Assembly: GCA_010093485.1 (NCBI GenBank)
Contig: MU001498.1
Coordinates: 1,503,126 to 1,567,125, forward strand
DNA: 64,000 nucleotides
Direction of reading: 5' to 3'
DNA from: Karstenula rhodostoma CBS 690.94
Taxonomy: Eukaryota > Ascomycota > Dothideomycetes > Pleosporales > Didymosphaeriaceae
How positions within the stretch are numbered: the stretch's first letter is position 1; every line of letters begins with the position of its first letter. Positions 1-64,000 of the stretch are shown here, one piece after another. The notes beneath the pieces were generated by a model. It made no database searches. It was not told the DNA's origin and saw only the letters and a list, made by a program, of their open reading frames with translations. The position numbers were made by a program, and so were the translations under genes.

Positions 1-189
1 TGCTGACGAGAAGAGCAATTGCGGCCTCCAAACCGCTTCAGAAGGGCATGGCACCGGGCTGGCAGAATTTGAACGTGAAGGGCGCAGCATGGACGCTAGT
101 CAAGCAAAGGGCGGGAGTCACAGCGGCTGGTACTCTGACTGGATCTTTGTTATGTACAGTGACGGCTAGGAAATGATTCAGGTTGCAGT

Positions 190-981
190 CTACTGTCGCG
201 CCTTCGCTACCGGTACCCATGGCGACGTCTTGCTCTTGACCCTGTATGAACTTAGCATGAGTCAAACGATAATGCGGACAAACATACGTGCTGTACGGCT
301 TGTATCCAGAGCGGCTCCACGTCAACGTCGGGCGGTGCTCCTTGGGCTCCCACTCGCGTACTTGTCGCTGAAGGATAGGGTCCACGGCGGGTGACTTGTC
401 GACCATGTACGACATCCACGCGTGCCTGCGCTTATCAGATGTTGTTACGGAAATGTTTCGGCGTTAGAACGTACCATCCGGGCTCGATCTGGGAGCTGCA
501 AACAATTAGCGTTGCACGCGAGAGGCGTGTGCCGGTGCAACTCACGGTTCGAACTCCTGGTCCTTGTAGTCCACCCATCGGGTCCTCACTGTGCCGGGAC
601 GTCAATTGACTACACCAAAGCACATCGGGTTTGTGCTCACGTACGCGGGAGCTCCTCAGCCAAGTTCTCATAGTACTTGTTTCCGTACTTGTCTGCGCCT
701 ATGAAGGTTCCGGCCTTGGTGTCACCTGCAGCCCGTCAGTCTCTTCGTGTTTTCTCTTCTCTTTCCAGACTGAGCATACCGATATTCTATGTTCGCGGAC
801 GGCAGCGGTTAGCGATGAGTGCGGCGGAGTGGAAGCGCGGGTGTCGCGTACCTGCATCTGGTGGCCATATTCCTGCGATAAAGGGTCAATTGGTGTCGCG
901 AGTTACATGGGAAGCTCGAGAAGTACGCACCTTGAAGCCGATCTTGCGGAGGTTCCGCAATGTCCTCATAAGGGTCGACAT
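190..981 (-). CDS. NADH:ubiquinone oxidoreductase subunit NDUFA12 (B17.2-like)
   Basis: Accessory subunit of mitochondrial complex I in the inner membrane. The protein is split over about five exons. The first begins MSTLMRTLRNLRKIGFK at 981. A middle exon around 650-710 reads GDTKAGTFIGADKYGNKYYE, and another around 555-600 reads RTRWVDYKDQEFEP. A short exon gives IEPGW, joined to HAWMSYMVDKSPAVD with an acceptor just left of 425. The last intron (GTATGT..ACAG, around 255-290) joins PYST to VKSKTSPWVPVAKARQ and the stop at 190-192. The order and motifs match the NDUFA12 family, and total length (about 150 residues) fits. It is divergent from PGS1, with only 157 bp between the start codons. 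The exact edges of the second exon are the least certain part. Confidence 0.88.
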
Positions 982-1138
982 GGCGGCGGGGTTGTAGAGA
1001 GGAAGTTCGGAGCTGCGACGCACTCCAAGACGTCGATGCTTGGCACCGTCCACATCACCCCAAAGTGGGTTAGCCTGGAGGAGTGCAACATCAAAACTGC
1101 TAGATGCAACAACAACCATTGTATCGTGCAATTGCAAA

Positions 1139-2919
1139 ATGATAATACGAACTTGCTTGAGGATTCAAGGGTCTAGAACTGCGTTACGACGCAGTATACC
1201 GGTCCGGACACGGCCAGCCCAGTGCGCGCGGAGATATTCGACAGCCAACGCTCCTTCGATGAGTTCCTCAACGCCCCAATCCCAGGCCTCGATGCTGGCC
1301 ACTATAACGACCGATCTGGATAAGATTGCCCCTAGATTTGAGGTGCAGCCCGAGCAAATAGAGATCCTAAAGACACCGTCGGAGTTCTACGACACACTAA
1401 AGGTCGGTCTCACGTGGTCTTCCATCTCCTTTCCTGTCACTTGTTCAGAGTCCGCTCATGCATCAGCTTGGTCGTTCAAAACTCTCATTAGTATCTCACG
1501 AATACATGTGAGACAAGCCTTATGTTTTCAAACACAAAGCTACATCTTTTTCAACACATCATTTTAATCTAACAACCACAGGACAAAATATCAAAGGCCC
1601 AATCCCGCATCTACCTCAGCACCCTCTACATCGGCAAAACCGAGCACGACCTCATCACCGCCATCCGCACCGCCCTCCTCGCCAACCCCACCCTCACCGT
1701 CTCCTTCCTCACCGACGCCCTCCGCGGCACCAGGGAGACCCCCAACGCATCATGTGCCTCTCTGCTCGCCCCCCTCATCGCCGAATTCGGCTCCCGCGTC
1801 GAAGTCCGCATGTTCCACACGCCCAACCTGACCGGCCTCCGCAAGAAGGTGATCCCCAACCGCATCAACGAGGGCTGGGGCCTGCAGCACATGAAGCTGT
1901 ACGGCGTCGACGACGAGGTCATCATGAGCGGCGCGAACCTGTCGAGCGACTACTTCACGAACCGCCAGGACCGGTACCACCTCCTCAAAGACGCGCGGCT
2001 GGCGGCATACTTTGCCAAAATCCACGCCGGCGTGTGTGCGCTCTCCTTCGACATCCAGCCTACCGACACCCAAGCCGGCTACAGCATGACCTGGCCGACA
2101 AGCAACCCCGCGCCCTCGCCCCTCGCCTCCCCCTCCGCCTTCAAGAAAGCCGCCGCCGCGCACCTCAGCCCGCTCCTTACGCCCTCCAACTCCCCCACCC
2201 CCAACACCACAAAAGCAAACACAACAATCTACCCCATCCTCTCCCTCGTGCCCCTCCTCCCCTCCTCCACCGAACTCCCCGCCCTCACCCACATCCTCAC
2301 CTCCCTCTCCAAGCCCCCGCTCCACCCCTCCTCCTGGACCTTCACTGCCGGCTACTTCAACATGACCCCGGCCTTTCGTCGCCTCCTTCTCCACACCTCT
2401 CCCGCCTCGGGCACCGTGCTCACCGCGCACCCCTTCGCGAACGGTTTCTTCGGCAGCAAAGGCGTCAGCGGGATGCTGCCAGACGCCTACACGCATCTGA
2501 GCAAGATGTTCCTGGGAAAAGTGCGGCACGCGGGGCTCGCCGACTCCATTGCGTTGAAAGAGTGGCAGAGGGGGAAGGTCGGCGAGGACGGCGGGTGGAC
2601 GTACCATGCGAAGGGGCTGTGGGTTACCTTTCCCTCCGCGCAGCCTGCGGCGGAAAAGGCGGACGAGGAGGACCCGAGTCTGACCGTCGTGGGGTCGAGT
2701 AACTATACCAAGCGCAGCTACGAGCTTGACCTTGAGGCGAACGTGGTGATTGCGACGAGTGATCCTGGGTTGAGGCGTAGGCTGGGCGAGGAGGTGAAGC
2801 GGTTGGGCGAGTACGCGCACCAGGTGGATGAGAGCGAGTTTGAGAAGCCGGAGAGGAAAGTCGGGGTTAGTGTGAGGCTGTCGATGTGGCTGGTGAGGGT
2901 GTTGGGTGGGGCGTTGTGA
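1139..2919 (+). CDS. PGS1: CDP-diacylglycerol--glycerol-3-phosphate 3-phosphatidyltransferase, mitochondrial (PGS1)
   Basis: Makes phosphatidylglycerol phosphate from CDP-diacylglycerol and glycerol-3-phosphate, the committed step to cardiolipin in the mitochondrial inner membrane. There are two exons, 1139-1402 and 1582-2919, giving 533 residues. The intron starts GTCGGT and ends CCACAG. The N-terminus is rich in Arg, Ser and Thr, as in a mitochondrial presequence, which favours the ATG at 1139 over the upstream in-frame non-ATG extension. Two phospholipase-D-type HKD motifs are present: HMKLYGVDDEVIMSGANLS (about 1888-1945) and YHAKGLWVTF followed by DPSLTVVGSSNY (about 2600-2710). It is a family member of ordinary length with no sign of damage. 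Confidence 0.93.
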
Positions 2920-3281
2920 TGACAGTGCGTAAGGGGTGGTGTATATGTATATGCGTGTAATAAAATAGGATGTAAGATATATGGTCAAAGGAGCGCTGCA
3001 GCCAATATTATGGGGAGTAAAACTGCATTGCGGATTGCGTTATTCTAGAAAGCGATATACAGTAATGCTGTCACTAAGTCCGTCAGATCACAGCAGAAGT
3101 AGTCCAAAAAAAGATTGCGGCCTCTGCCGAGCGCAGCCAACGTCCAGCAGTGATATCTAAGCGTCCGTCTGCCCGTACGCCCACTTCTCTCCACGTCCCA
3201 AGGTGTCCCAAGGTGTCCCAATACCCCAATGCTAAATGCCAAACAAAAAATCGTCGGGAGCCCATTACACCGCCGCGCACA
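2920..3281. other. Convergent 3' intergenic region
   Basis: This 362-bp gap lies between the convergent stops of PGS1 and the BAR-protein gene. It is AT-rich just after PGS1 (2935-3060). It contains a short direct repeat, two copies of an 11-mer ccaaggtgtcc, at about 3198-3220. I see no gene in it. Confidence 0.6.
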
Positions 3282-4183
3282 TTACACCGTCCCCGCGATG
3301 CTGAGGTCGCGTATCTCCTGCAGCACCTCTTCCACCTTTGCGTCCAGCTCGCCCTGCGCGTACTGGTCTCTTGTGTCGGCGTCGAGATATTGCTGCACCT
3401 GCGCCATCCGCGAGTACGCCTCTGCGCAGAACCTCAGCTGGATCTTGACGAGCGCCTCGAAGCTGGGATCCAGGTACGGTACGCGCAGGTCAATAAGCTG
3501 CGGCAGTTCCGTGGTCAGCATCTCGTTCAGCTGGTCGTACGAGGCCTTGGCCATTTGCTCGTCCTTCTCCGCGCGCGGCAGCTTGGTGACGTCTTTGTCG
3601 GGCTTGTCCGTCAGCTTCTTGACCTGGGCGCGCGTGCGGTCGTAGTCGAGGGCCTTGTGGTCGCGTTTCGTGATGCAGGAGTTGATGTCGGGGAAGTAAG
3701 AGCAGAAGCGCTGGATGGGGTCGAGGACGGTGGTGCGGTACGGCCCGTCGAGGGCTTTTATTGTCTCGGCGTCGAGGTCCGTCACGGCCTGCTTGTAGGA
3801 GCGCGAGACGCCGTCTTTGGCGCCGGCGTCGCCGTAGAAGGCGTCGATGGTCTCGGCGATGCGCATCTGCGAGGCCGTCATGGCGCGCAGGGAGTCGAGG
3901 TAGCCCTTGGCCTCTTTCTGGAGCTTATTGGCGGCGGTTTCCATGGTGCGGTACCGTCTGCGCGCATGTCAGGGCTGTGCTCGGACGTGAGGGGAGATGG
4001 GGATGGGGGCATACCGCAGCTCGGTCTCGTAGTCGCGGTCATTTGTGCGCTCGACCTGGCCCGTTTTCATGAGCACCTGCGTCGTCGCGCGGTTGACGCC
4101 CTTCTTGAAGCCTGCGCGGGTGTGAGCATCGTGGTCCCGTTTGCGGGGGAGAGGGCAGCGTGCGACGGACCGGTCCAGGACAT
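3282..4183 (-). CDS. BAR-domain protein, Rvs161/Hob3 (amphiphysin-like)
   Basis: A BAR-domain protein that senses or bends membranes at endocytic sites and cortical actin patches, normally as a heterodimer with an Rvs167/Hob1-type partner. Three exons were joined by hand (4171-4183, 4015-4111, 3282-3957), giving 261 residues. The first encodes only MSWTG. The second encodes FKKGVNRATTQVLMKTGQ, and the third starts RRYRTMETAANKLQKEAKGY. The joined N-terminus and the run GYLDSLRAMTASQMRIAETI match the highly conserved Hob3/Rvs161 family. There is no SH3 domain, as expected for the Rvs161 rather than the Rvs167 class. The gene is divergent from MSW1, with 214 bp between start codons. Confidence 0.93.
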
Positions 4184-4397
4184 GGCGGAGGTGTGTTACT
4201 ATACACGTAGTAATTATCGGGGTATATATGCGGCGGGTCGCTCTGCGCGGAAAAGAGAAGCACTCGTTGGAGCGGGTGGGGTGGAGTTGGTGGTGGTTTG
4301 GCGGAGGTTCCGGGGCGGCCTGCGCCACAAATGACGAAGCCGCAGCTTGTTAGTGGCACCATTCGCCGTGACTTTGCCAACACTGCCTACAGCGCCC

Positions 4398-5766
4398 ATG
4401 TCAACCTTCTTACGACATTCGCCGCGCGCTTTGCGGAGGGCCCAATTGCTCCAATGGCCGCCCCATGCCGTGTCTCGCCGTGCCGAGTCGACGGTTGCGC
4501 CTTCCCAGCGACCTGACGACAACGCCTCCGAAAGTGCTCCTCCCACCGAGAATGAGAAACCCTTCATGGGGAGGAACCCTAGGCCAAGAACCATCGTTTC
4601 CGGTATCCAGCCCACAGGCGTCCCACATCTAGGCAATTATCTTGGGGCGCTGCGCCAATGGGTCAAGCTGCAAGACGAAGAAGGCCACCCCCACGACAAG
4701 CGGTTTTTTTCCATCGTGGACCTGCATGCCATCACCGTTCCCCAGGACCCGCGTACGCTGCCTCAGCGGATCAAAGAGACGTACGCATCATTGCTAGCCA
4801 TCGGATTGGATCCTCAGAAGAGTACGATATTCGTGCAGAGCGATGTCGCTCAGCACAGCGAGCTGATGTGGCTCTTGAGCTGCCACGCGAGCATGGGTTA
4901 CCTGGGACGGATGACACAATGGAAGGTGCATTGCATCTTACCGACCCCAAAATCTGCACTGAACTGACCGTCCACAGAGCAAAACCGGCGTGGCCGATGA
5001 TGCGGATCCTCTGGAGTCTGCCCCCAACAAGCCCGCCCTCAAGCTCGGCCTCTTCTCCTATCCCGTCCTCCAAGCCGCCGATGTCCTCATTTACAATGCA
5101 ACACACGTTCCCGTTGGCGAGGATCAAGCGCAGCACCTCGAGTTCACGCGCGAGCTTGCGAAGAGCTTCAACCATGTATATGCCAAGAAAACCAGGAGGC
5201 AACCGGGAGACCGCATCACATTTAAAGGCTTCAACATACCGAAGACGATTCTCTCTCCTGCCAAGCGTGTTATGTCCCTCCAAGACCCCACCAAGAAGAT
5301 GTCCAAGTCAGATCCGGACGAGAGGTCGCGCATCCTCATCACCGACACCCGGGAACAGATCCAAGCCAAGATCAAAGTTGCCCTTACCGATTCCATACCC
5401 GGCATTTCGTATGACCGGGAGCTGCGACCTGGAATATCCAACTTGATAGACATCATGTACTACATGGACGAAAGCAGATATGACTCTCCGGAGGCGATTG
5501 CCCAGGAAATGTCCAGCGCGGATCTCAGCATGAAAGCCCTGAAAGAGAAGGTCGCTACTACAGTTGCCGACAAGCTCGAGCCGATACGGGAGCGCTACAA
5601 CGAGCAGATGGCGAGATCGGCAGAGGATCTCAGCGCAGAGAGGCTCAACTATAGACGGTTCTGTAGAAAAAGGGCGGGTATGGTCCTTCAGAACGTGAGA
5701 TTGGCGATGGGCTTCCACCCACAATTTTTGGGCCCGGATTCTCACACGACCACAGAGAAGACGTGA
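4398..5766 (+). CDS. MSW1: Tryptophanyl-tRNA synthetase, mitochondrial
   Basis: Charges mitochondrial tRNA-Trp. It is a class I aminoacyl-tRNA synthetase of the bacterial type. The two exons are 4398-4925 and 4978-5766 (52-nt intron), giving 438 residues. The start at 4398 (MSTFLRHSPRALRRAQ) yields an Arg-rich mitochondrial targeting peptide, and the in-frame sequence upstream has no ATG. Motifs seen are a HIGH-type signature, PTGVPHLGNYLGAL (about 4610-4650), the TrpRS segments GLFSYPVLQAADVLIY and EDQAQHLE, and a KMSKS loop, KKMSKSDPDE (about 5293-5322). The GVADDADPLESAPNKPA stretch right after the intron is a loop before the conserved GLFSYPVL strand. Confidence 0.94.
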
Positions 5767-8276
5767 TGCGGATGAAGAGGATGTGGAATAACTGTACGAT
5801 ATGTATACAAAGGTAGAGTCGAGTGTACGAGTGTTGTACTATGTAGCGGCGGGGACTGTTATGTATCCACTAACGCGCCGTGGATGGCACCTGCCTCCTG
5901 CCACGAAGTCCCTTCCCCAACACCATGTGCGAAGCTGTGTAAACTACGTGTACCAAAATATAGTTAAGATAGCACGGTGTCGACATCTTTATAACACGAC
6001 TCTCTCTGTCCTCTGGCGTTTTGGCTACTTGGTCGCTGGTTCGCTGCCCGGCTAGTCGAACTTCCCCGGCACTCCCATACAGCTTCACTCCTACCCATTC
6101 AACTCTACCCATATACGCACGCACCCGACCAATCCCGAGATAAATCCGGCGGGTGCAAGAGCAAAACTGAACATCTGCGTACGAGGAACATGACAGTTCG
6201 CTGAATATAAGCGTGCATGTCATTCTATCTCACTTTATCCGCCTACTTGCCTGACTCGCGATTTCCTACCTGTCCTACCTTACTAGGTAATAGTCAATAG
6301 TTGTGTGTAGGAGAAACGAGCAGCGTGGTTGGATATTGCGAGTGAGCCGAGGGATTTTGGGATGGAAGTGGGTATCGGTGAAGGTGGAGGGAGCGTGGTG
6401 GAGGTATCATCCTTTTTATGGTGGTGCTGTTGTTGTGAAATAGTGTGTTTACGAAGCTATTAGGCTGGGATGGGATTTGGTAAGTAGGAGGAAATAATAC
6501 ATGGCGAGCGTAGCGTTCTACTAGGGATGCGGGCGGGGTATAAAAGGCGCGAGGTTGGGGTTGGGCAGGAAAGAGCGTTTCGCGCGTTAAGCATCGTTCC
6601 TTGGGGGAGTACCAGGTCTTGCAGATTATTCGAGTAAAGAGTAAAGAAAATGTTTTTGTCTGCACTTCAATAGACAGGCTTGCTTCGGCGCGATTTGTTT
6701 AGGAGGCGGCTATGAAAGGAAGAGAAATTTTATATGACAGGAGTGTTTGAAGTAACAGCCCAGTATGCAGTGTGCGGGATATTTCCCACGTCGCCACTGC
6801 TTCCATGAGTAGGATCTACATCCTGAAGGAGGGTCCTAGAGGGATATGCGGATGTTGTTTATGTGTTATGGTGAGCCAGGTATTCAGTAATGTGTTTTGG
6901 AACGGTACTGCAAGGTTGTCAGATCTAGTAAGCTGACTGACAGGGTTGGTTGTAATAGCGTCGGCTAAAGGTAGTTCTTTGCTGGTGAGTCTCTGAAGCT
7001 AGAGGCAAGATTGATTGTGTTCACACTGGTAACTCTGACCTTGAAGGGACCTTGTTTACGTACAGGCAGGAGGGTGCTTAGTTCGGAGAAGAACATAGAG
7101 ATGTTGTAGCTCTCTGCAGCAATTACGAGGATGTTTCCCTACTTGGTCCTGTATTTTTACTTAATGAGATATAAATATTGCGTCGCGACTACATTACGGA
7201 CTAAAACTGTAAGGAGAGAGCGGTTCAAAGTAGGCGGAATTCAGAATTTATGGTATGTTAGAGAAGTGGACATCCGGGGGCAGTCTCTAAGCTAGGTAAA
7301 GTTACCAAATGGTCCTCGGAGAGTAGTCTAGGGTATACAGTCTACATATTAAGACCTGCTTACTTGATAGACAGGATACAGGCAAAATTACTGTACGTAA
7401 ACGCCTCTGGAGATGCCCTTGTTGCACTATAACTTATTTTTTAGGGCAACTTGACCAATGCCATATGGGCTGCGACTATGTGGTCTATCAGACCCTTGGC
7501 ACATGCACCTATATATGTATTGCGACATAGGCGGCCGTTCATATATTGACTTAAGTTCTTCCAGCAGATATGCTCTCTGACACGCCAGAGTGGATGCTCC
7601 TTGTAGCCAAATGACTATGGCGCATGTCTAGGTATCCAAGATAGGGCCAACCCCGGGCACTATAATCGCGGGTAAAAATTCAGTTGAGTCACAAGAGTGG
7701 GGTTATGTACGGCGTATCCATGTCTAAGACATACATATTTCGTATCTAGCCCCACTGTCTTGTCTGACTGACTTCGTATCCGCGAGTATAGGCAACACTG
7801 GAGGGCTATCATAACCACATTTTCATTGCAGTGGGCCATGGCGCAAAGCGGAACAAGAAACTGCGCTTTTGCCAAATTGCTATGACACAAACTCCAAATG
7901 TGGCCCCGACATCCGCTTTGCTTGGAAATGCAGCTCCACTCGAGAACTTGTGCGCGTTGCATCCCTGACACGACCGATTTCACTATCGATTACTTTGATT
8001 TTGACCACTGCATCATAAAATAACGTTCAGGTGCGTCCCAGTCTCCTCTTTCACTGAGTAGGGATGTCCATCCTAATTGGGACTAGCGTGATTACCCGAC
8101 CGCATAGACCTCTCCACCATCGACTCTCTCGAACCCCACGAGGTTCCAGCTCTCCTCCCGCTCAGCCCGCCAAGTAACGCCATAGGTTTGTTCTCCGCAG
8201 CGTGAGCTCTTTCCGGAAATTTGCCGCCGCGGGTGACTATTACCGCCGCTTGTCCAACCCCACCTTGGTCAACTGA
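5767..8276. other. Long gene-poor intergenic region
   Basis: These 2.5 kb lack any ORF I can recognise. Base composition is visibly more AT-rich than the flanking genes, especially 6650-7650. The short ORFs on both strands have no family features and no codon pattern like the neighbours. I see no terminal inverted repeats, target-site duplications or transposase fragments. It could be a decayed repeat, a long regulatory region or a non-coding transcript locus; the sequence alone does not decide. Confidence 0.5.
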
Positions 8277-10418
8277 ATGTACGCTACCGAGATGGACGTT
8301 AGTATGGCGAGGCCTAAGCGCAAACGCGGTCAAATAAACGGCCATATCCAATCTCCTCAACAAGAGCGACCGGCGGCTGATAACTATATTTCGAGCACAT
8401 CGTTGTCAGAGCGAGCCCGCAATTCGACACCCGCTGCCGTCGGACACTCCGTGTTGCATCCAGTGCCACAGTCTGATAGCTATGTCCCAGAGGTCCGACA
8501 CAACGGCGAGCATTGCGCTCCGGCCCCTGTCAAAGATCACGTTGCCCAGCGATACACGTCCCAAATTGCCGAGAATCATCATGCTCAACGAGGACCTCCA
8601 GAGGAAGTTATTCGCCATGGCTTGATGAAGTTGCCTGTTGAAATACAAAGCCAGATTTTGGATCACGTAAGTCAATTCCCGAATTCTCAGTTTTTGCGTA
8701 ATACTCACCACAGTTTTTAGTTCGATTGCCGAGCGGATCGTAACTCCTATCCTGACCATTTCACGCTCCGTGCAATGACACTAGTTAACAAGGCTCTTCG
8801 ACCGATCGGTCTCCAGCATCTCCATCGTCACACAACAGCCAATTTCGACAATAAAGACAGCCCCAAACGCGCCCTTCATCTGAGCAATATCATCAACGCT
8901 AGTAACATCTCAATGCACTTGGATATCATCGTCAGCACACGAAGAGGCCAAGGTCATTTCCAAGAATGGATCAAATCCGTCAAGCCATCTCGAGACCTGA
9001 CCGTTTCGTTTCTCGATACAGCGCGTCTGACTCCGAAAGACGATAAATGGCCTATACTTCAGGTATGCACGTGCGAGCGGGGCATGTGCCAGTGCGTCAA
9101 GACAAAGACGTGCAACCTGTCACCCCCCAGCTTTGATGCGTTTAGCAGATGGCTCGTCGAGACCCCTGAAGTGACAAGCGTCGACCTGCCAGCATGGCCC
9201 GTGGAAGAAATGTGGTACGAAGAATCCGCTGATCTTACTGCCGGAATGGACGGCCATATCACGTTGAACACGAACGGAAAGTGCTTTAAAGTCGGCTTTG
9301 TGAAAGACACCCCAATAGATTGGATCTCGCTCCTCATCTATTTTTATTATGATCTTTCGTCCACCTTCGAACTTGAAATGTCGGATAAAGAAGAGACTTT
9401 CGAGGACTGGGAAGACCTTCTAATTCGCATTCAGTCCCGAATATTTACGCAACGAATTCGGATGAACGTATCGTCTCTGGCCTTGCGAGGGAAATACTTG
9501 GGCTTCTCTCCTGGAACCAAAATGCGTTCTATACTAGACCGGAATATGCTGCGCAACCTGACCCTGGAAAACTGCTCCGAGACCAGTAATCTACTCAGTC
9601 AACTGATGGGAAGGTTGCCGAGCCTACATAGCTTTACTCTATACGAGATGTCGTGCGGACAAGCAGGAGATTTCCACCCCGAACTTGTAGAGAGGTTTCT
9701 CGAGTTTGCTCCTGGAGTCAGGGAGTTAACGCTTCATCATCAACGGGGATGGCACGCCAAGTCAGGAAATGAAGCAATCACCACCCACCATCTACCCCAC
9801 TGGGTTGTAAACTGGAAGCGCATCGGTGGGGAAAAACTCAAGAAACTGCATATACTCAGGGGTGAAGAACCCATGACACTTGAAGAGATCCTCGACATCC
9901 AAAAGCACTGTCCTTACATCGAAGATTTCGGCTGCCGGCTCTTCGGACCATGGGCGAATTGGGAGCTCTTTCCGAACGAAGGCTGGTACGACGAGCAGAT
10001 GGATGAAGAGGGTGTAAAACAATATCCAATAGATCCCATCCTTCGCGCCATAGCGGGATGGCCTGACCTGCAGCGTGTGAGCTTTGGCTACGAGAAGATA
10101 AAGCTCGCGGAGTACAAGGATCGTCCATCGAATGTTATCGATCGAAACACTATCATGGACGACAACGAGGATCCACTGACTAGATCCATGCTTTACTGCC
10201 TAGCTGATCTCTTGCACAACTCTTTGAAGATTAAGCGGGCAGAGGTTAGTCTTCAGCTGTCTCGAGAGACTGGACATCCCCTGATCCCCACTTCAACCAC
10301 CTGTATACGCCATCCCCTAGCTGAGTGGAAGCTCAAGGAAATGCATTTGTTGGGGCAGACTGGTATCCCTCATGTGCTGAGTAGAGGACCTTGGAAAGGC
10401 CTCCATGTCAGGCTCTGA
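8277..10418 (+). CDS. F-box/LRR-like protein, hypothetical
   Basis: The two exons are 8277-8666 and 8721-10418 (54-nt intron, GTAAGT..TTTTAG), giving 695 residues. The first 110 residues are basic and disordered. The sequence LMKLPVEIQSQILDH spans the splice site and looks like the LPxEIxxxIL core of an F-box-type helix pair. The remaining ~550 residues carry regularly spaced leucine/aromatic segments such as LRNLTLENCSE and LPSLHSFTLYEMS, as in irregular leucine-rich repeats. F-box proteins of this kind recruit targets to SCF ubiquitin ligases. Target and role are not predictable here. ATGs at 8292 and 8304 are alternative starts. Confidence 0.7.
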
Positions 10419-12110
10419 GCTGGTGTAGGAATTTGGGTTGCGAGTTTGAGCTTGGATTGAGAGATTGTATCATGAGTCAGGGTAGTAGCTATACGTAAAT
10501 GTGCTGAGTTTGTGGCATGTTTGATCAGTGTTTGAGGTTTGGTACGGGCACGTATGCACACGGTGTTGGCTCAAAGTTTGAGTGCTGCCTTCCGCCTTTG
10601 AGCGCAGCATAGTATACTTGCACAGGCGCTGTTGCTTGTGTTTGAGTACCGGATTGCGAGTAGTGCAAACATTTGCGGAAAGACCTGGAAGTAGATACAT
10701 CAATGAATGCCAACGAAAATTGACTGATAGATCAGCTGAAGCTGCTTTACCTACGCTTCGCATGGTATACTCGTAATAAGACAGCTCTCCCAACATGACA
10801 ACTCTATGTCTCCAATGGAATCTGGAGAAACGCGGGCCCTCTGGGCTGCCGGGTGTTGAGTTAAAAAGAACTAAGCTTGCAACTCGACGCCTAAGTGAGG
10901 TTTTCTCAAGCTGTGTACTTCTTGGTCTTTTGTCGTTCAACACACGTACTCACAAACTGAACGAAGAAAACCGAGATTGCCAGTCTTTATAAAAGGAACA
11001 TAGTCAAGCTGTAATACTGTACTGCACCCTTCTTGAGCCAACTATGCACTTGCGCCAATTTGTTACGTTTAAGAAGACGACGGTACACAGTGATATATAC
11101 ATGAATAAGTCCTTCTCGCACTCGAACTACCAGATGGTTAGAGCATGACACAGGTATCGATATCGAATCTAGCCATACGCTGTTCAAGGTCGCATCTCCC
11201 TGATCTCCTATACCTCGCAAGTTAACAGATCCAGGTCTTCTACATCCAGCTCGGTGGGACCTTTTTCTCGTAAACCTTGATCCTGGGAGGAGGTTCTTTG
11301 TAACACAGACCCCGAAATCGTGGGAGAGTGGCGCTTATCCATCTCTAATGGAGGAGGTGAGCCATACGTTGAAATGGTGATAATGCGTGTAAGACGGCGA
11401 ACTGAAAAGTCGAAACTGGAAGCAGCTCCCAACAAGCTCCCCCCTCCCCGACGGGAAGGAGTCGACCACAAAATCGTGCGTACCGACGATATTAGCACTC
11501 TGAAGACATCTCCTCTCTACCCGATGTCTTTGGACGGGCTGAAATTGCTGTACAAGGGTTGGAAGACTGACCGGAAGTATGGATCAACCTTCAGACAGTC
11601 TGTAGATTCAGAGCATAAGACAAATGAAGCAACCGCTAACCTGTGGGTCAGCACTCGTGCATTTCCTATTTGGAAGGCGCTGCAGCGTGCTCGCGCGAGC
11701 ATTCTGTGCTGCAGCCCGAATATTCAACCTCGCGGTCACTGCTTCAGCACGCCATTGCGGTGCGATAGATCGAACCGGCCAATCAATGTTACGCGCGGAA
11801 GCAGATAGACAGGTGAAGAAGAGATTGGTGCTCGAGCGCGGCAGATATTGTGGCTTTATGGCGCTATTCACCTATTGTGCCTCAACGACAAGAGCCGCAC
11901 ACGCCAGAGCTCACCTTCACCAAAACGTTTTGGAGCACAATACCAGGGCCCTGCCCTTCGTAGCCCTCCAAAAACTTTCCGCGCCCGCGCTCTTCCACTC
12001 TCCCTTAACTCCCCATCGCCCTCAACCCTGCGCGCAGCTCAAACTCGTGCCCCATCTTCGACGTCCACCACCATCTTTCGACTCCCAAACCTCTTCACAA
12101 ACCTGACACC
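10419..12110. other. Intergenic region without recognisable gene
   Basis: This 1.7 kb holds several overlapping short ORFs on both strands, none with a recognisable domain. The last ~250 bases (11880-12110) are C-rich and pyrimidine-rich on the + strand and end in CACC before the next ATG. They look like promoter and 5' UTR of the following gene. Confidence 0.5.
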
Positions 12111-13661
12111 ATGTCCGGAATCATTGCCAGCAGTATGCCCGCTCAGCGTGCCGTCAAGGCCTACTACCCCGCGACCCCTGGCTATGGCCTTATACAGGGC
12201 GAGTCTCCGCGTGTGTCAAACGAGTACCCCGATTTCGACACTTTCGCCATCCACTTGGCACGCCACAATGCGTGGTGCTTCTTCAGACACCTCATCCGCA
12301 TATACCACCAAGCCCTGAAGAAGGGCCTGCGTGATGCGCTAGGAGAGTACCCTCGCAAGTCGCAATTCCACATCCTCGGAATCATGGGGTGCCACATGGA
12401 GCGCATGTGTGCCGCCGAAGTCGACTTCTCCTCACCTGACAAGCTCTCTGCCTACAAGGAGCGCATCACCGCCGCCCGAAACGAGCTGTTTTACATGCCT
12501 CCTGACGATCTTGACCGCGTCCGCCGTCTCTTCTGCGACCTGCTCAGGTACAGGGCCACCGACCTCAAGCAGAACAAGACCGAGCCACCGATGGAGCGCG
12601 AGGAGCGCGTAGACTCCCCCATGAACGACGACGCCGGCATGGATATCGACACCGAGGTCACTCCCGCTTCGCCCTCTCCGCTCTCTTCGCAGCAGAACCC
12701 GGACGCCGCCCTGATGGATGTGGACACCGAGGCCACTCCAGCTGCACCATCGCTACCCTTTTCGCAGCCAGCCCCGGACGCCTCCCTCGACAACGACATG
12801 AACGGCATCGAATTCGCAGAACCCGAGTCCTGCAGCATCGCCGGCACAGCGGGGTCGAGCGCGACAGATGTCGCTGCCACCCGTGACGATACCGCGATGC
12901 AGATCGACTCCACAAGCACCGAGGTCGTTGAGGTAGCCCAGGAACCCACAGGCGTTCCGGGCTCCTCGCAAAACGATGCTCAAGTGCAGGGTCCCGTTGG
13001 CAGTTCAGCGCAGGTCACTGAACCCGCCGAGGTCGCTCAAGATGCCAACTCGAGGAGGATTCGAATGTCCCCCACGGATCGCCTCGACGAAGCATACCGC
13101 AGGGAGCGGCAGGGTGGGATGCCGTTCACCTTCAACGAACGGGAGTTCCTCGAAGACCAAGTCCCAAACGAGGACCGAACCCGCCTCCTGCAGCAGATCT
13201 TCTCGACCTTGAAGCAGGAGAACGACGGGTGGACAAACCGTCACCGTTCTCTCGGCATCTCGGATTGGCGCCTTGAGCGGTGGGCGATCAAGTTGGAGGA
13301 CGAGGTCGCAAAGGAAGCGGACGAGAACTTCCCGGACCCCGAGACGTGGATGCCGACCGAGTTGACCGACAAGGTAGTCTACGACCGTGGCGCAAGGCGG
13401 ATCGTGGCGGGGATGCAAGATCCCCTCGACTTCTTCAAGAACACGGTCCGGAGGCTGATGAGGCAGATCACCTTCGTGGAGGATGACAAGCCCGTCATCT
13501 TCGTCAAGTCGCCTGTGGAGAGGAACCTCGCTCCGCGCCCTTGGGCCCTTGGAGGTGATGCGACCTTCCACACGGGGTCGAAGAGGAAAGTCGACTCGGC
13601 TTTCGACAGGCGCGACATCGTTCGTCCCGAGCGCGACATCGTTCGTGCCAAGGGCGAGTAA
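12111..13661 (+). CDS. Hypothetical low-complexity protein, 516 aa
   Basis: Single-exon ORF with a good start context (CACCATG). I do not recognise the family. Residues ~25-150 look folded (IHLARHNAWCFFRHLIRIYH and a Cys/Met-rich helix around ILGIMGCHMERMC). Residues ~165-315 are acidic, Pro/Ser/Ala-rich and probably disordered. They include an imperfect tandem duplication in which MDIDTEVTPASPSPL is followed by MDVDTEATPAAPSLP. A second ordered part (~320-480) is charged and helical, and the extreme C-terminus has a short duplicated unit (RRDIVRPERDIVRAKGE). Codon use resembles neighbouring genes, so I treat it as a real gene. I assign no function. Confidence 0.7.
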   Translation: MSGIIASSMPAQRAVKAYYPATPGYGLIQGESPRVSNEYPDFDTFAIHLARHNAWCFFRHLIRIYHQALKKGLRDALGEYPRKSQFHILGIMGCHMERMCAAEVDFSSPDKLSAYKERITAARNELFYMPPDDLDRVRRLFCDLLRYRATDLKQNKTEPPMEREERVDSPMNDDAGMDIDTEVTPASPSPLSSQQNPDAALMDVDTEATPAAPSLPFSQPAPDASLDNDMNGIEFAEPESCSIAGTAGSSATDVAATRDDTAMQIDSTSTEVVEVAQEPTGVPGSSQNDAQVQGPVGSSAQVTEPAEVAQDANSRRIRMSPTDRLDEAYRRERQGGMPFTFNEREFLEDQVPNEDRTRLLQQIFSTLKQENDGWTNRHRSLGISDWRLERWAIKLEDEVAKEADENFPDPETWMPTELTDKVVYDRGARRIVAGMQDPLDFFKNTVRRLMRQITFVEDDKPVIFVKSPVERNLAPRPWALGGDATFHTGSKRKVDSAFDRRDIVRPERDIVRAKGE

Positions 13662-13759
13662 GCGAACGGCACGTGACGACGCGATTCGCGTCTAGATATG
13701 GTGACGTCATCTCACCATTGCCCTGCCAAGTTCTTCCTCTTCGAAACAAGCTCACCTAG

Positions 13760-13773
13760 CGGCACGGCTACCG
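13760..13773. promoter_or_regulatory. CGG-N8-CCG repeat upstream of CDF gene
   Basis: A CGG-N8-CCG inverted repeat about 145 bp before the CDF start codon. It has the same form as the sites in the proline/hydroxyproline cluster but lies just outside it. It may be a chance match or may extend the putative regulon. Confidence 0.25.
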
Positions 13774-13918
13774 GCACGCTTACCCCAGATCGTCATATCC
13801 CGCTGCCTATATCACCATCGGGCCTTTATCTGGACGGTATTCCTCCTTTCTCTTCATCAGCCACACGTCGCACCCGGCCGGTCATACCACATCAGGATAC
13901 GCCTCCATATCATTCAGT

Positions 13919-15295
13919 ATGGTTGCTTCAAGACACAGAGACTTGTTCCGCAGGACCTCAGGACACGACCAGCAGCAATATCGACATCTTGACTTGGAAA
14001 ACGGCAATGGCAACCCTTACACACCACCCCCGCGACAGCGTTTCCGCGATGCCATCGACGCCACCATGACCAAGCAGCATGCGTTGGACCTGAAAAAGCA
14101 ACTCCTGGAAACCGTGGACAGCAACGCGCTCGAGAAGTTCAGGAAAAACGACGAAGAGCTGAAGAAGATCAGCAATAAAAAGCTCCGCAAGTTCTACGAA
14201 GACCAGAACACGCGCTTGGATGACTGGCTTGAAGTCGACTCCGTCGTTTCCGCGCTTGCCGATGATGTCCTGGACAGCATGAACCCTCGAGACCTGGATC
14301 ACGACGGCGTTGCAGAGGACCGAGGCCCTCTAGGCTTGAGCGAAGATCGCGTAGAGTGCTTCCTCCCCGACGAAGAGCGTGAGCGACGACGAAAATCCGC
14401 ACGACACGTCAAATGGGCCATCAACATCAACGTCATCGTCAACATCCTCCTCCTCGCCGCCAAAGCCATCGCAGCCATCTGGTCCAACTCTCTCTCCCTC
14501 ATCGCCTCGCTCGTCGACTCCGCCCTGGACCTCCTCTGCACCATCATCATCTGGACCACCAACCGCCTCGTCGGCTGGAAACTCGACCGCCTCAAGGCCC
14601 GCTTCCCCGTCGGCCGCCGGCGCCTCGAGCCCATCGGCATCCTCGTCTTCTCCATCATCATGATCGTCTCCTTCCTCCAAATCCTCCAGGAATCCGTGTC
14701 CAAGCTCCTCCCCTCAGGCAACCACACCACGGCTGCCCTCCCCCCCGCCGCAATCGGCTCCATGGTCGCCACCATCGTCGTCAAAGGCACCATCTGGTTC
14801 GGCTGCGCGCGCATAAAGACAACCCAAGTCCAAGCCCTCGCGCAAGACTGCAAGACAGACGTCTACTTCAACACGCTCTCCCTGGCCTTCCCGCTCATCG
14901 GATCCCAGCTCGACGTCTGGTGGCTCGACCCCCTCGGCGCAACCATCCTCTCCCTCTTCATCATCTACGACTGGGCCGGCACCATGCTCGAGAACGTCAC
15001 CCGGCTGTCGGGCCAGGCCGCAGACGACCGCACCGCCCGTAAGATGATGTTCATGGCCTGGCGCTTTGCGCCCCTCGTTCAGGGCTACAAGAGCATCAAG
15101 TGCTACCATGCGGGCGACGGCGTGTGGGTCGAGATGGACGTGCTCATGGACCCTAAGGCCCCGCTGAGAAAATGCCATGATATCGCCGAGACGTTGCAGT
15201 ATTGTGCCGAGGGGCTGGGCGAGGTCGATCGCGCGTTCGTGACGATGGATTATACGTCCCAGGGGCCGACGGGACATGCGGCGGAGAACGAGTAG
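13919..15295 (+). CDS. Cation diffusion facilitator (CDF) metal transporter, paralogue 1
   Basis: A membrane antiporter moving divalent metal ions out of the cytosol. The single exon encodes 458 residues. A long cytosolic N-terminus contains KKLRKFYEDQN, a segment also found (KKVRKYYERNN) in the second CDF gene of this window. Six hydrophobic segments follow, from about residue 165 (AININVIVNILLLAAKAIAA). Metal-site candidates are SLVDSALDLL (DxxxD in helix 2) and AQDCKTDVYFN (DxxxD in helix 5). The loop PVGRRRLEPIG is typical of the family. A DxxxD pair in helix 2 is characteristic of Mn-type CDFs, so Mn is the best substrate guess. The C-terminal cytosolic domain is complete. Confidence 0.88.
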   Translation: MVASRHRDLFRRTSGHDQQQYRHLDLENGNGNPYTPPPRQRFRDAIDATMTKQHALDLKKQLLETVDSNALEKFRKNDEELKKISNKKLRKFYEDQNTRLDDWLEVDSVVSALADDVLDSMNPRDLDHDGVAEDRGPLGLSEDRVECFLPDEERERRRKSARHVKWAININVIVNILLLAAKAIAAIWSNSLSLIASLVDSALDLLCTIIIWTTNRLVGWKLDRLKARFPVGRRRLEPIGILVFSIIMIVSFLQILQESVSKLLPSGNHTTAALPPAAIGSMVATIVVKGTIWFGCARIKTTQVQALAQDCKTDVYFNTLSLAFPLIGSQLDVWWLDPLGATILSLFIIYDWAGTMLENVTRLSGQAADDRTARKMMFMAWRFAPLVQGYKSIKCYHAGDGVWVEMDVLMDPKAPLRKCHDIAETLQYCAEGLGEVDRAFVTMDYTSQGPTGHAAENE

Positions 15296-15318
15296 ATGTT
15301 TGGAATGTGTTGATGGAA

Positions 15319-15368
15319 CCCCCCCCCCCCCCCCCCCCCCCCCCCCTTTTTTTTTTTTTTTTTTTTTT
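15319..15368 (+). repeat. C28-T22 homopolymer tract
   Basis: A run of 28 C is followed directly by 22 T, starting 24 bp after the stop codon of the CDF gene, so probably in its 3' UTR or just downstream. The tract length may be affected by sequencing error. Confidence 0.9.
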
Positions 15369-15416
15369 GCATTGTTTTGCACAGCCGAGCTCGACGGTGT
15401 TAGCGTTTTTTTTTTT

Positions 15417-15442
15417 CGTGGATTTCGTGGATTTCGTGGATT
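15417..15442 (+). repeat. 9-bp tandem repeat (gtggatttc, about three copies)
   Basis: Three near-perfect copies of gtggatttc follow a T-run about 50 bp beyond the C/T homopolymer tract. No function is apparent. Confidence 0.8.
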
Positions 15443-15793
15443 TAGCTGGAAGCATTGCATGGTTTGGCATTTTACGGTGTTTGGTCTAGCGACTTGTCAT
15501 GGGTTTGCTCTTGCATAGGGGTTGCCGGCCTACTCTGCTCCATCGTACTAAAGTTACTTGACTGGGCTTGCATGTGGTATACTCTTTAGTGAAGAATCAG
15601 TATCACAAAATTTTCCTCTACGTGCTTCCCAAGCCTCATGTTTAGTGTTTAACATACTATATTGGTATTAATCTGGCTCCAACCATTTTTCCATGTGCAT
15701 TATCACCTCATGCGTGATTGCGAAGATACTCGAGCGATGGCCGACCGTACCACACATCAAATGTGCATGACGCGCCCATCCCTTTCCACCCCC

Positions 15794-16769
15794 TCACAGC
15801 CTCCCCGTATTCTCCCTCGTATCATTAACATGCAACCCCTCCCTCTCCGCGCCCATCAACCTCGCCAACGTCACCGCCTCCCTCAACGCCTTCCCCAACG
15901 CCCCCCTCACCCCCATCTCCTCCATGACCATAATCCCCCCAATCGTGCACCCCTCGGGACTCGTCCCCATATCGCGCAGCTCCCCGGGCTGAACCCCACT
16001 CTGCAGCAGCGCCGCCGACCCCGCCATGCTCTGGTATATCATGTCCTGGGCGGCCTTCCTCGGCACGCCGACGGCCACGGACGCATCGACGAAGGCGTCG
16101 CAGATGATGGCCCAGAAGGCGGGCGTGGAGCCGCCGACCGCAGACGCGGGGCCCATTAGCTTTGGCGCGAGCTGCACCGTGCGGCCGAGCTGGGTGAAGA
16201 TGGCGGTGCAGGTGTTGACGTGGTGGGCTGGGGTGTGCGGGTCCGGGTCTTCGAGGGCGGTGAGGGATTGGGAGACCTGGGCTGCGACGTTGGGGAGGGC
16301 GCGGAGGATCCAGGTGCGCTCTTCTGGGGCTGGGGCGCCTTGGGCCGCGGATAGGACTCTTTCTAGGGTCGTGCGCGACCAGCCTGCTGCGATGCTGATG
16401 AGGAGTTTGGCTTTGAGGGCCGAGGCGACGGCGGCGTCTTGCAGCGTTGCTGAGACGTCTGTGGGGTCGACGCCTAGGATTACGACTGAGGCGGCTGAGA
16501 TGGCGTGGGCGTTTGCGCCGCGGGAGACGACGAGCGTCCTGGATGCGGTTTCCGAGGGGAACCGCTGGGCTAGGCGTTCTTCTGAGGCGGCGCTGTGCAC
16601 GCACGCTATGTAGTGGGTGAAGGGGAGTCCTGCATCTTTTGGCGCCTCGATCAAGCTCTTTAATATGGCTGTCCCTAGGTTTCCTGGAGTTCCGTGTAAG
16701 CTGATGAGGATACAGTTGAGGGTTTGCTAACTTACCGCAACCAAGAATGCACAGAGTCGAGTCAGACAT
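15794..16769 (-). CDS. Pyrroline-5-carboxylate reductase
   Basis: Reduces P5C to proline with NAD(P)H; some family members also reduce 3-hydroxy-P5C. The two exons are 16736-16769 and 15794-16683, giving 307 residues. The first encodes MSDSTLCILGC, and the splice restores the Rossmann glycine motif GCGNLGTAIL. The C-terminal dimerisation domain carries the family core GPASAVGGSTPAFWAII and the run AAQDMIYQSMAGSAALL, then MGTSPEGCTIGGIMVMEEMGV, matching the conserved PxxV(T)SPGGTT region in modified form. It is the first gene of the proline/hydroxyproline cluster and points away from proline dehydrogenase's start. A CGG-N8-CCG site lies 133 bp upstream. Confidence 0.92.
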
Positions 16770-17335
16770 GTTGGGCGTTCGGGTCTGGCGTTCAATGTGG
16801 TGCTATACGGGAGGGGGGAAATATAACTCTCGAAATACCAGTCGTGGGTTTGGTTATCACTTTTGTTGCGAGCCGGTGTTATCCTGCGGCCGAAGTCGCA
16901 ACGGCTGACACGCCGATTGGGTGTCCTTCCCCACATCGCGCTACGTCACTTTCGTTTACGACTGCATCAATAAACGATGAGCCGGACGTTATCGGTATGC
17001 AAGCAGGTGGACCATCTTTGTGGACCCAGATAACTCTTTGTCCGGAGTGCTTGTGGTGGGTTCTTGGTCTGGGACCATTGATACACTGCCTGAGCCGTTC
17101 GAAGAAATAGCATGGTTTAAATGAATAGATGATATGCTATCTATGTTTGCGAGATAATCTGCGAGTACAATCTCCAGCGTGCAGCTTCCTGTCACAGCTC
17201 AGAGACGGTCGCCAGCCAGAGGAAAGAAGAACACCGTCCATCCCAACCCCCCCAAGGACCTTGAAAACAAAAGAACATCCATCGTGTGGCTCTATGCATG
17301 CTCGTCCGTAAACCTCGTAATACGTAAACCGCTCC
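16770..17335. other. P5C reductase promoter / proline dehydrogenase 3' region
   Basis: This 566-bp gap holds the P5C reductase promoter with one CGG-N8-CCG repeat. I see no gene. Confidence 0.6.
16902..16915. promoter_or_regulatory. CGG-N8-CCG inverted repeat (P5C reductase promoter)
   Basis: CGG, spacer ctgacacg, CCG, 133 bp upstream of the P5C reductase ATG. Zn2Cys6 dimers typically bind inverted CGG triplets at fixed spacing, and this spacing recurs in all cluster promoters. Confidence 0.45.
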
Positions 17336-18868
17336 CTACGTCCGTCCGAACCCCATCCGTCTCCGAATCTCCTTCTTCAACGCCTCAAACTCGTCCGTAG
17401 TCCTCAGCACGGCATCCCGATTCTCCACCGCCCTCCGCAAAAGATACGCCACGCATTCCCCCATGCTACCCCACGTCGAGCACTTGAAAACATCCGGCGC
17501 CTTCCCATCCACACCCCGCTCCTGTAACAGCGAGAAGCCCACCTCGTCAGACATGCCGTGCAGCTGGGCAAAGGCAACCGGCACGGTGGGCATTCCGTCT
17601 TTTTCCCGCTGCGCGTGCAGTCGCTGTGCCGTGATGACGCTCTCCTTATTGTGACTAGCCAGGAAAAGGTTGAGCGCCGGGAACGGCCGCGAAACCCCAA
17701 AGTCCCAGAGTTTCTGATGAAGCGCACCCTCCACGATGCCGTTGTATGCCGCGTCAGTGTCCTCCTTGGTATCGTGGATCAGCGCCCGGTCGTCAGAGAG
17801 GATATACGCGCCGCGCACGAGCTTCAAGCCCAGCGTGAACCCGTCCTTCTCTGCTTCGGCGAGATGCTGCTGTATATACTTAGGCTGGTGCTTCAGATAT
17901 GCTTGGTACGTGTTGTAGATGACGACGGTAGGGTCGCGGTTGAACTTGCGCATGAGCTCGAGCGACGTGCGCGCGATGCCTTTCTGGAAGTACTGCGACT
18001 CTGCGTCGACGATGATCTGGATGCCGCGGTCCTTGCACCTCGTCGCGATCTCGTCGAGCGCTTCCATCATCTGCGGTGGTGGTAGCTCGCCCCTGTGGAA
18101 CGCCGCGCCCACGGCGGCCCCACCGCCTGTCGTCTTGAGCGCGAGGACGTCGCCTTTGTTGATCATGTCGACCGTGGCGAGCGTGCCTACCCGCCACTCC
18201 TCGATCACGGGGTCGTGTGCTGCAATGGGCTCTGCTTTTGCTGCTGGTTCAGCGTGCACGCTTGGCACGTTGCTGTTGTGGTCGAAAACCAGCTCTTTGG
18301 CGTAGGTAAGGATGACCCCCTTGAAGCCGAGGTTGGTTAGAGACTTGCAGCAAGCTTGGGTTTCCTGCTTTGACTCGCCGGCACAGAACTGGTTGTAGAA
18401 GGTCTTTTTGAGAAGGCCGTGGAGGACGGGATTCCGGTCCACGTTGAAAAGGTAGCTGCGGCCTGGCTTCGCGAAGAAAGAGAGCAATTTCAATGAGGGT
18501 ATCAAAAGGTATTTCTTAGAAGATATGGTGGCGATGAAGAAAGAGCGAAGGAGCATCTCGAGGGGCATCTTGGCTCTGGTGATGGGGTTAGCAAGGGCGT
18601 TTGCGTTGTCTCCACTGATGGTGCAGACCAGAATAAAGTGGCATGAGCAGACTTACAGTGGTGCATCGGATGCTGCAGCCTCTGGGGGCAATACTTTTGT
18701 TGTTTGTGGAGTCATTGCCGTATCATTGTTCATGTGTGTGTGTGCTCCAACGCTCCTCGTCGGCGGAATGACACCAGTATGCCACCGTACCTGGATGAAA
18801 GATACAGTGGCGAACCCATCCTTTGGTAATCTCCTTGCCGTTGCAGCGCCGATGCGGTATGGAAGCAT
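17336..18868 (-). CDS. Proline (or hydroxyproline) dehydrogenase, mitochondrial
   Basis: FAD enzyme that oxidises L-proline to P5C in mitochondria; related enzymes oxidise trans-4-hydroxy-L-proline. The two exons are 18657-18868 and 17336-18575, giving 483 residues. The N-terminus MLPYRIGAATARRLPK is a plausible mitochondrial presequence. Barrel signatures seen are YNTYQAYLK, LVRGAYI, ASHNKESV and the substrate-binding helix AYLLRRAVENRDAV. The position equivalent to E. coli PutA Tyr540, twelve residues before the Tyr of AYLLRR, is Cys (KCSTWGSM). That residue is Tyr in human PRODH and Ser in human PRODH2 (hydroxyproline dehydrogenase). Whether Cys is usual in fungal enzymes I cannot check. 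Two CGG-type inverted repeats lie upstream. Confidence 0.93.
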
Positions 18869-19111
18869 GGTTACTCAGGGAAGCTCTCTTGGCGGACGAG
18901 CGAAGAAATGTTCAGTGAGCAAAACAGCTTGGAGAGCAACAGGCAGACCGTGACCATGAGATAACCATCCTCATGTACTTTGTGCATCCGCCACCTAGCC
19001 TCACAAAGCGACAACCCCGCATCTGCTTCTCCAGCGAGTTCGGTGCTGCTGTGGACACCGTAGACCAACCCGTGACCCATCGCATGCTCCTCCCGATAAG
19101 CAGACAAACAA

Positions 19112-19125
19112 CGGGCGGGCAGCCG
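19112..19125. promoter_or_regulatory. CGG-N8-CCG inverted repeat (proline dehydrogenase promoter)
   Basis: CGG, spacer gcgggcag, CCG, about 244 bp upstream of the proline dehydrogenase ATG. Candidate site of the cluster's Zn2Cys6 regulator. Confidence 0.45.
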
Positions 19126-19209
19126 ATTCGCATAGCGCCGCGTTTTAGCTTGCCACAACCCCCCAAGTGGGTGACACGTGTAGTGCGCGATGGATAATGG
19201 AATCACGAT

Positions 19210-19226
19210 CCGGGCGACGGCTCCGG
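19210..19226. promoter_or_regulatory. CCGG-N9-CCGG repeat
   Basis: Two CCGG tetramers separated by 9 bp, about 342 bp upstream of the proline dehydrogenase ATG. Similar to the recurrent CGG-N8-CCG form but with one more base of spacing. Confidence 0.3.
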
Positions 19227-19840
19227 GCCCTGGCTTTGTAGGAGCCGATGGTAGCCTTCTGGAATCGACTATCGAACCACGGCCGTAGTTTTGGTGGGGC
19301 TTCTTGCATGCGATGAACACTGCAAGCGAAGGACTCGATATCGGGAAGCTGCGTTGGCACTGTTGGCGCCTGAAGCTTGAGATAGCTGCCCAATCTGCAA
19401 TCACACACTTGGTGTGGTTGTTGTGTTACGCTGAGTCGGCTTCGAGGTGGGGGATTGGCCTGATGATGGTGGCATGTATCTCTTGATTGGCCGCCTGCAC
19501 AATCGTAATCGTATCCAATTGCCTAATGCGGCCTTCGCTTGTGCGGTATACACTTTTGCTGGAAAGCTCCGCTACCGTCGCTTTCGAATCTCCTTTATTC
19601 TCCGCTTTGTGGGTGCTTGTCTTTTCAAGCCGTACAACAGGCGAACTCGCTACCAAGTCAAAGCAACCGCGCCTTCGCTCTGTTCTACAAGTATGGAATT
19701 CTACAAGTATGGAGTACAATATACCAAATTCACATCTCAACAAAGTTGCCACTGTCCGAGTGCCTATTTTATAGTAAGATGCCGTCTGTACATGCAAGAA
19801 TATCTCCAACCCTCGTCCCCAAATGGTACAAACGCCCAAC

Positions 19841-20769
19841 TCACTTCCCCTCTCCAACCCTACCCCTAAACCAACCCCTCAACCCCGTATTCACAATCCC
19901 CCCAACCCCAAACGCCGGCACAATCCTCGCACACCTCACCGCCGTCGTCCCCACCAACCCCCTCCGTAACCGCCTCGCCCGTTCCCCCGCCTCCACCTTC
20001 CCAGGATTCGCGTACAGATCCAGACCCAGCATGTGCACAGGCGTCGCCACCACCTGCGACAGCATGGGCACAAGCAGCTGCGCCGCCGCCATCTGCGCCG
20101 CGGGATCGGCGAGGGGGACGCGGTGCGCGAGCATGGGCGGGAGGGTGATGGAGCCGAGGATGGTGAGGGCGTCGCGCGCGAGGAAGGTCGCGGCTACGGC
20201 TTTGGGGAACTTGGTTGGCGATTGCGGCGGCGGTGGTGGTTTGGTGGGGGGCGTGTTGACGGGGCCGGTGGGCGGCGGGGTGGGACGCCCGCCGAACGTC
20301 TGCACGAAGCGGATGTCTTTCCAGACGCCGAGCGGCACGTTGACGCTGCATGTTGCGATGAAGGTGAGGGATTTGGCTAGGATTTCGTGGGAGCTGTCCA
20401 TGAAGGTGCCGGTGAGGGTGGTGGCGGTGTTGGCGGTCGTGTAGGTGACCGCGTAGAGCGTCCACATGTAGAAGAAGGGTTTGGCGACGAAGAAGCGCTT
20501 TGGGTGGCGGAAGGTGCAGAGGATGTTTTCTTTCAGGGCGGTCGAGAGGGGCCGCGTGGTTGAGGAGACATTTTCAACGACGGCTCTGTGGGAGGTTACA
20601 ATGAGGACATGGGATCTGGGAGAGAACTGCACCTGTCTATTGCCGTGAGGATGGGCGATATGAGTGTGGCTGATAGGAAGGCTGCAGATACATCGCCTGC
20701 TAGGTAGCCAGGTATCTGATGATTCCGCCAACCTCGATTGAAGCTCTGCGTTTCGACCAGCTGCGTCAT
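19841..20769 (-). CDS. Uncharacterised multi-pass membrane protein within the cluster
   Basis: The two exons are 20633-20769 and 19841-20585 (GTGCAG..CCACAG intron), about 293 residues from the ATG at 20769. The joined N-terminus reads GWRNHQIPGYLAGDVSAAFL and continues SPILTAIDRAVVENVSS. About five or six hydrophobic segments follow, including FFYMWTLYAVTYTTANTATT, the segment before SVNVPLGVWKDIRFV, and FLARDALTILGSITLPPML. A proline-rich loop (PPPTGPVNTPPTKPPPPPQ) interrupts the middle. I recognise the general pattern of a conserved ascomycete membrane protein without assigned function, but cannot name a family. The position between proline dehydrogenase and an FAD oxidase makes a mitochondrial transport role conceivable; this is inference only. 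More 5' exons are possible. Confidence 0.7.
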
Positions 20770-21322
20770 AAGAACTGTGACAAAGCGAAGAAAGACCAGC
20801 TTCCAAATTCCAACAATATCAAACCAAGTCGTTCACAATTGCTGAAGCGGGTACAACCAGTCGCCGCGGTAAACGTGTACGTAACGCCAACCAAGACGGT
20901 CACCAGCTAATATGATGAGAGTCCTCGCAGAAGCCCGTTCTCGTATCCACTGCCCTGTTCCAGTCGCGCATCGTGACGTCCGTTAACGGCATGCAACCGC
21001 TCGGGTGAGACGAAGCTGCACGGTAAGCATTCCGTGGGTCCAATCCACCTGCATGATGATAATACGTCGGCAAGCCTCCCGTAGGGGCACCCCGCTGCCG
21101 CCCCACCGCTAGCGCTCATCCCCCACAGTTTTGTATCGTCGGTTCCTACTAGCCAGATTATATTCCGATGATTCCGATGCCGGTCGAGCATCGCCTGACG
21201 ACAGGTGAGATTGTTGCAGCGTCACTTCGCTGGTTGTTCAAAAAGTAGTGCGTGGCCCGTAGCTTCAACGACATCTCTGTGACACATTCTTGCACTTCCA
21301 TTCCATTCAACAGCGGCTCACA
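20770..21322. other. Divergent promoter region (membrane protein / FAD oxidase)
   Basis: This 553-bp region lies between divergent start codons. It holds the inverted repeat CACGG-N8-CCGTG at 21019-21036 and a CGG-N7-CCG near 20990. I see no gene. Confidence 0.6.
21019..21036. promoter_or_regulatory. Extended CGG-N8-CCG inverted repeat (FAD oxidase / membrane protein promoter)
   Basis: CACGG, spacer taagcatt, CCGTG. This is the most symmetrical copy of the recurrent motif. It is about 289 bp before the FAD oxidase ATG and 252 bp before the divergent membrane-protein ATG, so it could serve both. Confidence 0.5.
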
Positions 21323-22691
21323 ATGACTCTCCCCAAGAGCGAACCCATTGCCATCATCGGCGGCGGTGCATTTGGCCTGTCCACAGCACTCGAGCTCTCA
21401 AGAAATGGCTACACCAACATCACAGTTTTCGAGAAGGACGAGGAGATCCCGTCGCGCTGGTCCGCTGCAAACGACCTCAACAAGATTGCACGTGCAGAGT
21501 ATGAGGACGACTGGTACACTGATCTCGCAATCGTATGTCTTCCCCTCGAACAGACCGTCTCGAAAACCCTTCTAACATGCAAACCAGGAAGCAATAAAAG
21601 AATGGCAAACGCCCTTCTACGCGCCTTACTTCCACCGCGTCGGCTTCCTGAACTGCTGCTCGGAGGCCGCGTCGCAAAAGGCCATCGACACAATGGAGCG
21701 GTTTAAGGCGGCTGCAGAGCGCAGCGCAGTCATGAAGCCCTTCGTCCACAGGGTCAGCGACCGCAAAGACCTCCTCCAGGCGTGCTGGCAGTTCACCGGC
21801 GCCCTGCCCGGCTGGAAAGGCTACATCAACACATACGACGGCTATGTGCACTCCGCGAATGCGCTGCGCGGCGTCTACCGTGCTGCGAGGTCTAACGGTG
21901 TAAGGTTTTTCCTCGGCGAGAAGGTCGGCGCAGTTGAGGAGGTTGTCTACGAGAACACCAGCCGGGGCAGGCGGAGCACGGGTGTGCGAACCAAAGATGG
22001 CCGCGTACATCCCGCATCGCTCGTCGTCGTCGCCGTAGGAGCAGCTGCACACAAGATACTGCCCGAGCTGGGTACCAACGTATCCGCCAAGTCGTGGTCC
22101 GTCGCCCACGTGCGCCTCACCGACGACGAGACGGCAGCCCTCCGCGGCATCCCCGTTGTCTATGCCCGCGACCTGGGCTTCTTCTTCGAGCCGGACCAAA
22201 AGACCAACCTCCTCAAGTTGTGCCCCATGGGCGGCGGCTACGTCAACACAGATCCTGCGAGCGGCGTGTCGAAAGCCCCAGAGGGGGTCAACCGCTTTGT
22301 GCCGTACGAGGACGAGCTCAAGATGAAGGAGCTGCTGCGCCAGACGCTGCCACACCTTGCGGACCGGCCGTTGGTGGAGAAGTCACTGTGCTGGTTCGCC
22401 GATACCGACGACTCGGACTTCATCATCGACTACGTGCCCAAGACTTCATCGTCAGTCATGGTCATGACCGGCGATTCTGGTCACGGTTTCAAGATGTTTC
22501 CCATTGTCGGCCGCTGGGTCCGGGATCTGTTGAATGCATCGGGAGGGCAACAGCCGATCAAGAGGTGGCGATGGAGGGAACCGAAGCCCGTCAACGGCGA
22601 AACGAGTCAGGATGCCGATGTAAGCTGGCGGGTGGGAGATATCCGGGAACTGCGCGATTTGTCGGAGCACCCAATGAAGGCGAAGTTGTAA
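21323..22691 (+). CDS. FAD-dependent amino-acid/amine oxidase (DAO superfamily, sarcosine/pipecolate/fructosyl-amine oxidase type)
   Basis: The two exons are 21323-21532 and 21588-22691 (55-nt intron), giving 437 residues. The N-terminal Rossmann motif is IAIIGGGAFGLSTALELS, and FEKDE carries the acidic residue that binds the FAD ribose. The C-terminal flavin segment is TGDSGHGFKMFPIVG, as in the monomeric sarcosine oxidase group. LCWFADTDDSDFIIDYVP places a Cys where this group attaches FAD covalently. Family members oxidise secondary amines and imino acids such as sarcosine, pipecolate, N-methyl amino acids and fructosyl amino acids. In this cluster a proline-like imino acid (hydroxyproline isomer or N-methylproline) is an attractive but unproven substrate. 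No C-terminal peroxisomal SKL-type signal is obvious (ends AKL, a weak PTS1-like tripeptide). Confidence 0.88.
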
Positions 22692-23003
22692 TTTTGTTGG
22701 TTCATGGTTGCATAATGCAGGTTTGAGTGCGGATTAGATGATTTTTTTTTCTGAACCCTGACGGTTGAACCTCTTGTGGCTTTGATAAATCCTCGTGCGT
22801 GATGGACATGCCCAGATTGATTGGGGGGCTTCTCTGTGAAGCCGCTCTGTATGATCCCACGACACGCTACACGTCTTCGGGCTAACCTCTGCATTGCATG
22901 TTTCTAGGGTGTATCGTAAGTAGAACGCCAGTAAAAATATCCGGAGCCTTTGCCACCCAGTGCGCGCTGTTGTCACCAATCTTCAGCTTGACACAGTAAT
23001 ACT
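22692..23003. other. Convergent intergenic region
   Basis: 312 bp between the convergent FAD oxidase and transcription-factor genes. I see no gene. Confidence 0.6.
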
Positions 23004-25693
23004 CTAAATCGGGTGTTGCTGCGCATCTACCATTGGATACGTATCCATAGTCGCGAACGTATTGAACCAATCTGTCGTGCCCAGATCCATCGACTCCGCC
23101 ACAGCAAGAATCTGCTCTGCCGTCAGATCGTCGCCGAACCCGCTGCTCTCATCGCTAAACGCAGTGTACATCCCCATAGCTTCGGGGCTCATCATCGTCC
23201 GCGGCGATTGCATATCGCGAGGCATAGGGTATCCCTCCGGTGGTGGTTGGTGCTGGCCAATGATGGGTTGCTGTTGTGGTTGACGCGGAAGAGGTGCGAA
23301 GGGTTGGAGCGGTGGGTATTGCTGCGGCGTTCGGTTTGCAGAGTATTCGGAAAGCATCATCTCCAGCTTGCGTAGCTCGGCACACCTGAATTCGGCAATT
23401 TTGTTCCCGTTTGACACCATGGTGTCGAGGAAAGCGAAGGCTTTGTTGAGCCAGGCGGAACTATCTTCGGATAGGGTATCATCAACGAATCGTATCAGCA
23501 CCAGGACCATTGTCGAGACAAAGAGGGAATCTAAGTCCCACGGGAGAAAGGTCTCTATTGCATTCGTCAGCTTCAGCGAACTTGGAAATACGCTGCATTG
23601 GTCGTACCTAATAGGTCTTGGTCTTGCAGGCTTTCGAGGATGTTCAGAATCTTCTGTGAAGCATCTAGCGACATGCTTAATAGAGGCCTGATCTTGCGAG
23701 AAGACACCAGCGGGCCCACCTCCTTTGGAGACTCGAACGCTTTCTTCAGACAACAGAACAATAACGGTCTTGTGGTTACAACGATTGTCTGCGCAAAGCG
23801 ATCAGCGGGGAGCCCTACGTAAAAGCCTCGTCGAGTTTACAGGTGTGTGCATAATATACCGAGGGCTGACGTACCTGATAATACATTAAGTGTAGATGCG
23901 CAGGCATTCTCGATATGCCGCCGAACCGCTCGACTGAATGCAAAGGGAAAGAATTCCGTAGTTCCTCTGCGATTGCTGCCATATCGTTGAGCAACGCCTT
24001 TATGCTGATAACGAACTTCTTGCGGAGGCGACCTTTCGGGCCGTAAACACCTGCATATTGTCAGCCTCTGGCCTATAAACAACCTCATTGCTACTATGTT
24101 TGAGAAAGACAGTGACCAGAGCTCATTTGACGTACTTCTCGCTATATCCGCATATATACGCGCGAGCTTGATCTGCATCCTCAGTGCCGCTGTCCGCTGA
24201 ACAGAGCCAGGGAAGTGTGTAAGCTGACACGTTATCTCGTCATCTCGTATCGACTGTGGGACACCCATCTGTGAACTCATCTGTCGGTCGAGGATATAGA
24301 TGGACCACCAAATCTTGCGACATCGCTGAACGAATGCCTCGCCTAGCTCTCTCGCTGGCATGTCGGTGTGCATACCCTCTGCTAATGCTATTCGCATCGC
24401 CTGGCCTATCTGGGTGGTACTCAGCAATTGTTGCAAAGGTGCAAGCAGGTGAAACTTACTGTTACATGTGCTGCGTTGCGTGAGTCTAGTGCTTGCAGGT
24501 ACAGAGCAATGCCGCACAGTATCTCTGTTGCCACGAGTGGTTCTTGGCACAATCGGTTGGTATCGGGGAGTAGCTGAAGAGCGTGTACGAAGAAGTCGGC
24601 CCCGGGCGGCTTAGATTCTCTATGTTTGCGTTGTACGAGAGTCCTCCCGAAGGCGATGATCAGTAGAAACTGAACGTACCACAAGCTATCTTGAAGCTTG
24701 TTAGGGTTTGCATTGCCGTAGAAGGCGTGCAGTTTGGCGTTGAACTCCTCTTCGTCAAACAGATGTACCAACTGCCCACAGTGGAACTTGACGGCGTTGA
24801 TGAGAAATATAGCGTAGTCGATGCTTGGAATGACAGGTGCATTCGTCTCGGGCAGGCTACGAGTGCCGTCCTGCCATTCGCATGCGTGTCAGCAAGGTAC
24901 GAACAGCTAAAGCTTTGTATACATTGGGTTGGAATGACGTACCCATGGAAGTTTGTAGGCCGAGCCATCGAACAGGAACTCTGTTCCTGGTAGAGGAGTA
25001 CTGCGGATATGCTGATGAACCACATTCAATACCTGGCCATGGAAAGACCAATTGGACGAAGTCCCTAGGTAGAAAGTTCTCCCGGAAGATGCGGCCAAGA
25101 ACTTCGATGGCGATTCAAGCAAGGGGTTTGTCAATTCATGACTTTCCCCATTCCCGTGATCTGTCTTTGGAGAATCCTCCCGCGTCTCTGCAGGACTCGA
25201 TCGAGAGGTCTCCATAGGCTCATGGTCACCGCTGTGAGGGGGCTGGAGAGGATGTTCCCGGCGCGAGCTGCCAGCCTGAACTGGTTCTTCGCCATGTTCT
25301 CGAGATTGTTGAGGCAGCTCATGGGTCGTTTCTATGTGGCTTAGACTTCGCTCCAAGCGAGCGACTTTTTGCTGCAGATCGGAAAGATAGCTATCAACGG
25401 TCAGCTTGAAGCACGTCGCTGCAGACCACAATATGTCCGGCCAAATGCCCCGAGAACCGAAAAAGGCCTGACTTACCCCTGCGTTACCAGCACCTTGTTG
25501 TCCCGGTCGTCAAAAACGCAGCTCAGGCTCCTCTTCGTACAGTTCACACAAGGCTGCAGTCCCGAACACTTGATCTTCTGTCGGCGACACCGTGAGCACC
25601 TTCACTGATAAGCGGATGCACGTCCATCGGAAGGGTTCCCTACGCGTTGGAAGATCGCTTAGAAGCGCGTCGCTGTTCACTCGAGTTCGCCAT
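23004..25693 (-). CDS. Zn(II)2Cys6 transcription factor, Put3-like
   Basis: Likely pathway-specific regulator of the surrounding catabolic genes. Exon 1 starts at 25693 (MANSSEQRRASKRSSN). A ~44-nt intron ending in AAG is needed to reach the zinc cluster ACSRCRRQKIKCSG followed by LQPCVNCTKRSLSCVF, spacing CX2CX6CX5CX2CX6C. A second intron (GTAAGT..GATAG) precedes YLSDLQQKVARLERSL, a coiled-coil dimerisation helix. The order KVLV-TQGYLSDLQQKV resembles yeast Put3 after its zinc cluster. The central fungal-specific domain includes IGQAMRIALAEGMH and KIWWSIYILDRQMSSQMG. The C-terminus is acidic and Gln/Pro-rich, ending VDAQQHPI. Several further introns are present; I did not fix every boundary. 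A CGG-N8-CCG site lies about 360 bp upstream, so autoregulation is possible. Confidence 0.87.
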
Positions 25694-26131
25694 TGTGTGC
25701 ATTGCAACAGCAAGGGTGTCACATCGCTAGCCGCAGCAATACAACGGTCCCACGGTATGCGGATATGGGCGGCGTGGGCTGTGAGGTCAGGCGCGTCACG
25801 TTACGAGATAGACGGGAAGTTGCGGGGAAAGCCCAACACTAGCCGAACGTGGCTGCCTGGCGCGTCCCGTTGTCTCCTCTCTGAGTTTTCTCCCTCTTCC
25901 TCCGTTTCCTTCAACAACCGCTTGCTCGCAACAGATGCTTTGAATTTACACGTCATCTATCAGGCAACCTGCAGGCTCAGATCTACTTGTGGAGCCTTAT
26001 CGTTCCCCCAGGAAAATGCGGCGCTTTCAAGTATAGCGCGTGCATGGGCCACCGGTCGCCCTCCCGATCCCAACATCGCACCGGCGCTGTCCAGATATCG
26101 CGATTACTCTGGCTGGCTGGCCGATGGAGAA
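25694..26131. other. Transcription factor promoter / aminotransferase 3' region
   Basis: 438 bp with a CGG-N8-CCG repeat at 26053-26066. I see no gene. Confidence 0.55.
26053..26066. promoter_or_regulatory. CGG-N8-CCG inverted repeat (regulator promoter)
   Basis: CGG, spacer tcgccctc, CCG, about 360 bp upstream of the transcription-factor ATG and just beyond the aminotransferase stop. May mediate autoregulation. Confidence 0.4.
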
Positions 26132-27464
26132 TCACAAGTGCGATGACGGCGAGCTCGTCACCTTGACGAGCGCCGAAGCTACGTGCTCGATGTTGCTCCG
26201 ACTCAGCCCCGCCACGTTGATGCGCCCGTTCTGCAGCATGTGGATGTGGAACTCGGCGGCGAGGCGCTCGCATTGCTGCGGGCTCAGCGGGAGGAAGCAA
26301 AACAGGCCGGTGGACGAGAGAATCGACCCCCAGTTGCCTTGAGCCTTTGAGCATGTCAGAATTGGTGGAATGTCATCAAGTAGAGCGCAATTGGGGGTAC
26401 TCACCTCACGCTTCTCGACCAGCTCCGCATACAGTGCCCTCCTGTTGTCCGCAAGCCGTTTCTGAATCGTCGCCAGCTCCGTCTGCCAGTCCTGCCTTAG
26501 CTCGTCGTTGCTGAGCACAATATCCACGAGCCGCGCGCCATACGCCGGACTCGACGAGAACTCCCATCGAATCAAGCATCTCAACCTCTCATACACCTTC
26601 GCCGCAACCTCCCTATCCCCGCTCACAGCATGCAGCACACCAACCCTCTCTCCATACAGCCCAAAGTTCTTCGAGAACGACTGACAAGCAAGAAGCTCGA
26701 AGCCCCTTCTTGCAAACAGCCGCAGACCATACGCGTCGTCGTCTAGCGACGCCCCCAGGCCCTGGTACGCCATGTCGAACAAGGGGAATAGCTTCCTCGC
26801 CTCCATCGCGTCAGCCAGCTCGTCCCACTGCGCGCGCGAGAAGTCCGCGCCAGATGGGTTGTGGCAGCAGCCCTGCAGCACGAATATGCTCCCTTCATCC
26901 GCCGTCCTCGTCGCATCGAGCACAGAGGTGAAATCTACCGTTCCCGTTGAGGCGTCGTAGTGCTTGTACGTCACCACCTCGAGCCCAACGAGATTAAACA
27001 GCGGGACGTAGTTACCCCACGCGGGGGTGCCGACGTAGACTTTCTTCCCCTTGAACGCAGGCGTGCGGGCGAGGAAGAGCGCGCCGAGGTGGATAGCACC
27101 CGTGCCGGAGATGGCTTGTACAGACGTCGCTCTCCCCGAAGATATGACATCTGCCTCCCATCCGAACAGCACTTTCGCAGCATTGGCCAGGAATCCTGCG
27201 TTGCCGGTTGTCACTTCATAGTCGTGGTTCGCGTCTTGCCGTGCGAGGATGCGTTTTGCCTGGGTTCTTGTGATTAGACTCTCACTGCGACTTGTGGGCG
27301 GGTATACCCACCGCCTTCAGCGCCCCCAGCTCATGATACTGCCCCCTCTCATTCCTGTACACGCCCACGCCGAGATCGACCTTCTCAGACGCAGTGTCTG
27401 CCCGCACCCGCTGCGAGAGCTGATACACGGGGTCGGCGGGGCTGGGGAGAACGCTGCGGAACAT
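26132..27464 (-). CDS. Aspartate-type aminotransferase (class I, PLP)
   Basis: PLP enzyme of the aspartate aminotransferase family. In hydroxyproline breakdown such an enzyme converts 4-hydroxyglutamate to 4-hydroxy-2-oxoglutarate. The three exons are 27312-27464, 26405-27259 and 26132-26344, giving 406 residues. The N-terminus is VDLGVGVYRNERGQ, the cofactor ring segment FVLQGCCHNPSGADF, then DMAYQGLGASLDDDAY, and the PLP lysine lies in QSFSKNFGLYGERVGV. The start MFRSVLPSPADPVYQL is preferred; an in-frame ATG at 27512 would add 16 residues. No mitochondrial presequence is evident, so the product is probably cytosolic. The second intron (60 nt) is a multiple of three without a stop, so retention would add 20 residues. 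A CGG-N8-CCG site lies 165 bp upstream. Confidence 0.92.
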
Positions 27465-27993
27465 GCTAGCAGTTGCGGAAAAGCTGAATGCAGGAAACGG
27501 TAAGGTAATCAACAGAGTCTGGCTATCCAGCGCTTATACCTCCGTGCATGTATACATACCTCCTAGACTACCCTACTCTAGCCGTGTTTGACATCCGAGC
27601 AATATATGTGGGACCTGAGCTGTACGCCCGGGATACCATCCGAGGTCCCGCGTACTCGCGGACGCGGGGAAAATCGTCGAGTGGCGATCGGGGGCTCAGC
27701 GATTATTGTGGCTCTGGCCGTGCGTTGTTCGCGCTTTACCCTCTGGGGGTTGCCGTACTGTGGCACTGAAGTAGGAATGTTGAGTAGCCAACTTTACGCC
27801 TGACCAAAGCTGATCTAGAAACCAGGACATGACAACATGCCGTTACAAGTGGGTCCCGTGACTCTGATTGCGATTGTATAATCCATGCACGTCTATCGTC
27901 TATCGTCTATCGATACTCTCTCCGTGCGTCAAAAACCAGCACTGGAGCACAGAACCCCAGCCCACTCCGACTCTACCCGTCAAGTCCCGCTTC
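27465..27993. other. Aminotransferase promoter / permease 3' region
   Basis: 529 bp with a CGG-N8-CCG repeat (27629-27642) and a short tandem repeat of the 7-mer ctatcgt at about 27892-27914. I see no gene. Confidence 0.55.
27629..27642. promoter_or_regulatory. CGG-N8-CCG inverted repeat (aminotransferase promoter)
   Basis: CGG, spacer gataccat, CCG, about 165 bp upstream of the aminotransferase ATG. Confidence 0.45.
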
Positions 27994-29875
27994 TCACTTC
28001 TCCTCATCCACCTTCCTCCGCTTCGTAAAGCAGCTCCCGAACATATTCCCCACATCCTTCCAGAACCCCACATGCTCCTCCAGCGCATCCTCATACGCAT
28101 CGATAATCGGCTTATCCCATATCAAATCCGCCTCGCTCGCCTTGATGAACTTGGTCTTCTTCCACAGCTTCCACCCCACGAACAGCACCGGGTCCACCAG
28201 CAGCATCATGTAGTACGTGAAGAACGCATCGATGGTGAAGTTCCCGGGCAGGAACGTAGTGTACCCGTAGCAGGTAACGACACCGATCAAAAACGCGAGG
28301 GGTATGTATGCCGACCAGGGTTGGAAGTGGCCGAAGTAGGGCAGGCTGCGGCGGTCGAGGCCCTGTGCCTTGCACGCGCGGTAGAAGAAGATGAAGTTGA
28401 TGCAGATGACGATGTAGTCGATGATTTGGGCGCCGGTGATGATGTTTGTGAGCCAGGTGAGGACTTTGGAGGAGCCCGAGGAGGCGTTGAGGAAGGCAAG
28501 GAAGGGGAACAGGGTGGTGATGCAGAGGCAGTAGATGGGGACGCCGGCTTTGGTGCACTTGCGGAGGAAGCGGGGCGCTTGGCCTTCGATGGCGAGGCCG
28601 TAGAGGGAGCGCGTGCCGTAGTACGTGTAGGCGTTGCCGGCGGAGAAGATGGAGGTTACAAGGAGGGCGTTGGTGAGGTGGGGGAGGCCTTCGATGCCTA
28701 GGTCTGGGAGAGGTCAGTTTGGGTACTCGAGGGAGGATGGGGGACGGGGACGTACTGTTCATAGCGATGACGTAGGGGGAGGCTGCTGCAGTGCCGGCGC
28801 CGTCGGACTCGCCGTTGAAGATGTCGAGGAGAGTCTTGTTGTTGTATGGGATGACAATACCGACGCACAGCGCGCTGCCGATGAAGAACAGACCGAAACG
28901 TGCGTAAGTGGCCTTGAATGCCTGCTTGAGGTACTTTCGCGGACTCTTGACCTCGCCAGCAACCATGGACACGTACTCGGGGCCGACGACGGTAAAAGCC
29001 GCACTCCATAGGGCACCGAGGAATCCCTCGAACCGTCCAAGAGGGCCCGTGGTGATGTTTTCAGCGAAGGCGCCCGGATTTTTCCAGTAGCGGAAGCCAT
29101 ACGCGTCACGTTTTGGATTGCCGCCGACCATGGTGATGAAGGTGAAAGAGAAAAGCATGAGCAGGAGGAAGACCTTCCCGAGGGCAAGCCAGAACTCGCA
29201 CTCTCCGTACCACTTGACCACAAAAGCGTTGATGCAGAAATAGAGCACAATGCATGCTGCCACAACAGCTTCCACGGGTATATCGTCGCGCCAGAAGGAC
29301 AAGACAAGGTTCAGTGCGGTAATCTCAAAGGGGATAAGAATGGCCTCGTAAATGAAGAAGTCTGTAGTGATTAGTATCGTCCACTAGCCGCAGGGATGAC
29401 GGAACTTACTCCACCCGATCATGAAGCCCAGAGCCTCGTCGACCCATTTTCCAGACATGCGGATGAAACCACCGGTGACGGGCATGTAGGAGCTCATCTC
29501 GGCTTGGCAGTTGTTGACCAGTCCCAGCATGCAGGTGTAGATGGTGTAGGCGAGAAATAGAGACCCGGGGCCGCCCTTGATCAGACCGCTGGATATAGAG
29601 ACGAAGGTTGCTGTTCCAATAGATCCACCTGAGAAAGACAAGTCAGTACATGGTCCACACTTGATGCATTGCCCCGGGAAGGACTCGGAGGCTCTTGCTG
29701 TGGTCTGGGAGGACTCACCGATAGCAATCAATTGCAGCTGACGATTCCCCAGATGTCGCTGGAGTTCGTCTGCATTGCCGACATGGCCCAATCTCTGCTC
29801 GCCGGTAGTCTCGACTGGGTAGAGATCCCCGTCGGTTGAGACATTGAAGACCTTCTCGGTCTTGTTGCCCTCCAT
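27994..29875 (-). CDS. Amino-acid permease (APC/YAT family), probable proline or hydroxyproline permease
   Basis: Plasma-membrane proton-coupled amino-acid importer. Four exons give about 575 residues starting MEGNKTEKVFNVSTDGD at 29875. Splices seen: after LQLIAIG to GGSIGTATFVSI; after GFMIGW to the segment NFFIYEAILIPFEITALNLV; and AMN to NLGIEGLPHLTNALL. About twelve hydrophobic segments are present. Family signatures include the first-helix GGSIGTATFVSISSGLIKGG, YMPVTGGFIRMSGKWVDEAL, and the middle segment VGPEYVSMVAGEVKSPRKY. The cytosolic tail is lysine-rich, ending KRRKVDEEK. The closest role by context is that of A. nidulans PrnB (proline permease of a proline cluster); substrate is inferred, not read from sequence. 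Confidence 0.9.
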
Positions 29876-30445
29876 CGTGAGAGGACTCCGCAAAACAACA
29901 CTACACAAAATTGGATGGTAATGAGAGGAAAGACGAGTGGAGAGAGTGGGGATGGAAAGCTGGGGAAAGCGGTCCCAGGCCCAGTATACATATCCTTCAC
30001 CAAGGACGGCCTGGCCAGGCTCTTGCACATGGCATCGTGACCAAGTCTGGTACGGCTAGTCTCTTCACGGCGACTTAGTTGAGATGGATGTGGGCAGGAA
30101 GGGCTCCGGCGATGGCATCCCTGTCACGAACCGCTAGGTAGGTAGCGGCACGGTATCAAATCGCGGGGATCGACGGCGGACCCGGCGCGATGGTAGATGA
30201 CGGCAACGGACCCGCAATGCGGATACGGGTGTGGCTTGAAAGTAGGTCGGCAGCCACTGATATGCGCTGGTTTGGGGTTCGGGGAAGCTGATACGCCAGT
30301 CACGGAACATATGGGGTAGTTCTATTGAATTATCAAATGGTACCGAATAGTTGAACATTTAGATCTTATCTATGTCGCAGATATCTAGGGAAGAACCGAA
30401 GTAGAAAACAATCAGAGATCGAAAATGGCATGAAGGACACAATCG
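29876..30445. other. Permease promoter / aldolase 3' region
   Basis: 570 bp with a CGG-N8-CCG repeat at 30201-30214. Several further GC-rich triplets cluster at 30120-30220. I see no gene. Confidence 0.55.
30201..30214. promoter_or_regulatory. CGG-N8-CCG inverted repeat (permease promoter)
   Basis: CGG, spacer caacggac, CCG, about 326 bp upstream of the permease ATG. Confidence 0.4.
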
Positions 30446-31417
30446 CTACAATCGCGCGGAGATCTTTGCGTTGGAGCCCAAGCCCTGTTCAATCTTAGCT
30501 ACTTCGGCCATTGTAGACTTGACTTTCTCCTTGATAGGTGCTGCAGGCTCAAAGTAGGGCTTGCGCGGTTTCAGAAGCGCCACAGCGTTATCGATGCCTG
30601 CGTATCGGGCGCTGTGTATCGCAGTGGCGTACTTGGTCGCGGCAATGCCGGCCTTGATAGGCTGCTCGGCTAATGCAGCCTTTTGGTGTAGGGCCAGAGC
30701 CTCATCGTTCCGTCCCTGCTGGTATAGCTTGTAGATCTGCGCAATGGTTCTAGGGAAGACGTTGGCGAACGCCGCTATGCAGCCACTGGACCCAGAGGTT
30801 AGGCCGCCTAGGATGAAATCAGACTGGCCGCCAAAGACTGCGAAGCGCTCCTTTGGTAGGACAGCCGCCAGACGGGTGATTTTGGCGACAGAGCCGCAAG
30901 TCAGCTTGACGCCGACGATGTTGGAGTGGCGCTGGGCCAAGGTGGCGATGAGATCGGACTGGAGGTCAACGCCATTGCAGACCCCGGGAAAGTTGTAGAT
31001 GATGATGGGCAACTGGCTCTTCCGGGCAACGTCGTCGTAGAAGGCTTCCACAACCTGTGGTGTGGTTGCAGCTCCAAAGTAGGCGGGCGGGAGCAGAAGC
31101 ACCGAGTTGGCGCCCGCGTCGGCTGCATCCGCGATGTGTTCCAGAACCTGGCGTGTGGAATGGCCTCCTACGCCTGCCATGAGGGGAAAGTGCGGACCGA
31201 CCGCACGCCTTGCCGTCACGATGAGCGCCTTGCGCTCCTCGCGGGTTAGCAGAAATGTCTCTGCATTCGTCCCCAGGATAACGAGCCCGGCGAGGCCCGT
31301 CGTCGACAGGTAGTGAAAGTACCGTGCCTGCGCATCAAGTGCGAGCTCGTCGGTGTCGGGATCGAAGAAGGTAACCGCAGGGCACCAGACACCGCTGGGA
31401 GGCACACTACTCGGCAT
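30446..31417 (-). CDS. DapA-family aldolase, probable 4-hydroxy-2-oxoglutarate aldolase
   Basis: Class I (Schiff-base) aldolase of the dihydrodipicolinate synthase superfamily. The single exon encodes 323 residues. The pyruvate-binding loop is GTNAETFLL, the catalytic Tyr is in IIIYNFPGVCNG, and the Schiff-base Lys is in NIVGVKLTCGSV; FGGQSDFILGGLTSGSSGCI is the later barrel segment. Fungi make lysine by the aminoadipate route, so DapA homologues here are catabolic. Known roles of relatives are 4-hydroxy-2-oxoglutarate cleavage to glyoxylate and pyruvate (HOGA1) and sugar-acid aldolases. Beside proline dehydrogenase, P5C dehydrogenase and an aspartate aminotransferase, the HOGA role is the best fit. 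It is divergent from P5C dehydrogenase with 540 bp between ATGs. Confidence 0.87.
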   Translation of the reverse strand: MPSSVPPSGVWCPAVTFFDPDTDELALDAQARYFHYLSTTGLAGLVILGTNAETFLLTREERKALIVTARRAVGPHFPLMAGVGGHSTRQVLEHIADAADAGANSVLLLPPAYFGAATTPQVVEAFYDDVARKSQLPIIIYNFPGVCNGVDLQSDLIATLAQRHSNIVGVKLTCGSVAKITRLAAVLPKERFAVFGGQSDFILGGLTSGSSGCIAAFANVFPRTIAQIYKLYQQGRNDEALALHQKAALAEQPIKAGIAATKYATAIHSARYAGIDNAVALLKPRKPYFEPAAPIKEKVKSTMAEVAKIEQGLGSNAKISARL

Positions 31418-31435
31418 GGTTCGGCTAGTGAAGAT

Positions 31436-31461
31436 GGACAGTGAATGTGGACAGTGAATGT
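31436..31461 (+). repeat. 13-bp direct repeat ggacagtgaatgt x2
   Basis: Two perfect adjacent copies start 19 bp upstream of the aldolase ATG, within the likely 5' UTR or core promoter. Confidence 0.8.
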
Positions 31462-31509
31462 GAGGAGCAGAACAGCGTGACTGGGAGGGCAGTGACGGCG
31501 GGAACTCAG

Positions 31510-31740
31510 CTACAAAAGGCGACGATCAGTGCCAACTTCTGTACAAACACCGCGAATTTCCGCCTCGCCGGACGCGTTCTCGCAGCCATCGTGGGCCTTG
31601 ACGATGCTCGGCACGCCTGCCGGAAGGATGACAGCTTGGGTGGATGCGAAGCGGTGCTCCACAATCTCGCAAGCGTAACGCTCGGCTGCATCCCACGCGC
31701 TACGGCCGGCCTCCCGATCGCGCACGGGCTTCGTGTGCAT
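31510..31740 (-). CDS. Possible small protein, 76 aa, between aldolase and P5C dehydrogenase
   Basis: An ATG-started ORF with protein-like composition, containing DAAERYACEIVEHRFASTQ and VPSIVKAHDGCENASGEAE. I do not recognise a family. It sits entirely inside the shared promoter region of two genes. It could be a relic of a lost gene, an upstream exon or a chance ORF. Low confidence. Confidence 0.2.
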   Translation of the reverse strand: MHTKPVRDREAGRSAWDAAERYACEIVEHRFASTQAVILPAGVPSIVKAHDGCENASGEAEIRGVCTEVGTDRRLL

Positions 31741-31829
31741 GCATGCATATTGCTACCCGATGAGGAGCAGCTTGGCGTGGAGCGCACCATGCCTCACACA
31801 GTCTATTGAATGAGGGGTGTGTTCTACCC

Positions 31830-31843
31830 CGGCTCTGATTCCG
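31830..31843. promoter_or_regulatory. CGG-N8-CCG inverted repeat (P5C dehydrogenase / aldolase promoter)
   Basis: CGG, spacer ctctgatt, CCG, about 115 bp upstream of the P5C dehydrogenase ATG; shared with the divergent aldolase. Confidence 0.45.
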
Positions 31844-31957
31844 TACCGTGGGCAACCGTTACTGCGACTTCGGCTTGCTGTGGATTCGCTGCTTAGCAAT
31901 GGAATACTTCAAGGGCGCTGCGCTGCTCACAGCGTTCAATCCACATACCCGCACATC

Positions 31958-33748
31958 ATGTCTACCTCACTTCTGCGACTAAGGCCTATTGCCTCCAGGA
32001 ACGCTGCTCTGCGTCTCCGCACCTCCACCCAGATCCGCACAAAGACCACGGCCAATGCCACGGTTCCATTCCAGCTTCCCCCGGAGCGCAATGAGCCCAA
32101 CCCGAACTACGAGAAGGGCTCGCCTGAACGGGCCGAGGTTGAAAAGGCCCTGAAAGAGCTCCAGGCTCAAATCCCACTCAAGTCCAATGTCTTCATCAAC
32201 GGTGTCGCACAGCAATCGAGCAAGTCATGGGATCAGGTGCTGCCTGCAGAGCACAAGACCGTCTTCACCAACAACCCCTTGACTTCCAAGGAGCAAGTTT
32301 CCGCTGCAATTGAGGCCGCACTCAAGGCGAAGAAGTCGTGGCAAGAGACACCCTTCGTCGACCGTGCCGCCATCTTCATCAAGGCTGCAGAGCTCGTTTC
32401 CAGAAAGTACCGCTACAAGCTCATCGCTGCCACCATGCTTGGCCAGGGCAAGAACATCTGGCAGGGTGAGGTCGATGCCGCTGCCGAGCTGGCTGACTTC
32501 TTCCGTCTCAATACCAACTACGCTGCCGAGCTTCTAGGCAGGCAACCCTACCGCGGCTCTGACGGCATGTGGTCTCGTCTGGACTACCGACCACTTGAGG
32601 GTTTCGTGTATGCTGTGTCGCCCTTCAACTTCACTGCCATCGGCGGTAACCTGATTTCGGGACCTGCCATCATGGGTAATGTCGTTCTCTGGAAGCCGTC
32701 CCCCTCCAACGTCTACGCCAGCCAGATTGTGTACGAGATCCTCCTTGAGGCTGGTCTTCCCCCGGATGTCATCCAGTTTATCCCCGGCGACCCAGAGGAG
32801 ATCAACGACGTTATCCTGAACCACCGCGAGTTCGCTGGTCTCGGCTTCGTCGGCTCGTCAGATGTTTTCCGCCAGCTGCAGGCCAAGGTCGGCCAGGAAA
32901 TCGGCAAGCACACCTACCGCGAGTTCCCCCGTCTCGTCGGTGAGACCTCCGGCAAGAACTTCACTCTCATCCACCCGTCCGCCGACATCCCATCTGCCGC
33001 CAAGCACACTATCCGCGGCTCCTTCGAATACCAGGGCCAGAAGTGCTCAGCCACATCCCGCCTCTACCTCCCTGAATCCCGGTCCAAGGAGTTCCTCGAC
33101 GCCTTCCTCGCAGACGTGAAGACCATCACCCAGGGCAACCCGCACGAGGACCTCGCCGCCTTCATGGGCCCGGTAATCCACCGCAACTCATTTGAGAAAA
33201 TCAAAGCCGTCATCGACGAGAGCAACAAGGATTCCTCGCTCAAGCTGCTCGCGGGCGGCACCTACGACGACGCGGAGGGCTTCTACGTCAAGCCCACCGT
33301 CTACCTCGCCGACTCGCCCGACCACAAGCTCTTCAACTACGAGATCTTCGGCCCTGTGCTGGCCATCCACGTGTACCCTGATTCGCAGTGGCCCGCCATC
33401 CTCGAGAAGGTAGACCAGGCGGGCGGCGGGTTCGCCCTCACCGGTGCCGTGTTTGCGAACTCGCGCGCGGCGATCCGCGAGGCCGAGGATGCGCTGCGGT
33501 ACTCGGCAGGAAACTTTTATATCAGTAAGTCTTTCAAGCACCCCTTTCTCGTGGGCGGTATCTAACACAGTATAGACTGCAAGACCACCGCTGCACTCAT
33601 CGGCCAGCAGAGCTTCGGCGGCAGCCGCGGGTCCGGCACAAACGACAAGGCGGGCAGTCCTAACACGCTGCTGCGCTTCACGACGCCGCGGCTCATCAAG
33701 GAGGAGTTCTTCCCGCAGACGGACTTCTGGTATCCATCCAACAAGTAG
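31958..33748 (+). CDS. Delta-1-pyrroline-5-carboxylate dehydrogenase, mitochondrial
   Basis: Oxidises glutamate semialdehyde (from P5C) to glutamate with NAD; the same enzyme class turns 3-hydroxy-P5C into 4-hydroxyglutamate. The two exons are 31958-33524 and 33576-33748 (51-nt intron), giving 579 residues. The start at 31958 gives MSTSLLRLRPIASRNAALRL, a good mitochondrial presequence; the in-frame extension to 31817 lacks such a feature. ALDH signatures are FNFTAIGGNLISGPAIMGN, the general-base Glu in LVGETSGKNF and the nucleophile Cys in FEYQGQKCSATSRLY. The splice restores the ALDH4 C-terminal segment NFYINCKTTAALIGQQSFGG. It acts directly after proline dehydrogenase. Confidence 0.95.
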
Positions 33749-34700
33749 GTGGGTTTGCGGGCGAGGGTAATGTAATATGATACGATTATCGCGGAGTGCA
33801 TGATATGATGCATTTGGGGCGTTCTCCTTCTCTCTTCTTAGTTTTCTCGATGGACGGAAATGGTCTCGTTGCTTGTGACGAGGGCGCTGGCTGGTGTCTT
33901 GGAGCGAGTAAAAGTGAGAGCAGTCTAGATTATGCATCTCAATTCGATATTTCATCTTCATTCTTGTTGTGCTCAGGCCGCGAGCACTGGCAGGAGCTCT
34001 GCGTGAGCTGGTCTTTCGAAAGTCACTTTGCTTGAGAGTATATGCTCTTCTGGGACGTCAGAGCCTTTGCATTATAGGTGGTGAGGGAAATATATGTATA
34101 CAGTAGTTGCAACGATCATACACTAGTGCAGACGGCGGGGTGATTAGGCGCCACAAAGCGGGTTAGCGCAGCTACTGCACGAGCGGAACGTGTGTCGAAT
34201 GTTTCTCTCGCAACGTGTGATATAATGATGTGAAGGGCAAGTCGCGCAGGGCAGCATTCTGCTTGTAGTAATTGATCAGACGTGAAACAAGCACACAGCA
34301 TATGCGACACGGGCGGGCCTTGGATGTTTTGTCTTAGCCAAGATCTGATAAGATGTAAATTTTCATCCAATGGGAACTGGCGAGGAAGCTCTGATGCGGG
34401 CAGGGATGCGGCATCTGTGACGTCCCCGGCTCGCTAGAGAGGTGTCTTGCGCCCGTCGCGGCGGCGTCTCTTGAAGAGTCCAGGTCCACCGACAATGTGA
34501 AGCGCTCGCCGTCGGGTCCTTCCTCCCTCTCTTCTCGCAGGCCCTGTCCGCCTCTGCTGTCCCACTCCGCCAGTACAAGTCGTTGCCCGAACGCCTTTAT
34601 CTGACCCGAGCCTAATTGAAGAGCTGCTATTGCTATATACACCGTCCATCGCTTTTATATTTAGAGTGCAATCCGGTAGAGCATACAGCACACTTCCACC
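33749..34700. other. Intergenic region before CDF paralogue 2
   Basis: 952 bp without a recognisable gene and without a CGG-N8-CCG repeat that I could find. It marks the right edge of the catabolic cluster. Confidence 0.55.
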
Positions 34701-36459
34701 ATGACCCCCGGAAGCTCGCCATCCCGGTCCGCCAGCCTGTCGCGCCTCGCCGGCGCCAGAGGCTATCTTCCTCTGGTCGCCGAGACGAACGCCTTGTCTA
34801 CGCGCAGCGGGCAGCTACAGAGCCTCATATCGAGGCGCCCTTCCACGTTGCGTAGCCCGCGATCCTTGAGGGGACGACGCGGAAGCGACTCTAGCGACGA
34901 TGACTTTGACGAGCTCAGGCACAGCCTCATAGCCCAGGATCTTGCTTCAGAGCGGCGGGCGAGCATCGGTGCGCATGCCCTCCATACGCCGCAAATGCGA
35001 AGCCAGCGACTGATCGGCAACTCGAATCCGCGATACAAGTGGGAGCGATACTTCAAGACCGAGGACGAGCTCAAGCAGTACAAGGACAAGAAAGTGCGCA
35101 AATACTACGAGCGCAACAACTACCTCATACAAAACTACGACTACATTGACCGCGTGCTCGACTCGTCGCTCCCGCACCATCTGATCCAGGAGTACAGCCA
35201 TCTTGAATCAGGCAACGTCAACATCCCGACCACCATCACCGAAGAGTCGCCCTCGGTCCCTTCCACGCCCGCCGCGCATACCCCCACCAGCTACAGTGAC
35301 AACAGTACACACCCGACCAGCGCGACAACCCAGACTACCCAGGCCAGCAACGGCTCGCAAGTCAAGGTGAAGCGGACGCCCAAGAACCTGTACAAGGTAC
35401 CCACGGCAGACGAGCAGACACCTCTGCTGCGGTCGGACGCCTACGATGAGGAGGAAGACATCGAGTCGCTGGGGAAGAGCATGCCAGACTGGGTCCCCGA
35501 AGAAGACGAGGGTACCGAAAGCCCCATTGTCAAGGTAGCCCTCTACGTCAACCTCACCGCCAACGCCCTCCTCCTCGTCCTCAAGATCATCGTCACCGTC
35601 ATGACCTCTTCCCTCTCCGTCGTTGCCTCCCTCGTCGATGCAGCCCTCGACTTCCTCTCCACCGCCATCGTCTGGGTCACCAGCTGGATCATTGCCCGCC
35701 CGCAGGACAAATACGCGTATCCCGTCGGCCGCCGCCGCCTCGAGCCCATCGGCGTGCTCGTCTTCAGCGTGATAATGATAACGTCATTCTTCCAGGTTCT
35801 CATCGAAGCGTTCTCCAGGCTCACAGGCGACGACCGCACCGTGGTCGAACTCAGCATCCCCGCCATCGCCATCATGGCGTCCACCGTCGTCGTAAAGGGT
35901 GGCTGCTGGCTCTGGTGCCGGCTGATCCGCAACTCGTCCGTGCAGGCCCTCGCGCAAGATGCAGAAACTGACGTCGTCTTTAACATCTTCAGTATCTTGT
36001 TTCCCCTGGTCGGCTTTTACGCAAACATCTGGTGGCTCGATCCGCTAGGTGCCGTCCTCCTCTCGCTCTTTGTTATCATTAATTGGTCGCGGACATCGGC
36101 GACGCACATCCGCAATCTTACAGGTGCTGCTGCCACCGCGGATGAGAGGAACATTTTACTGTATCTGACGATGCGGTTTGCGAAGACGATCAAGCAGATC
36201 CAAGGGCTCGAGGCGTATCACGCGGGTGATAAGCTGAACGTGGAGGTGGATATCGTGGTGGATGAGAGCATTAGTCTGCGGGATAGCCACGATCTAGGCG
36301 AGTCGCTGCAGTACGTGCTTGGTAAGTTGCGTTCTCTCCATCGGTTCGAGATCAAAGTGCTAACCATTCGCAGAAAGCGTGCCGTACGTCGACCGCGCGT
36401 TTGTGCACATCGACTACACGGGATATAACCTCCCAACGCACATGTCGCAGCAGGAGTAA
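34701..36459 (+). CDS. Cation diffusion facilitator (CDF) metal transporter, paralogue 2
   Basis: The two exons are 34701-36321 and 36374-36459, giving 568 residues. The splice joins LQYVL to ESVPYVDRAFVHIDYTGYN. The N-terminal ~275 residues are Ser/Thr-rich and cytosolic, with KDKKVRKYYERNNYLIQNYD matching the equivalent part of the first CDF in this window. The membrane domain starts at IVKVALYVNLTANALLLVLK; metal-site candidates are SLVDAALDFLS and AQDAETDVVFN, and the family loop PVGRRRLEPIGVLVFS is shared with paralogue 1. A Mn-type CDF is the likeliest class. The N-terminal extension is longer than in paralogue 1 and may be regulatory. Confidence 0.9.
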
Positions 36460-36981
36460 AGAGACGAGCAGCGATGCTGTAGTAGATGAGTAGTACATCA
36501 ATACCACAGTAGCCACAACACCAGCCAGGTACCTACAGCTTGAGCAGCATTTTGACTAGCAGAACTAACCGCTGAAATGTGCCCTTTTCCGTAATAATGC
36601 TCTTCCAGTGATCACGTGCGGCTCTTATCAGCCTACGCACCGTGTCTATACCGACGCGACTCGCACGTGAGGCCCGGCGATCCCCCTCACTCAGCGGCGC
36701 TAGAGACCGGAGGAGGTCCACATACGGCAACCCGGGCCAGGAACCTCTACCGCACCTCACCGCCCAGCCGCGACGTCACGGTATCTAACCGTACTTTGTA
36801 CCTGATTTCTGTAAACTAGTCTATCAATGTGACGGCGGAGACCAGCTATCAGGCGCGTCGGCAATGTTCTACCGAACCGCGAAATCCTCGTAGAGTGGGA
36901 TGCAAGCTTCAAAAGGCCATCATCGCCCTACAGCTCACATGGCGAGCCCCTCGGTTAACGGCGCAAGAGACATTGCTCACC
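36460..36981. other. Fucosidase promoter region
   Basis: 522 bp. The ORF of the following gene is open upstream to 36829 in frame, but no ATG there gives a signal peptide. A CGG-N10-CCG repeat is present near 36860. I see no separate gene. Confidence 0.5.
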
Positions 36982-39327
36982 ATGCGCGTGTGGATTCTCG
37001 CCGTCGCAGCATGCGCCAGCTACGGCGTTGTCTCGCGTTCTGTCCCACTCCAATTAGACGACTACTTCAACAACCAGGCATTCGGCAGATACCCGGGGGA
37101 ATCGGCATTCGACGCGCTGAACCAGTCGTACCCGGCTACAGAATCATATAGAACCAGCAACGAGACGTTCGTGTCAAGCTCTGGGATAGCGTACGTGGCG
37201 CCTGGCTACCGTGGGGTGGGAAAACTGGATAATATCATTTGTGCTGGCCAGACGATTGCTTTGGAGAGGCCAAGGAGGGCATTCGCGTTGTCGGTGCTGC
37301 ATTCGAGCGATGTGAGGAAGAAGACTATTCTGGGGAACATTACGTTTACGTATAGCGACAACTCGACGTCTACGGCCGAACTGCGCAGTGAGCCCTGGTG
37401 GTCCTTCCTCGCTATCAACAGGGGCGAAATCGTGTACGACAAGTTCTACACGCGAAACTCGACGAACTTCAATAGCAGCCATATCTTCGAGCTCGAAACC
37501 GCATTGGCACCAGGCAAGGAATTGGCGGCGATCACGCTCCCGAATACGACGAACTCCACAACTGGACGCATCCATGTGTTTGCTGCGTCGCTGTGGGAAA
37601 CCAACAGTGGGGCCAGCGTAGGTGTGCAGAGTGTGAAACCGACGCAGAAGTGGGTCGACGAAGGGGACACGAGAAGTCAGGTCGTGGAGGTGATTGTGAA
37701 CAACGCTGGCGCGGACTGTGTGCATGGTGAGGGACTGACGGTGTCCATCGAAGGGAACGAAGTGCACACCGTTTCGCCCGGACACATCAAACGACTTTGC
37801 CCCGGGGATCAGAAAAGCGTACGCGTCTCAGTGACAGGATCTGGAACCTGTGCCGTCGACGTAAGCATACTCTACCAAAACGCCACCGCACTTCACACAT
37901 TCTCCGACCTCGAATTTGGCCTCGCAAATTGGACCAATGCGAACCTCGCTGCCCACGAGTCCCCGCAGTGGTTCGACGATGCCAAGTTTGGCATCTTCAT
38001 TCATTGGGGCCCCTACTCTGTCCCCGCCTGGGGCAACTCCACGCCCTACGAGTCCTATTCGGAGTGGTTTTGGTGGTATACTACGCATCTCTCAGGCGAC
38101 AAGAGCGGCTTCCGCGACTACAGGCTCCGCACGTACGGCCCAGATCTTAACTACGACGACTTCTTCGCGAACTTTACTGCCGCGAAGTACGAGCCTAAAG
38201 AATGGGTTGACCTTATTGCTGATTCAGGGGCGAAGTACTTCGTCATCACGACCAAGCACCACGATGGCTTCGCATTGTTTGACGCAGGGAACACGACGAA
38301 CCGCACAAGCACACACTACGGGCCGCGCCGCGACATCGTACGGGAGCTCTTCGACGCCGCCAAGACGCACCAGCCCACACTCAAGCGCGGCACGTATTTC
38401 AGCCTGCCGGAGTGGTTCAATCCGGCCTGGGGCAAGTACGGCTTCGCGCAGTACGGGCCCGAGAACCGCGGCGGGACAACGCACCCGGGCATCATCGCGC
38501 GCAACCCGTTCACCAACCTGACGGAGCCGTACACCGGGTTCGTCCCCGTCGACGACTTCATCGTCGACGTGATGGTCCCACAGATGGAAATCCTGGCGTA
38601 CGACTACGAGACGGAGATGCTGTGGTGCGACGCGGGAGCCTCCAACGGAACCGCGGCTTTCGCAGAGCGCTGGTGGAACTGGGCGCGCGAAACCCAGGGC
38701 CGCGATGTAGCCATCAACTCGCGCTGCGGGACAGCAATCGTCAACGACTTCGACACGCCCGAGTACGCGACCTTCTCAACAGCACAGCGTAGAAAATGGG
38801 AGAGCAACATGGGCATGGATCCCTTCAGCTACGGGTTCAACCGCGCGACACCGGACGCCGAGTATATGAATGCCACGACGCTGGTCACCTCGCTCGTCGA
38901 CATGGTCTCCAAGAACGGCAATCTGCTCCTCAACATCGGACCCCGCGCGGACGGCACGATCCCCCAGCCTGAAATCGACGCCCTCCGCGAGGCTGGCAAG
39001 TGGATCGCCGCACACGGGGAGGCTGTTTTTAACACCACCTACTGGTTCCAAAAGGCGGAGGTTAGGGACGACAAGGCGAATGTGAGGTTCACGCAAACAG
39101 GGGATGCGCTGTATATCACGAGTCTTGAGGAGCCTGTAGGAGGGGTGCTGGAGGTAAGGGCGCCGGTGCCGATATTACCGGGGGATAGGGTTAGTTTGCT
39201 TGGGGATGGGGGTGTTGAGGGGCTGGACTGGGAATTTGACGGGGAGGTGTTGAGGGTGGTGTTTGGGGAGGGGGTTGTGGAGAGGGGGAGGCATGCTTGG
39301 GTGGTTAAGGTGGAGTATGTGGTCTGA
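36982..39327 (+). CDS. Secreted alpha-L-fucosidase, GH29
   Basis: Glycoside hydrolase removing terminal alpha-L-fucose from glycans. The single exon from 36982 encodes 781 residues. This start gives a signal peptide (MRVWILAVAACASYGVVSRS). The first ~310 residues form an Asn-glycosylation-rich N-terminal region of beta type (many N-x-S/T sites). The GH29 barrel starts around WFDDAKFGIFIHWGPYSVPA, followed by YFVITTKHHDGFALFD. The candidate nucleophile Asp lies in EMLWCDAGASNG, the family's W-x-D position. NGNLLLNIGPRADGTIP is the conserved late-barrel motif, followed by a small C-terminal beta domain. Plant xyloglucan and arabinogalactan proteins are plausible substrates. Confidence 0.92.
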   Translation: MRVWILAVAACASYGVVSRSVPLQLDDYFNNQAFGRYPGESAFDALNQSYPATESYRTSNETFVSSSGIAYVAPGYRGVGKLDNIICAGQTIALERPRRAFALSVLHSSDVRKKTILGNITFTYSDNSTSTAELRSEPWWSFLAINRGEIVYDKFYTRNSTNFNSSHIFELETALAPGKELAAITLPNTTNSTTGRIHVFAASLWETNSGASVGVQSVKPTQKWVDEGDTRSQVVEVIVNNAGADCVHGEGLTVSIEGNEVHTVSPGHIKRLCPGDQKSVRVSVTGSGTCAVDVSILYQNATALHTFSDLEFGLANWTNANLAAHESPQWFDDAKFGIFIHWGPYSVPAWGNSTPYESYSEWFWWYTTHLSGDKSGFRDYRLRTYGPDLNYDDFFANFTAAKYEPKEWVDLIADSGAKYFVITTKHHDGFALFDAGNTTNRTSTHYGPRRDIVRELFDAAKTHQPTLKRGTYFSLPEWFNPAWGKYGFAQYGPENRGGTTHPGIIARNPFTNLTEPYTGFVPVDDFIVDVMVPQMEILAYDYETEMLWCDAGASNGTAAFAERWWNWARETQGRDVAINSRCGTAIVNDFDTPEYATFSTAQRRKWESNMGMDPFSYGFNRATPDAEYMNATTLVTSLVDMVSKNGNLLLNIGPRADGTIPQPEIDALREAGKWIAAHGEAVFNTTYWFQKAEVRDDKANVRFTQTGDALYITSLEEPVGGVLEVRAPVPILPGDRVSLLGDGGVEGLDWEFDGEVLRVVFGEGVVERGRHAWVVKVEYVV

Positions 39328-41048
39328 TAACGGCAGTGTGCGGTTCGAGAAGGTGAGGGGGCACTGCACAGCCGTCTCGCCTCGTATGTGGGAGTCGAGT
39401 GTATATCGCATGCCACTACCCCGCTTGCAGAAGTCTATCTACTCCTGCCTGGTGTTCCCATCTCCCATCACAGTCTTCCCCTTGGTATCATAGGCTGTTC
39501 AACCACTGAACAGCTGCAAGCTCGCTAATTGCTGATTATATCTTTATAAATATCGGCCACGGAACGCGTGCGTGTTATTAATAATAACACAAGGTAATAC
39601 AGCACAACACAACACAAAACACGGGAAATTATTTTGTGCAGCTGCTTGGGATGTGGTATCTTTCAAGTACTGAGGCTTATGCAGACGGTTCACGGGGGAT
39701 TTCTGAATGCCTGCAGGGGGAGGCGCGGTGTGAGACGGGCGAGGGCGTAAGTAAGGCAGTTGGAGGTGCGTATGATGGACGGTTGCGAAGGGGTTTTTGC
39801 TTAGGTACTAGGGATAATACTAGAGGGGAATGTCCGTTTCGGGTTAGGCTTGCGCTAGTCTCGTTTCAGCTAGCTTGGCGCTACTCCCTTTTTGGTTAGC
39901 CTGCGCAAAGACGCTGGGCGCGCCTTAGCCGCTTTTTTGGTTCCTGCGCATTGGCAAAGCACAACACCTTATTGTCCCCCTTACTTTATGGATTCACCCC
40001 ACCTCATAGTGATTATCTACAATATACTAGAGGGGGAGGGGATATTAGTAGTTAGAAGAAGTGGAGGGGGTTGGTAAGACTATGTTGGCAGGTGGTGACT
40101 CTCACTACTCCCTTCTTCCTGTTCTTATGTTTTTGAATAGTTAAAGGGAATGCGATATCTATAATACTTATCCTAAATAACGCGATGAAGGTTGGCTTGT
40201 ACCAAGCTGCGACTGTGCACACAGCTTGCTATATAGCTTTCCAGGTCATGCCTCAGTGGCATAGCTCAAGTACAGATTGCCCGACGTGCATGTTTCGTTT
40301 CGTTTCGTAGTGAGACGCAAGGCCGCCGAAACGCGCGCCGGGGGCTGGAGAGGCTTCGACTTGCCGGCTGCATTCAAGTCGAAATAGGGATAGGGCTTTT
40401 TTACGACAGCTTACGGTGCAAATGGATGGCGCATATGCCCAGGATAGAAGCTGGACGCCGCTCCGGAAAGTGCACGTGTAGGGGTGCGTATTGCGCTCGG
40501 CGTTTTGGGCAAGCTGGGTGCTGAGATGGAGGGTTGGGATGGATTTGTTGGTATATTATTACGTGACTTTGATTTTCTCACCGATGCGGCGCGTGACAGG
40601 GTTGGGAGACGGCGACGTCTGAGTTTGAGGACTACATGTCATTCGTCGCGTGTCGATGCACTGCGTTCTGTTCAAGCTGGAAGAATGGCTCGTAACACAT
40701 GTGATTTTCTAATTGTTCACACGAACCATGAAGTAGTAATAGACAAAGATATAGACTGCCGCGTGATAAATTATTTAATAATTGTTGGTTTACCGTTGGA
40801 CATCTGAATGTGGGGTGTCTGATCCAGAACTTCTCGCGATTGATAAGCCGACTAAGCGTGTCTGCTCCGCGTCTTACTCTGTCTTGTATGACTAGCATGT
40901 GGTTGTAATATCCCAAGCAGGTGTCTATAAATCAGATATGACAAGTTTCGCCCAAGTGCTTGCCATATATGTGTTGACAATCCATGCTCTTCGAAATGGA
41001 CAATTCGTGCTTGTGCCAATCTCATTCTATTCCGTGCCTCGTCACACA
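39328..41048. other. Gene-poor, partly AT-rich intergenic region
   Basis: 1.7 kb with no recognisable ORF. It contains a perfect 19-base AT-rich inverted repeat (39572-39590) and low-complexity AC-rich sequence at 39590-39620. No transposon ends or coding remnants were recognised. Confidence 0.5.
39572..39590. repeat. 9-1-9 inverted repeat (AT-rich hairpin)
   Basis: gtgttatta, one base, taataacac: a perfect palindromic hairpin 245 bp beyond the fucosidase stop. Could be a 3'-end structure or a chance AT palindrome. Confidence 0.6.
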
Positions 41049-42143
41049 TTACCGATGTTGCGAGGCGTCCGTTGAGGCTCCAGCTGACCCCATTCTTCTG
41101 ACGACCCTCAACCAATACTCCAAATCATACACAGTTCCGTCTCCACGTTCAAGCTGCGCCCTCCATTGCACGAAAAGGTGTTGCCCCTCGTCCAAGACAT
41201 ACCTCGAGCTCACCGCGGGTAGAAAGTGCTCAGGCTGCGAGTCGGCGGATGGCGTTTCTGGCTGCATAGCATGCTCTTCGACGCCCCTTTTTACATCATT
41301 TGGGGCTGGCAGTAAGACCTTGCAGTCGAGATCAGAAAAAGCAGGAAATGGTCTCGGGCCAGCCCTAGCATCTTGCAGATTGTCCCTGCATAATCTTTCC
41401 AACAGGCTTTCTGTTCGGCCCATTCCATGCCTTGTCGGTGGGGCTAGTTGGATCACTCGAAGTCGTTGATGCCGTCGCAATCTCAGCACGGTGATCTTGA
41501 GAAACGCGCGTAAGCTCTGCGCTTGACGAAGGCTTGGGCCACTGGGTGCTCGCATGCCCCAATTGCGCACAGCAGGCCCGGTCGGAACATCCGCTACCCA
41601 TCTACCGATCTGTGCTTGCTGTTGACGCCCGTGCGCGTAAATTGACTTCAGCCAGTGTCGGTCGTACTCAGAGGCCATCTTAGATTTTCTTCCGAGATTT
41701 AGAGGGTATATGACTGGGTTTACGGTGTCTAAGGTTACGACAACCGTAGCTGGGTATCGCTCGTTCAGACGGTCTGTCGTTCTAGTTAGTTCTCGGTTGA
41801 GGGTCCGGCAAGACTGTAGAACCGCGGTGGGTACGACATAGATAGGCCAACGCCCTTTGTCGGGCAGTGCCTTGGAAAACACGGGCTTGTACTCCAAATT
41901 AGGAACATATTCGAGTATCATGAGGAAGAGTTCTCGGGGTAGTCTCGAAAGTTCGCCAATTCCTGGTTTTGAAGGAGAGGTTGGCTCCTGCTCGACGGTG
42001 GTCTCGCGTTCATCTTGAGGCTCTGTGTCCGGGTTGCGCGTCGCAGTGGCTGGTGCCATCATCGTTTCGGATATCGAAGGCTGATCCTCAGTATTTATGG
42101 CGAGGGACTTGGTGTGCTCGCAAAGGTCTCGGACGTACGACAT
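41049..42143 (-). CDS. F-box-like hypothetical protein, 364 aa
   Basis: Single-exon ORF starting MSYVRDLCEHTKSLAI. After a disordered ~60-residue N-terminus, the segment GELSRLPRELFLMILEYVPN resembles the LPxEL..xIL start of an F-box. The continuing sequence VLQSCRTLNRELTRTTDRL fits the second and third F-box helices seen in many uncharacterised ascomycete proteins. The rest has no recognised domain; residues ~250-320 are Pro/Glu-rich and probably disordered. The gene is divergent from AP-2 mu with 375 bp between ATGs. Function is not predictable. Confidence 0.7.
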   Translation of the reverse strand: MSYVRDLCEHTKSLAINTEDQPSISETMMAPATATRNPDTEPQDERETTVEQEPTSPSKPGIGELSRLPRELFLMILEYVPNLEYKPVFSKALPDKGRWPIYVVPTAVLQSCRTLNRELTRTTDRLNERYPATVVVTLDTVNPVIYPLNLGRKSKMASEYDRHWLKSIYAHGRQQQAQIGRWVADVPTGPAVRNWGMRAPSGPSLRQAQSLRAFLKITVLRLRRHQRLRVIQLAPPTRHGMGRTESLLERLCRDNLQDARAGPRPFPAFSDLDCKVLLPAPNDVKRGVEEHAMQPETPSADSQPEHFLPAVSSRYVLDEGQHLFVQWRAQLERGDGTVYDLEYWLRVVRRMGSAGASTDASQHR

Positions 42144-42518
42144 GTCAATTGTTCAAGAACAGTCCATACGAATGGACCATATGAATGCAGAGGGTGAGAA
42201 TGAATGGACGTGCGACCTGCAAGCAGAGTCCGCTTAAATACATCTATTGTGCGAAAAAGGGAATATGCTGCTCGTTCGGTACCGGTCATTCTGACTCAAC
42301 AATTTTGACTCAACAGGCCTGAACTTTCGTCGAGCTGTGATCGAAGTTGGTGGTTGTTGTTTGGGCGAACCACGGTTGGGTTGGTAACCCCTGACATAGC
42401 GGGCTTGGCGATGGTCCAAGCTTCCGCGTCTTCCCCACGCCGACATGAACGATAACCCTCGAGCGCAATCGGAAAGCCCACTTCTTCGTCGTCGAACAGT
42501 CTGCCCGTCGCCTCCGTC
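42144..42518. other. Divergent promoter, F-box-like protein / AP-2 mu
   Basis: 375 bp between divergent start codons. I see nothing distinctive in it. Confidence 0.5.
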
Positions 42519-43935
42519 ATGCTCTCCGGCATCCTCATATTCAACCAAAAGGGCGAAAACCTCATTTTTCGCGCCTTCCGCAACGACTGCCGCCCCCGCC
42601 TCGCCGACGTCTTCCGCATCCAAGTAATATCGAATGCACAAGTGCGCTCGCCGATCCTGACCCTCGGCTCCACGACGTTCAGCCATGTCAAGCACGAGAA
42701 TATATACCTGGTCGCCGTCACCAAGAGCAATGCGAATGCGGCGCTGGTTTTCGAGTTCATTTACCGGTTGATTGGACTGGGGAAGGCGTACTTTGGCAAA
42801 TTCGACGAGGAAGCTGTTAAGAACAACTTTGTGCTGGTGTATGAGCTGCTCGATGAGATTCTGGACTTTGGGTACCCGCAGAACACGGAGACGGATACGC
42901 TGAAGATGTACATTACCACGGAGGGGGTCAAGTCGGAAAGAGCGATGGTATGCGCGTTGGCGAATTGCATTTTTGGGGGGATGCTAATCGAGATATAGGA
43001 GGATTCCTCGAAGATTACCATGCAAGCGACCGGTGCAACATCCTGGCGGCGGAACGACATCAAATACCGCAAGAACGAAGCCTTCGTGGACGTCATAGAG
43101 GACGTGAATCTATTAATGTCGGCGACGGGAACGGTTCTACGTGCGGACGTCAATGGCCAGATCATCATGCGCGCATACCTTTCGGGCACTCCGGAGTGCA
43201 AGTTCGGACTTAACGACCGATTGACACTGGGTGACGACAGCTTGCAAGGGCCATCTGGAAATAAAGCGGGCGCAAAGGCGACAAGGGCAGCAGCGGGAAG
43301 TGTTTCGTTGGAGGACTGCCAGTTCCACCAGTGCGTGAAGCTCGGCAAGTTCGACGCGGACAGGATAATATCGTTCATTCCTCCGGACGGCGAGTTTGAG
43401 TTGATGCGATACCGAGCAACCGAGAACGTCAACCTGCCCTTCAAGGTGCACGCCATCGTCAACGAGGTCGGAAAGACGAAGGTAGAATACAGCATAGCGA
43501 TCCGCGCCAACTACGGGTCAAAACTATTTGCAACAAACGTGGTCGTGCGGATACCTACACCACTCAACACAGCGCGCATTACAGAGCGAACATCGCAAGG
43601 CAAGGCCAAGTACGAGCCCGAGCACAACAATATTGTTTGGAAGATCCCGCGGTTTACAGGGCAGAGCGAATATGTGCTGAGCGCGGAAGCCAGTCTGACC
43701 AGCATGACGAACCAGAAAGCGTGGTCAAGGCCGCCGTTGAACCTAAGCTTCTCACTGCTAATGTTCACGAGTTCTGGACTGCTGGTGCGGTATCTTAAGG
43801 TATTTGAGAAGAGCAACTACAGCAGCGTGAAGTGGGTGCGATACATGACGAGGGCGGGTAACTATGAGATACGGTAGGTTTCCTGTCTGGTGTGAAATCG
43901 TTGGATGCATTGCTGACGTACATCCCAGGTTTTAA
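42519..43935 (+). CDS. AP-2 clathrin adaptor complex, mu subunit
   Basis: Medium chain of the AP-2 complex, which links cargo and PIP2 to clathrin at the plasma membrane. The exons are 42519-42947, 42999-43873 and a 7-nt terminal exon 43929-43935, giving 436 residues, the usual length. The N-terminal longin domain reads MLSGILIFNQKGENLIFRAF and GLGKAYFGKFDEEAVKNNFV. The linker and the mu homology domain follow (WRRNDIKYRKNEAFVDVIED, YVLSAEASLTSM, PLNLSFSLLMFTSSGLLVRY). It ends KWVRYMTRAGNYEIRF, and the last intron falls inside the final Arg codon. Family assignment is secure; the AP-2 rather than AP-1 class is supported by the start MLSGILIFNQKGE. Confidence 0.95.
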
Positions 43936-44567
43936 AGGAGTTGTGCTTGTATTTGACCATTCGCGGAACATGGAGGAGTTGCATTGCAGGCGTTTAACAG
44001 AATACTTGTTGCCATATATCCGCACGTGTGAATAAATTCTTTTCGAGAGACGGACATCCCAGTATCCAATAATGTACTATGTGGTGTGGTGGTTGTCGCA
44101 CCTTCCGTGTTTACTCGACATGTGCAACTCCCTCCATGCGAAATCGCCACAATGTATCTTCTCTCCGTTTCACTGACGCCCTCCGCAGACACATGTACCA
44201 CGGCGGCGTCAACTCATCACATTGCCCTCGACGCTTGCAGAAGGAGGCTGCAGCGATTCGTGTTCCAATACACCGTCGTGCAGCCAGTGCTGGACGCGCT
44301 CGACCCCGCTTCTTGCGTTGCCTTTCGGCCCCAACATGGTCACGACGGAAATCGATGTGCAGAGTACGCGCCTTTCCGTGGTCCGCTGCATATCACCATG
44401 TCACAGGTGTGAGTATTCGAAACATCGTCGGATTACTACCGAGGAGAACTTAGGGACTGCATTCGGAAGGTGCAAGCATCGAGAACGCGGTTCACTTGGC
44501 GCCGATTGTTCACATCAACACAAGACTCCCATCGGTCGCGTATCGTGCATGGACAACATCGCCTACC
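43936..44567. other. Intergenic region before NACHT gene
   Basis: 632 bp. The reading frame of the NACHT gene is open back to 44496, but the ATG at 44568 is preferred. I see no other gene. Confidence 0.5.
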
Positions 44568-47537
44568 ATGGAGCCAGTCACAGCGGTTGGGTTGGCTTCC
44601 AACATTGTTCAACTCCTAGGCCTCGCTCGCATTGTTACCCTCACGGCGCGGGATCTGTACAAATCCAAAACTGGCCTTTCCAAAGAGATGGATCACTTTC
44701 GCATTCAGGCAGAACTTGTGCGTGAAGACCTTAATCAGCTTCTTCAAGGGATGTCAACAAAGCCAGACGACGTTGGTTTGCGAGAATACGCGCAAGACAT
44801 GCGTACGCGCACGGCCGAATACCTCGCGACACTTGACAGCGTAAGAATTAGAGACACCAATAGTTGGTTGAAGGCATTTGGAGCAGCTGTCAAATGTTTG
44901 TGGAAGAAAAAGAAATTCGCGGAGTCATTGGAGGCTATCGAGGAGGCTGGCGTCAAGATCACTAGGCGGATCATCACCACAAAAATTCCGGAGATGCAGA
45001 CTGATATCTGTGATATTCACAATCGTGCTTCACATATAGAGGATACCTTTGAACATAAGATGCAAGAGTTATGTTCCCAGGTTCGCAAGACCGAGATCAC
45101 AACCAAGAGCCAAAGCAATGTCATCCTACTGACCCTTGAAAAGTGGTTTGAGGATCACGAAAATGCCAAACTCCAACGCCAATGCCTGCAGGCTCTTTAC
45201 TTCCCGAGGCTTGACAGCCGCGAGAACGATGTGAAAGACGCACACACAAAGACTTTTGGATGGATTTTGGAAGACTCGCAGCCTGGGTCCAGTCTATCCC
45301 AGCAATCGAACTTCAAGCAATGGCTCCAGTCTCAAGACCAGGCTGCAAACGTCTTCTGGGTATCAGGCAAGCCAGGATCTGGTAAAAGCACTCTCATGAA
45401 ATACCTGAAGGATCAGCCGAGGCTTTGCGAGCACCTTGGCACATGGCTCGGTGACAGCACATTGATCATTGTTGAATGCTTCTTCTGGAGGCATGGCGAT
45501 CGAGTACAACGATCCATAGATGGCTTGTTACGGTCGCTACTCTACCACATCCTTAAAAAATGCCCGAAGCTAGTGCCGACCGCTTTCCCCAACCCCGAAT
45601 GGCTTTTGGGTGGCAGTTCCTATCAATTCTCGCGCAAAGCGTTGGTGGATGCTTTCAATCGTATCATCAATACCCTAAGTGATGAAAGATTGCGGTTGTT
45701 CATCATGATCGATGGGCTAGATGAGTTCGACGACAAGGAAGAGCACGGATCGACGAGCTATGATCAACATCACCTCGTTGATCTCCTGAGCATGTTTTGC
45801 GGCAAAGATTTGATCAAGCTGTGTGTGTCGAGTCGGCCTCTTCCAATTTTTGAACAGGAATTTGGACAAGATCCAGCCAGACGCATCTGTGTGCAAAACT
45901 TGACAGCCAACGATATCCGTATATACGTCAAAGAAGAACTAGAGAACAACCCAGCATTTCAAAAGTTGGTGGAGAACGATCGAAGCTACGCCGTACTTAT
46001 CGATGAGATAGTTGACGCGGCTCATGGAGTGTTTCTTTGGGTCCATCTGGCTGTTCGCTCCTTGCTACGAGGGATCACGAATGAAGACGGTATTTCGAGT
46101 TTGAGGGCCCGGTTGCGACTACTTCCACCCGAGTTGAATGATCTTTTCAAACATATTCTCAACAGCATAGATCCGACGTATCGGAAAACCTCAGCGCTCA
46201 TGCTTTTAGCTCACCGGGATCACCCCTGTGGCATAAATAACCCTTTGTTCTATCACTACATCGGAGACGACGAGCATGACACATTGCACGCGAAGAAACC
46301 CGGGAAGCTTGATCGTTGTCAGCTTCTTCAAGTTCGAGACCGGGCTGGCAAGAACATCAATACATATTGCCAGGGATTGCTCGAATCTACGAGAGCCCCC
46401 TTCGCAAGATCTGTCAATTTTCGATCCGACGTTGTACCACAAACTGACGATTTCGAGGAGTTCTTCAACGTAAGTGTGGAGTTCTGCCACAGAAGCGTTG
46501 CGGAATTCCTCCATGCGCCTGCGAACAGGCGTTTCCTTCTGGAGCATGCTAAGACTAGCCAAGAGCAGTTGTATCTTCTCTACTGCAGGTCTCATCTTGC
46601 AGTACTTGAGTCATTCACGACGCTCATCCGCGAGAAGTGTGTCTTACACCTGGAGTACGCAGTTTTCCACGAGCTAATCGCACTCTTTATGCACTTTGCA
46701 GATTTTCTTGTACCCGACGAAATCAACCCGTTGCTAAAAAAACTGGAGTGTTTATTAATACGGCCAGGATTTGAAGGTGGACATTCGCTCATGAACCGTA
46801 TCATGTGTGCAGAGCTGGAACGCAGCTACAGCTTGGACATGCTCCCTCCGGTCCCCGAATCCAACATGCTTGCGTTCATGGTATATTCGATCAATGGCGG
46901 CAGATTTGTGAAGACAAAAATCGAGGAGGACCAGCATTCTCGCAAAACCGATGAACAGGAATGCTCCTTACTCTATATAGCAGTGCTAAAGTGGAGGAGA
47001 ATCTCTCAAGGCCAGGACACGGTATCGATGTTGTTGGAGCACGGCGCGGACCCTAATCAGGTGGTCCAGCTGGTGAACGAGAGCACTCCATGGCAGCGAC
47101 TGATCACTGACGTCCTCGAATGCGCTTTTGGGTCAAAGTCCTTTGATACAGTGGCGTCCCAACTATATCCAATGTTCTGTGGATGGATTGAAGCTTTCAT
47201 ACTCCATGGCGCGGATTTGGATGCGACTTGTTATTTCTATGGAGGCACCATATTCCAACCCACGGCTGCCAAAGTCAGAGCAGAAAATCCACTCCTGCGA
47301 GCGCCCGATAATCCGAGTTTAGGTGCTTTCAAAACTCCAGCCAGGCCAGGAGGCGCCCCGCCAGCTATATCACTACCCACTGGCATTGCTGCTCGATATC
47401 TATACTCCCATCTGGGTGGAAAGCCGAGCAGATTGTTGGAGCAGGCTTTCCGACCTTATGCTGCCCCAGAAGAACTGAAAAAGTATCTAGAACCCATCGG
47501 CAATGATTGCAAGATGTTCCGCCACATATGGTTATGA
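44568..47537 (+). CDS. NACHT-domain STAND protein (fungal NLR-like)
   Basis: Signal-transducing ATPase of the kind linked to fungal non-self recognition. It is read as a single exon of 989 residues from 44568. This start (MEPVTAVGLASNIVQLLGLA) matches the usual beginning of a fungal helical N-terminal domain. The NACHT has Walker A at about residue 265 (VFWVSGKPGSGKSTLMKYL), Walker B at about residues 375-388 (RLFIMIDGLDEFDD) and a sensor-like CVSSRPLPIFEQEF. Winged-helix-like sequence follows (LRLLPPELNDLFKHILNSID). The C-terminus is mostly non-repetitive with one ankyrin-like stretch (SMLLEHGADPNQVV). No WD40 array is present. The N-terminal domain is not a HET or patatin domain that I recognise. 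Confidence 0.88.
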   Translation: MEPVTAVGLASNIVQLLGLARIVTLTARDLYKSKTGLSKEMDHFRIQAELVREDLNQLLQGMSTKPDDVGLREYAQDMRTRTAEYLATLDSVRIRDTNSWLKAFGAAVKCLWKKKKFAESLEAIEEAGVKITRRIITTKIPEMQTDICDIHNRASHIEDTFEHKMQELCSQVRKTEITTKSQSNVILLTLEKWFEDHENAKLQRQCLQALYFPRLDSRENDVKDAHTKTFGWILEDSQPGSSLSQQSNFKQWLQSQDQAANVFWVSGKPGSGKSTLMKYLKDQPRLCEHLGTWLGDSTLIIVECFFWRHGDRVQRSIDGLLRSLLYHILKKCPKLVPTAFPNPEWLLGGSSYQFSRKALVDAFNRIINTLSDERLRLFIMIDGLDEFDDKEEHGSTSYDQHHLVDLLSMFCGKDLIKLCVSSRPLPIFEQEFGQDPARRICVQNLTANDIRIYVKEELENNPAFQKLVENDRSYAVLIDEIVDAAHGVFLWVHLAVRSLLRGITNEDGISSLRARLRLLPPELNDLFKHILNSIDPTYRKTSALMLLAHRDHPCGINNPLFYHYIGDDEHDTLHAKKPGKLDRCQLLQVRDRAGKNINTYCQGLLESTRAPFARSVNFRSDVVPQTDDFEEFFNVSVEFCHRSVAEFLHAPANRRFLLEHAKTSQEQLYLLYCRSHLAVLESFTTLIREKCVLHLEYAVFHELIALFMHFADFLVPDEINPLLKKLECLLIRPGFEGGHSLMNRIMCAELERSYSLDMLPPVPESNMLAFMVYSINGGRFVKTKIEEDQHSRKTDEQECSLLYIAVLKWRRISQGQDTVSMLLEHGADPNQVVQLVNESTPWQRLITDVLECAFGSKSFDTVASQLYPMFCGWIEAFILHGADLDATCYFYGGTIFQPTAAKVRAENPLLRAPDNPSLGAFKTPARPGGAPPAISLPTGIAARYLYSHLGGKPSRLLEQAFRPYAAPEELKKYLEPIGNDCKMFRHIWL

Positions 47538-48880
47538 GCAAGCGTTGCACTTTCACCAGATTGACGGAACCAACACCCAGCTACTGCGGTCGCCTGTTGA
47601 GCCTGTCGCGGGTCCTCACACTACCTCATCGGGTCATTACAGTCCTCGTACAGGCCACCAAACATCTCCGGCTACTTCAATAACTCAAATCCTCTTCAGC
47701 AGAACCTTGCCATCAACTTCCCTACATCGGTCTTGTGGAAGTCATGTGGAAGACCGCACGTCAAAACGAAATTGCTTTTCTTTGGTCTATCGGCAACTCT
47801 GGTGGTACGTTTCCGGCTTCGATATTTACATCCAATACGCCTGGGTTTTCCGGCTGGCGTCCTGGTTTTGGGTATTTCATGATGTATTTACGACGGCAGA
47901 GACAACCTCATCGCCCAAGTGGGAGGAGAGAATGGCTTGTCATGGTGTCGCGTGTGGAAATGGCTTTTGAGCGGCATATTAACGATATTTTTCTTTCCAA
48001 TGACAGGAGATGCGTAAGACGCATCGTGTAACGACCCCAACGTTCAAGTGCTCAATCAGCCCTGTCCCCCTGGTGCGTAGACTGGTTCCCAACCTCACCC
48101 GAGACGATTTTCTCGGCCGTCATCACGCAGGAGTATATAGCCAAGCGCTCGCTGTGCCATCAAACCCACGCAGCCCCTCCACTGGGGAAGGGGTAATGGC
48201 ACACACTCCCTGCCTGCCTGCCGCCAGGGCCGCGTCGCACATGCACATCCCACGCCCCAACTACAAAGCCCCGCCCCACTCTCCGCTGCCACTTCGCCAC
48301 CTGCATCGGCTTCTTCGCGCTATACGCCGCCTAAAGTGCCTCACCCACATCTCCCCGCTTCGCGCTAAACACTCTCCCCCACCGTTATTGGAAACGGAAA
48401 CGGAAATAGAAACACTTACCACACAGTACGCCGCACTTGTCCGCGTGCTAATCCCGTGCTAACCTCGTGCTGTATTACTCCCCCATCACAGCTCACAGCC
48501 TCAACAAGGTCGTGCATCGTTTCGAAGACGAGGTTTTTAGCTATTACCCAGCAGTAGGGGCGGTAGAGCAAGGGCGGATTATTAGGTGTAGGGACTAGGG
48601 GTTTACACAAAGCGGACGGGTAGGCGATGTGTAGGTAGGTGGGTGGGGACTCCAAGGTAACTGTTGGAGGGAAAGTGGGCCACGCATGAGGGATGCGAGC
48701 AGGTATATATTCTCTGCTTCTTAATATACTAGTGAGAAGTACTGTACATGAAACGACATGTATCGACCCAAACGCCAAACACCAAAGGTATATCCCCTCG
48801 ACCGCGCCGCCGTGACCCCAGCCCAAAAAATAACAACAATAACAACAACATGTATCATACACTGCCCCCACCACGCCGCT
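47538..48880. other. Intergenic region after NACHT gene
   Basis: 1.3 kb. A 155-codon ORF overlaps the end of the NACHT gene and runs to 47970, but has no family features. I see no supportable gene; 48180-48420 is C-rich low complexity. Confidence 0.5.
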
Positions 48881-49996
48881 TCAGAAATTCCTACTAACAT
48901 CCACCCCAGGCGGTGCGCTCCCCTTCCTCTCCGCCTCCCCCTCAGCACCACTACCACCCCTCCCTCCGCCTCCGCCTCCCCACCCCAACCTCGCAAAACT
49001 ACTCTTCTTCTTCAACCCAACACTAATCCCCAACCCCAAGCCCACGACCCCGCGCTCCCGCTCTCTCTCCCCCTCGTTCTCCGCGCTCAAGTCCACCCCA
49101 CTGCTCTTCCGCCTCACAATCCCACTAACCACAAACCCCATCCTCTCGAGCGGATTGCGCTCCTCGGCATACGGACTGATAGGCTGCTGGACGCCCGCGA
49201 TGTTCGCCTGGCGGGCGTGGAGTTCGGCGAGGGAATTGTGGCGGCCGGGCTGGGGCGGCAGGGGACAGGAGCCGGGGCGGGGTTTGGGATTGGGTTTGGG
49301 ATTGGGTTTCATGACCGAGTGGCGGGAGGTGGTGCTGCTGGAGCGGGAGGCGGCGGTGGCGGTGGAGGCGAAGGTGTAGTTTGATTTTGTGGACGAGGAG
49401 CGGGAGGGGGCGTAGATGGGGCCTTGGGGTGGGGGGTTGGCGAGGGAGGGGATGGCGGGCGTCGAGGAGGACGTCTTTAGGGGGGAGCGGGGGGATGGCG
49501 GCATGCGGGGTGCTGTTGGTGGGGGGAAGAGCGGGCTCTGCGGCGAGGGCGGCCAGTGGGAGGGTGCGTGTGCGTGTGCGTGTGCGTGTGCGTGTGCGTG
49601 CGGGGTCCTGGGGTGCGGGTGGCGGAAGGTAGGGCAGTGGCTGTCGGAGCGCGTGAGGGCTTGGCCTGTCGCCGGGTGCATCAGCGGGCGGGAGAGTACG
49701 GGCTGCGCGTCGAGGCTGCTGAATATGGCTTCATAGCCGGAGTCGAAGCGCGAGGGCGTCCGTGGCGGGGAGTCGGAGGCGCCGTAGGGTGCTGGAGGAG
49801 CAGGGGCCGCTTGCTCATGGGGCATAGGTGGAGAGAGTGTCGCGGCGCGGGGGTGGGAGAAAGTCGGGGGTAGAACACGGGGTCGTCCTGGGCCAGATCC
49901 TCGACGCGGTCCGGGGGCTCGGGAGTGAGTGTGGATGGTGGTCGTATCGTAGGATGCCCAGAGGAGGTCGCGCTTGAAGTCGGCCGAAAGTGGCAA
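48881..49996 (-). CDS. Hypothetical Pro/Ser-rich disordered protein, 5' end unresolved
   Basis: An open frame of ~371 codons without domains. It is Pro/Ser/Arg-rich with a 12-residue His-Ala repeat, and runs of basic and Gly residues near the C-terminus (KKKSSFARLGWGG). The leftmost coding-like segment, FKRDLLWASYDTTTIHTHSR, lies upstream of the first in-frame ATG at 49825. So either a 5' exon is missing or the gene starts at 49825. A short upstream ORF at 50005-50217 (MDDISLATVNAQIAFVLECA) could contribute that exon, but I could not find a convincing splice. No function is assigned. Confidence 0.5.
   Translation of the reverse strand: MPLSADFKRDLLWASYDTTTIHTHSRAPGPRRGSGPGRPRVLPPTFSHPRAATLSPPMPHEQAAPAPPAPYGASDSPPRTPSRFDSGYEAIFSSLDAQPVLSRPLMHPATGQALTRSDSHCPTFRHPHPRTPHAHAHAHAHAHAPSHWPPSPQSPLFPPPTAPRMPPSPRSPLKTSSSTPAIPSLANPPPQGPIYAPSRSSSTKSNYTFASTATAASRSSSTTSRHSVMKPNPKPNPKPRPGSCPLPPQPGRHNSLAELHARQANIAGVQQPISPYAEERNPLERMGFVVSGIVRRKSSGVDLSAENEGERERERGVVGLGLGISVGLKKKSSFARLGWGGGGGGRGGSGAEGEAERKGSAPPGVDVSRNF
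49564..49599 (+). repeat. Hexanucleotide microsatellite (gtgcgt)6
   Basis: Six perfect copies. On the minus strand it encodes alternating His-Ala in the hypothetical protein, so length changes remain in frame. Confidence 0.85.
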
Positions 49997-50990
49997 CTTG
50001 AATGCTAGCTTTTTGTTCGCGTCTGGCTAGCGATCCATTCTCTTTTTGGAGCTGAACTATTCGGCCCGTAGCTAGTGACCGGGAGCCGCTTGGTTTGCGG
50101 AGCCACAGCGCGTGTCTCGATTGGATGTGTTGCTCTGTTTTTCGATGTTGTCGATGACGCGCATTCTAGCACGAACGCGATCTGGGCGTTGACAGTAGCG
50201 AGAGATATATCATCCATCGAGCTACGTCACGCGTAACGCGTTCGTTCCTATGCTGCACCCCTGCAGATCCCCATTTAAGCTTCTCGTACCCGGTGCAACC
50301 AATGACGACAGGAACTGCATACGCGGCGGGGTCGTTGCCCCAGAGATGGCAAACACAAACAAAGTGATGCGAAACAAGTTAGTCGTCAGAGTCGCCGACC
50401 AGACTATACTCGTACGAGAGCGGCGTAGGAGGTAGGGAGTAGGCGAGCTCCATATGCGGGCTAGCGCGTTTCTTCGGCACTGTGGACAGAGCGACACCAA
50501 CTCCTCACCCCATCTCCAACCGTGAGATGCACCACACCCCCTCTTCCTCGCGGGCGGCGCTCCCCGATAACCTTCCTCAACTCACGGATCCCGACTCATC
50601 TCCCACCCACCTCTCCAGTTAAATCCCCACTCCATTGCCTCGTTTCCTGGTGTAGAGACAGACAGCAAGGATGGACTGGACGTGTACGGTATAGTATGCT
50701 ATGTATTCGATGATGAGATAAGAGTGACCCATGAGGAGGCCGAGCACGACGTCACGTCACGTCCAGAAGCGCGGCAAAGCATCGTACCCGGACGTGCTTG
50801 GTGGGAAGAGTAAAATCACTGGAAAGGCCCGCGCTAGAACATTCACGCAGCATAAAGCAGCAACACGTCGAAGTAGTTATCATATCATTACACATACGGA
50901 CACGCTGCGTCACAGAACAAGCGTGGTAACGTGCCTCATTACATCTCCCCACCAGACTCTATCGTGAATTCCCATACCAAGACCCGGCAA
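49997..50990. other. Intergenic region
   Basis: 994 bp between the hypothetical protein and the stop of the OPT transporter. It may hold a missing 5' exon of the former. No other gene is visible. Confidence 0.5.
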
Positions 50991-53662
50991 TTACCACTTC
51001 CACACCTTAGGACCGAACGTCTCGCCGTCGGCGACCACGTTGCGGACGGCCGTACCGGCGCCGTCGACCGTGCGGCCGATGATGGTCGTGCCCCAGTAGT
51101 CGGGCATGGAGCCGCCGGGCAGCTGGACGCAGAAGAAGAGCAGGATGGCGCAGATGGCGAGGCCGACGTCGAGGGCGGCCGAGGTGATGTAGTTGTACTG
51201 CATCCACCAGCCAATGTAGCGCGAGCGGATGTACTTGTTGAAGACGTAGCCGACGAGGCACCAGGCGAGCTGCGGGGCGGTTAGCGGCTTGTTCACGTGC
51301 GGGGGCGACCAAGGGGGGACTTACGATGTTCATGGACGAGTAGGGCGGGACGTAGCCCATGGAGCCGAAGATGATGGGCATGCTCGCCTTGCGGACCCAC
51401 GACATCTTCGGGAACATGCGGGCGGCGCCGTAGATGACAATGGGCGCGATGAAGCCGACGAGCCAGAAGTACTGCAGGTTCTTGTAGACGGCGTCGCCCG
51501 AGAAGAGGTGCTTGGGGCCGATGGCGCCCCAGATGACGGACGCGTTGTAGAATGTCTTCACGTACGCGCAGGTGAAGAAGCCCGCGGCTTCGGACGTGCA
51601 GACATTCTTGATGGCGCCCAAGGCCCATTGGACCGTGGCGAGCTGGCAGAGACACGACCACACGGTGGCGACGAGCTGCGCGGTGAAGAGCGACCGCTGC
51701 GGCACGTGCATGTAGTGGCCGAGTTTCAGGTCCTGGCAGAAGTATAGCGCCTGCGTCATGACGATGTAGCCGAAGGTCTTAAACATCATCATGGCGATGG
51801 GGTGGCCGGGCTGGACGTAGCCGATGATGAATTCGGTGAAGACGTTGAGGCCGAGTTGGATGTTGGTGAAAGCTTGGATGATGCCGATGGGGATGGTCCA
51901 TACGCCCGCGATGACCAGAGCCAGGATGACCGAGTACCAGGCCATCTCGGTGGGGAAGCAAAGAGCCGAGACAAAGGCAAATACGATCATAAGAGCCAAG
52001 AGGAGCATGTACCACCAGGTGGGAACCAGCTTGTACTTGCGCATGATCTTCATGTGGATGTCGTCGAGCTCGCCCCGGGATGATTTCCAGCGGCGCCAGA
52101 TCTCACCACCGTGGAACAGGTAGGTCTGACTGATGAGGGCGGCAATAGAGGCGAAGTTCATGCCGTAGGAGAGCGCGAACGAGGTGGAAAGGAACAGCGG
52201 AGAGTATGCCTCGTACGCGGCGGGGTCCACAACATGCTCGGGGGTGAGAATGCGGGAAGTGTTGTAAACGGCACCGGTGTTGTCCAGGATGCTGTTCTGC
52301 AGGATTGGGAGGTAGTCGGAATACCAGACACCCGAGTAGTGGAGAGCTGGGATGACAATCCAGACAAACAGGACGATTCCGAAAGCCGTGTTAGCGTGTG
52401 CTGAGAACATCAGGTCAGCGTCTTTCGATATGCGTTTAGACTAGGCAAGCTTACCGTGCCACGGGCTGATCAAAGGACTGTTGTAGAATCCGTTGATCTG
52501 GGCCCAATCGAGAGTGAAGCCAGTGAAGGGGAATCCAAGGGCAATACCAGTGGTCTGCCCAAAGAGCTGGTTGACGATGACACTGTCGGGCTTGATCCAG
52601 GTAACCCAGGCGAAGTAGCTGAAGGCAGGAATGATGAAATCCGGGAACCAGTGCCAGACGAACGAAGAGGCCATGACGATCATGAACAACTTGTAACGGG
52701 AGATGGACCAACCGTTGGTCTTTGTCGGGTCACTCGCGCTGTGGTTGTGCAGCGCATACATGAAACCGACGTTGACCAGAGCACCTGGCCAAATCATAGC
52801 GGCAGGCTCGACCAGGAACTTCCTGACGGAACCCGCCAAGCCGAAGCCCAGACATTGCGTGGACAGCGCGAAGAGGATGTTGAAGCCCCAGCCGAACTGG
52901 CTGGTGTCGAATTTGTAGAACTTCTTGAGCGAGACCACGGTATCGAGGAAGTAGCCAGCGCCGCCTCCAAAAGCAGCATTTGCCATGGCGACGATGATGA
53001 CGTGCTCCTTGGTGCTGAATGGTCCGGGGTTGAGGTTGGCCCTCAAGCCGAATATCTTGAATTCCTTGTTGGGAAGGAACTTGGCGGCACCCATACCCAG
53101 TGGGTACGCGAGCAGGAGCACCACATACGGACCGATGAAGATGAGGGGGTAACGCAGAAGGAAAAGGGCGTTGACAGCCGAGCAGATGGTGGTCATGAGA
53201 AGACCCAGGACCCATGCTCTCAGGGTGCCCGCCGGTACATCCTCGTCGTAGTTTCGAACCACGGCGCGGACCTGGAAAGTCAGCGACAGAGTAGACGCGA
53301 ATGCGGAAGGCACTTACCTCGGGGTACGGCGAGTTCTCAATGACGTCTCCCACCATCTGCGCCTCGCCCTTGTGGTCGTGGGCGTCGGTGACGGCGTCAA
53401 CCATATCGATAGCCTCTTCTGGCAGGTTCGGGTCCCATTTGTGGTCCTGTTTGAAGGCATTGAGGCGCTGGTTTGCCTCTGTCTCGCCGATATCGCGGAC
53501 AACCTCGTCAATGATGGAACTGGCGTCTCCATGGCCGGCCACGATGCTTCTGGTGCCGGACCCCTCGCCGTCAATGTGGGAAAGCTCGGTCACAGTGACG
53601 GGCTCTTGTTCAGTGTTCCGCCTCTTGAAGCCCAGCCTCTTACCGAAAGCTTTGGACGCCAT
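50991..53662 (-). CDS. Oligopeptide transporter, OPT family
   Basis: Proton-coupled plasma-membrane importer of small peptides (tetra/pentapeptides, possibly glutathione). Four exons give about 850 residues, starting MASKAFGKRLGFKRRNTEQE. Splices seen: NSPYPE to VRAVVRNYDED; ISPWHG to AHANTAFGIVLF; and PPYSSMNI to LAWCLVGYVFNK. The cytosolic N-terminus (~115 residues) is acidic. OPT signatures are NPGPFSTKEHVIIVAMANAA and KLGHYMHVPQRSLFTAQLVA. About 14-16 hydrophobic segments are present, and the C-terminus ends GPKVWKW. It is intact, with no unusual features. Confidence 0.93.
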
Positions 53663-56507
53663 CTTCGCGGTGTTGCGCAAGTAGCGACGAGGTGGACTCT
53701 GCGCGCAGGCGGTTGATGGGCACGGGGGGGACGAGACCCTGGTTATGTAGTCGGACCAAGGTCAATCTATCACCTCTATACGGCCGCACCGTAAGCCGAT
53801 AACGCCGCACGGACGTGGAAACTATGGGGGCTAGCGGAGATGGGTGTCAATTCAAGTGCTAGCGAGAAGCCATGCATTGAGAATGTAGTATCGGGCGGAA
53901 CCATTGCCATTCCTTCAATTGGATCCAGCAGCCGATTACCGGGTTCCAGCTTGAGGGCCGTGGTACCAGCTTGAGGGTTGCCGCTTGCTTGTACTCGGTG
54001 GCGCTGGCAGGGTCGTCGCTGGAGGATGGACGATATTGTCGATTGCCTCCCATCTGGCCGTCCCCAGGGCTCGATAACTGCGTCATGGCGATGATCGAGG
54101 GCGCCGCGAGCTGCTTCGTATCGAACGGTCGCGATACATAGCTGGCGTCATACATGAAGGCGGCCACCTTGTTCCCGTGGAGAGCATTGGCCGGCTTAGC
54201 ATTGCTTGTGATTAATCAAGCAACACGGCCACACGACCTTTAACCCAGATAGGAAGGCGCCAGCATTTGTGTGAAGCTCGAGCGTGCCCTGCCGCACCTC
54301 TTCCCCGCTTCTCACTAGCCTGCGATACCACCCTGGCCACCAGCATGCTCCCTCGCAATCTCGCAATCAAGAGCCCTGCGCTCGTGGGCCAGCGCTGCCC
54401 AGACCCATCTTCACGAGGGCTAGACGAAGCTTGACGAGGCTTGATTGACGCGCCGTACAAGTGCCTCGGCCGACTGGCGTGCTGGGCTATACCTGCCCGC
54501 CTGATATGCATCTGATTGGGGACCATGTCCGCGTTATCTTGCCTATACGGAGCGTCGTCCCACTTCAGTGTGCCCTCCAGGGATCGCTGTGCGGCGTGGC
54601 TTGACGGCGAATGTCTTGACAAGGCTTGGTTCGCGACCTCTAGCCTCCATCTCGAGGCCGCCGGCAATACACATGCAGTAGACACAGACGAGGACGATAC
54701 CGGCTTCTCGGCTCCCTCGAGGCCTCTCTCCAGGCCCCCGAGATCAAAGAGGCGCGGCTCGAGTGGTGATTAGTCCTGCAGCAGCAGGTCATCGGACCGT
54801 CGAGCAACGACGACAAGTGGCTTGTTACCGGCCGTATCAGCCAATTCAACACAAAGGCACGCCCGCCGCGACCCACGCCCTACCACGCCAACCTTCCAGA
54901 ACAACCACACAGCTGCCACATCCGACTAGGGCCCTATCCTCGTGGGTGCTCGCTACCGACCACCACTTCACATGCATGCAGGTGCCGGATTCTGCGCCAG
55001 CGGTAGAGCTCACTATTGTCTGCCCGTCGCCAGCGCGAACTGTGGCATTATCTTGTGGCAGTTCCTTACCGCGCAAAAGAAGGTGGCCACGCCTCTTCTC
55101 TACCCTCGAGTTTCCTCACCGCCGCTGGACCCCACGATCCCGATACCGCTCTTCTCGATATAACCAGGACCACAAATCTCCGCCCTAACAACCCTCCAGC
55201 CGCGTCTTATCGCTGCACCTCCACCAAAGAACCACGCTTTATTTCCACCTCCCTTCGCCAACCCACACCCATCGCATCACGCTATCCGCACGCCAACCAG
55301 CCCACTATCATGCCTCCTCTGAACCAGGAAGGCCGTAAGCTGTGCCGCATGTAATAAACACACACACCCACCCACTCCATTAGCTACTGCACGGTTAACC
55401 GCCTGTCCCGTCGCTGACCCCGGTCCGCCCAACCGAGCGCACAAGCCTTTCCACTAGCTCTCCCTAACCAGCTTAGCCACCCTCACAAGCTTTTCCTACA
55501 GCAACTCAAATCATGCTTGTGTGACATGCAGCGCTCACGACATGGCCCCACGTATACGCATATTGATACTCGCGAGGGAAGGGGAAGAAAGACTGTTTAC
55601 TGCGAAAAATAAAATAAAATAGAATAAAATAAAAGACCAGAGCCGCCATTGCGTTACGCATGGCTGCATCGAAATCGCGGATTAGACTCCTACGCTGCAT
55701 ACCACTTCTGCCCTTTCGTTGCAACTCTCCCCTACCATCTCTTCTTTCCCAGAGTACAACGCACGCCCTCCCACCAGCCCACCCGTCTTCCAACTAACAA
55801 ACCACCACACCATACCACACCACTCCTCCCAAAGCCCACACGCGCCTCCGCCAACCCAACCCAGCCCAGCCGACACCTCGACAAGACGGACAAAGGCCCC
55901 AAAGGCGTGTAGACTACTTGACAACCACAGTGCTCCCGCTGGAAAGTACTCCTGCCTAGGTAGGTAGCCCTCCGAGGGGAAATAAATATCCCCATGGATT
56001 GGAGTGGATAGAATGGGATTCGTGGTAGTGCAGCAGACCGAACCGACTACGACCGCGCAGAGGACCGTATCCGCATGTGCTCTACCCGTTTCAGCCCATG
56101 CGATGGGTGTGCTTCGTACACGGTACACGCCCTGTAGTATCTCTCCATCGCGTGCCTGCTTTCTTCCCCGCCGTCTATCAAGACACCTCTTGCCTCCGCT
56201 TTTGTCTTGGTATGCTACTCTCAGCACCAGACATTCCCGTACTGCCATGTAGATCCCCTTCTAGCGCGTGCACCTGCCTAAGGTGAGGTGGTGTATCGCG
56301 GGTCTTGCGTTGGTGCTTGGATCTCGCACACACGTTGCGGAAGTCCAATGCGAGGACTAGGTGCACAGCGCGGGGGGAGATATGGTGCCGGGGTAGGGAT
56401 GTGTAGCACGTGGCCTAGGAAGAGGGAGATACATAGACCGCCGTATCCACGACCGCGCGCAAGTACGCCTCGCTAGGTATGCCTGCAGCAGCGAAATCGC
56501 CCGCCGC
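53663..56507. other. Long intergenic region, no clear gene
   Basis: 2.8 kb. The left part is the OPT promoter. Short ORFs on both strands (for example minus 53859-54167) have no recognised features. At 55150-55310 the + strand looks like a pyrimidine-rich 5' UTR leading to an ATG at 55310 in good context, but that frame closes after 14 codons; a GTAAGC at 55334 could be a donor. An A-rich tract of taaaa units lies at 55600-55632. I cannot support a gene here. Confidence 0.45.
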
Positions 56508-57602
56508 TCAGTCCTCCTCATGCGCCATGGCTTCATCGTTGAACATGCGCGGCAGGAAGAACTTTGTGTTTTCGTACACCAGGAACGTGACGACCGTGGT
56601 CGGGATAACGCGCAGGGTATTCGGGACAACGCTATCTCACGTTAGCACCCAACTCCCAAACCAAAGCGATGATAATACATACCCCTTGTAAAACGCCAGA
56701 AACCCCTCGTTCCTCCACGTCTTGCGCAACACATCCACCAGCCCCGTATACTGCATCGCGGCATCGTACCGCTGCATGCGCGCGCGGATGGGCTGGTACG
56801 GATACGTGATGGCGCCCGCGAGCAGCTTGCTGCTGCCGCTCATGGAGATGTAGTCCCAGTTGCTGAGGTGCGCGCCGTCGGGCAGCTGCGCGCTCTTCCG
56901 CGCCTTCATCTTCTCGTAGATGGCGAACTGCACGGCGCCGTGCGCGACGCCGAGCGTCGACGGGAGGAAGCCGGCCCAGAGGCCCTTGAGGCCGCGCGTC
57001 GTGTAGACGTGCAGCAGGCCCTGCGTCATGGAGCGGTAGGCTGAGGGGTGGTTTGCGCCGCGCTCGAGCATGCGCGTTTTCACGACCCAGATGGGGTTGG
57101 TGCAGGCGCCTGTTAGGAGGCCTGGAGGTCGTCTGTTAGCACTATACCCCTCCCATTCCATCTTTTATCTCAAGCAGAGGAAAAAACACGATGCATGCAT
57201 GCACATACCAGCCACGGCCGCCGCCCCAAAGAACTCCCCACCACCGAGCCGCCCGCCCTCCTTCCCCCTCGCCAGAAACCCCTTCACCTCCCCGTAAAAC
57301 AGAAAATACAGCCCCCACCCCAAGCTGTTCCCCAGCATATTCGGCCACAGCCCGCGATACAGCGCCCGCACGCCGCCCTCATTTTGCACCACGCCGCGGA
57401 TGATGCGGAGCGAGTCGCCAGGCCGCGACCGCGCAGAGGTATTCAGCTGCAGCCGGTTCTTGAGCAGGTCGAGCGGGTGCACTGTCAGGCATGAGACGAC
57501 GCCCGCGCTGAAGCCTGCGACGGACTCGACGAGTTGGGGGGAGATGCTCGCGGGGGGTTTGGCGGGGTTGTCGGTCTTGAGGGTTTGCAGTGCGCGGGGC
57601 AT
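56508..57602 (-). CDS. Mitochondrial carrier, Flx1-like (FAD/folate transporter type, SLC25A32 group)
   Basis: Inner-membrane carrier of the mitochondrial carrier family. Three exons give about 320 residues, starting MPRALQTLKTDNPAKPPASI. Splices join AAAVAG to LLTGACTNPIWVVKTRM, and AFYKG to VVPNTLRVIPTTVVTFLVYE. Three carrier repeats are present, with signatures HPLDLLKNRLQ, NPIWVVKTRM and YPYQPIRARMQ. Segments typical of the Flx1/SLC25A32 group are LGWGLYFLFYGEVK and HGAVQFAIYEKMK. Yeast Flx1 supports mitochondrial FAD supply, which the FAD-dependent mitochondrial enzymes of this window would need, but that link is general. Confidence 0.88.
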
Positions 57603-58157
57603 GGTGTCAGTGCCGTCTGGGCTGGAGTGGGTTGACAGCGTGAGGACGTCTCAAGAGACGCTGCGCGGATATTCGAGGCTTTGGGTACGCGGGGTGGAGG
57701 GAGGGTTGGTGTCGCTGTTAGCGAAGGCGCATGTTTTGCTAGGGCTGCATTATGTACAGAGAGATAATAATATTTTACAGAACAGGTCCGGTGCGATTCA
57801 GGTCATTGTAGAGATGTGGGGGACGGTGAGGGTGAAAGGCAGGCCGCGTCAAAGCTCCCGCGAGCTTGGACTTTTCTCGCGTTGCACAGACGTGGGGGAC
57901 GACGTCATGCATGCCTCCTCCGTGTTGCCGTACAACCAGTCCACTTTTCGACTCTATAATACTACGATCTGAATAGATCAATGCACACTGGTCCTTCCAG
58001 GAGATCATATCAACATCTGAATAAAAGGTCTCACAATTATTCCAGCAGGATGCAAGATGCCATGTCCCAATACTTCACTAACCATAAATCGCAAAGGTAT
58101 CACTGCAGCCCCCAATCGAGCGTACATCTAACCACCACCTACCCGCTCTTTTACTAT
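57603..58157. other. Intergenic region
   Basis: 555 bp containing the carrier promoter and the 3' side of the amine oxidase. I see nothing distinctive. Confidence 0.5.
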
Positions 58158-60328
58158 CTACTTGGAGCAGCACTCCTGCGTCCCGCTCTTATCACCCCCA
58201 AACGCCATCCTACTCAACTTATCCACCAACGTCCCACCCTGCCTCACCCCACTCGGCACCGAGCAATAACTCGGCGGCACATCCAAGCACGGGTTCCTGG
58301 TGAAGAAGTTCCTCGGCCGCAGCAGCAGCGTCATCGGCTCGGCCGGCATGACGGGGAAGTCTTCGGGCGACGGGAAGTGCGTGATGCCAAAGGTATGCCA
58401 CAGCACGACGTCCGTGTTTGTGATGTCTGCGCTGGGGTTCTCCGCGATCCACTGCGGGATGCCCTGCGAGACTTCGCCAGAGGTCTGGGGGACGTGCCGC
58501 CCCGCTGGGTGCAGCTGCCCGTCGTCGTACTTGGTGACGTGCACGGCGTGGCGTGCGAAGCCTGCGCGCTTCCACACGAGGCCGCCCGGCTTCGGCAGCA
58601 GCTCGGGGATTTCGCGGCTGACAAGCTTGTAGGAGACGGGTTTCTTCGAGTAGGGGTTGATCTTGCCCTCGTTGCACATCTCCCATGTGCGGCTTGTCGC
58701 GCCATTGTAGTCTGTCTGCGCCTGCTCGGGCGTCGAAAGTTTAGTCTTAAGCGCGTAGAATGCGTTGCCGTACTTGTTCTCTGCGGAGCCGACTTCGCCG
58801 CTTCCGCGTGTGGCATCGACCATGAATATGGTGTTGTTAGGCCCGTCGATGTTGGGATCTATGCGCATGCAGAAGAGATGTTGGTGGTTGTGTGCATTGA
58901 CGCCCGGGTAGACTTCTGTGCCCCAGCCGTGCAGGTCCTCGCCCTCGTTGCAGGGAAATGTGTTCAAAATACCGGTGAGCTTAATCTCGAGCTGTATGGT
59001 GCCATCTTGATGCAGAATCCAGTACACGCAATATTCGTAGTTTGCGGCGGTGAAGACGTGGGATATGACAAGCTTGCGGGCGCGGGTCACCGTGACGGAA
59101 TCGTCGCGGAAGTCCGTATGCTTGAAGAGAATGCCCGCGTCTTCTTCGTGGATGCAGACGGCGTTCTTGATAGTGGTGGCGGCACCTGCCTTGTTCACGA
59201 ACGCCGCGTCCATGTAGTGGATAGCTCCCTTGCAGTCGCAGCCTAGGCTCAGCGAGTTTGTCATGTAGCCACCACCGTACTCACCCAAGTCGAAAGCGTG
59301 TTTTCGCTGATGGGGATGCTCGGGGTTCCCGTATGGGACCACCATCTCAGCGAGTGACAATCGCCAGAAAGTATCTCGCTCGGTTCCCTTGTCGTTGAAC
59401 GTGATGTTGGAGAGAACCAGGCCCTCGCGGTAGTTGAAGCCGACATGCAGCTTCCAGTTCTGCCAGCTGATGACTCTGCCATCTAATGAAAACGAGACTC
59501 CCTCGGGCTGTGTAATGTTGATGGGCTTCAAGTCTGTGCGGAAGCCGCCCTCCTTCTCGATTGCCGCAGCGTGGTAGTTGTTCGGCGGGGCCTTATTGAC
59601 TGGCCGTCGGATAGGCGGGACATCGATGTGAATTATTTCTTGTGTATCGGAGTTGTAGATAGGTGTGAAGTCGAGAGGGTAGGTGTACTGGCTGTCGTCG
59701 GGGTGCGGGCGGTAGTACATGAGAGCCTGCTGAAGACGTACTTTGGAACCAAATCGCTCGTCATAGCCAATGGTCCATGCTGGTCACTATTAGCAGTTGA
59801 GCCAACACGCACGTTCAAGCACTCACGGTCGCAGTAAACCTTGTGCATGTCCTCCGGAGGTATGCCGATAATGCCGCACTGCTCAATGACTTTCGCATCC
59901 TTGCGCACAACCGTCTCGACGATCTGGAGATCTTCCATGGTGATCTGCTCAAGTCAGTCATTATTCAAGTTGTTTCTGCGACACATTCGTACCAAAGGCT
60001 GAACATCAGGCGTCTCCTCCCATTTGATGATCTTGCCATCGGTCAAATCCACCAGACCATCGAACACCTTGCTGCCCTTGCCAATGCACACCACATCCGC
60101 CACTCTGTTCGGGCGCGGCGTGTGCTCCGGGTCCTTTACCCACTTCAACATGACGGTTTTGGGTGGCTCCCACAAAGTGATTGCATTGAAGGCGACATGG
60201 CTGTACTGCTTCCGGATGATGGACACAGCGTGCTCAATCTCAGTCTCGACGAGAGGATCCAGAGGGTGCGGCGCGCGGCCAATGCCAGTAACGTGGCTTG
60301 CAGCCTGCTTCAATCGATCGAGAGCCAT
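58158..60328 (-). CDS. Copper amine oxidase (topaquinone-containing)
   Basis: Oxidises primary amines to aldehydes, ammonia and hydrogen peroxide, using Cu(II) and a topaquinone formed from a Tyr. Three exons give about 690 residues, starting MALDRLKQAASHVTGIGRAP; splices lie near 59942-59990 and 59770-59825. The catalytic core carries the topaquinone motif TAANYEYCVYW (modified Tyr at about residue 400) and copper-ligand histidines in NAHNHQHLFCMRID. The base-region Asp is in FDLGEYGGGY. No signal peptide is present. The C-terminus has two Cys then SK. The second exon is short (about 39 residues, ITMEDLQIVETVV onward). Confidence 0.93.
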
Positions 60329-61126
60329 TGGTATGCGCGGCGCTCCGAGATGTTCAGAACAGATGAAGAACGGAGCTGGACGAGCGCACCTGCAGAAAGA
60401 GCTTACCCCCTCTTAAAGCACTGGCTTGCGCTCCGATATAGCTGCACGCGACGCGCCTGGCGCAAAGGCACGCCCGCCAGTTCTAGAAGAAAGTCTACAT
60501 GAGGTGCATAAGCGCAGCCAAGGCCATCGTGATTGGGCTATCGTGCCATGATGCTCCATTATCAACTGATAACACTTGTGAGGGCAATCGGGATTCCCCC
60601 TCCGCATGCAGCTAGCGCGGGCTTCCCCACAGCTCCTACTCCCACGCTGGCGGTTGCGGACCCGCGACAGCGCGCTGCAGCGACTCCGCAGATGCATCGC
60701 GTGGTTGACCGGAGGGATGTAGAGCGCGGAGATGGCAGCGAGCAGGAGGAGCGCGCGTGGACCGACGAAAAATGGTGCTGCTAGGCCGGACGCAGTAGGA
60801 CCAGGCAAATACAGCGTGTGTCATGGGGCAGGGCAGTGGTATGGCTACAACCGGGAAAGGTGCCTCTCGCACCCCTTCCACCACGATATTCGCAGGCGAC
60901 AGGTGAAAGTATTGCGATCCGCCATCATCGCTCAGAGGTCCAAGGGTTTTGCAGTATGTAAACACAGCTGTTATTAGATGATTAGCAGTAGCTAACCAGG
61001 CGTACCCAACAGCTGATAATTTGGTTTGCAAGATTTAGTTCACCCGAGGACGTAACCTCATCCGTGTGACCGAGGACAAAACAGAGTGGTGGTAGAGCAT
61101 TTCCAGCATCCAGCATGACGTTTTGT
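60329..61126. other. Intergenic region
   Basis: 798 bp between the amine oxidase start and the HET gene stop. It contains one CGG-N8-CCG repeat (60651-60664), counted as background. No gene is visible. Confidence 0.5.
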
Positions 61127-62962
61127 TCAGTACAAAGATATCGTCTTCTGCACGAGGCCGCTCCGGCTTGCCATCTCCCCTCTCATAACCCCCTGGACAT
61201 AACACTGACCAACAAATGTATACCCATCCTCGCCCTCTACCTTTGGCGGGCGGACCACGAACGGAACTTTTCCTCCCCTGAAAATCCAGACTTGGTCTCC
61301 AACCTCCGTTTCCATGTGACCCTGTCCCATCAGACCTGTCTCGGTCACAAACATGTTCTGGTTCGCCATCATGCCGTAAATGGTATTCCGTGTATCGTTC
61401 TCAACACACGTTGCCTTGCCACGCATGATCTCCCAGACGTCGTATACATCGTTGTCGTTGGCCTTCCGTCCGGGCTGCTGGGCTCCGTCCCGAACCACGT
61501 CGCCTAAAACCAACTTCGCGAACGCTTCGGCGCGGTTGTACGTGCTCTCTGGGTACAATTCCCTCGAGGCGGATCCAGCGAGGTCATGGTTGGAGAAAGG
61601 GCAGCCTACAGCAGCAGCATACCAATCGTGCAAGAGGGGTTCCGTAGTAGATACCGGCCATGTGTCTGATACCTTGTCTGTCAAAAACCCGTTTTGAGTT
61701 TGCACGATGACATCGACATGGACGCCAGTCAAGGTCAACCTTCGTTGTCCGATCTCTGTCTCAATTGCTTTGAGATCAATTGGACCCAGACCCTCATCAG
61801 CTCTGTATTCGTCGTAGCCGTGCATCAGATAGTAGACATCTGGCGAGTGCTTCGGAGAGGTAAAAGCTAGATCAAGCGCCCAGCTAGCAATATTGGGCGT
61901 AGACTCGGAGGGTTGCTGACGCGGAGACACCGTCAATGGCCGCAGCCCTTTCGCGTCGAGTACCAATTCCTGCGTCAACGTACTAAAGACTTGAGGTATG
62001 GGGATGCCATAGTCACATATCTCTGACACCGGTAAGCGACCGTGCTCACAAAGACCAAGAAGCCCGTATATTTTGTCCCGGGGGTTAGTGGCCTGCCGCA
62101 AGCGATATCGATGGATCATCTCGAAGAGGTCGTCGAAGCGATGCCTCGCCAGATTAAGCCATGTCACATGTGTCATGAGGTTTCTGAGAATTTGCATGCC
62201 AGCGAAATACTGATCAATCATGTCGCTGAGCGGCTGTGGGCGGTTGAACACCCAAGCTTCCCTGGCCTGCTGTAGAGTGGACCACGATATCTCAAATGGG
62301 CCCCACTGCAATGCCACATGCTCTGGCAACGCTGCTTCTTGCACCGTCCAGATGCGCATCCACCATGCGTTCTCATCAGGACCTATGTTTTTCAAAGCTT
62401 CGACAGCTGCTCCGAAGACATCAGGAAAGGTCGGTGGAAGGGGCTCAGCATGCGGATCTTGCGCACGACTTGCTGCGGCCATGTACTGGATGAGCTGCAC
62501 AGCAGCATCGGCATCTGCCAACATATCGTCCCTCACTTCGCCCATCCAGGCAATGCAGCGAGAACATTTCGTGTAGATGATAGACATGAGCTGGACCTGG
62601 TCCGCTTTCTCCTCGAGGTTCTGCTGGTTAATGCAAATTTGGTCAACCCACAAGAGCCTATCGCGATCAGGTAGTTGCAGCTGACGCAGCGCGCCGCTGA
62701 GTGAGCGAGAGATTTCGATGCGGTGACCGGAGACAAGGATGGGCACTTGATCCGTCACAGAGCCCCATACGTAGGAGATCGTTTCATACTGGGGGAGTTT
62801 TCCCAGTGATACCACTTGAATAGTGCATTCGAAGAGATCCGTCGTATCGGCTTCGGAAGGAGCGGGCGGGATTCTCAGAATGCGTATGTTCGGAGGACTC
62901 AAGTAGAGCTCCCCACGCTTGTTGTTATGTAGGGGAGGTAGCATTGGATACCAATCTGACAT
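61127..62962 (-). CDS. HET-domain (heterokaryon incompatibility) protein
   Basis: HET-domain proteins trigger cell death on fusion of unlike strains. The preferred start at 62962 (MSDWYPMLPPLHNNKRGELY) gives 611 residues. The frame stays open upstream, with in-frame ATGs at 63052, 63106 and 63163. HET blocks seen are LPQYETISYVWGS (about residue 57), LLWVDQICINQQNLEEKADQ (about residues 95-115) and WWMRIWTVQEAALPEHVALQ. The later family segment RYRLRQATNPRDKIYGLLGL is also present, and the C-terminus has the usual IYGMMANQNMFVTETGLMG and GDQVWIFRGGKVPFVVRP region. It appears intact. The NACHT gene about 14 kb to the left belongs to the same functional theme. Confidence 0.9.
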   Translation of the reverse strand: MSDWYPMLPPLHNNKRGELYLSPPNIRILRIPPAPSEADTTDLFECTIQVVSLGKLPQYETISYVWGSVTDQVPILVSGHRIEISRSLSGALRQLQLPDRDRLLWVDQICINQQNLEEKADQVQLMSIIYTKCSRCIAWMGEVRDDMLADADAAVQLIQYMAAASRAQDPHAEPLPPTFPDVFGAAVEALKNIGPDENAWWMRIWTVQEAALPEHVALQWGPFEISWSTLQQAREAWVFNRPQPLSDMIDQYFAGMQILRNLMTHVTWLNLARHRFDDLFEMIHRYRLRQATNPRDKIYGLLGLCEHGRLPVSEICDYGIPIPQVFSTLTQELVLDAKGLRPLTVSPRQQPSESTPNIASWALDLAFTSPKHSPDVYYLMHGYDEYRADEGLGPIDLKAIETEIGQRRLTLTGVHVDVIVQTQNGFLTDKVSDTWPVSTTEPLLHDWYAAAVGCPFSNHDLAGSASRELYPESTYNRAEAFAKLVLGDVVRDGAQQPGRKANDNDVYDVWEIMRGKATCVENDTRNTIYGMMANQNMFVTETGLMGQGHMETEVGDQVWIFRGGKVPFVVRPPKVEGEDGYTFVGQCYVQGVMRGEMASRSGLVQKTISLY

Positions 62963-63541
62963 AGCTGGAGTGGGATGGCTAGCGTTCGTGCGTAGAGATG
63001 CTGACTTTTCGGATGGTTGTGAACGACGTGTCGCTTCGGTGCAGCAGCCCATGTGGTCTGATGGCCGCCTGGCCCCCACCTTATATATGGGAACACTGTT
63101 GTCCATTCGGCCCCACCTTAAGCATGCTGTCTTGTGGATTCGATACAGGTACCGCGAGTGCATCGCCACGAAGGATGCCGCTTTCCATAAGCTGCATCGA
63201 TATCGATTTGGCGGATTTTAGAGCCGCCATAGTGACAAAGGCGCCTCGCAAGGATACTACGTAATGGTAGTGGAATGGAAGCCTGGGAAGTTTCGGTTTG
63301 GTTGTTCCAAGATGGCAAGGATTCGTACTCTGAGGGGATGTGGTTGCTGATGAGCGCCAACAAGCACGCGGTGGGCGGTGCAAGCGCATCGGTCAAAACG
63401 CGCGTCTATGCCAATATAGGATTAGCGTCTGCACCCCTGCAACTGAGAGTTGCGGAGTTACAGCACCTCCGGGAATGCCACGCCACAACGCGTGTCCTCC
63501 TACATTCGCGCAATGTTTTACACTCGTTAGGGTTTTTCAAT
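62963..63541. other. Divergent region between HET and PAP2 genes
   Basis: 579 bp. The HET frame remains open for 200 bases here, so a longer HET N-terminus is possible. No other gene is visible. Confidence 0.5.
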
Positions 63542-64000
63542 ATGCCTGCTCCTGCGGGTTCTTCAAACAGGCGGAACACACCCCTTACCCAGTCTCCAGG
63601 CTTTTTAGGGGCTGCAGCGCGCTTTTGGCAGGTATGCAAGGTCGTGCGTTGTAAAGGTGGCCGTTGCTAATTGTGTGCTCAGCGCTCGTATGCATCCGAT
63701 TATGTCGGTCTCGCTATCTTGATCGCGGGATGGATAGTAGTATGTATCAACCGCAAGAGGTAAGAGAGCATGGCTGACCTGATCAGCTCCAATTGCACGG
63801 CGAGCCCTTTCACCGCATGTTTTCCCTCGACAACCTCGCTATACAGTACCCACACGCTGAAGTGGAGCGTGTATCAGTTAGTACGTTGCCCTCTCTTCAC
63901 CCCAAATATATACATTCTGATCCGTCTCCAGCATGGCTCTTCGTATACGCAGGCGCGATTCCGCTCGGCATCCTCGCAGCTTGGTCCCTCGTAGTTCGCC
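63542..64000 (+). CDS. PAP2-type lipid phosphatase (Dpp1-like), 5' part, cut by window edge
   Basis: Membrane phosphatase acting on phosphatidate or diacylglycerol pyrophosphate. Four exons were recovered by hand: 63542-63631, 63683-63739, 63787-63880 and 63932-64000 onward. Joined, they read MPAPAGSSNRRNTPLTQSPG, then ARFWQRSYASDYVGLAILIA, then GEPFHRMFSLDNLAIQYPHA and ERVSVTWLFVYAGAIPLGIL. The run F-S-L-D-(D/N)-x-x-I-x-Y-P-x-A-x-x-E-R-V is typical of fungal PAP2/LPP enzymes before the first catalytic block. The phosphatase motifs lie beyond the window. Each intron is 47-51 nt, so no single ORF shows the gene. Confidence 0.8.

What the first reader, a model, noticed from the sequence alone, without database searches (positions are those of the whole stretch)
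15794..33748. Gene cluster matching a complete proline plus trans-4-hydroxyproline catabolic pathway
Seen: P5C reductase, proline dehydrogenase, FAD imino/amine-type oxidase, Put3-like Zn2Cys6 regulator, aspartate-type aminotransferase, amino-acid permease, DapA-family aldolase and P5C dehydrogenase lie within 18 kb with one unknown membrane protein. Known: animals degrade hydroxyproline by hydroxyproline dehydrogenase, P5C dehydrogenase (ALDH4A1), aspartate aminotransferase and 4-hydroxy-2-oxoglutarate aldolase (HOGA1, a DapA homologue). All four classes are here. The A. nidulans prn cluster has regulator, proline oxidase, permease and P5C dehydrogenase; the aminotransferase, aldolase, FAD oxidase and reductase are additions. 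Inference: the cluster handles hydroxyproline from plant or animal structural proteins, yielding glyoxylate and pyruvate.
Basis: partly seen in the sequence, partly recalled or inferred. Interest (0 to 1): 0.88.

Follow-up and report, generated by a model that had tools for sequence, protein, structure and literature searches.

The report
Fungal gene cluster for hydroxyproline breakdown
A fungus carries, side by side, what look like the genes for the animal-style route that turns the collagen and plant-wall amino acid hydroxyproline into pyruvate and glyoxylate, but its last two enzymes bear address labels for a different cell compartment than in animals.

Summary
The genome is Karstenula rhodostoma (Pleosporales). 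I judge it a dedicated trans-4-hydroxyproline cluster rather than a proline cluster. (1) Its PRODH has Cys where the proline-gatekeeper Tyr sits; the unlinked C1 paralog keeps Tyr; of the 120 closest relatives 119 could be scored: 117 Cys, 2 Ser, 0 Tyr. (2) Its aldolase makes sense only for a hydroxylated substrate; a second cluster on C15 has the same enzyme set with an unrelated HpcH/HpaI-family match instead. (3) Ten CGG-N8-CCG sites cover seven of seven promoter intervals (about 1 expected; 1 of 2000 shuffles matches). (4) Linkage recurs in relatives. New twist: aminotransferase (SHL) and aldolase (ARL) carry peroxisomal PTS1 signals; 47 of 51 related aldolases with a C-terminal extension end in a PTS1-like tripeptide, and malate synthase ends SKL. 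In vertebrates all four steps are mitochondrial (PMC8779045, passages). The pathway thus appears split, with glyoxylate made in peroxisomes. Nothing was assayed.

The parts
15794..16769 (-). P5C reductase paralog (two exons, no presequence seen)
   Evidence: Pfam PF14748/PF03807; ATG at 16769; downstream of PRODH, same strand
17336..18868 (-). PRODH-family hydroxyproline dehydrogenase candidate, 496 aa in two exons, presequence-like N terminus
   Evidence: PF01619; splice model; first exon matches the P. minitans model P0242 but is absent from the annotated P0241
17468..17494 (-). DVFKCSTWG: Cys at the position of PutA Tyr540
19841..20769 (-). 293-aa membrane protein, no Pfam or PDB match; hydropathy suggests about six segments, carrier-like layout (inference)
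   Evidence: AlphaFold of exon 2 failed
21323..22691 (+). FAD amine oxidase of the fructosyl-amine-oxidase family, C terminus ...KAKL (PTS1)
   Evidence: PF01266; best solved relative fructosyl amine oxidase 5oc3, 174 bits; tail
23004..25630 (-). Zn2Cys6 transcription factor (motif at 25518-25598; Fungal_trans domain)
   Evidence: 5' end approximate, exons not modelled
26132..27464 (-). Aspartate-aminotransferase-family enzyme, C terminus ...SSHL (PTS1), no presequence seen
   Evidence: PF00155; mitochondrial AspAT 1ama, 311 bits; tail
27994..29875 (-). Amino-acid permease, several exons
   Evidence: PF00324; ends
30446..31417 (-). DapA-family aldolase, candidate 4-hydroxy-2-oxoglutarate aldolase, C terminus ...SARL (PTS1)
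   Evidence: PF00701; 3qfe 465 bits, human HOGA1 3s5o 102 bits, Lys at IVGVKLTCG; tail
31958..33748 (+). ALDH4-type P5C dehydrogenase with presequence-like N terminus, no PTS1
   Evidence: PF00171; 4oe4 490 bits and 3v9g 419 bits, both named mitochondrial P5C dehydrogenase; C-terminal exon
16902..16915 (.). CGG-N8-CCG, promoter of P5CR
19112..19125 (.). CGG-N8-CCG, promoter of PRODH
21021..21034 (.). CGG-N8-CCG, membrane protein / FAD oxidase divergent promoter (site 1)
21068..21081 (.). CGG-N8-CCG, membrane protein / FAD oxidase divergent promoter (site 2)
26053..26066 (.). CGG-N8-CCG, promoter of the regulator gene
27629..27642 (.). CGG-N8-CCG, promoter of the aminotransferase
30201..30214 (.). 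CGG-N8-CCG, promoter of the permease
31609..31622 (.). CGG-N8-CCG, aldolase / P5CDH divergent promoter (site 1)
31703..31716 (.). CGG-N8-CCG, aldolase / P5CDH divergent promoter (site 2)
31830..31843 (.). CGG-N8-CCG, aldolase / P5CDH divergent promoter (site 3)

Best explanation
A dedicated trans-4-hydroxyproline (Hyp) catabolic cluster of the animal type, split between two organelles. The permease takes up Hyp. In the mitochondrion the Cys-type PRODH oxidises Hyp to 3-hydroxy-P5C and the ALDH4-type enzyme makes 4-hydroxyglutamate. In the peroxisome the PTS1-bearing aminotransferase makes 4-hydroxy-2-oxoglutarate and the PTS1-bearing aldolase splits it to pyruvate and glyoxylate, next to malate synthase. 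The Zn2Cys6 factor switches the unit on through CGG-N8-CCG. P5CR probably returns leaked (hydroxy-)P5C to (hydroxy)proline. Shown by sequence: gene families, the Tyr-to-Cys change, PTS1 tails and their retention in many relatives, the motif, and recurrent linkage. Inferred: substrates, localisation, the link of regulator to motif, and the roles of P5CR, FAD oxidase and membrane protein.
For: All four enzyme classes by nearest solved relatives: ALDH4, AspAT, DapA/HOGA1 class, PRODH/PutA. Cys or Ser at the PutA Tyr540 position: 117 Cys and 2 Ser of 119 scored of 120 relatives; the unlinked C1 copy has Tyr, the C15 copies Cys and Ser; Tyr540 is reported to enforce proline over hydroxyproline (PMC3718742, passages). 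C15 cluster: PRODH, ALDH4, P5CR, Zn2Cys6 factor and aminotransferase, with an HpcH/HpaI match and no DapA match. PTS1-like tails: 47 of 51 aldolases with an extension of 6 or more residues (shuffled tails mean 0.87, max 5) and 22 of 65 aminotransferases that passed the full-length filter (mean 0.84, max 5). The C4 aldolase paralog and the C6 AspAT lack PTS1; malate synthase ends SKL. CGG-N8-CCG: 10 sites in 7 of 7 promoter intervals. Linkage in relatives.
Against: No activity, expression or localisation data. PTS1 is not universal: 69 of the 120 aldolases lack the extension (7 of these 69 end PTS1-like) and 43 of 65 filtered aminotransferases end otherwise; in Corynespora only the aminotransferase has PTS1 and in Byssothecium neither. 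By score the aldolase is no closer to human HOGA1 (102 bits) than to a structure named DHDPS (6t3t, 107) or to YagE (104). If the first two enzymes are mitochondrial, a hydroxyglutamate exporter is needed and none is proven. CGG-N8-CCG shows no excess over other spacings at the C15 region and could not be checked in relatives. The C15 HpcH/HpaI match holds one in-frame stop, an intron or a break. FAD oxidase and P5CR are not needed by the route.
Confidence: 0.75

Rival explanations
1. Plain proline catabolism (prn-like) with accessory genes: PRODH and P5CDH degrade proline, the aminotransferase handles glutamate, and the aldolase is a hitch-hiker acting on sugar acids.
Against: The gatekeeper Tyr is lost while an unlinked Tyr-bearing PRODH exists; proline needs no aldolase, yet aldolase and aminotransferase share contigs in relatives, often carry PTS1-like tails, share the promoter motif, and the C15 cluster has a match to an unrelated aldolase family.
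Confidence: 0.1
2. A bacterial-type (lhp) route: epimerisation to D-Hyp, oxidation by the FAD oxidase, the DapA protein as pyrroline-4-hydroxy-2-carboxylate deaminase, and the ALDH as 2-oxoglutarate-semialdehyde dehydrogenase.
For: An FAD oxidase, a DapA-family protein and an ALDH are present; the genome has one proline-racemase-family match (C4:816396-817478).
Against: That match is on another contig, so no epimerase is linked; the ALDH is ALDH4-type; the FAD oxidase is closest to fructosyl-amine oxidases; the route has no place for PRODH or an aminotransferase; the HpcH/HpaI family matched at C15 is known for aldolases. Pathway details are recalled.
Confidence: 0.05
3. A hydroxylated-imino-acid cluster for a related substrate (cis-4-hydroxyproline, hydroxypipecolate, or a hydroxyproline released from a fungal or plant metabolite), with the FAD oxidase removing an N-substituent first.
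For: The FAD oxidase of the fructosyl-amine family and P5CR, a family that can also reduce P6C to pipecolate (PMC12899673, passages), are unexplained by the plain route.
Against: Each step of the plain trans-4-Hyp route has a candidate enzyme here, and trans-4-Hyp is the commonest such substrate (general knowledge).
Confidence: 0.1

Closest known systems
Vertebrate trans-4-hydroxyproline pathway (PRODH2/HYPDH, ALDH4A1, GOT2, HOGA1)
   Same: Four matching enzyme classes in the same logical order; class I DapA-fold aldolase; PRODH paralog changed at the Tyr540 position (Ser in PRODH2 is recalled, not from a call).
   Different: Genes clustered with a regulator and permease; separate paralogs at all four steps; the last two carry peroxisomal signals, whereas all four enzymes are mitochondrial in vertebrates (PMC8779045, passages).
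Aspergillus nidulans prn cluster
   Same: Zn2Cys6 regulator, PRODH-family enzyme, permease, P5CDH.
   Different: Cys instead of Tyr in PRODH; aminotransferase, aldolase, P5CR, FAD oxidase and membrane protein added; the Tyr-type PRODH of this genome is elsewhere (C1).
Second cluster in the same genome, C15:39-55 kb
   Same: PRODH (Cys type), ALDH4, P5CR, Zn2Cys6 factor, aminotransferase.
   Different: HpcH/HpaI (PF03328) match instead of DapA; two PRODH and two ALDH4 matches; no PTS1 on aminotransferase (KSSM) or on the HpcH/HpaI reading frame (DARS); no match to this FAD oxidase there; beside RIP-like AT-rich DNA.
Bacterial hydroxyproline routes (lhp; HypD plus ProC in Clostridioides)
   Same: Handle trans-4-Hyp; a proC homolog lies next to hypD in C. 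difficile (PMC12899673, passages).
   Different: Different chemistry; no epimerase linked here; HypD was not searched for.

Membership tests
Animal-type trans-4-hydroxyproline pathway | PRODH-family dehydrogenase changed at the Tyr540 gatekeeper | tested here: met
   Cys at 17468-17494; column aligned to Tyr of a solved PutA
Animal-type trans-4-hydroxyproline pathway | ALDH4-type (hydroxy-)P5C dehydrogenase | tested here: met
   Best relatives are mitochondrial P5C dehydrogenases 4oe4 (490 bits) and 3v9g (419 bits)
Animal-type trans-4-hydroxyproline pathway | AspAT-type enzyme with both dicarboxylate-binding Arg and the PLP Lys | tested here: met
   Alignment to 1ama keeps the Arg of 'LIR', the Lys of 'SKNFGLYGER' and the Arg of 'GRINVAG'; residue roles recalled
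Animal-type trans-4-hydroxyproline pathway | HOGA-type class I aldolase with Schiff-base Lys and active-site Tyr | tested here: met
   GVKLTCG vs GMKDSGG, IIYNFPG vs VLYSVPA, GTNAE vs GSNGE of HOGA1; residue roles recalled; these features are shared with other DapA-family aldolases
Animal-type trans-4-hydroxyproline pathway | All four steps mitochondrial | tested here: not met
   Aldolase ends SARL and aminotransferase SSHL, PTS1 signals kept in many relatives; by signal only
Animal-type trans-4-hydroxyproline pathway | Activity on Hyp and 4-hydroxy-2-oxoglutarate | not testable with these tools
   No assay possible
A. nidulans prn-type proline cluster | Proline-type (Tyr) PRODH in the cluster | tested here: not met
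   Cys in cluster copy, Tyr in unlinked C1 copy
A. nidulans prn-type proline cluster | Regulator, permease, PRODH and P5CDH linked | tested here: met
Bacterial lhp route | Hydroxyproline 2-epimerase linked | tested here: not met
   The one proline-racemase-family match is on C4, unlinked
PRODH-P5CR fusion enzyme | One open reading frame spanning both | tested here: not met
   PRODH has its own stop at 17336 and P5CR its own ATG at 16769; the annotated fusion skips the PRODH RR..EN helix; no transcript data

The most novel reading that the evidence does not exclude
In Pleosporales the hydroxyproline pathway is a regulon split between mitochondria and peroxisomes: fast-changing C-terminal extensions keep PTS1 signals on the last two enzymes so that glyoxylate is released beside malate synthase. 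Hydroxyproline dehydrogenases arose from PRODH more than once by losing the gatekeeper Tyr (Cys or Ser), and two unrelated aldolase folds were recruited to the same last step in two clusters of one genome.
Probability: 0.6. Interest if true: 0.75.

Novelty: new variant of a known kind. Interest (0 to 1): 0.64.

Why it matters
Hydroxyproline is abundant in plant cell-wall extensins and animal collagen (general knowledge), and fungi consume it (A. niger lowered hydroxyproline in medium with hydrolysed collagen; PMC12333218, passages), yet the papers listed by my searches gave none naming fungal genes for it (open-licence PMC only, judged from titles and abstract starts, long lists seen only in part; one search was swamped by generic terms). 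If right, the cluster gives a complete, testable gene set, a residue test to tell hydroxyproline dehydrogenases from proline dehydrogenases, and a natural case of moving glyoxylate production to the organelle that consumes it. Compartment choice for glyoxylate also underlies primary hyperoxaluria in people (PMC8779045, passages).

Tried and rejected
PRODH-P5CR fusion enzyme: 20 of the 120 listed PRODH relatives, the window's own annotated protein P0241 among them, carry PRODH and P5CR domains in one model. I reject it as gene-model error: P0241 jumps from 'VFKCSTWG' at about 17.5 kb to 'GNLG' at about 16.7 kb, dropping the PRODH RR..EN helix, although the intact ORF runs to its own stop at 17336; the junctions differ between species. 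They do suggest that the two genes are neighbours on one strand in those species. No transcript was available to settle it.

Put3-type CGG-N10-CCG (spacing recalled): 0 sites in the cluster promoters. N8 was found by scanning spacings (0-14), so shuffles were scored over all spacings scanned: 0 of 2000 reached 9 sites in the first set of six intervals, 1 of 2000 reached 10 in the final seven, which add the P5CR promoter.

Membrane protein: no Pfam match at E up to 10, no PDB match, one further match on C23; AlphaFold of exon 2 alone gave mean pLDDT 39, so no fold search was run. The carrier-like layout is my reading of hydropathy.

phmmer of PRODH against PDB found nothing; a 16-row profile reached PutA. 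DHDPS function for the aldolase was set aside because the Arg of the DHDPS 'YNIPSRCG' stretch is not kept ('YNFPGVCNG'; role of that Arg recalled); the score alone does not exclude it. No gene tree was built, so 'more than once' in the novel case is a reading of divergence, not a test.

The aminotransferase full-length filter missed at least P0122, which ends SRL.
Full report
Setting. The window is C7:1503126-1567125 of a 44.3 Mb genome. Proteins on a contig of the same length (2,013,694) are named Karstenula rhodostoma CBS 690.94 in public sources: Ascomycota, Pleosporales, Didymosphaeriaceae.

Observation. Nearest solved relatives: ALDH to mitochondrial P5C dehydrogenases (4oe4, 490 bits); aminotransferase to mitochondrial AspAT (1ama, 311 bits), keeping the PLP lysine and the two arginines that hold dicarboxylates (roles recalled); aldolase to 3qfe (465 bits, named only as a putative DHDPS-family protein) and then, far behind, to a DHDPS-named structure (6t3t, 107), YagE (104) and human HOGA1 (102), with the Schiff-base lysine and active-site tyrosine of HOGA1 aligned; FAD oxidase to fructosyl amine oxidase 5oc3 (174 bits). 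Sequence therefore gives the aldolase's class, not its substrate; the substrate is argued from context.

Hydroxyproline rather than proline. In E. [quoted passage not shown] 2009; passages seen; the original was not held). The clustered PRODH has Cys there ('VFKCSTWG'); a profile alignment to a solved PutA puts this Cys opposite the Tyr of 'LYAPYG' (that this Tyr is the E. coli Tyr540 equivalent rests on the recalled E. coli motif). Of the best 120 relatives (of 1839 found among the 7995 candidates scored), 104 matched my pattern at once (102 Cys, 2 Ser) and 15 of the other 16, read directly, have Cys; one, P0293, could not be scored. Total 117 Cys, 2 Ser, 0 Tyr of 119. In the same genome the unlinked C1 copy has Tyr ('VYKYSVWG'), whereas the two copies on C15 have Cys and Ser. 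The second C15 copy has in-frame stops that may be introns and could be a pseudogene. As the relatives were ranked by similarity to a Cys-bearing query, their Cys shows a conserved clade, not independent events; the C15 copies (36% and 27% identical in the aligned parts) are the more independent evidence. No tree was built. That human PRODH2 has Ser here is recalled.

The aldolase is the discriminating step: only a 4-hydroxylated substrate yields 4-hydroxy-2-oxoglutarate. A second cluster, C15:39-55 kb, holds PRODH (two matches), ALDH4 (two), P5CR, a Zn2Cys6 factor and the same kind of aminotransferase. The aldolase search found no DapA match on C15, but the HpcH/HpaI family (PF03328) matches between the two ALDH genes at C15:44098-44607 (62.6 bits, cut-off 25, one in-frame stop that may be an intron). 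An unrelated aldolase family in the matching cluster is what a retro-aldol last step predicts. One Fusarium aminotransferase model (P0230) also carries PF03328; whether that is a real fusion or two neighbouring genes was not tested.

Compartments. PRODH and the ALDH begin with presequence-like N termini and lack PTS1 (judged by eye, no predictor run). The PRODH first exon is my model: the annotated P0241 starts inside exon 2, while the P. minitans model P0242 has a closely similar N terminus. The aminotransferase ends SSHL, the aldolase SARL, the FAD oxidase KAKL. Among the best 120 aldolases (of 1695), 51 have a C-terminal extension of 6 or more residues; 47 of these 51 end in [SAC][KRHNQS][LMI] and 26 in the strict [SAC][KRH][LM], against 0.87 and 0.29 expected from shuffled tails (maxima 5 and 4 in 2000). 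Of the 69 without the extension, 7 match the relaxed and 3 the strict form. Of the best 120 aminotransferases (of 6172), 65 passed a full-length filter; 22 match relaxed and 15 strict (0.84 and 0.33 expected, shuffling the 63 tails of 4 or more residues); over all 120, truncated models included, the numbers are 25 and 17. Among the 17 filtered ones in P0121-P0150, 11 end in the strict form, 2 in SNL, 1 in PRL and 3 in none. Controls in the same genome: the 58% identical C4 aldolase paralog stops without an extension, the C6 AspAT-like protein ends KVTG, the C15 aminotransferase ends KSSM and the C15 HpcH/HpaI frame DARS. Malate synthase, matched at one place in the genome, ends ASKL after a last intron that I placed by eye. 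Exceptions: Corynespora has PTS1 only on the aminotransferase, Byssothecium on neither. In vertebrates all four enzymes are mitochondrial (PMC8779045, passages). The split predicts an exporter for 4-hydroxyglutamate; the unknown membrane protein is a candidate by position only.

Regulation. CGG-N8-CCG occurs 23 times in the window; 10 fall in the 4,232 bases of the seven cluster promoter intervals, at least one in each (0.92 expected from the rest of the window; shuffled mean 1.33; 1 of 2000 shuffles reached 10 at any spacing 0-20, and 1 of 2000 had any one spacing in all seven). No other spacing exceeded 3. A Zn2Cys6 dimer reading inverted CGG repeats is the usual explanation (general knowledge). 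Over C15:38-56 kb as a whole N8 occurs 6 times, no more than spacings 3, 9 and 12 (its promoters were not taken apart), and relatives could not be checked.

Conservation. By longest-contig length, 22 contigs hold at least two of the three families searched and 8 hold all three, the window's own included (from the best 120 of each family only); long contigs do not by themselves prove adjacency. Stronger are two contigs of about 30 kb (30,260 and 30,313 bases) that each hold two families, and locus numbers: Paraconiothyrium brasiliense aldolase 003064 and PRODH 003070, and Paraphaeosphaeria minitans aminotransferase 002787 and PRODH 002791, differ by just the number of genes seen in the window, if numbers follow gene order; Kalmusia has aldolase 001802, aminotransferase 001804, PRODH 001809 (one gene more); Diaporthe australafricana has aldolase 005424 and aminotransferase 005418. 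P5CR next to PRODH is suggested by 20 models annotated as fusions, which I judge to be annotation errors.

Open parts. P5CR: the family reduces P5C, and E. coli ProC oxidises both 4-hydroxyproline isomers with 150- to 300-fold lower kcat/KM than proline (PMC12899673, passages); a salvage role for leaked hydroxy-P5C is my inference. FAD oxidase: its nearest solved relatives act on N-fructosyl amines; freeing Hyp from N-adducts is a guess.

Verdict. It is a new variant of a known pathway, with a compartment split and two aldolase solutions, none of it tested at the bench.

Noticed in passing
window 13760-15295(+) and 34680-36428(+): The cluster is flanked on both sides by cation-efflux-family genes (PF01545), as if it sat between two relatives of one transporter.
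   Followed up: no
window 36820-39327(+): Alpha-L-fucosidase gene (PF01120) just beyond the cluster.
   Followed up: no
C15:26000-38000 of the same genome (L049, L050): GC 0.21-0.26 stretch with strong RIP-type dinucleotide bias beside the second cluster, containing what reads like an amino-acid-permease remnant at 36403-36867 (by eye).
   Followed up: partly
P0230, Fusarium oxysporum: Aminotransferase model carrying PF03328 (HpcH/HpaI) in one protein; fusion or merged neighbours, untested.
   Followed up: no
P0241 and 19 other public proteins: Public PRODH-P5CR 'fusion' annotations; those read here cut into or skip the PRODH C-terminal part: probable gene-model errors.
   Followed up: yes
C4:816396-817478: Single proline-racemase-family match, unlinked to either cluster.
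   Followed up: no
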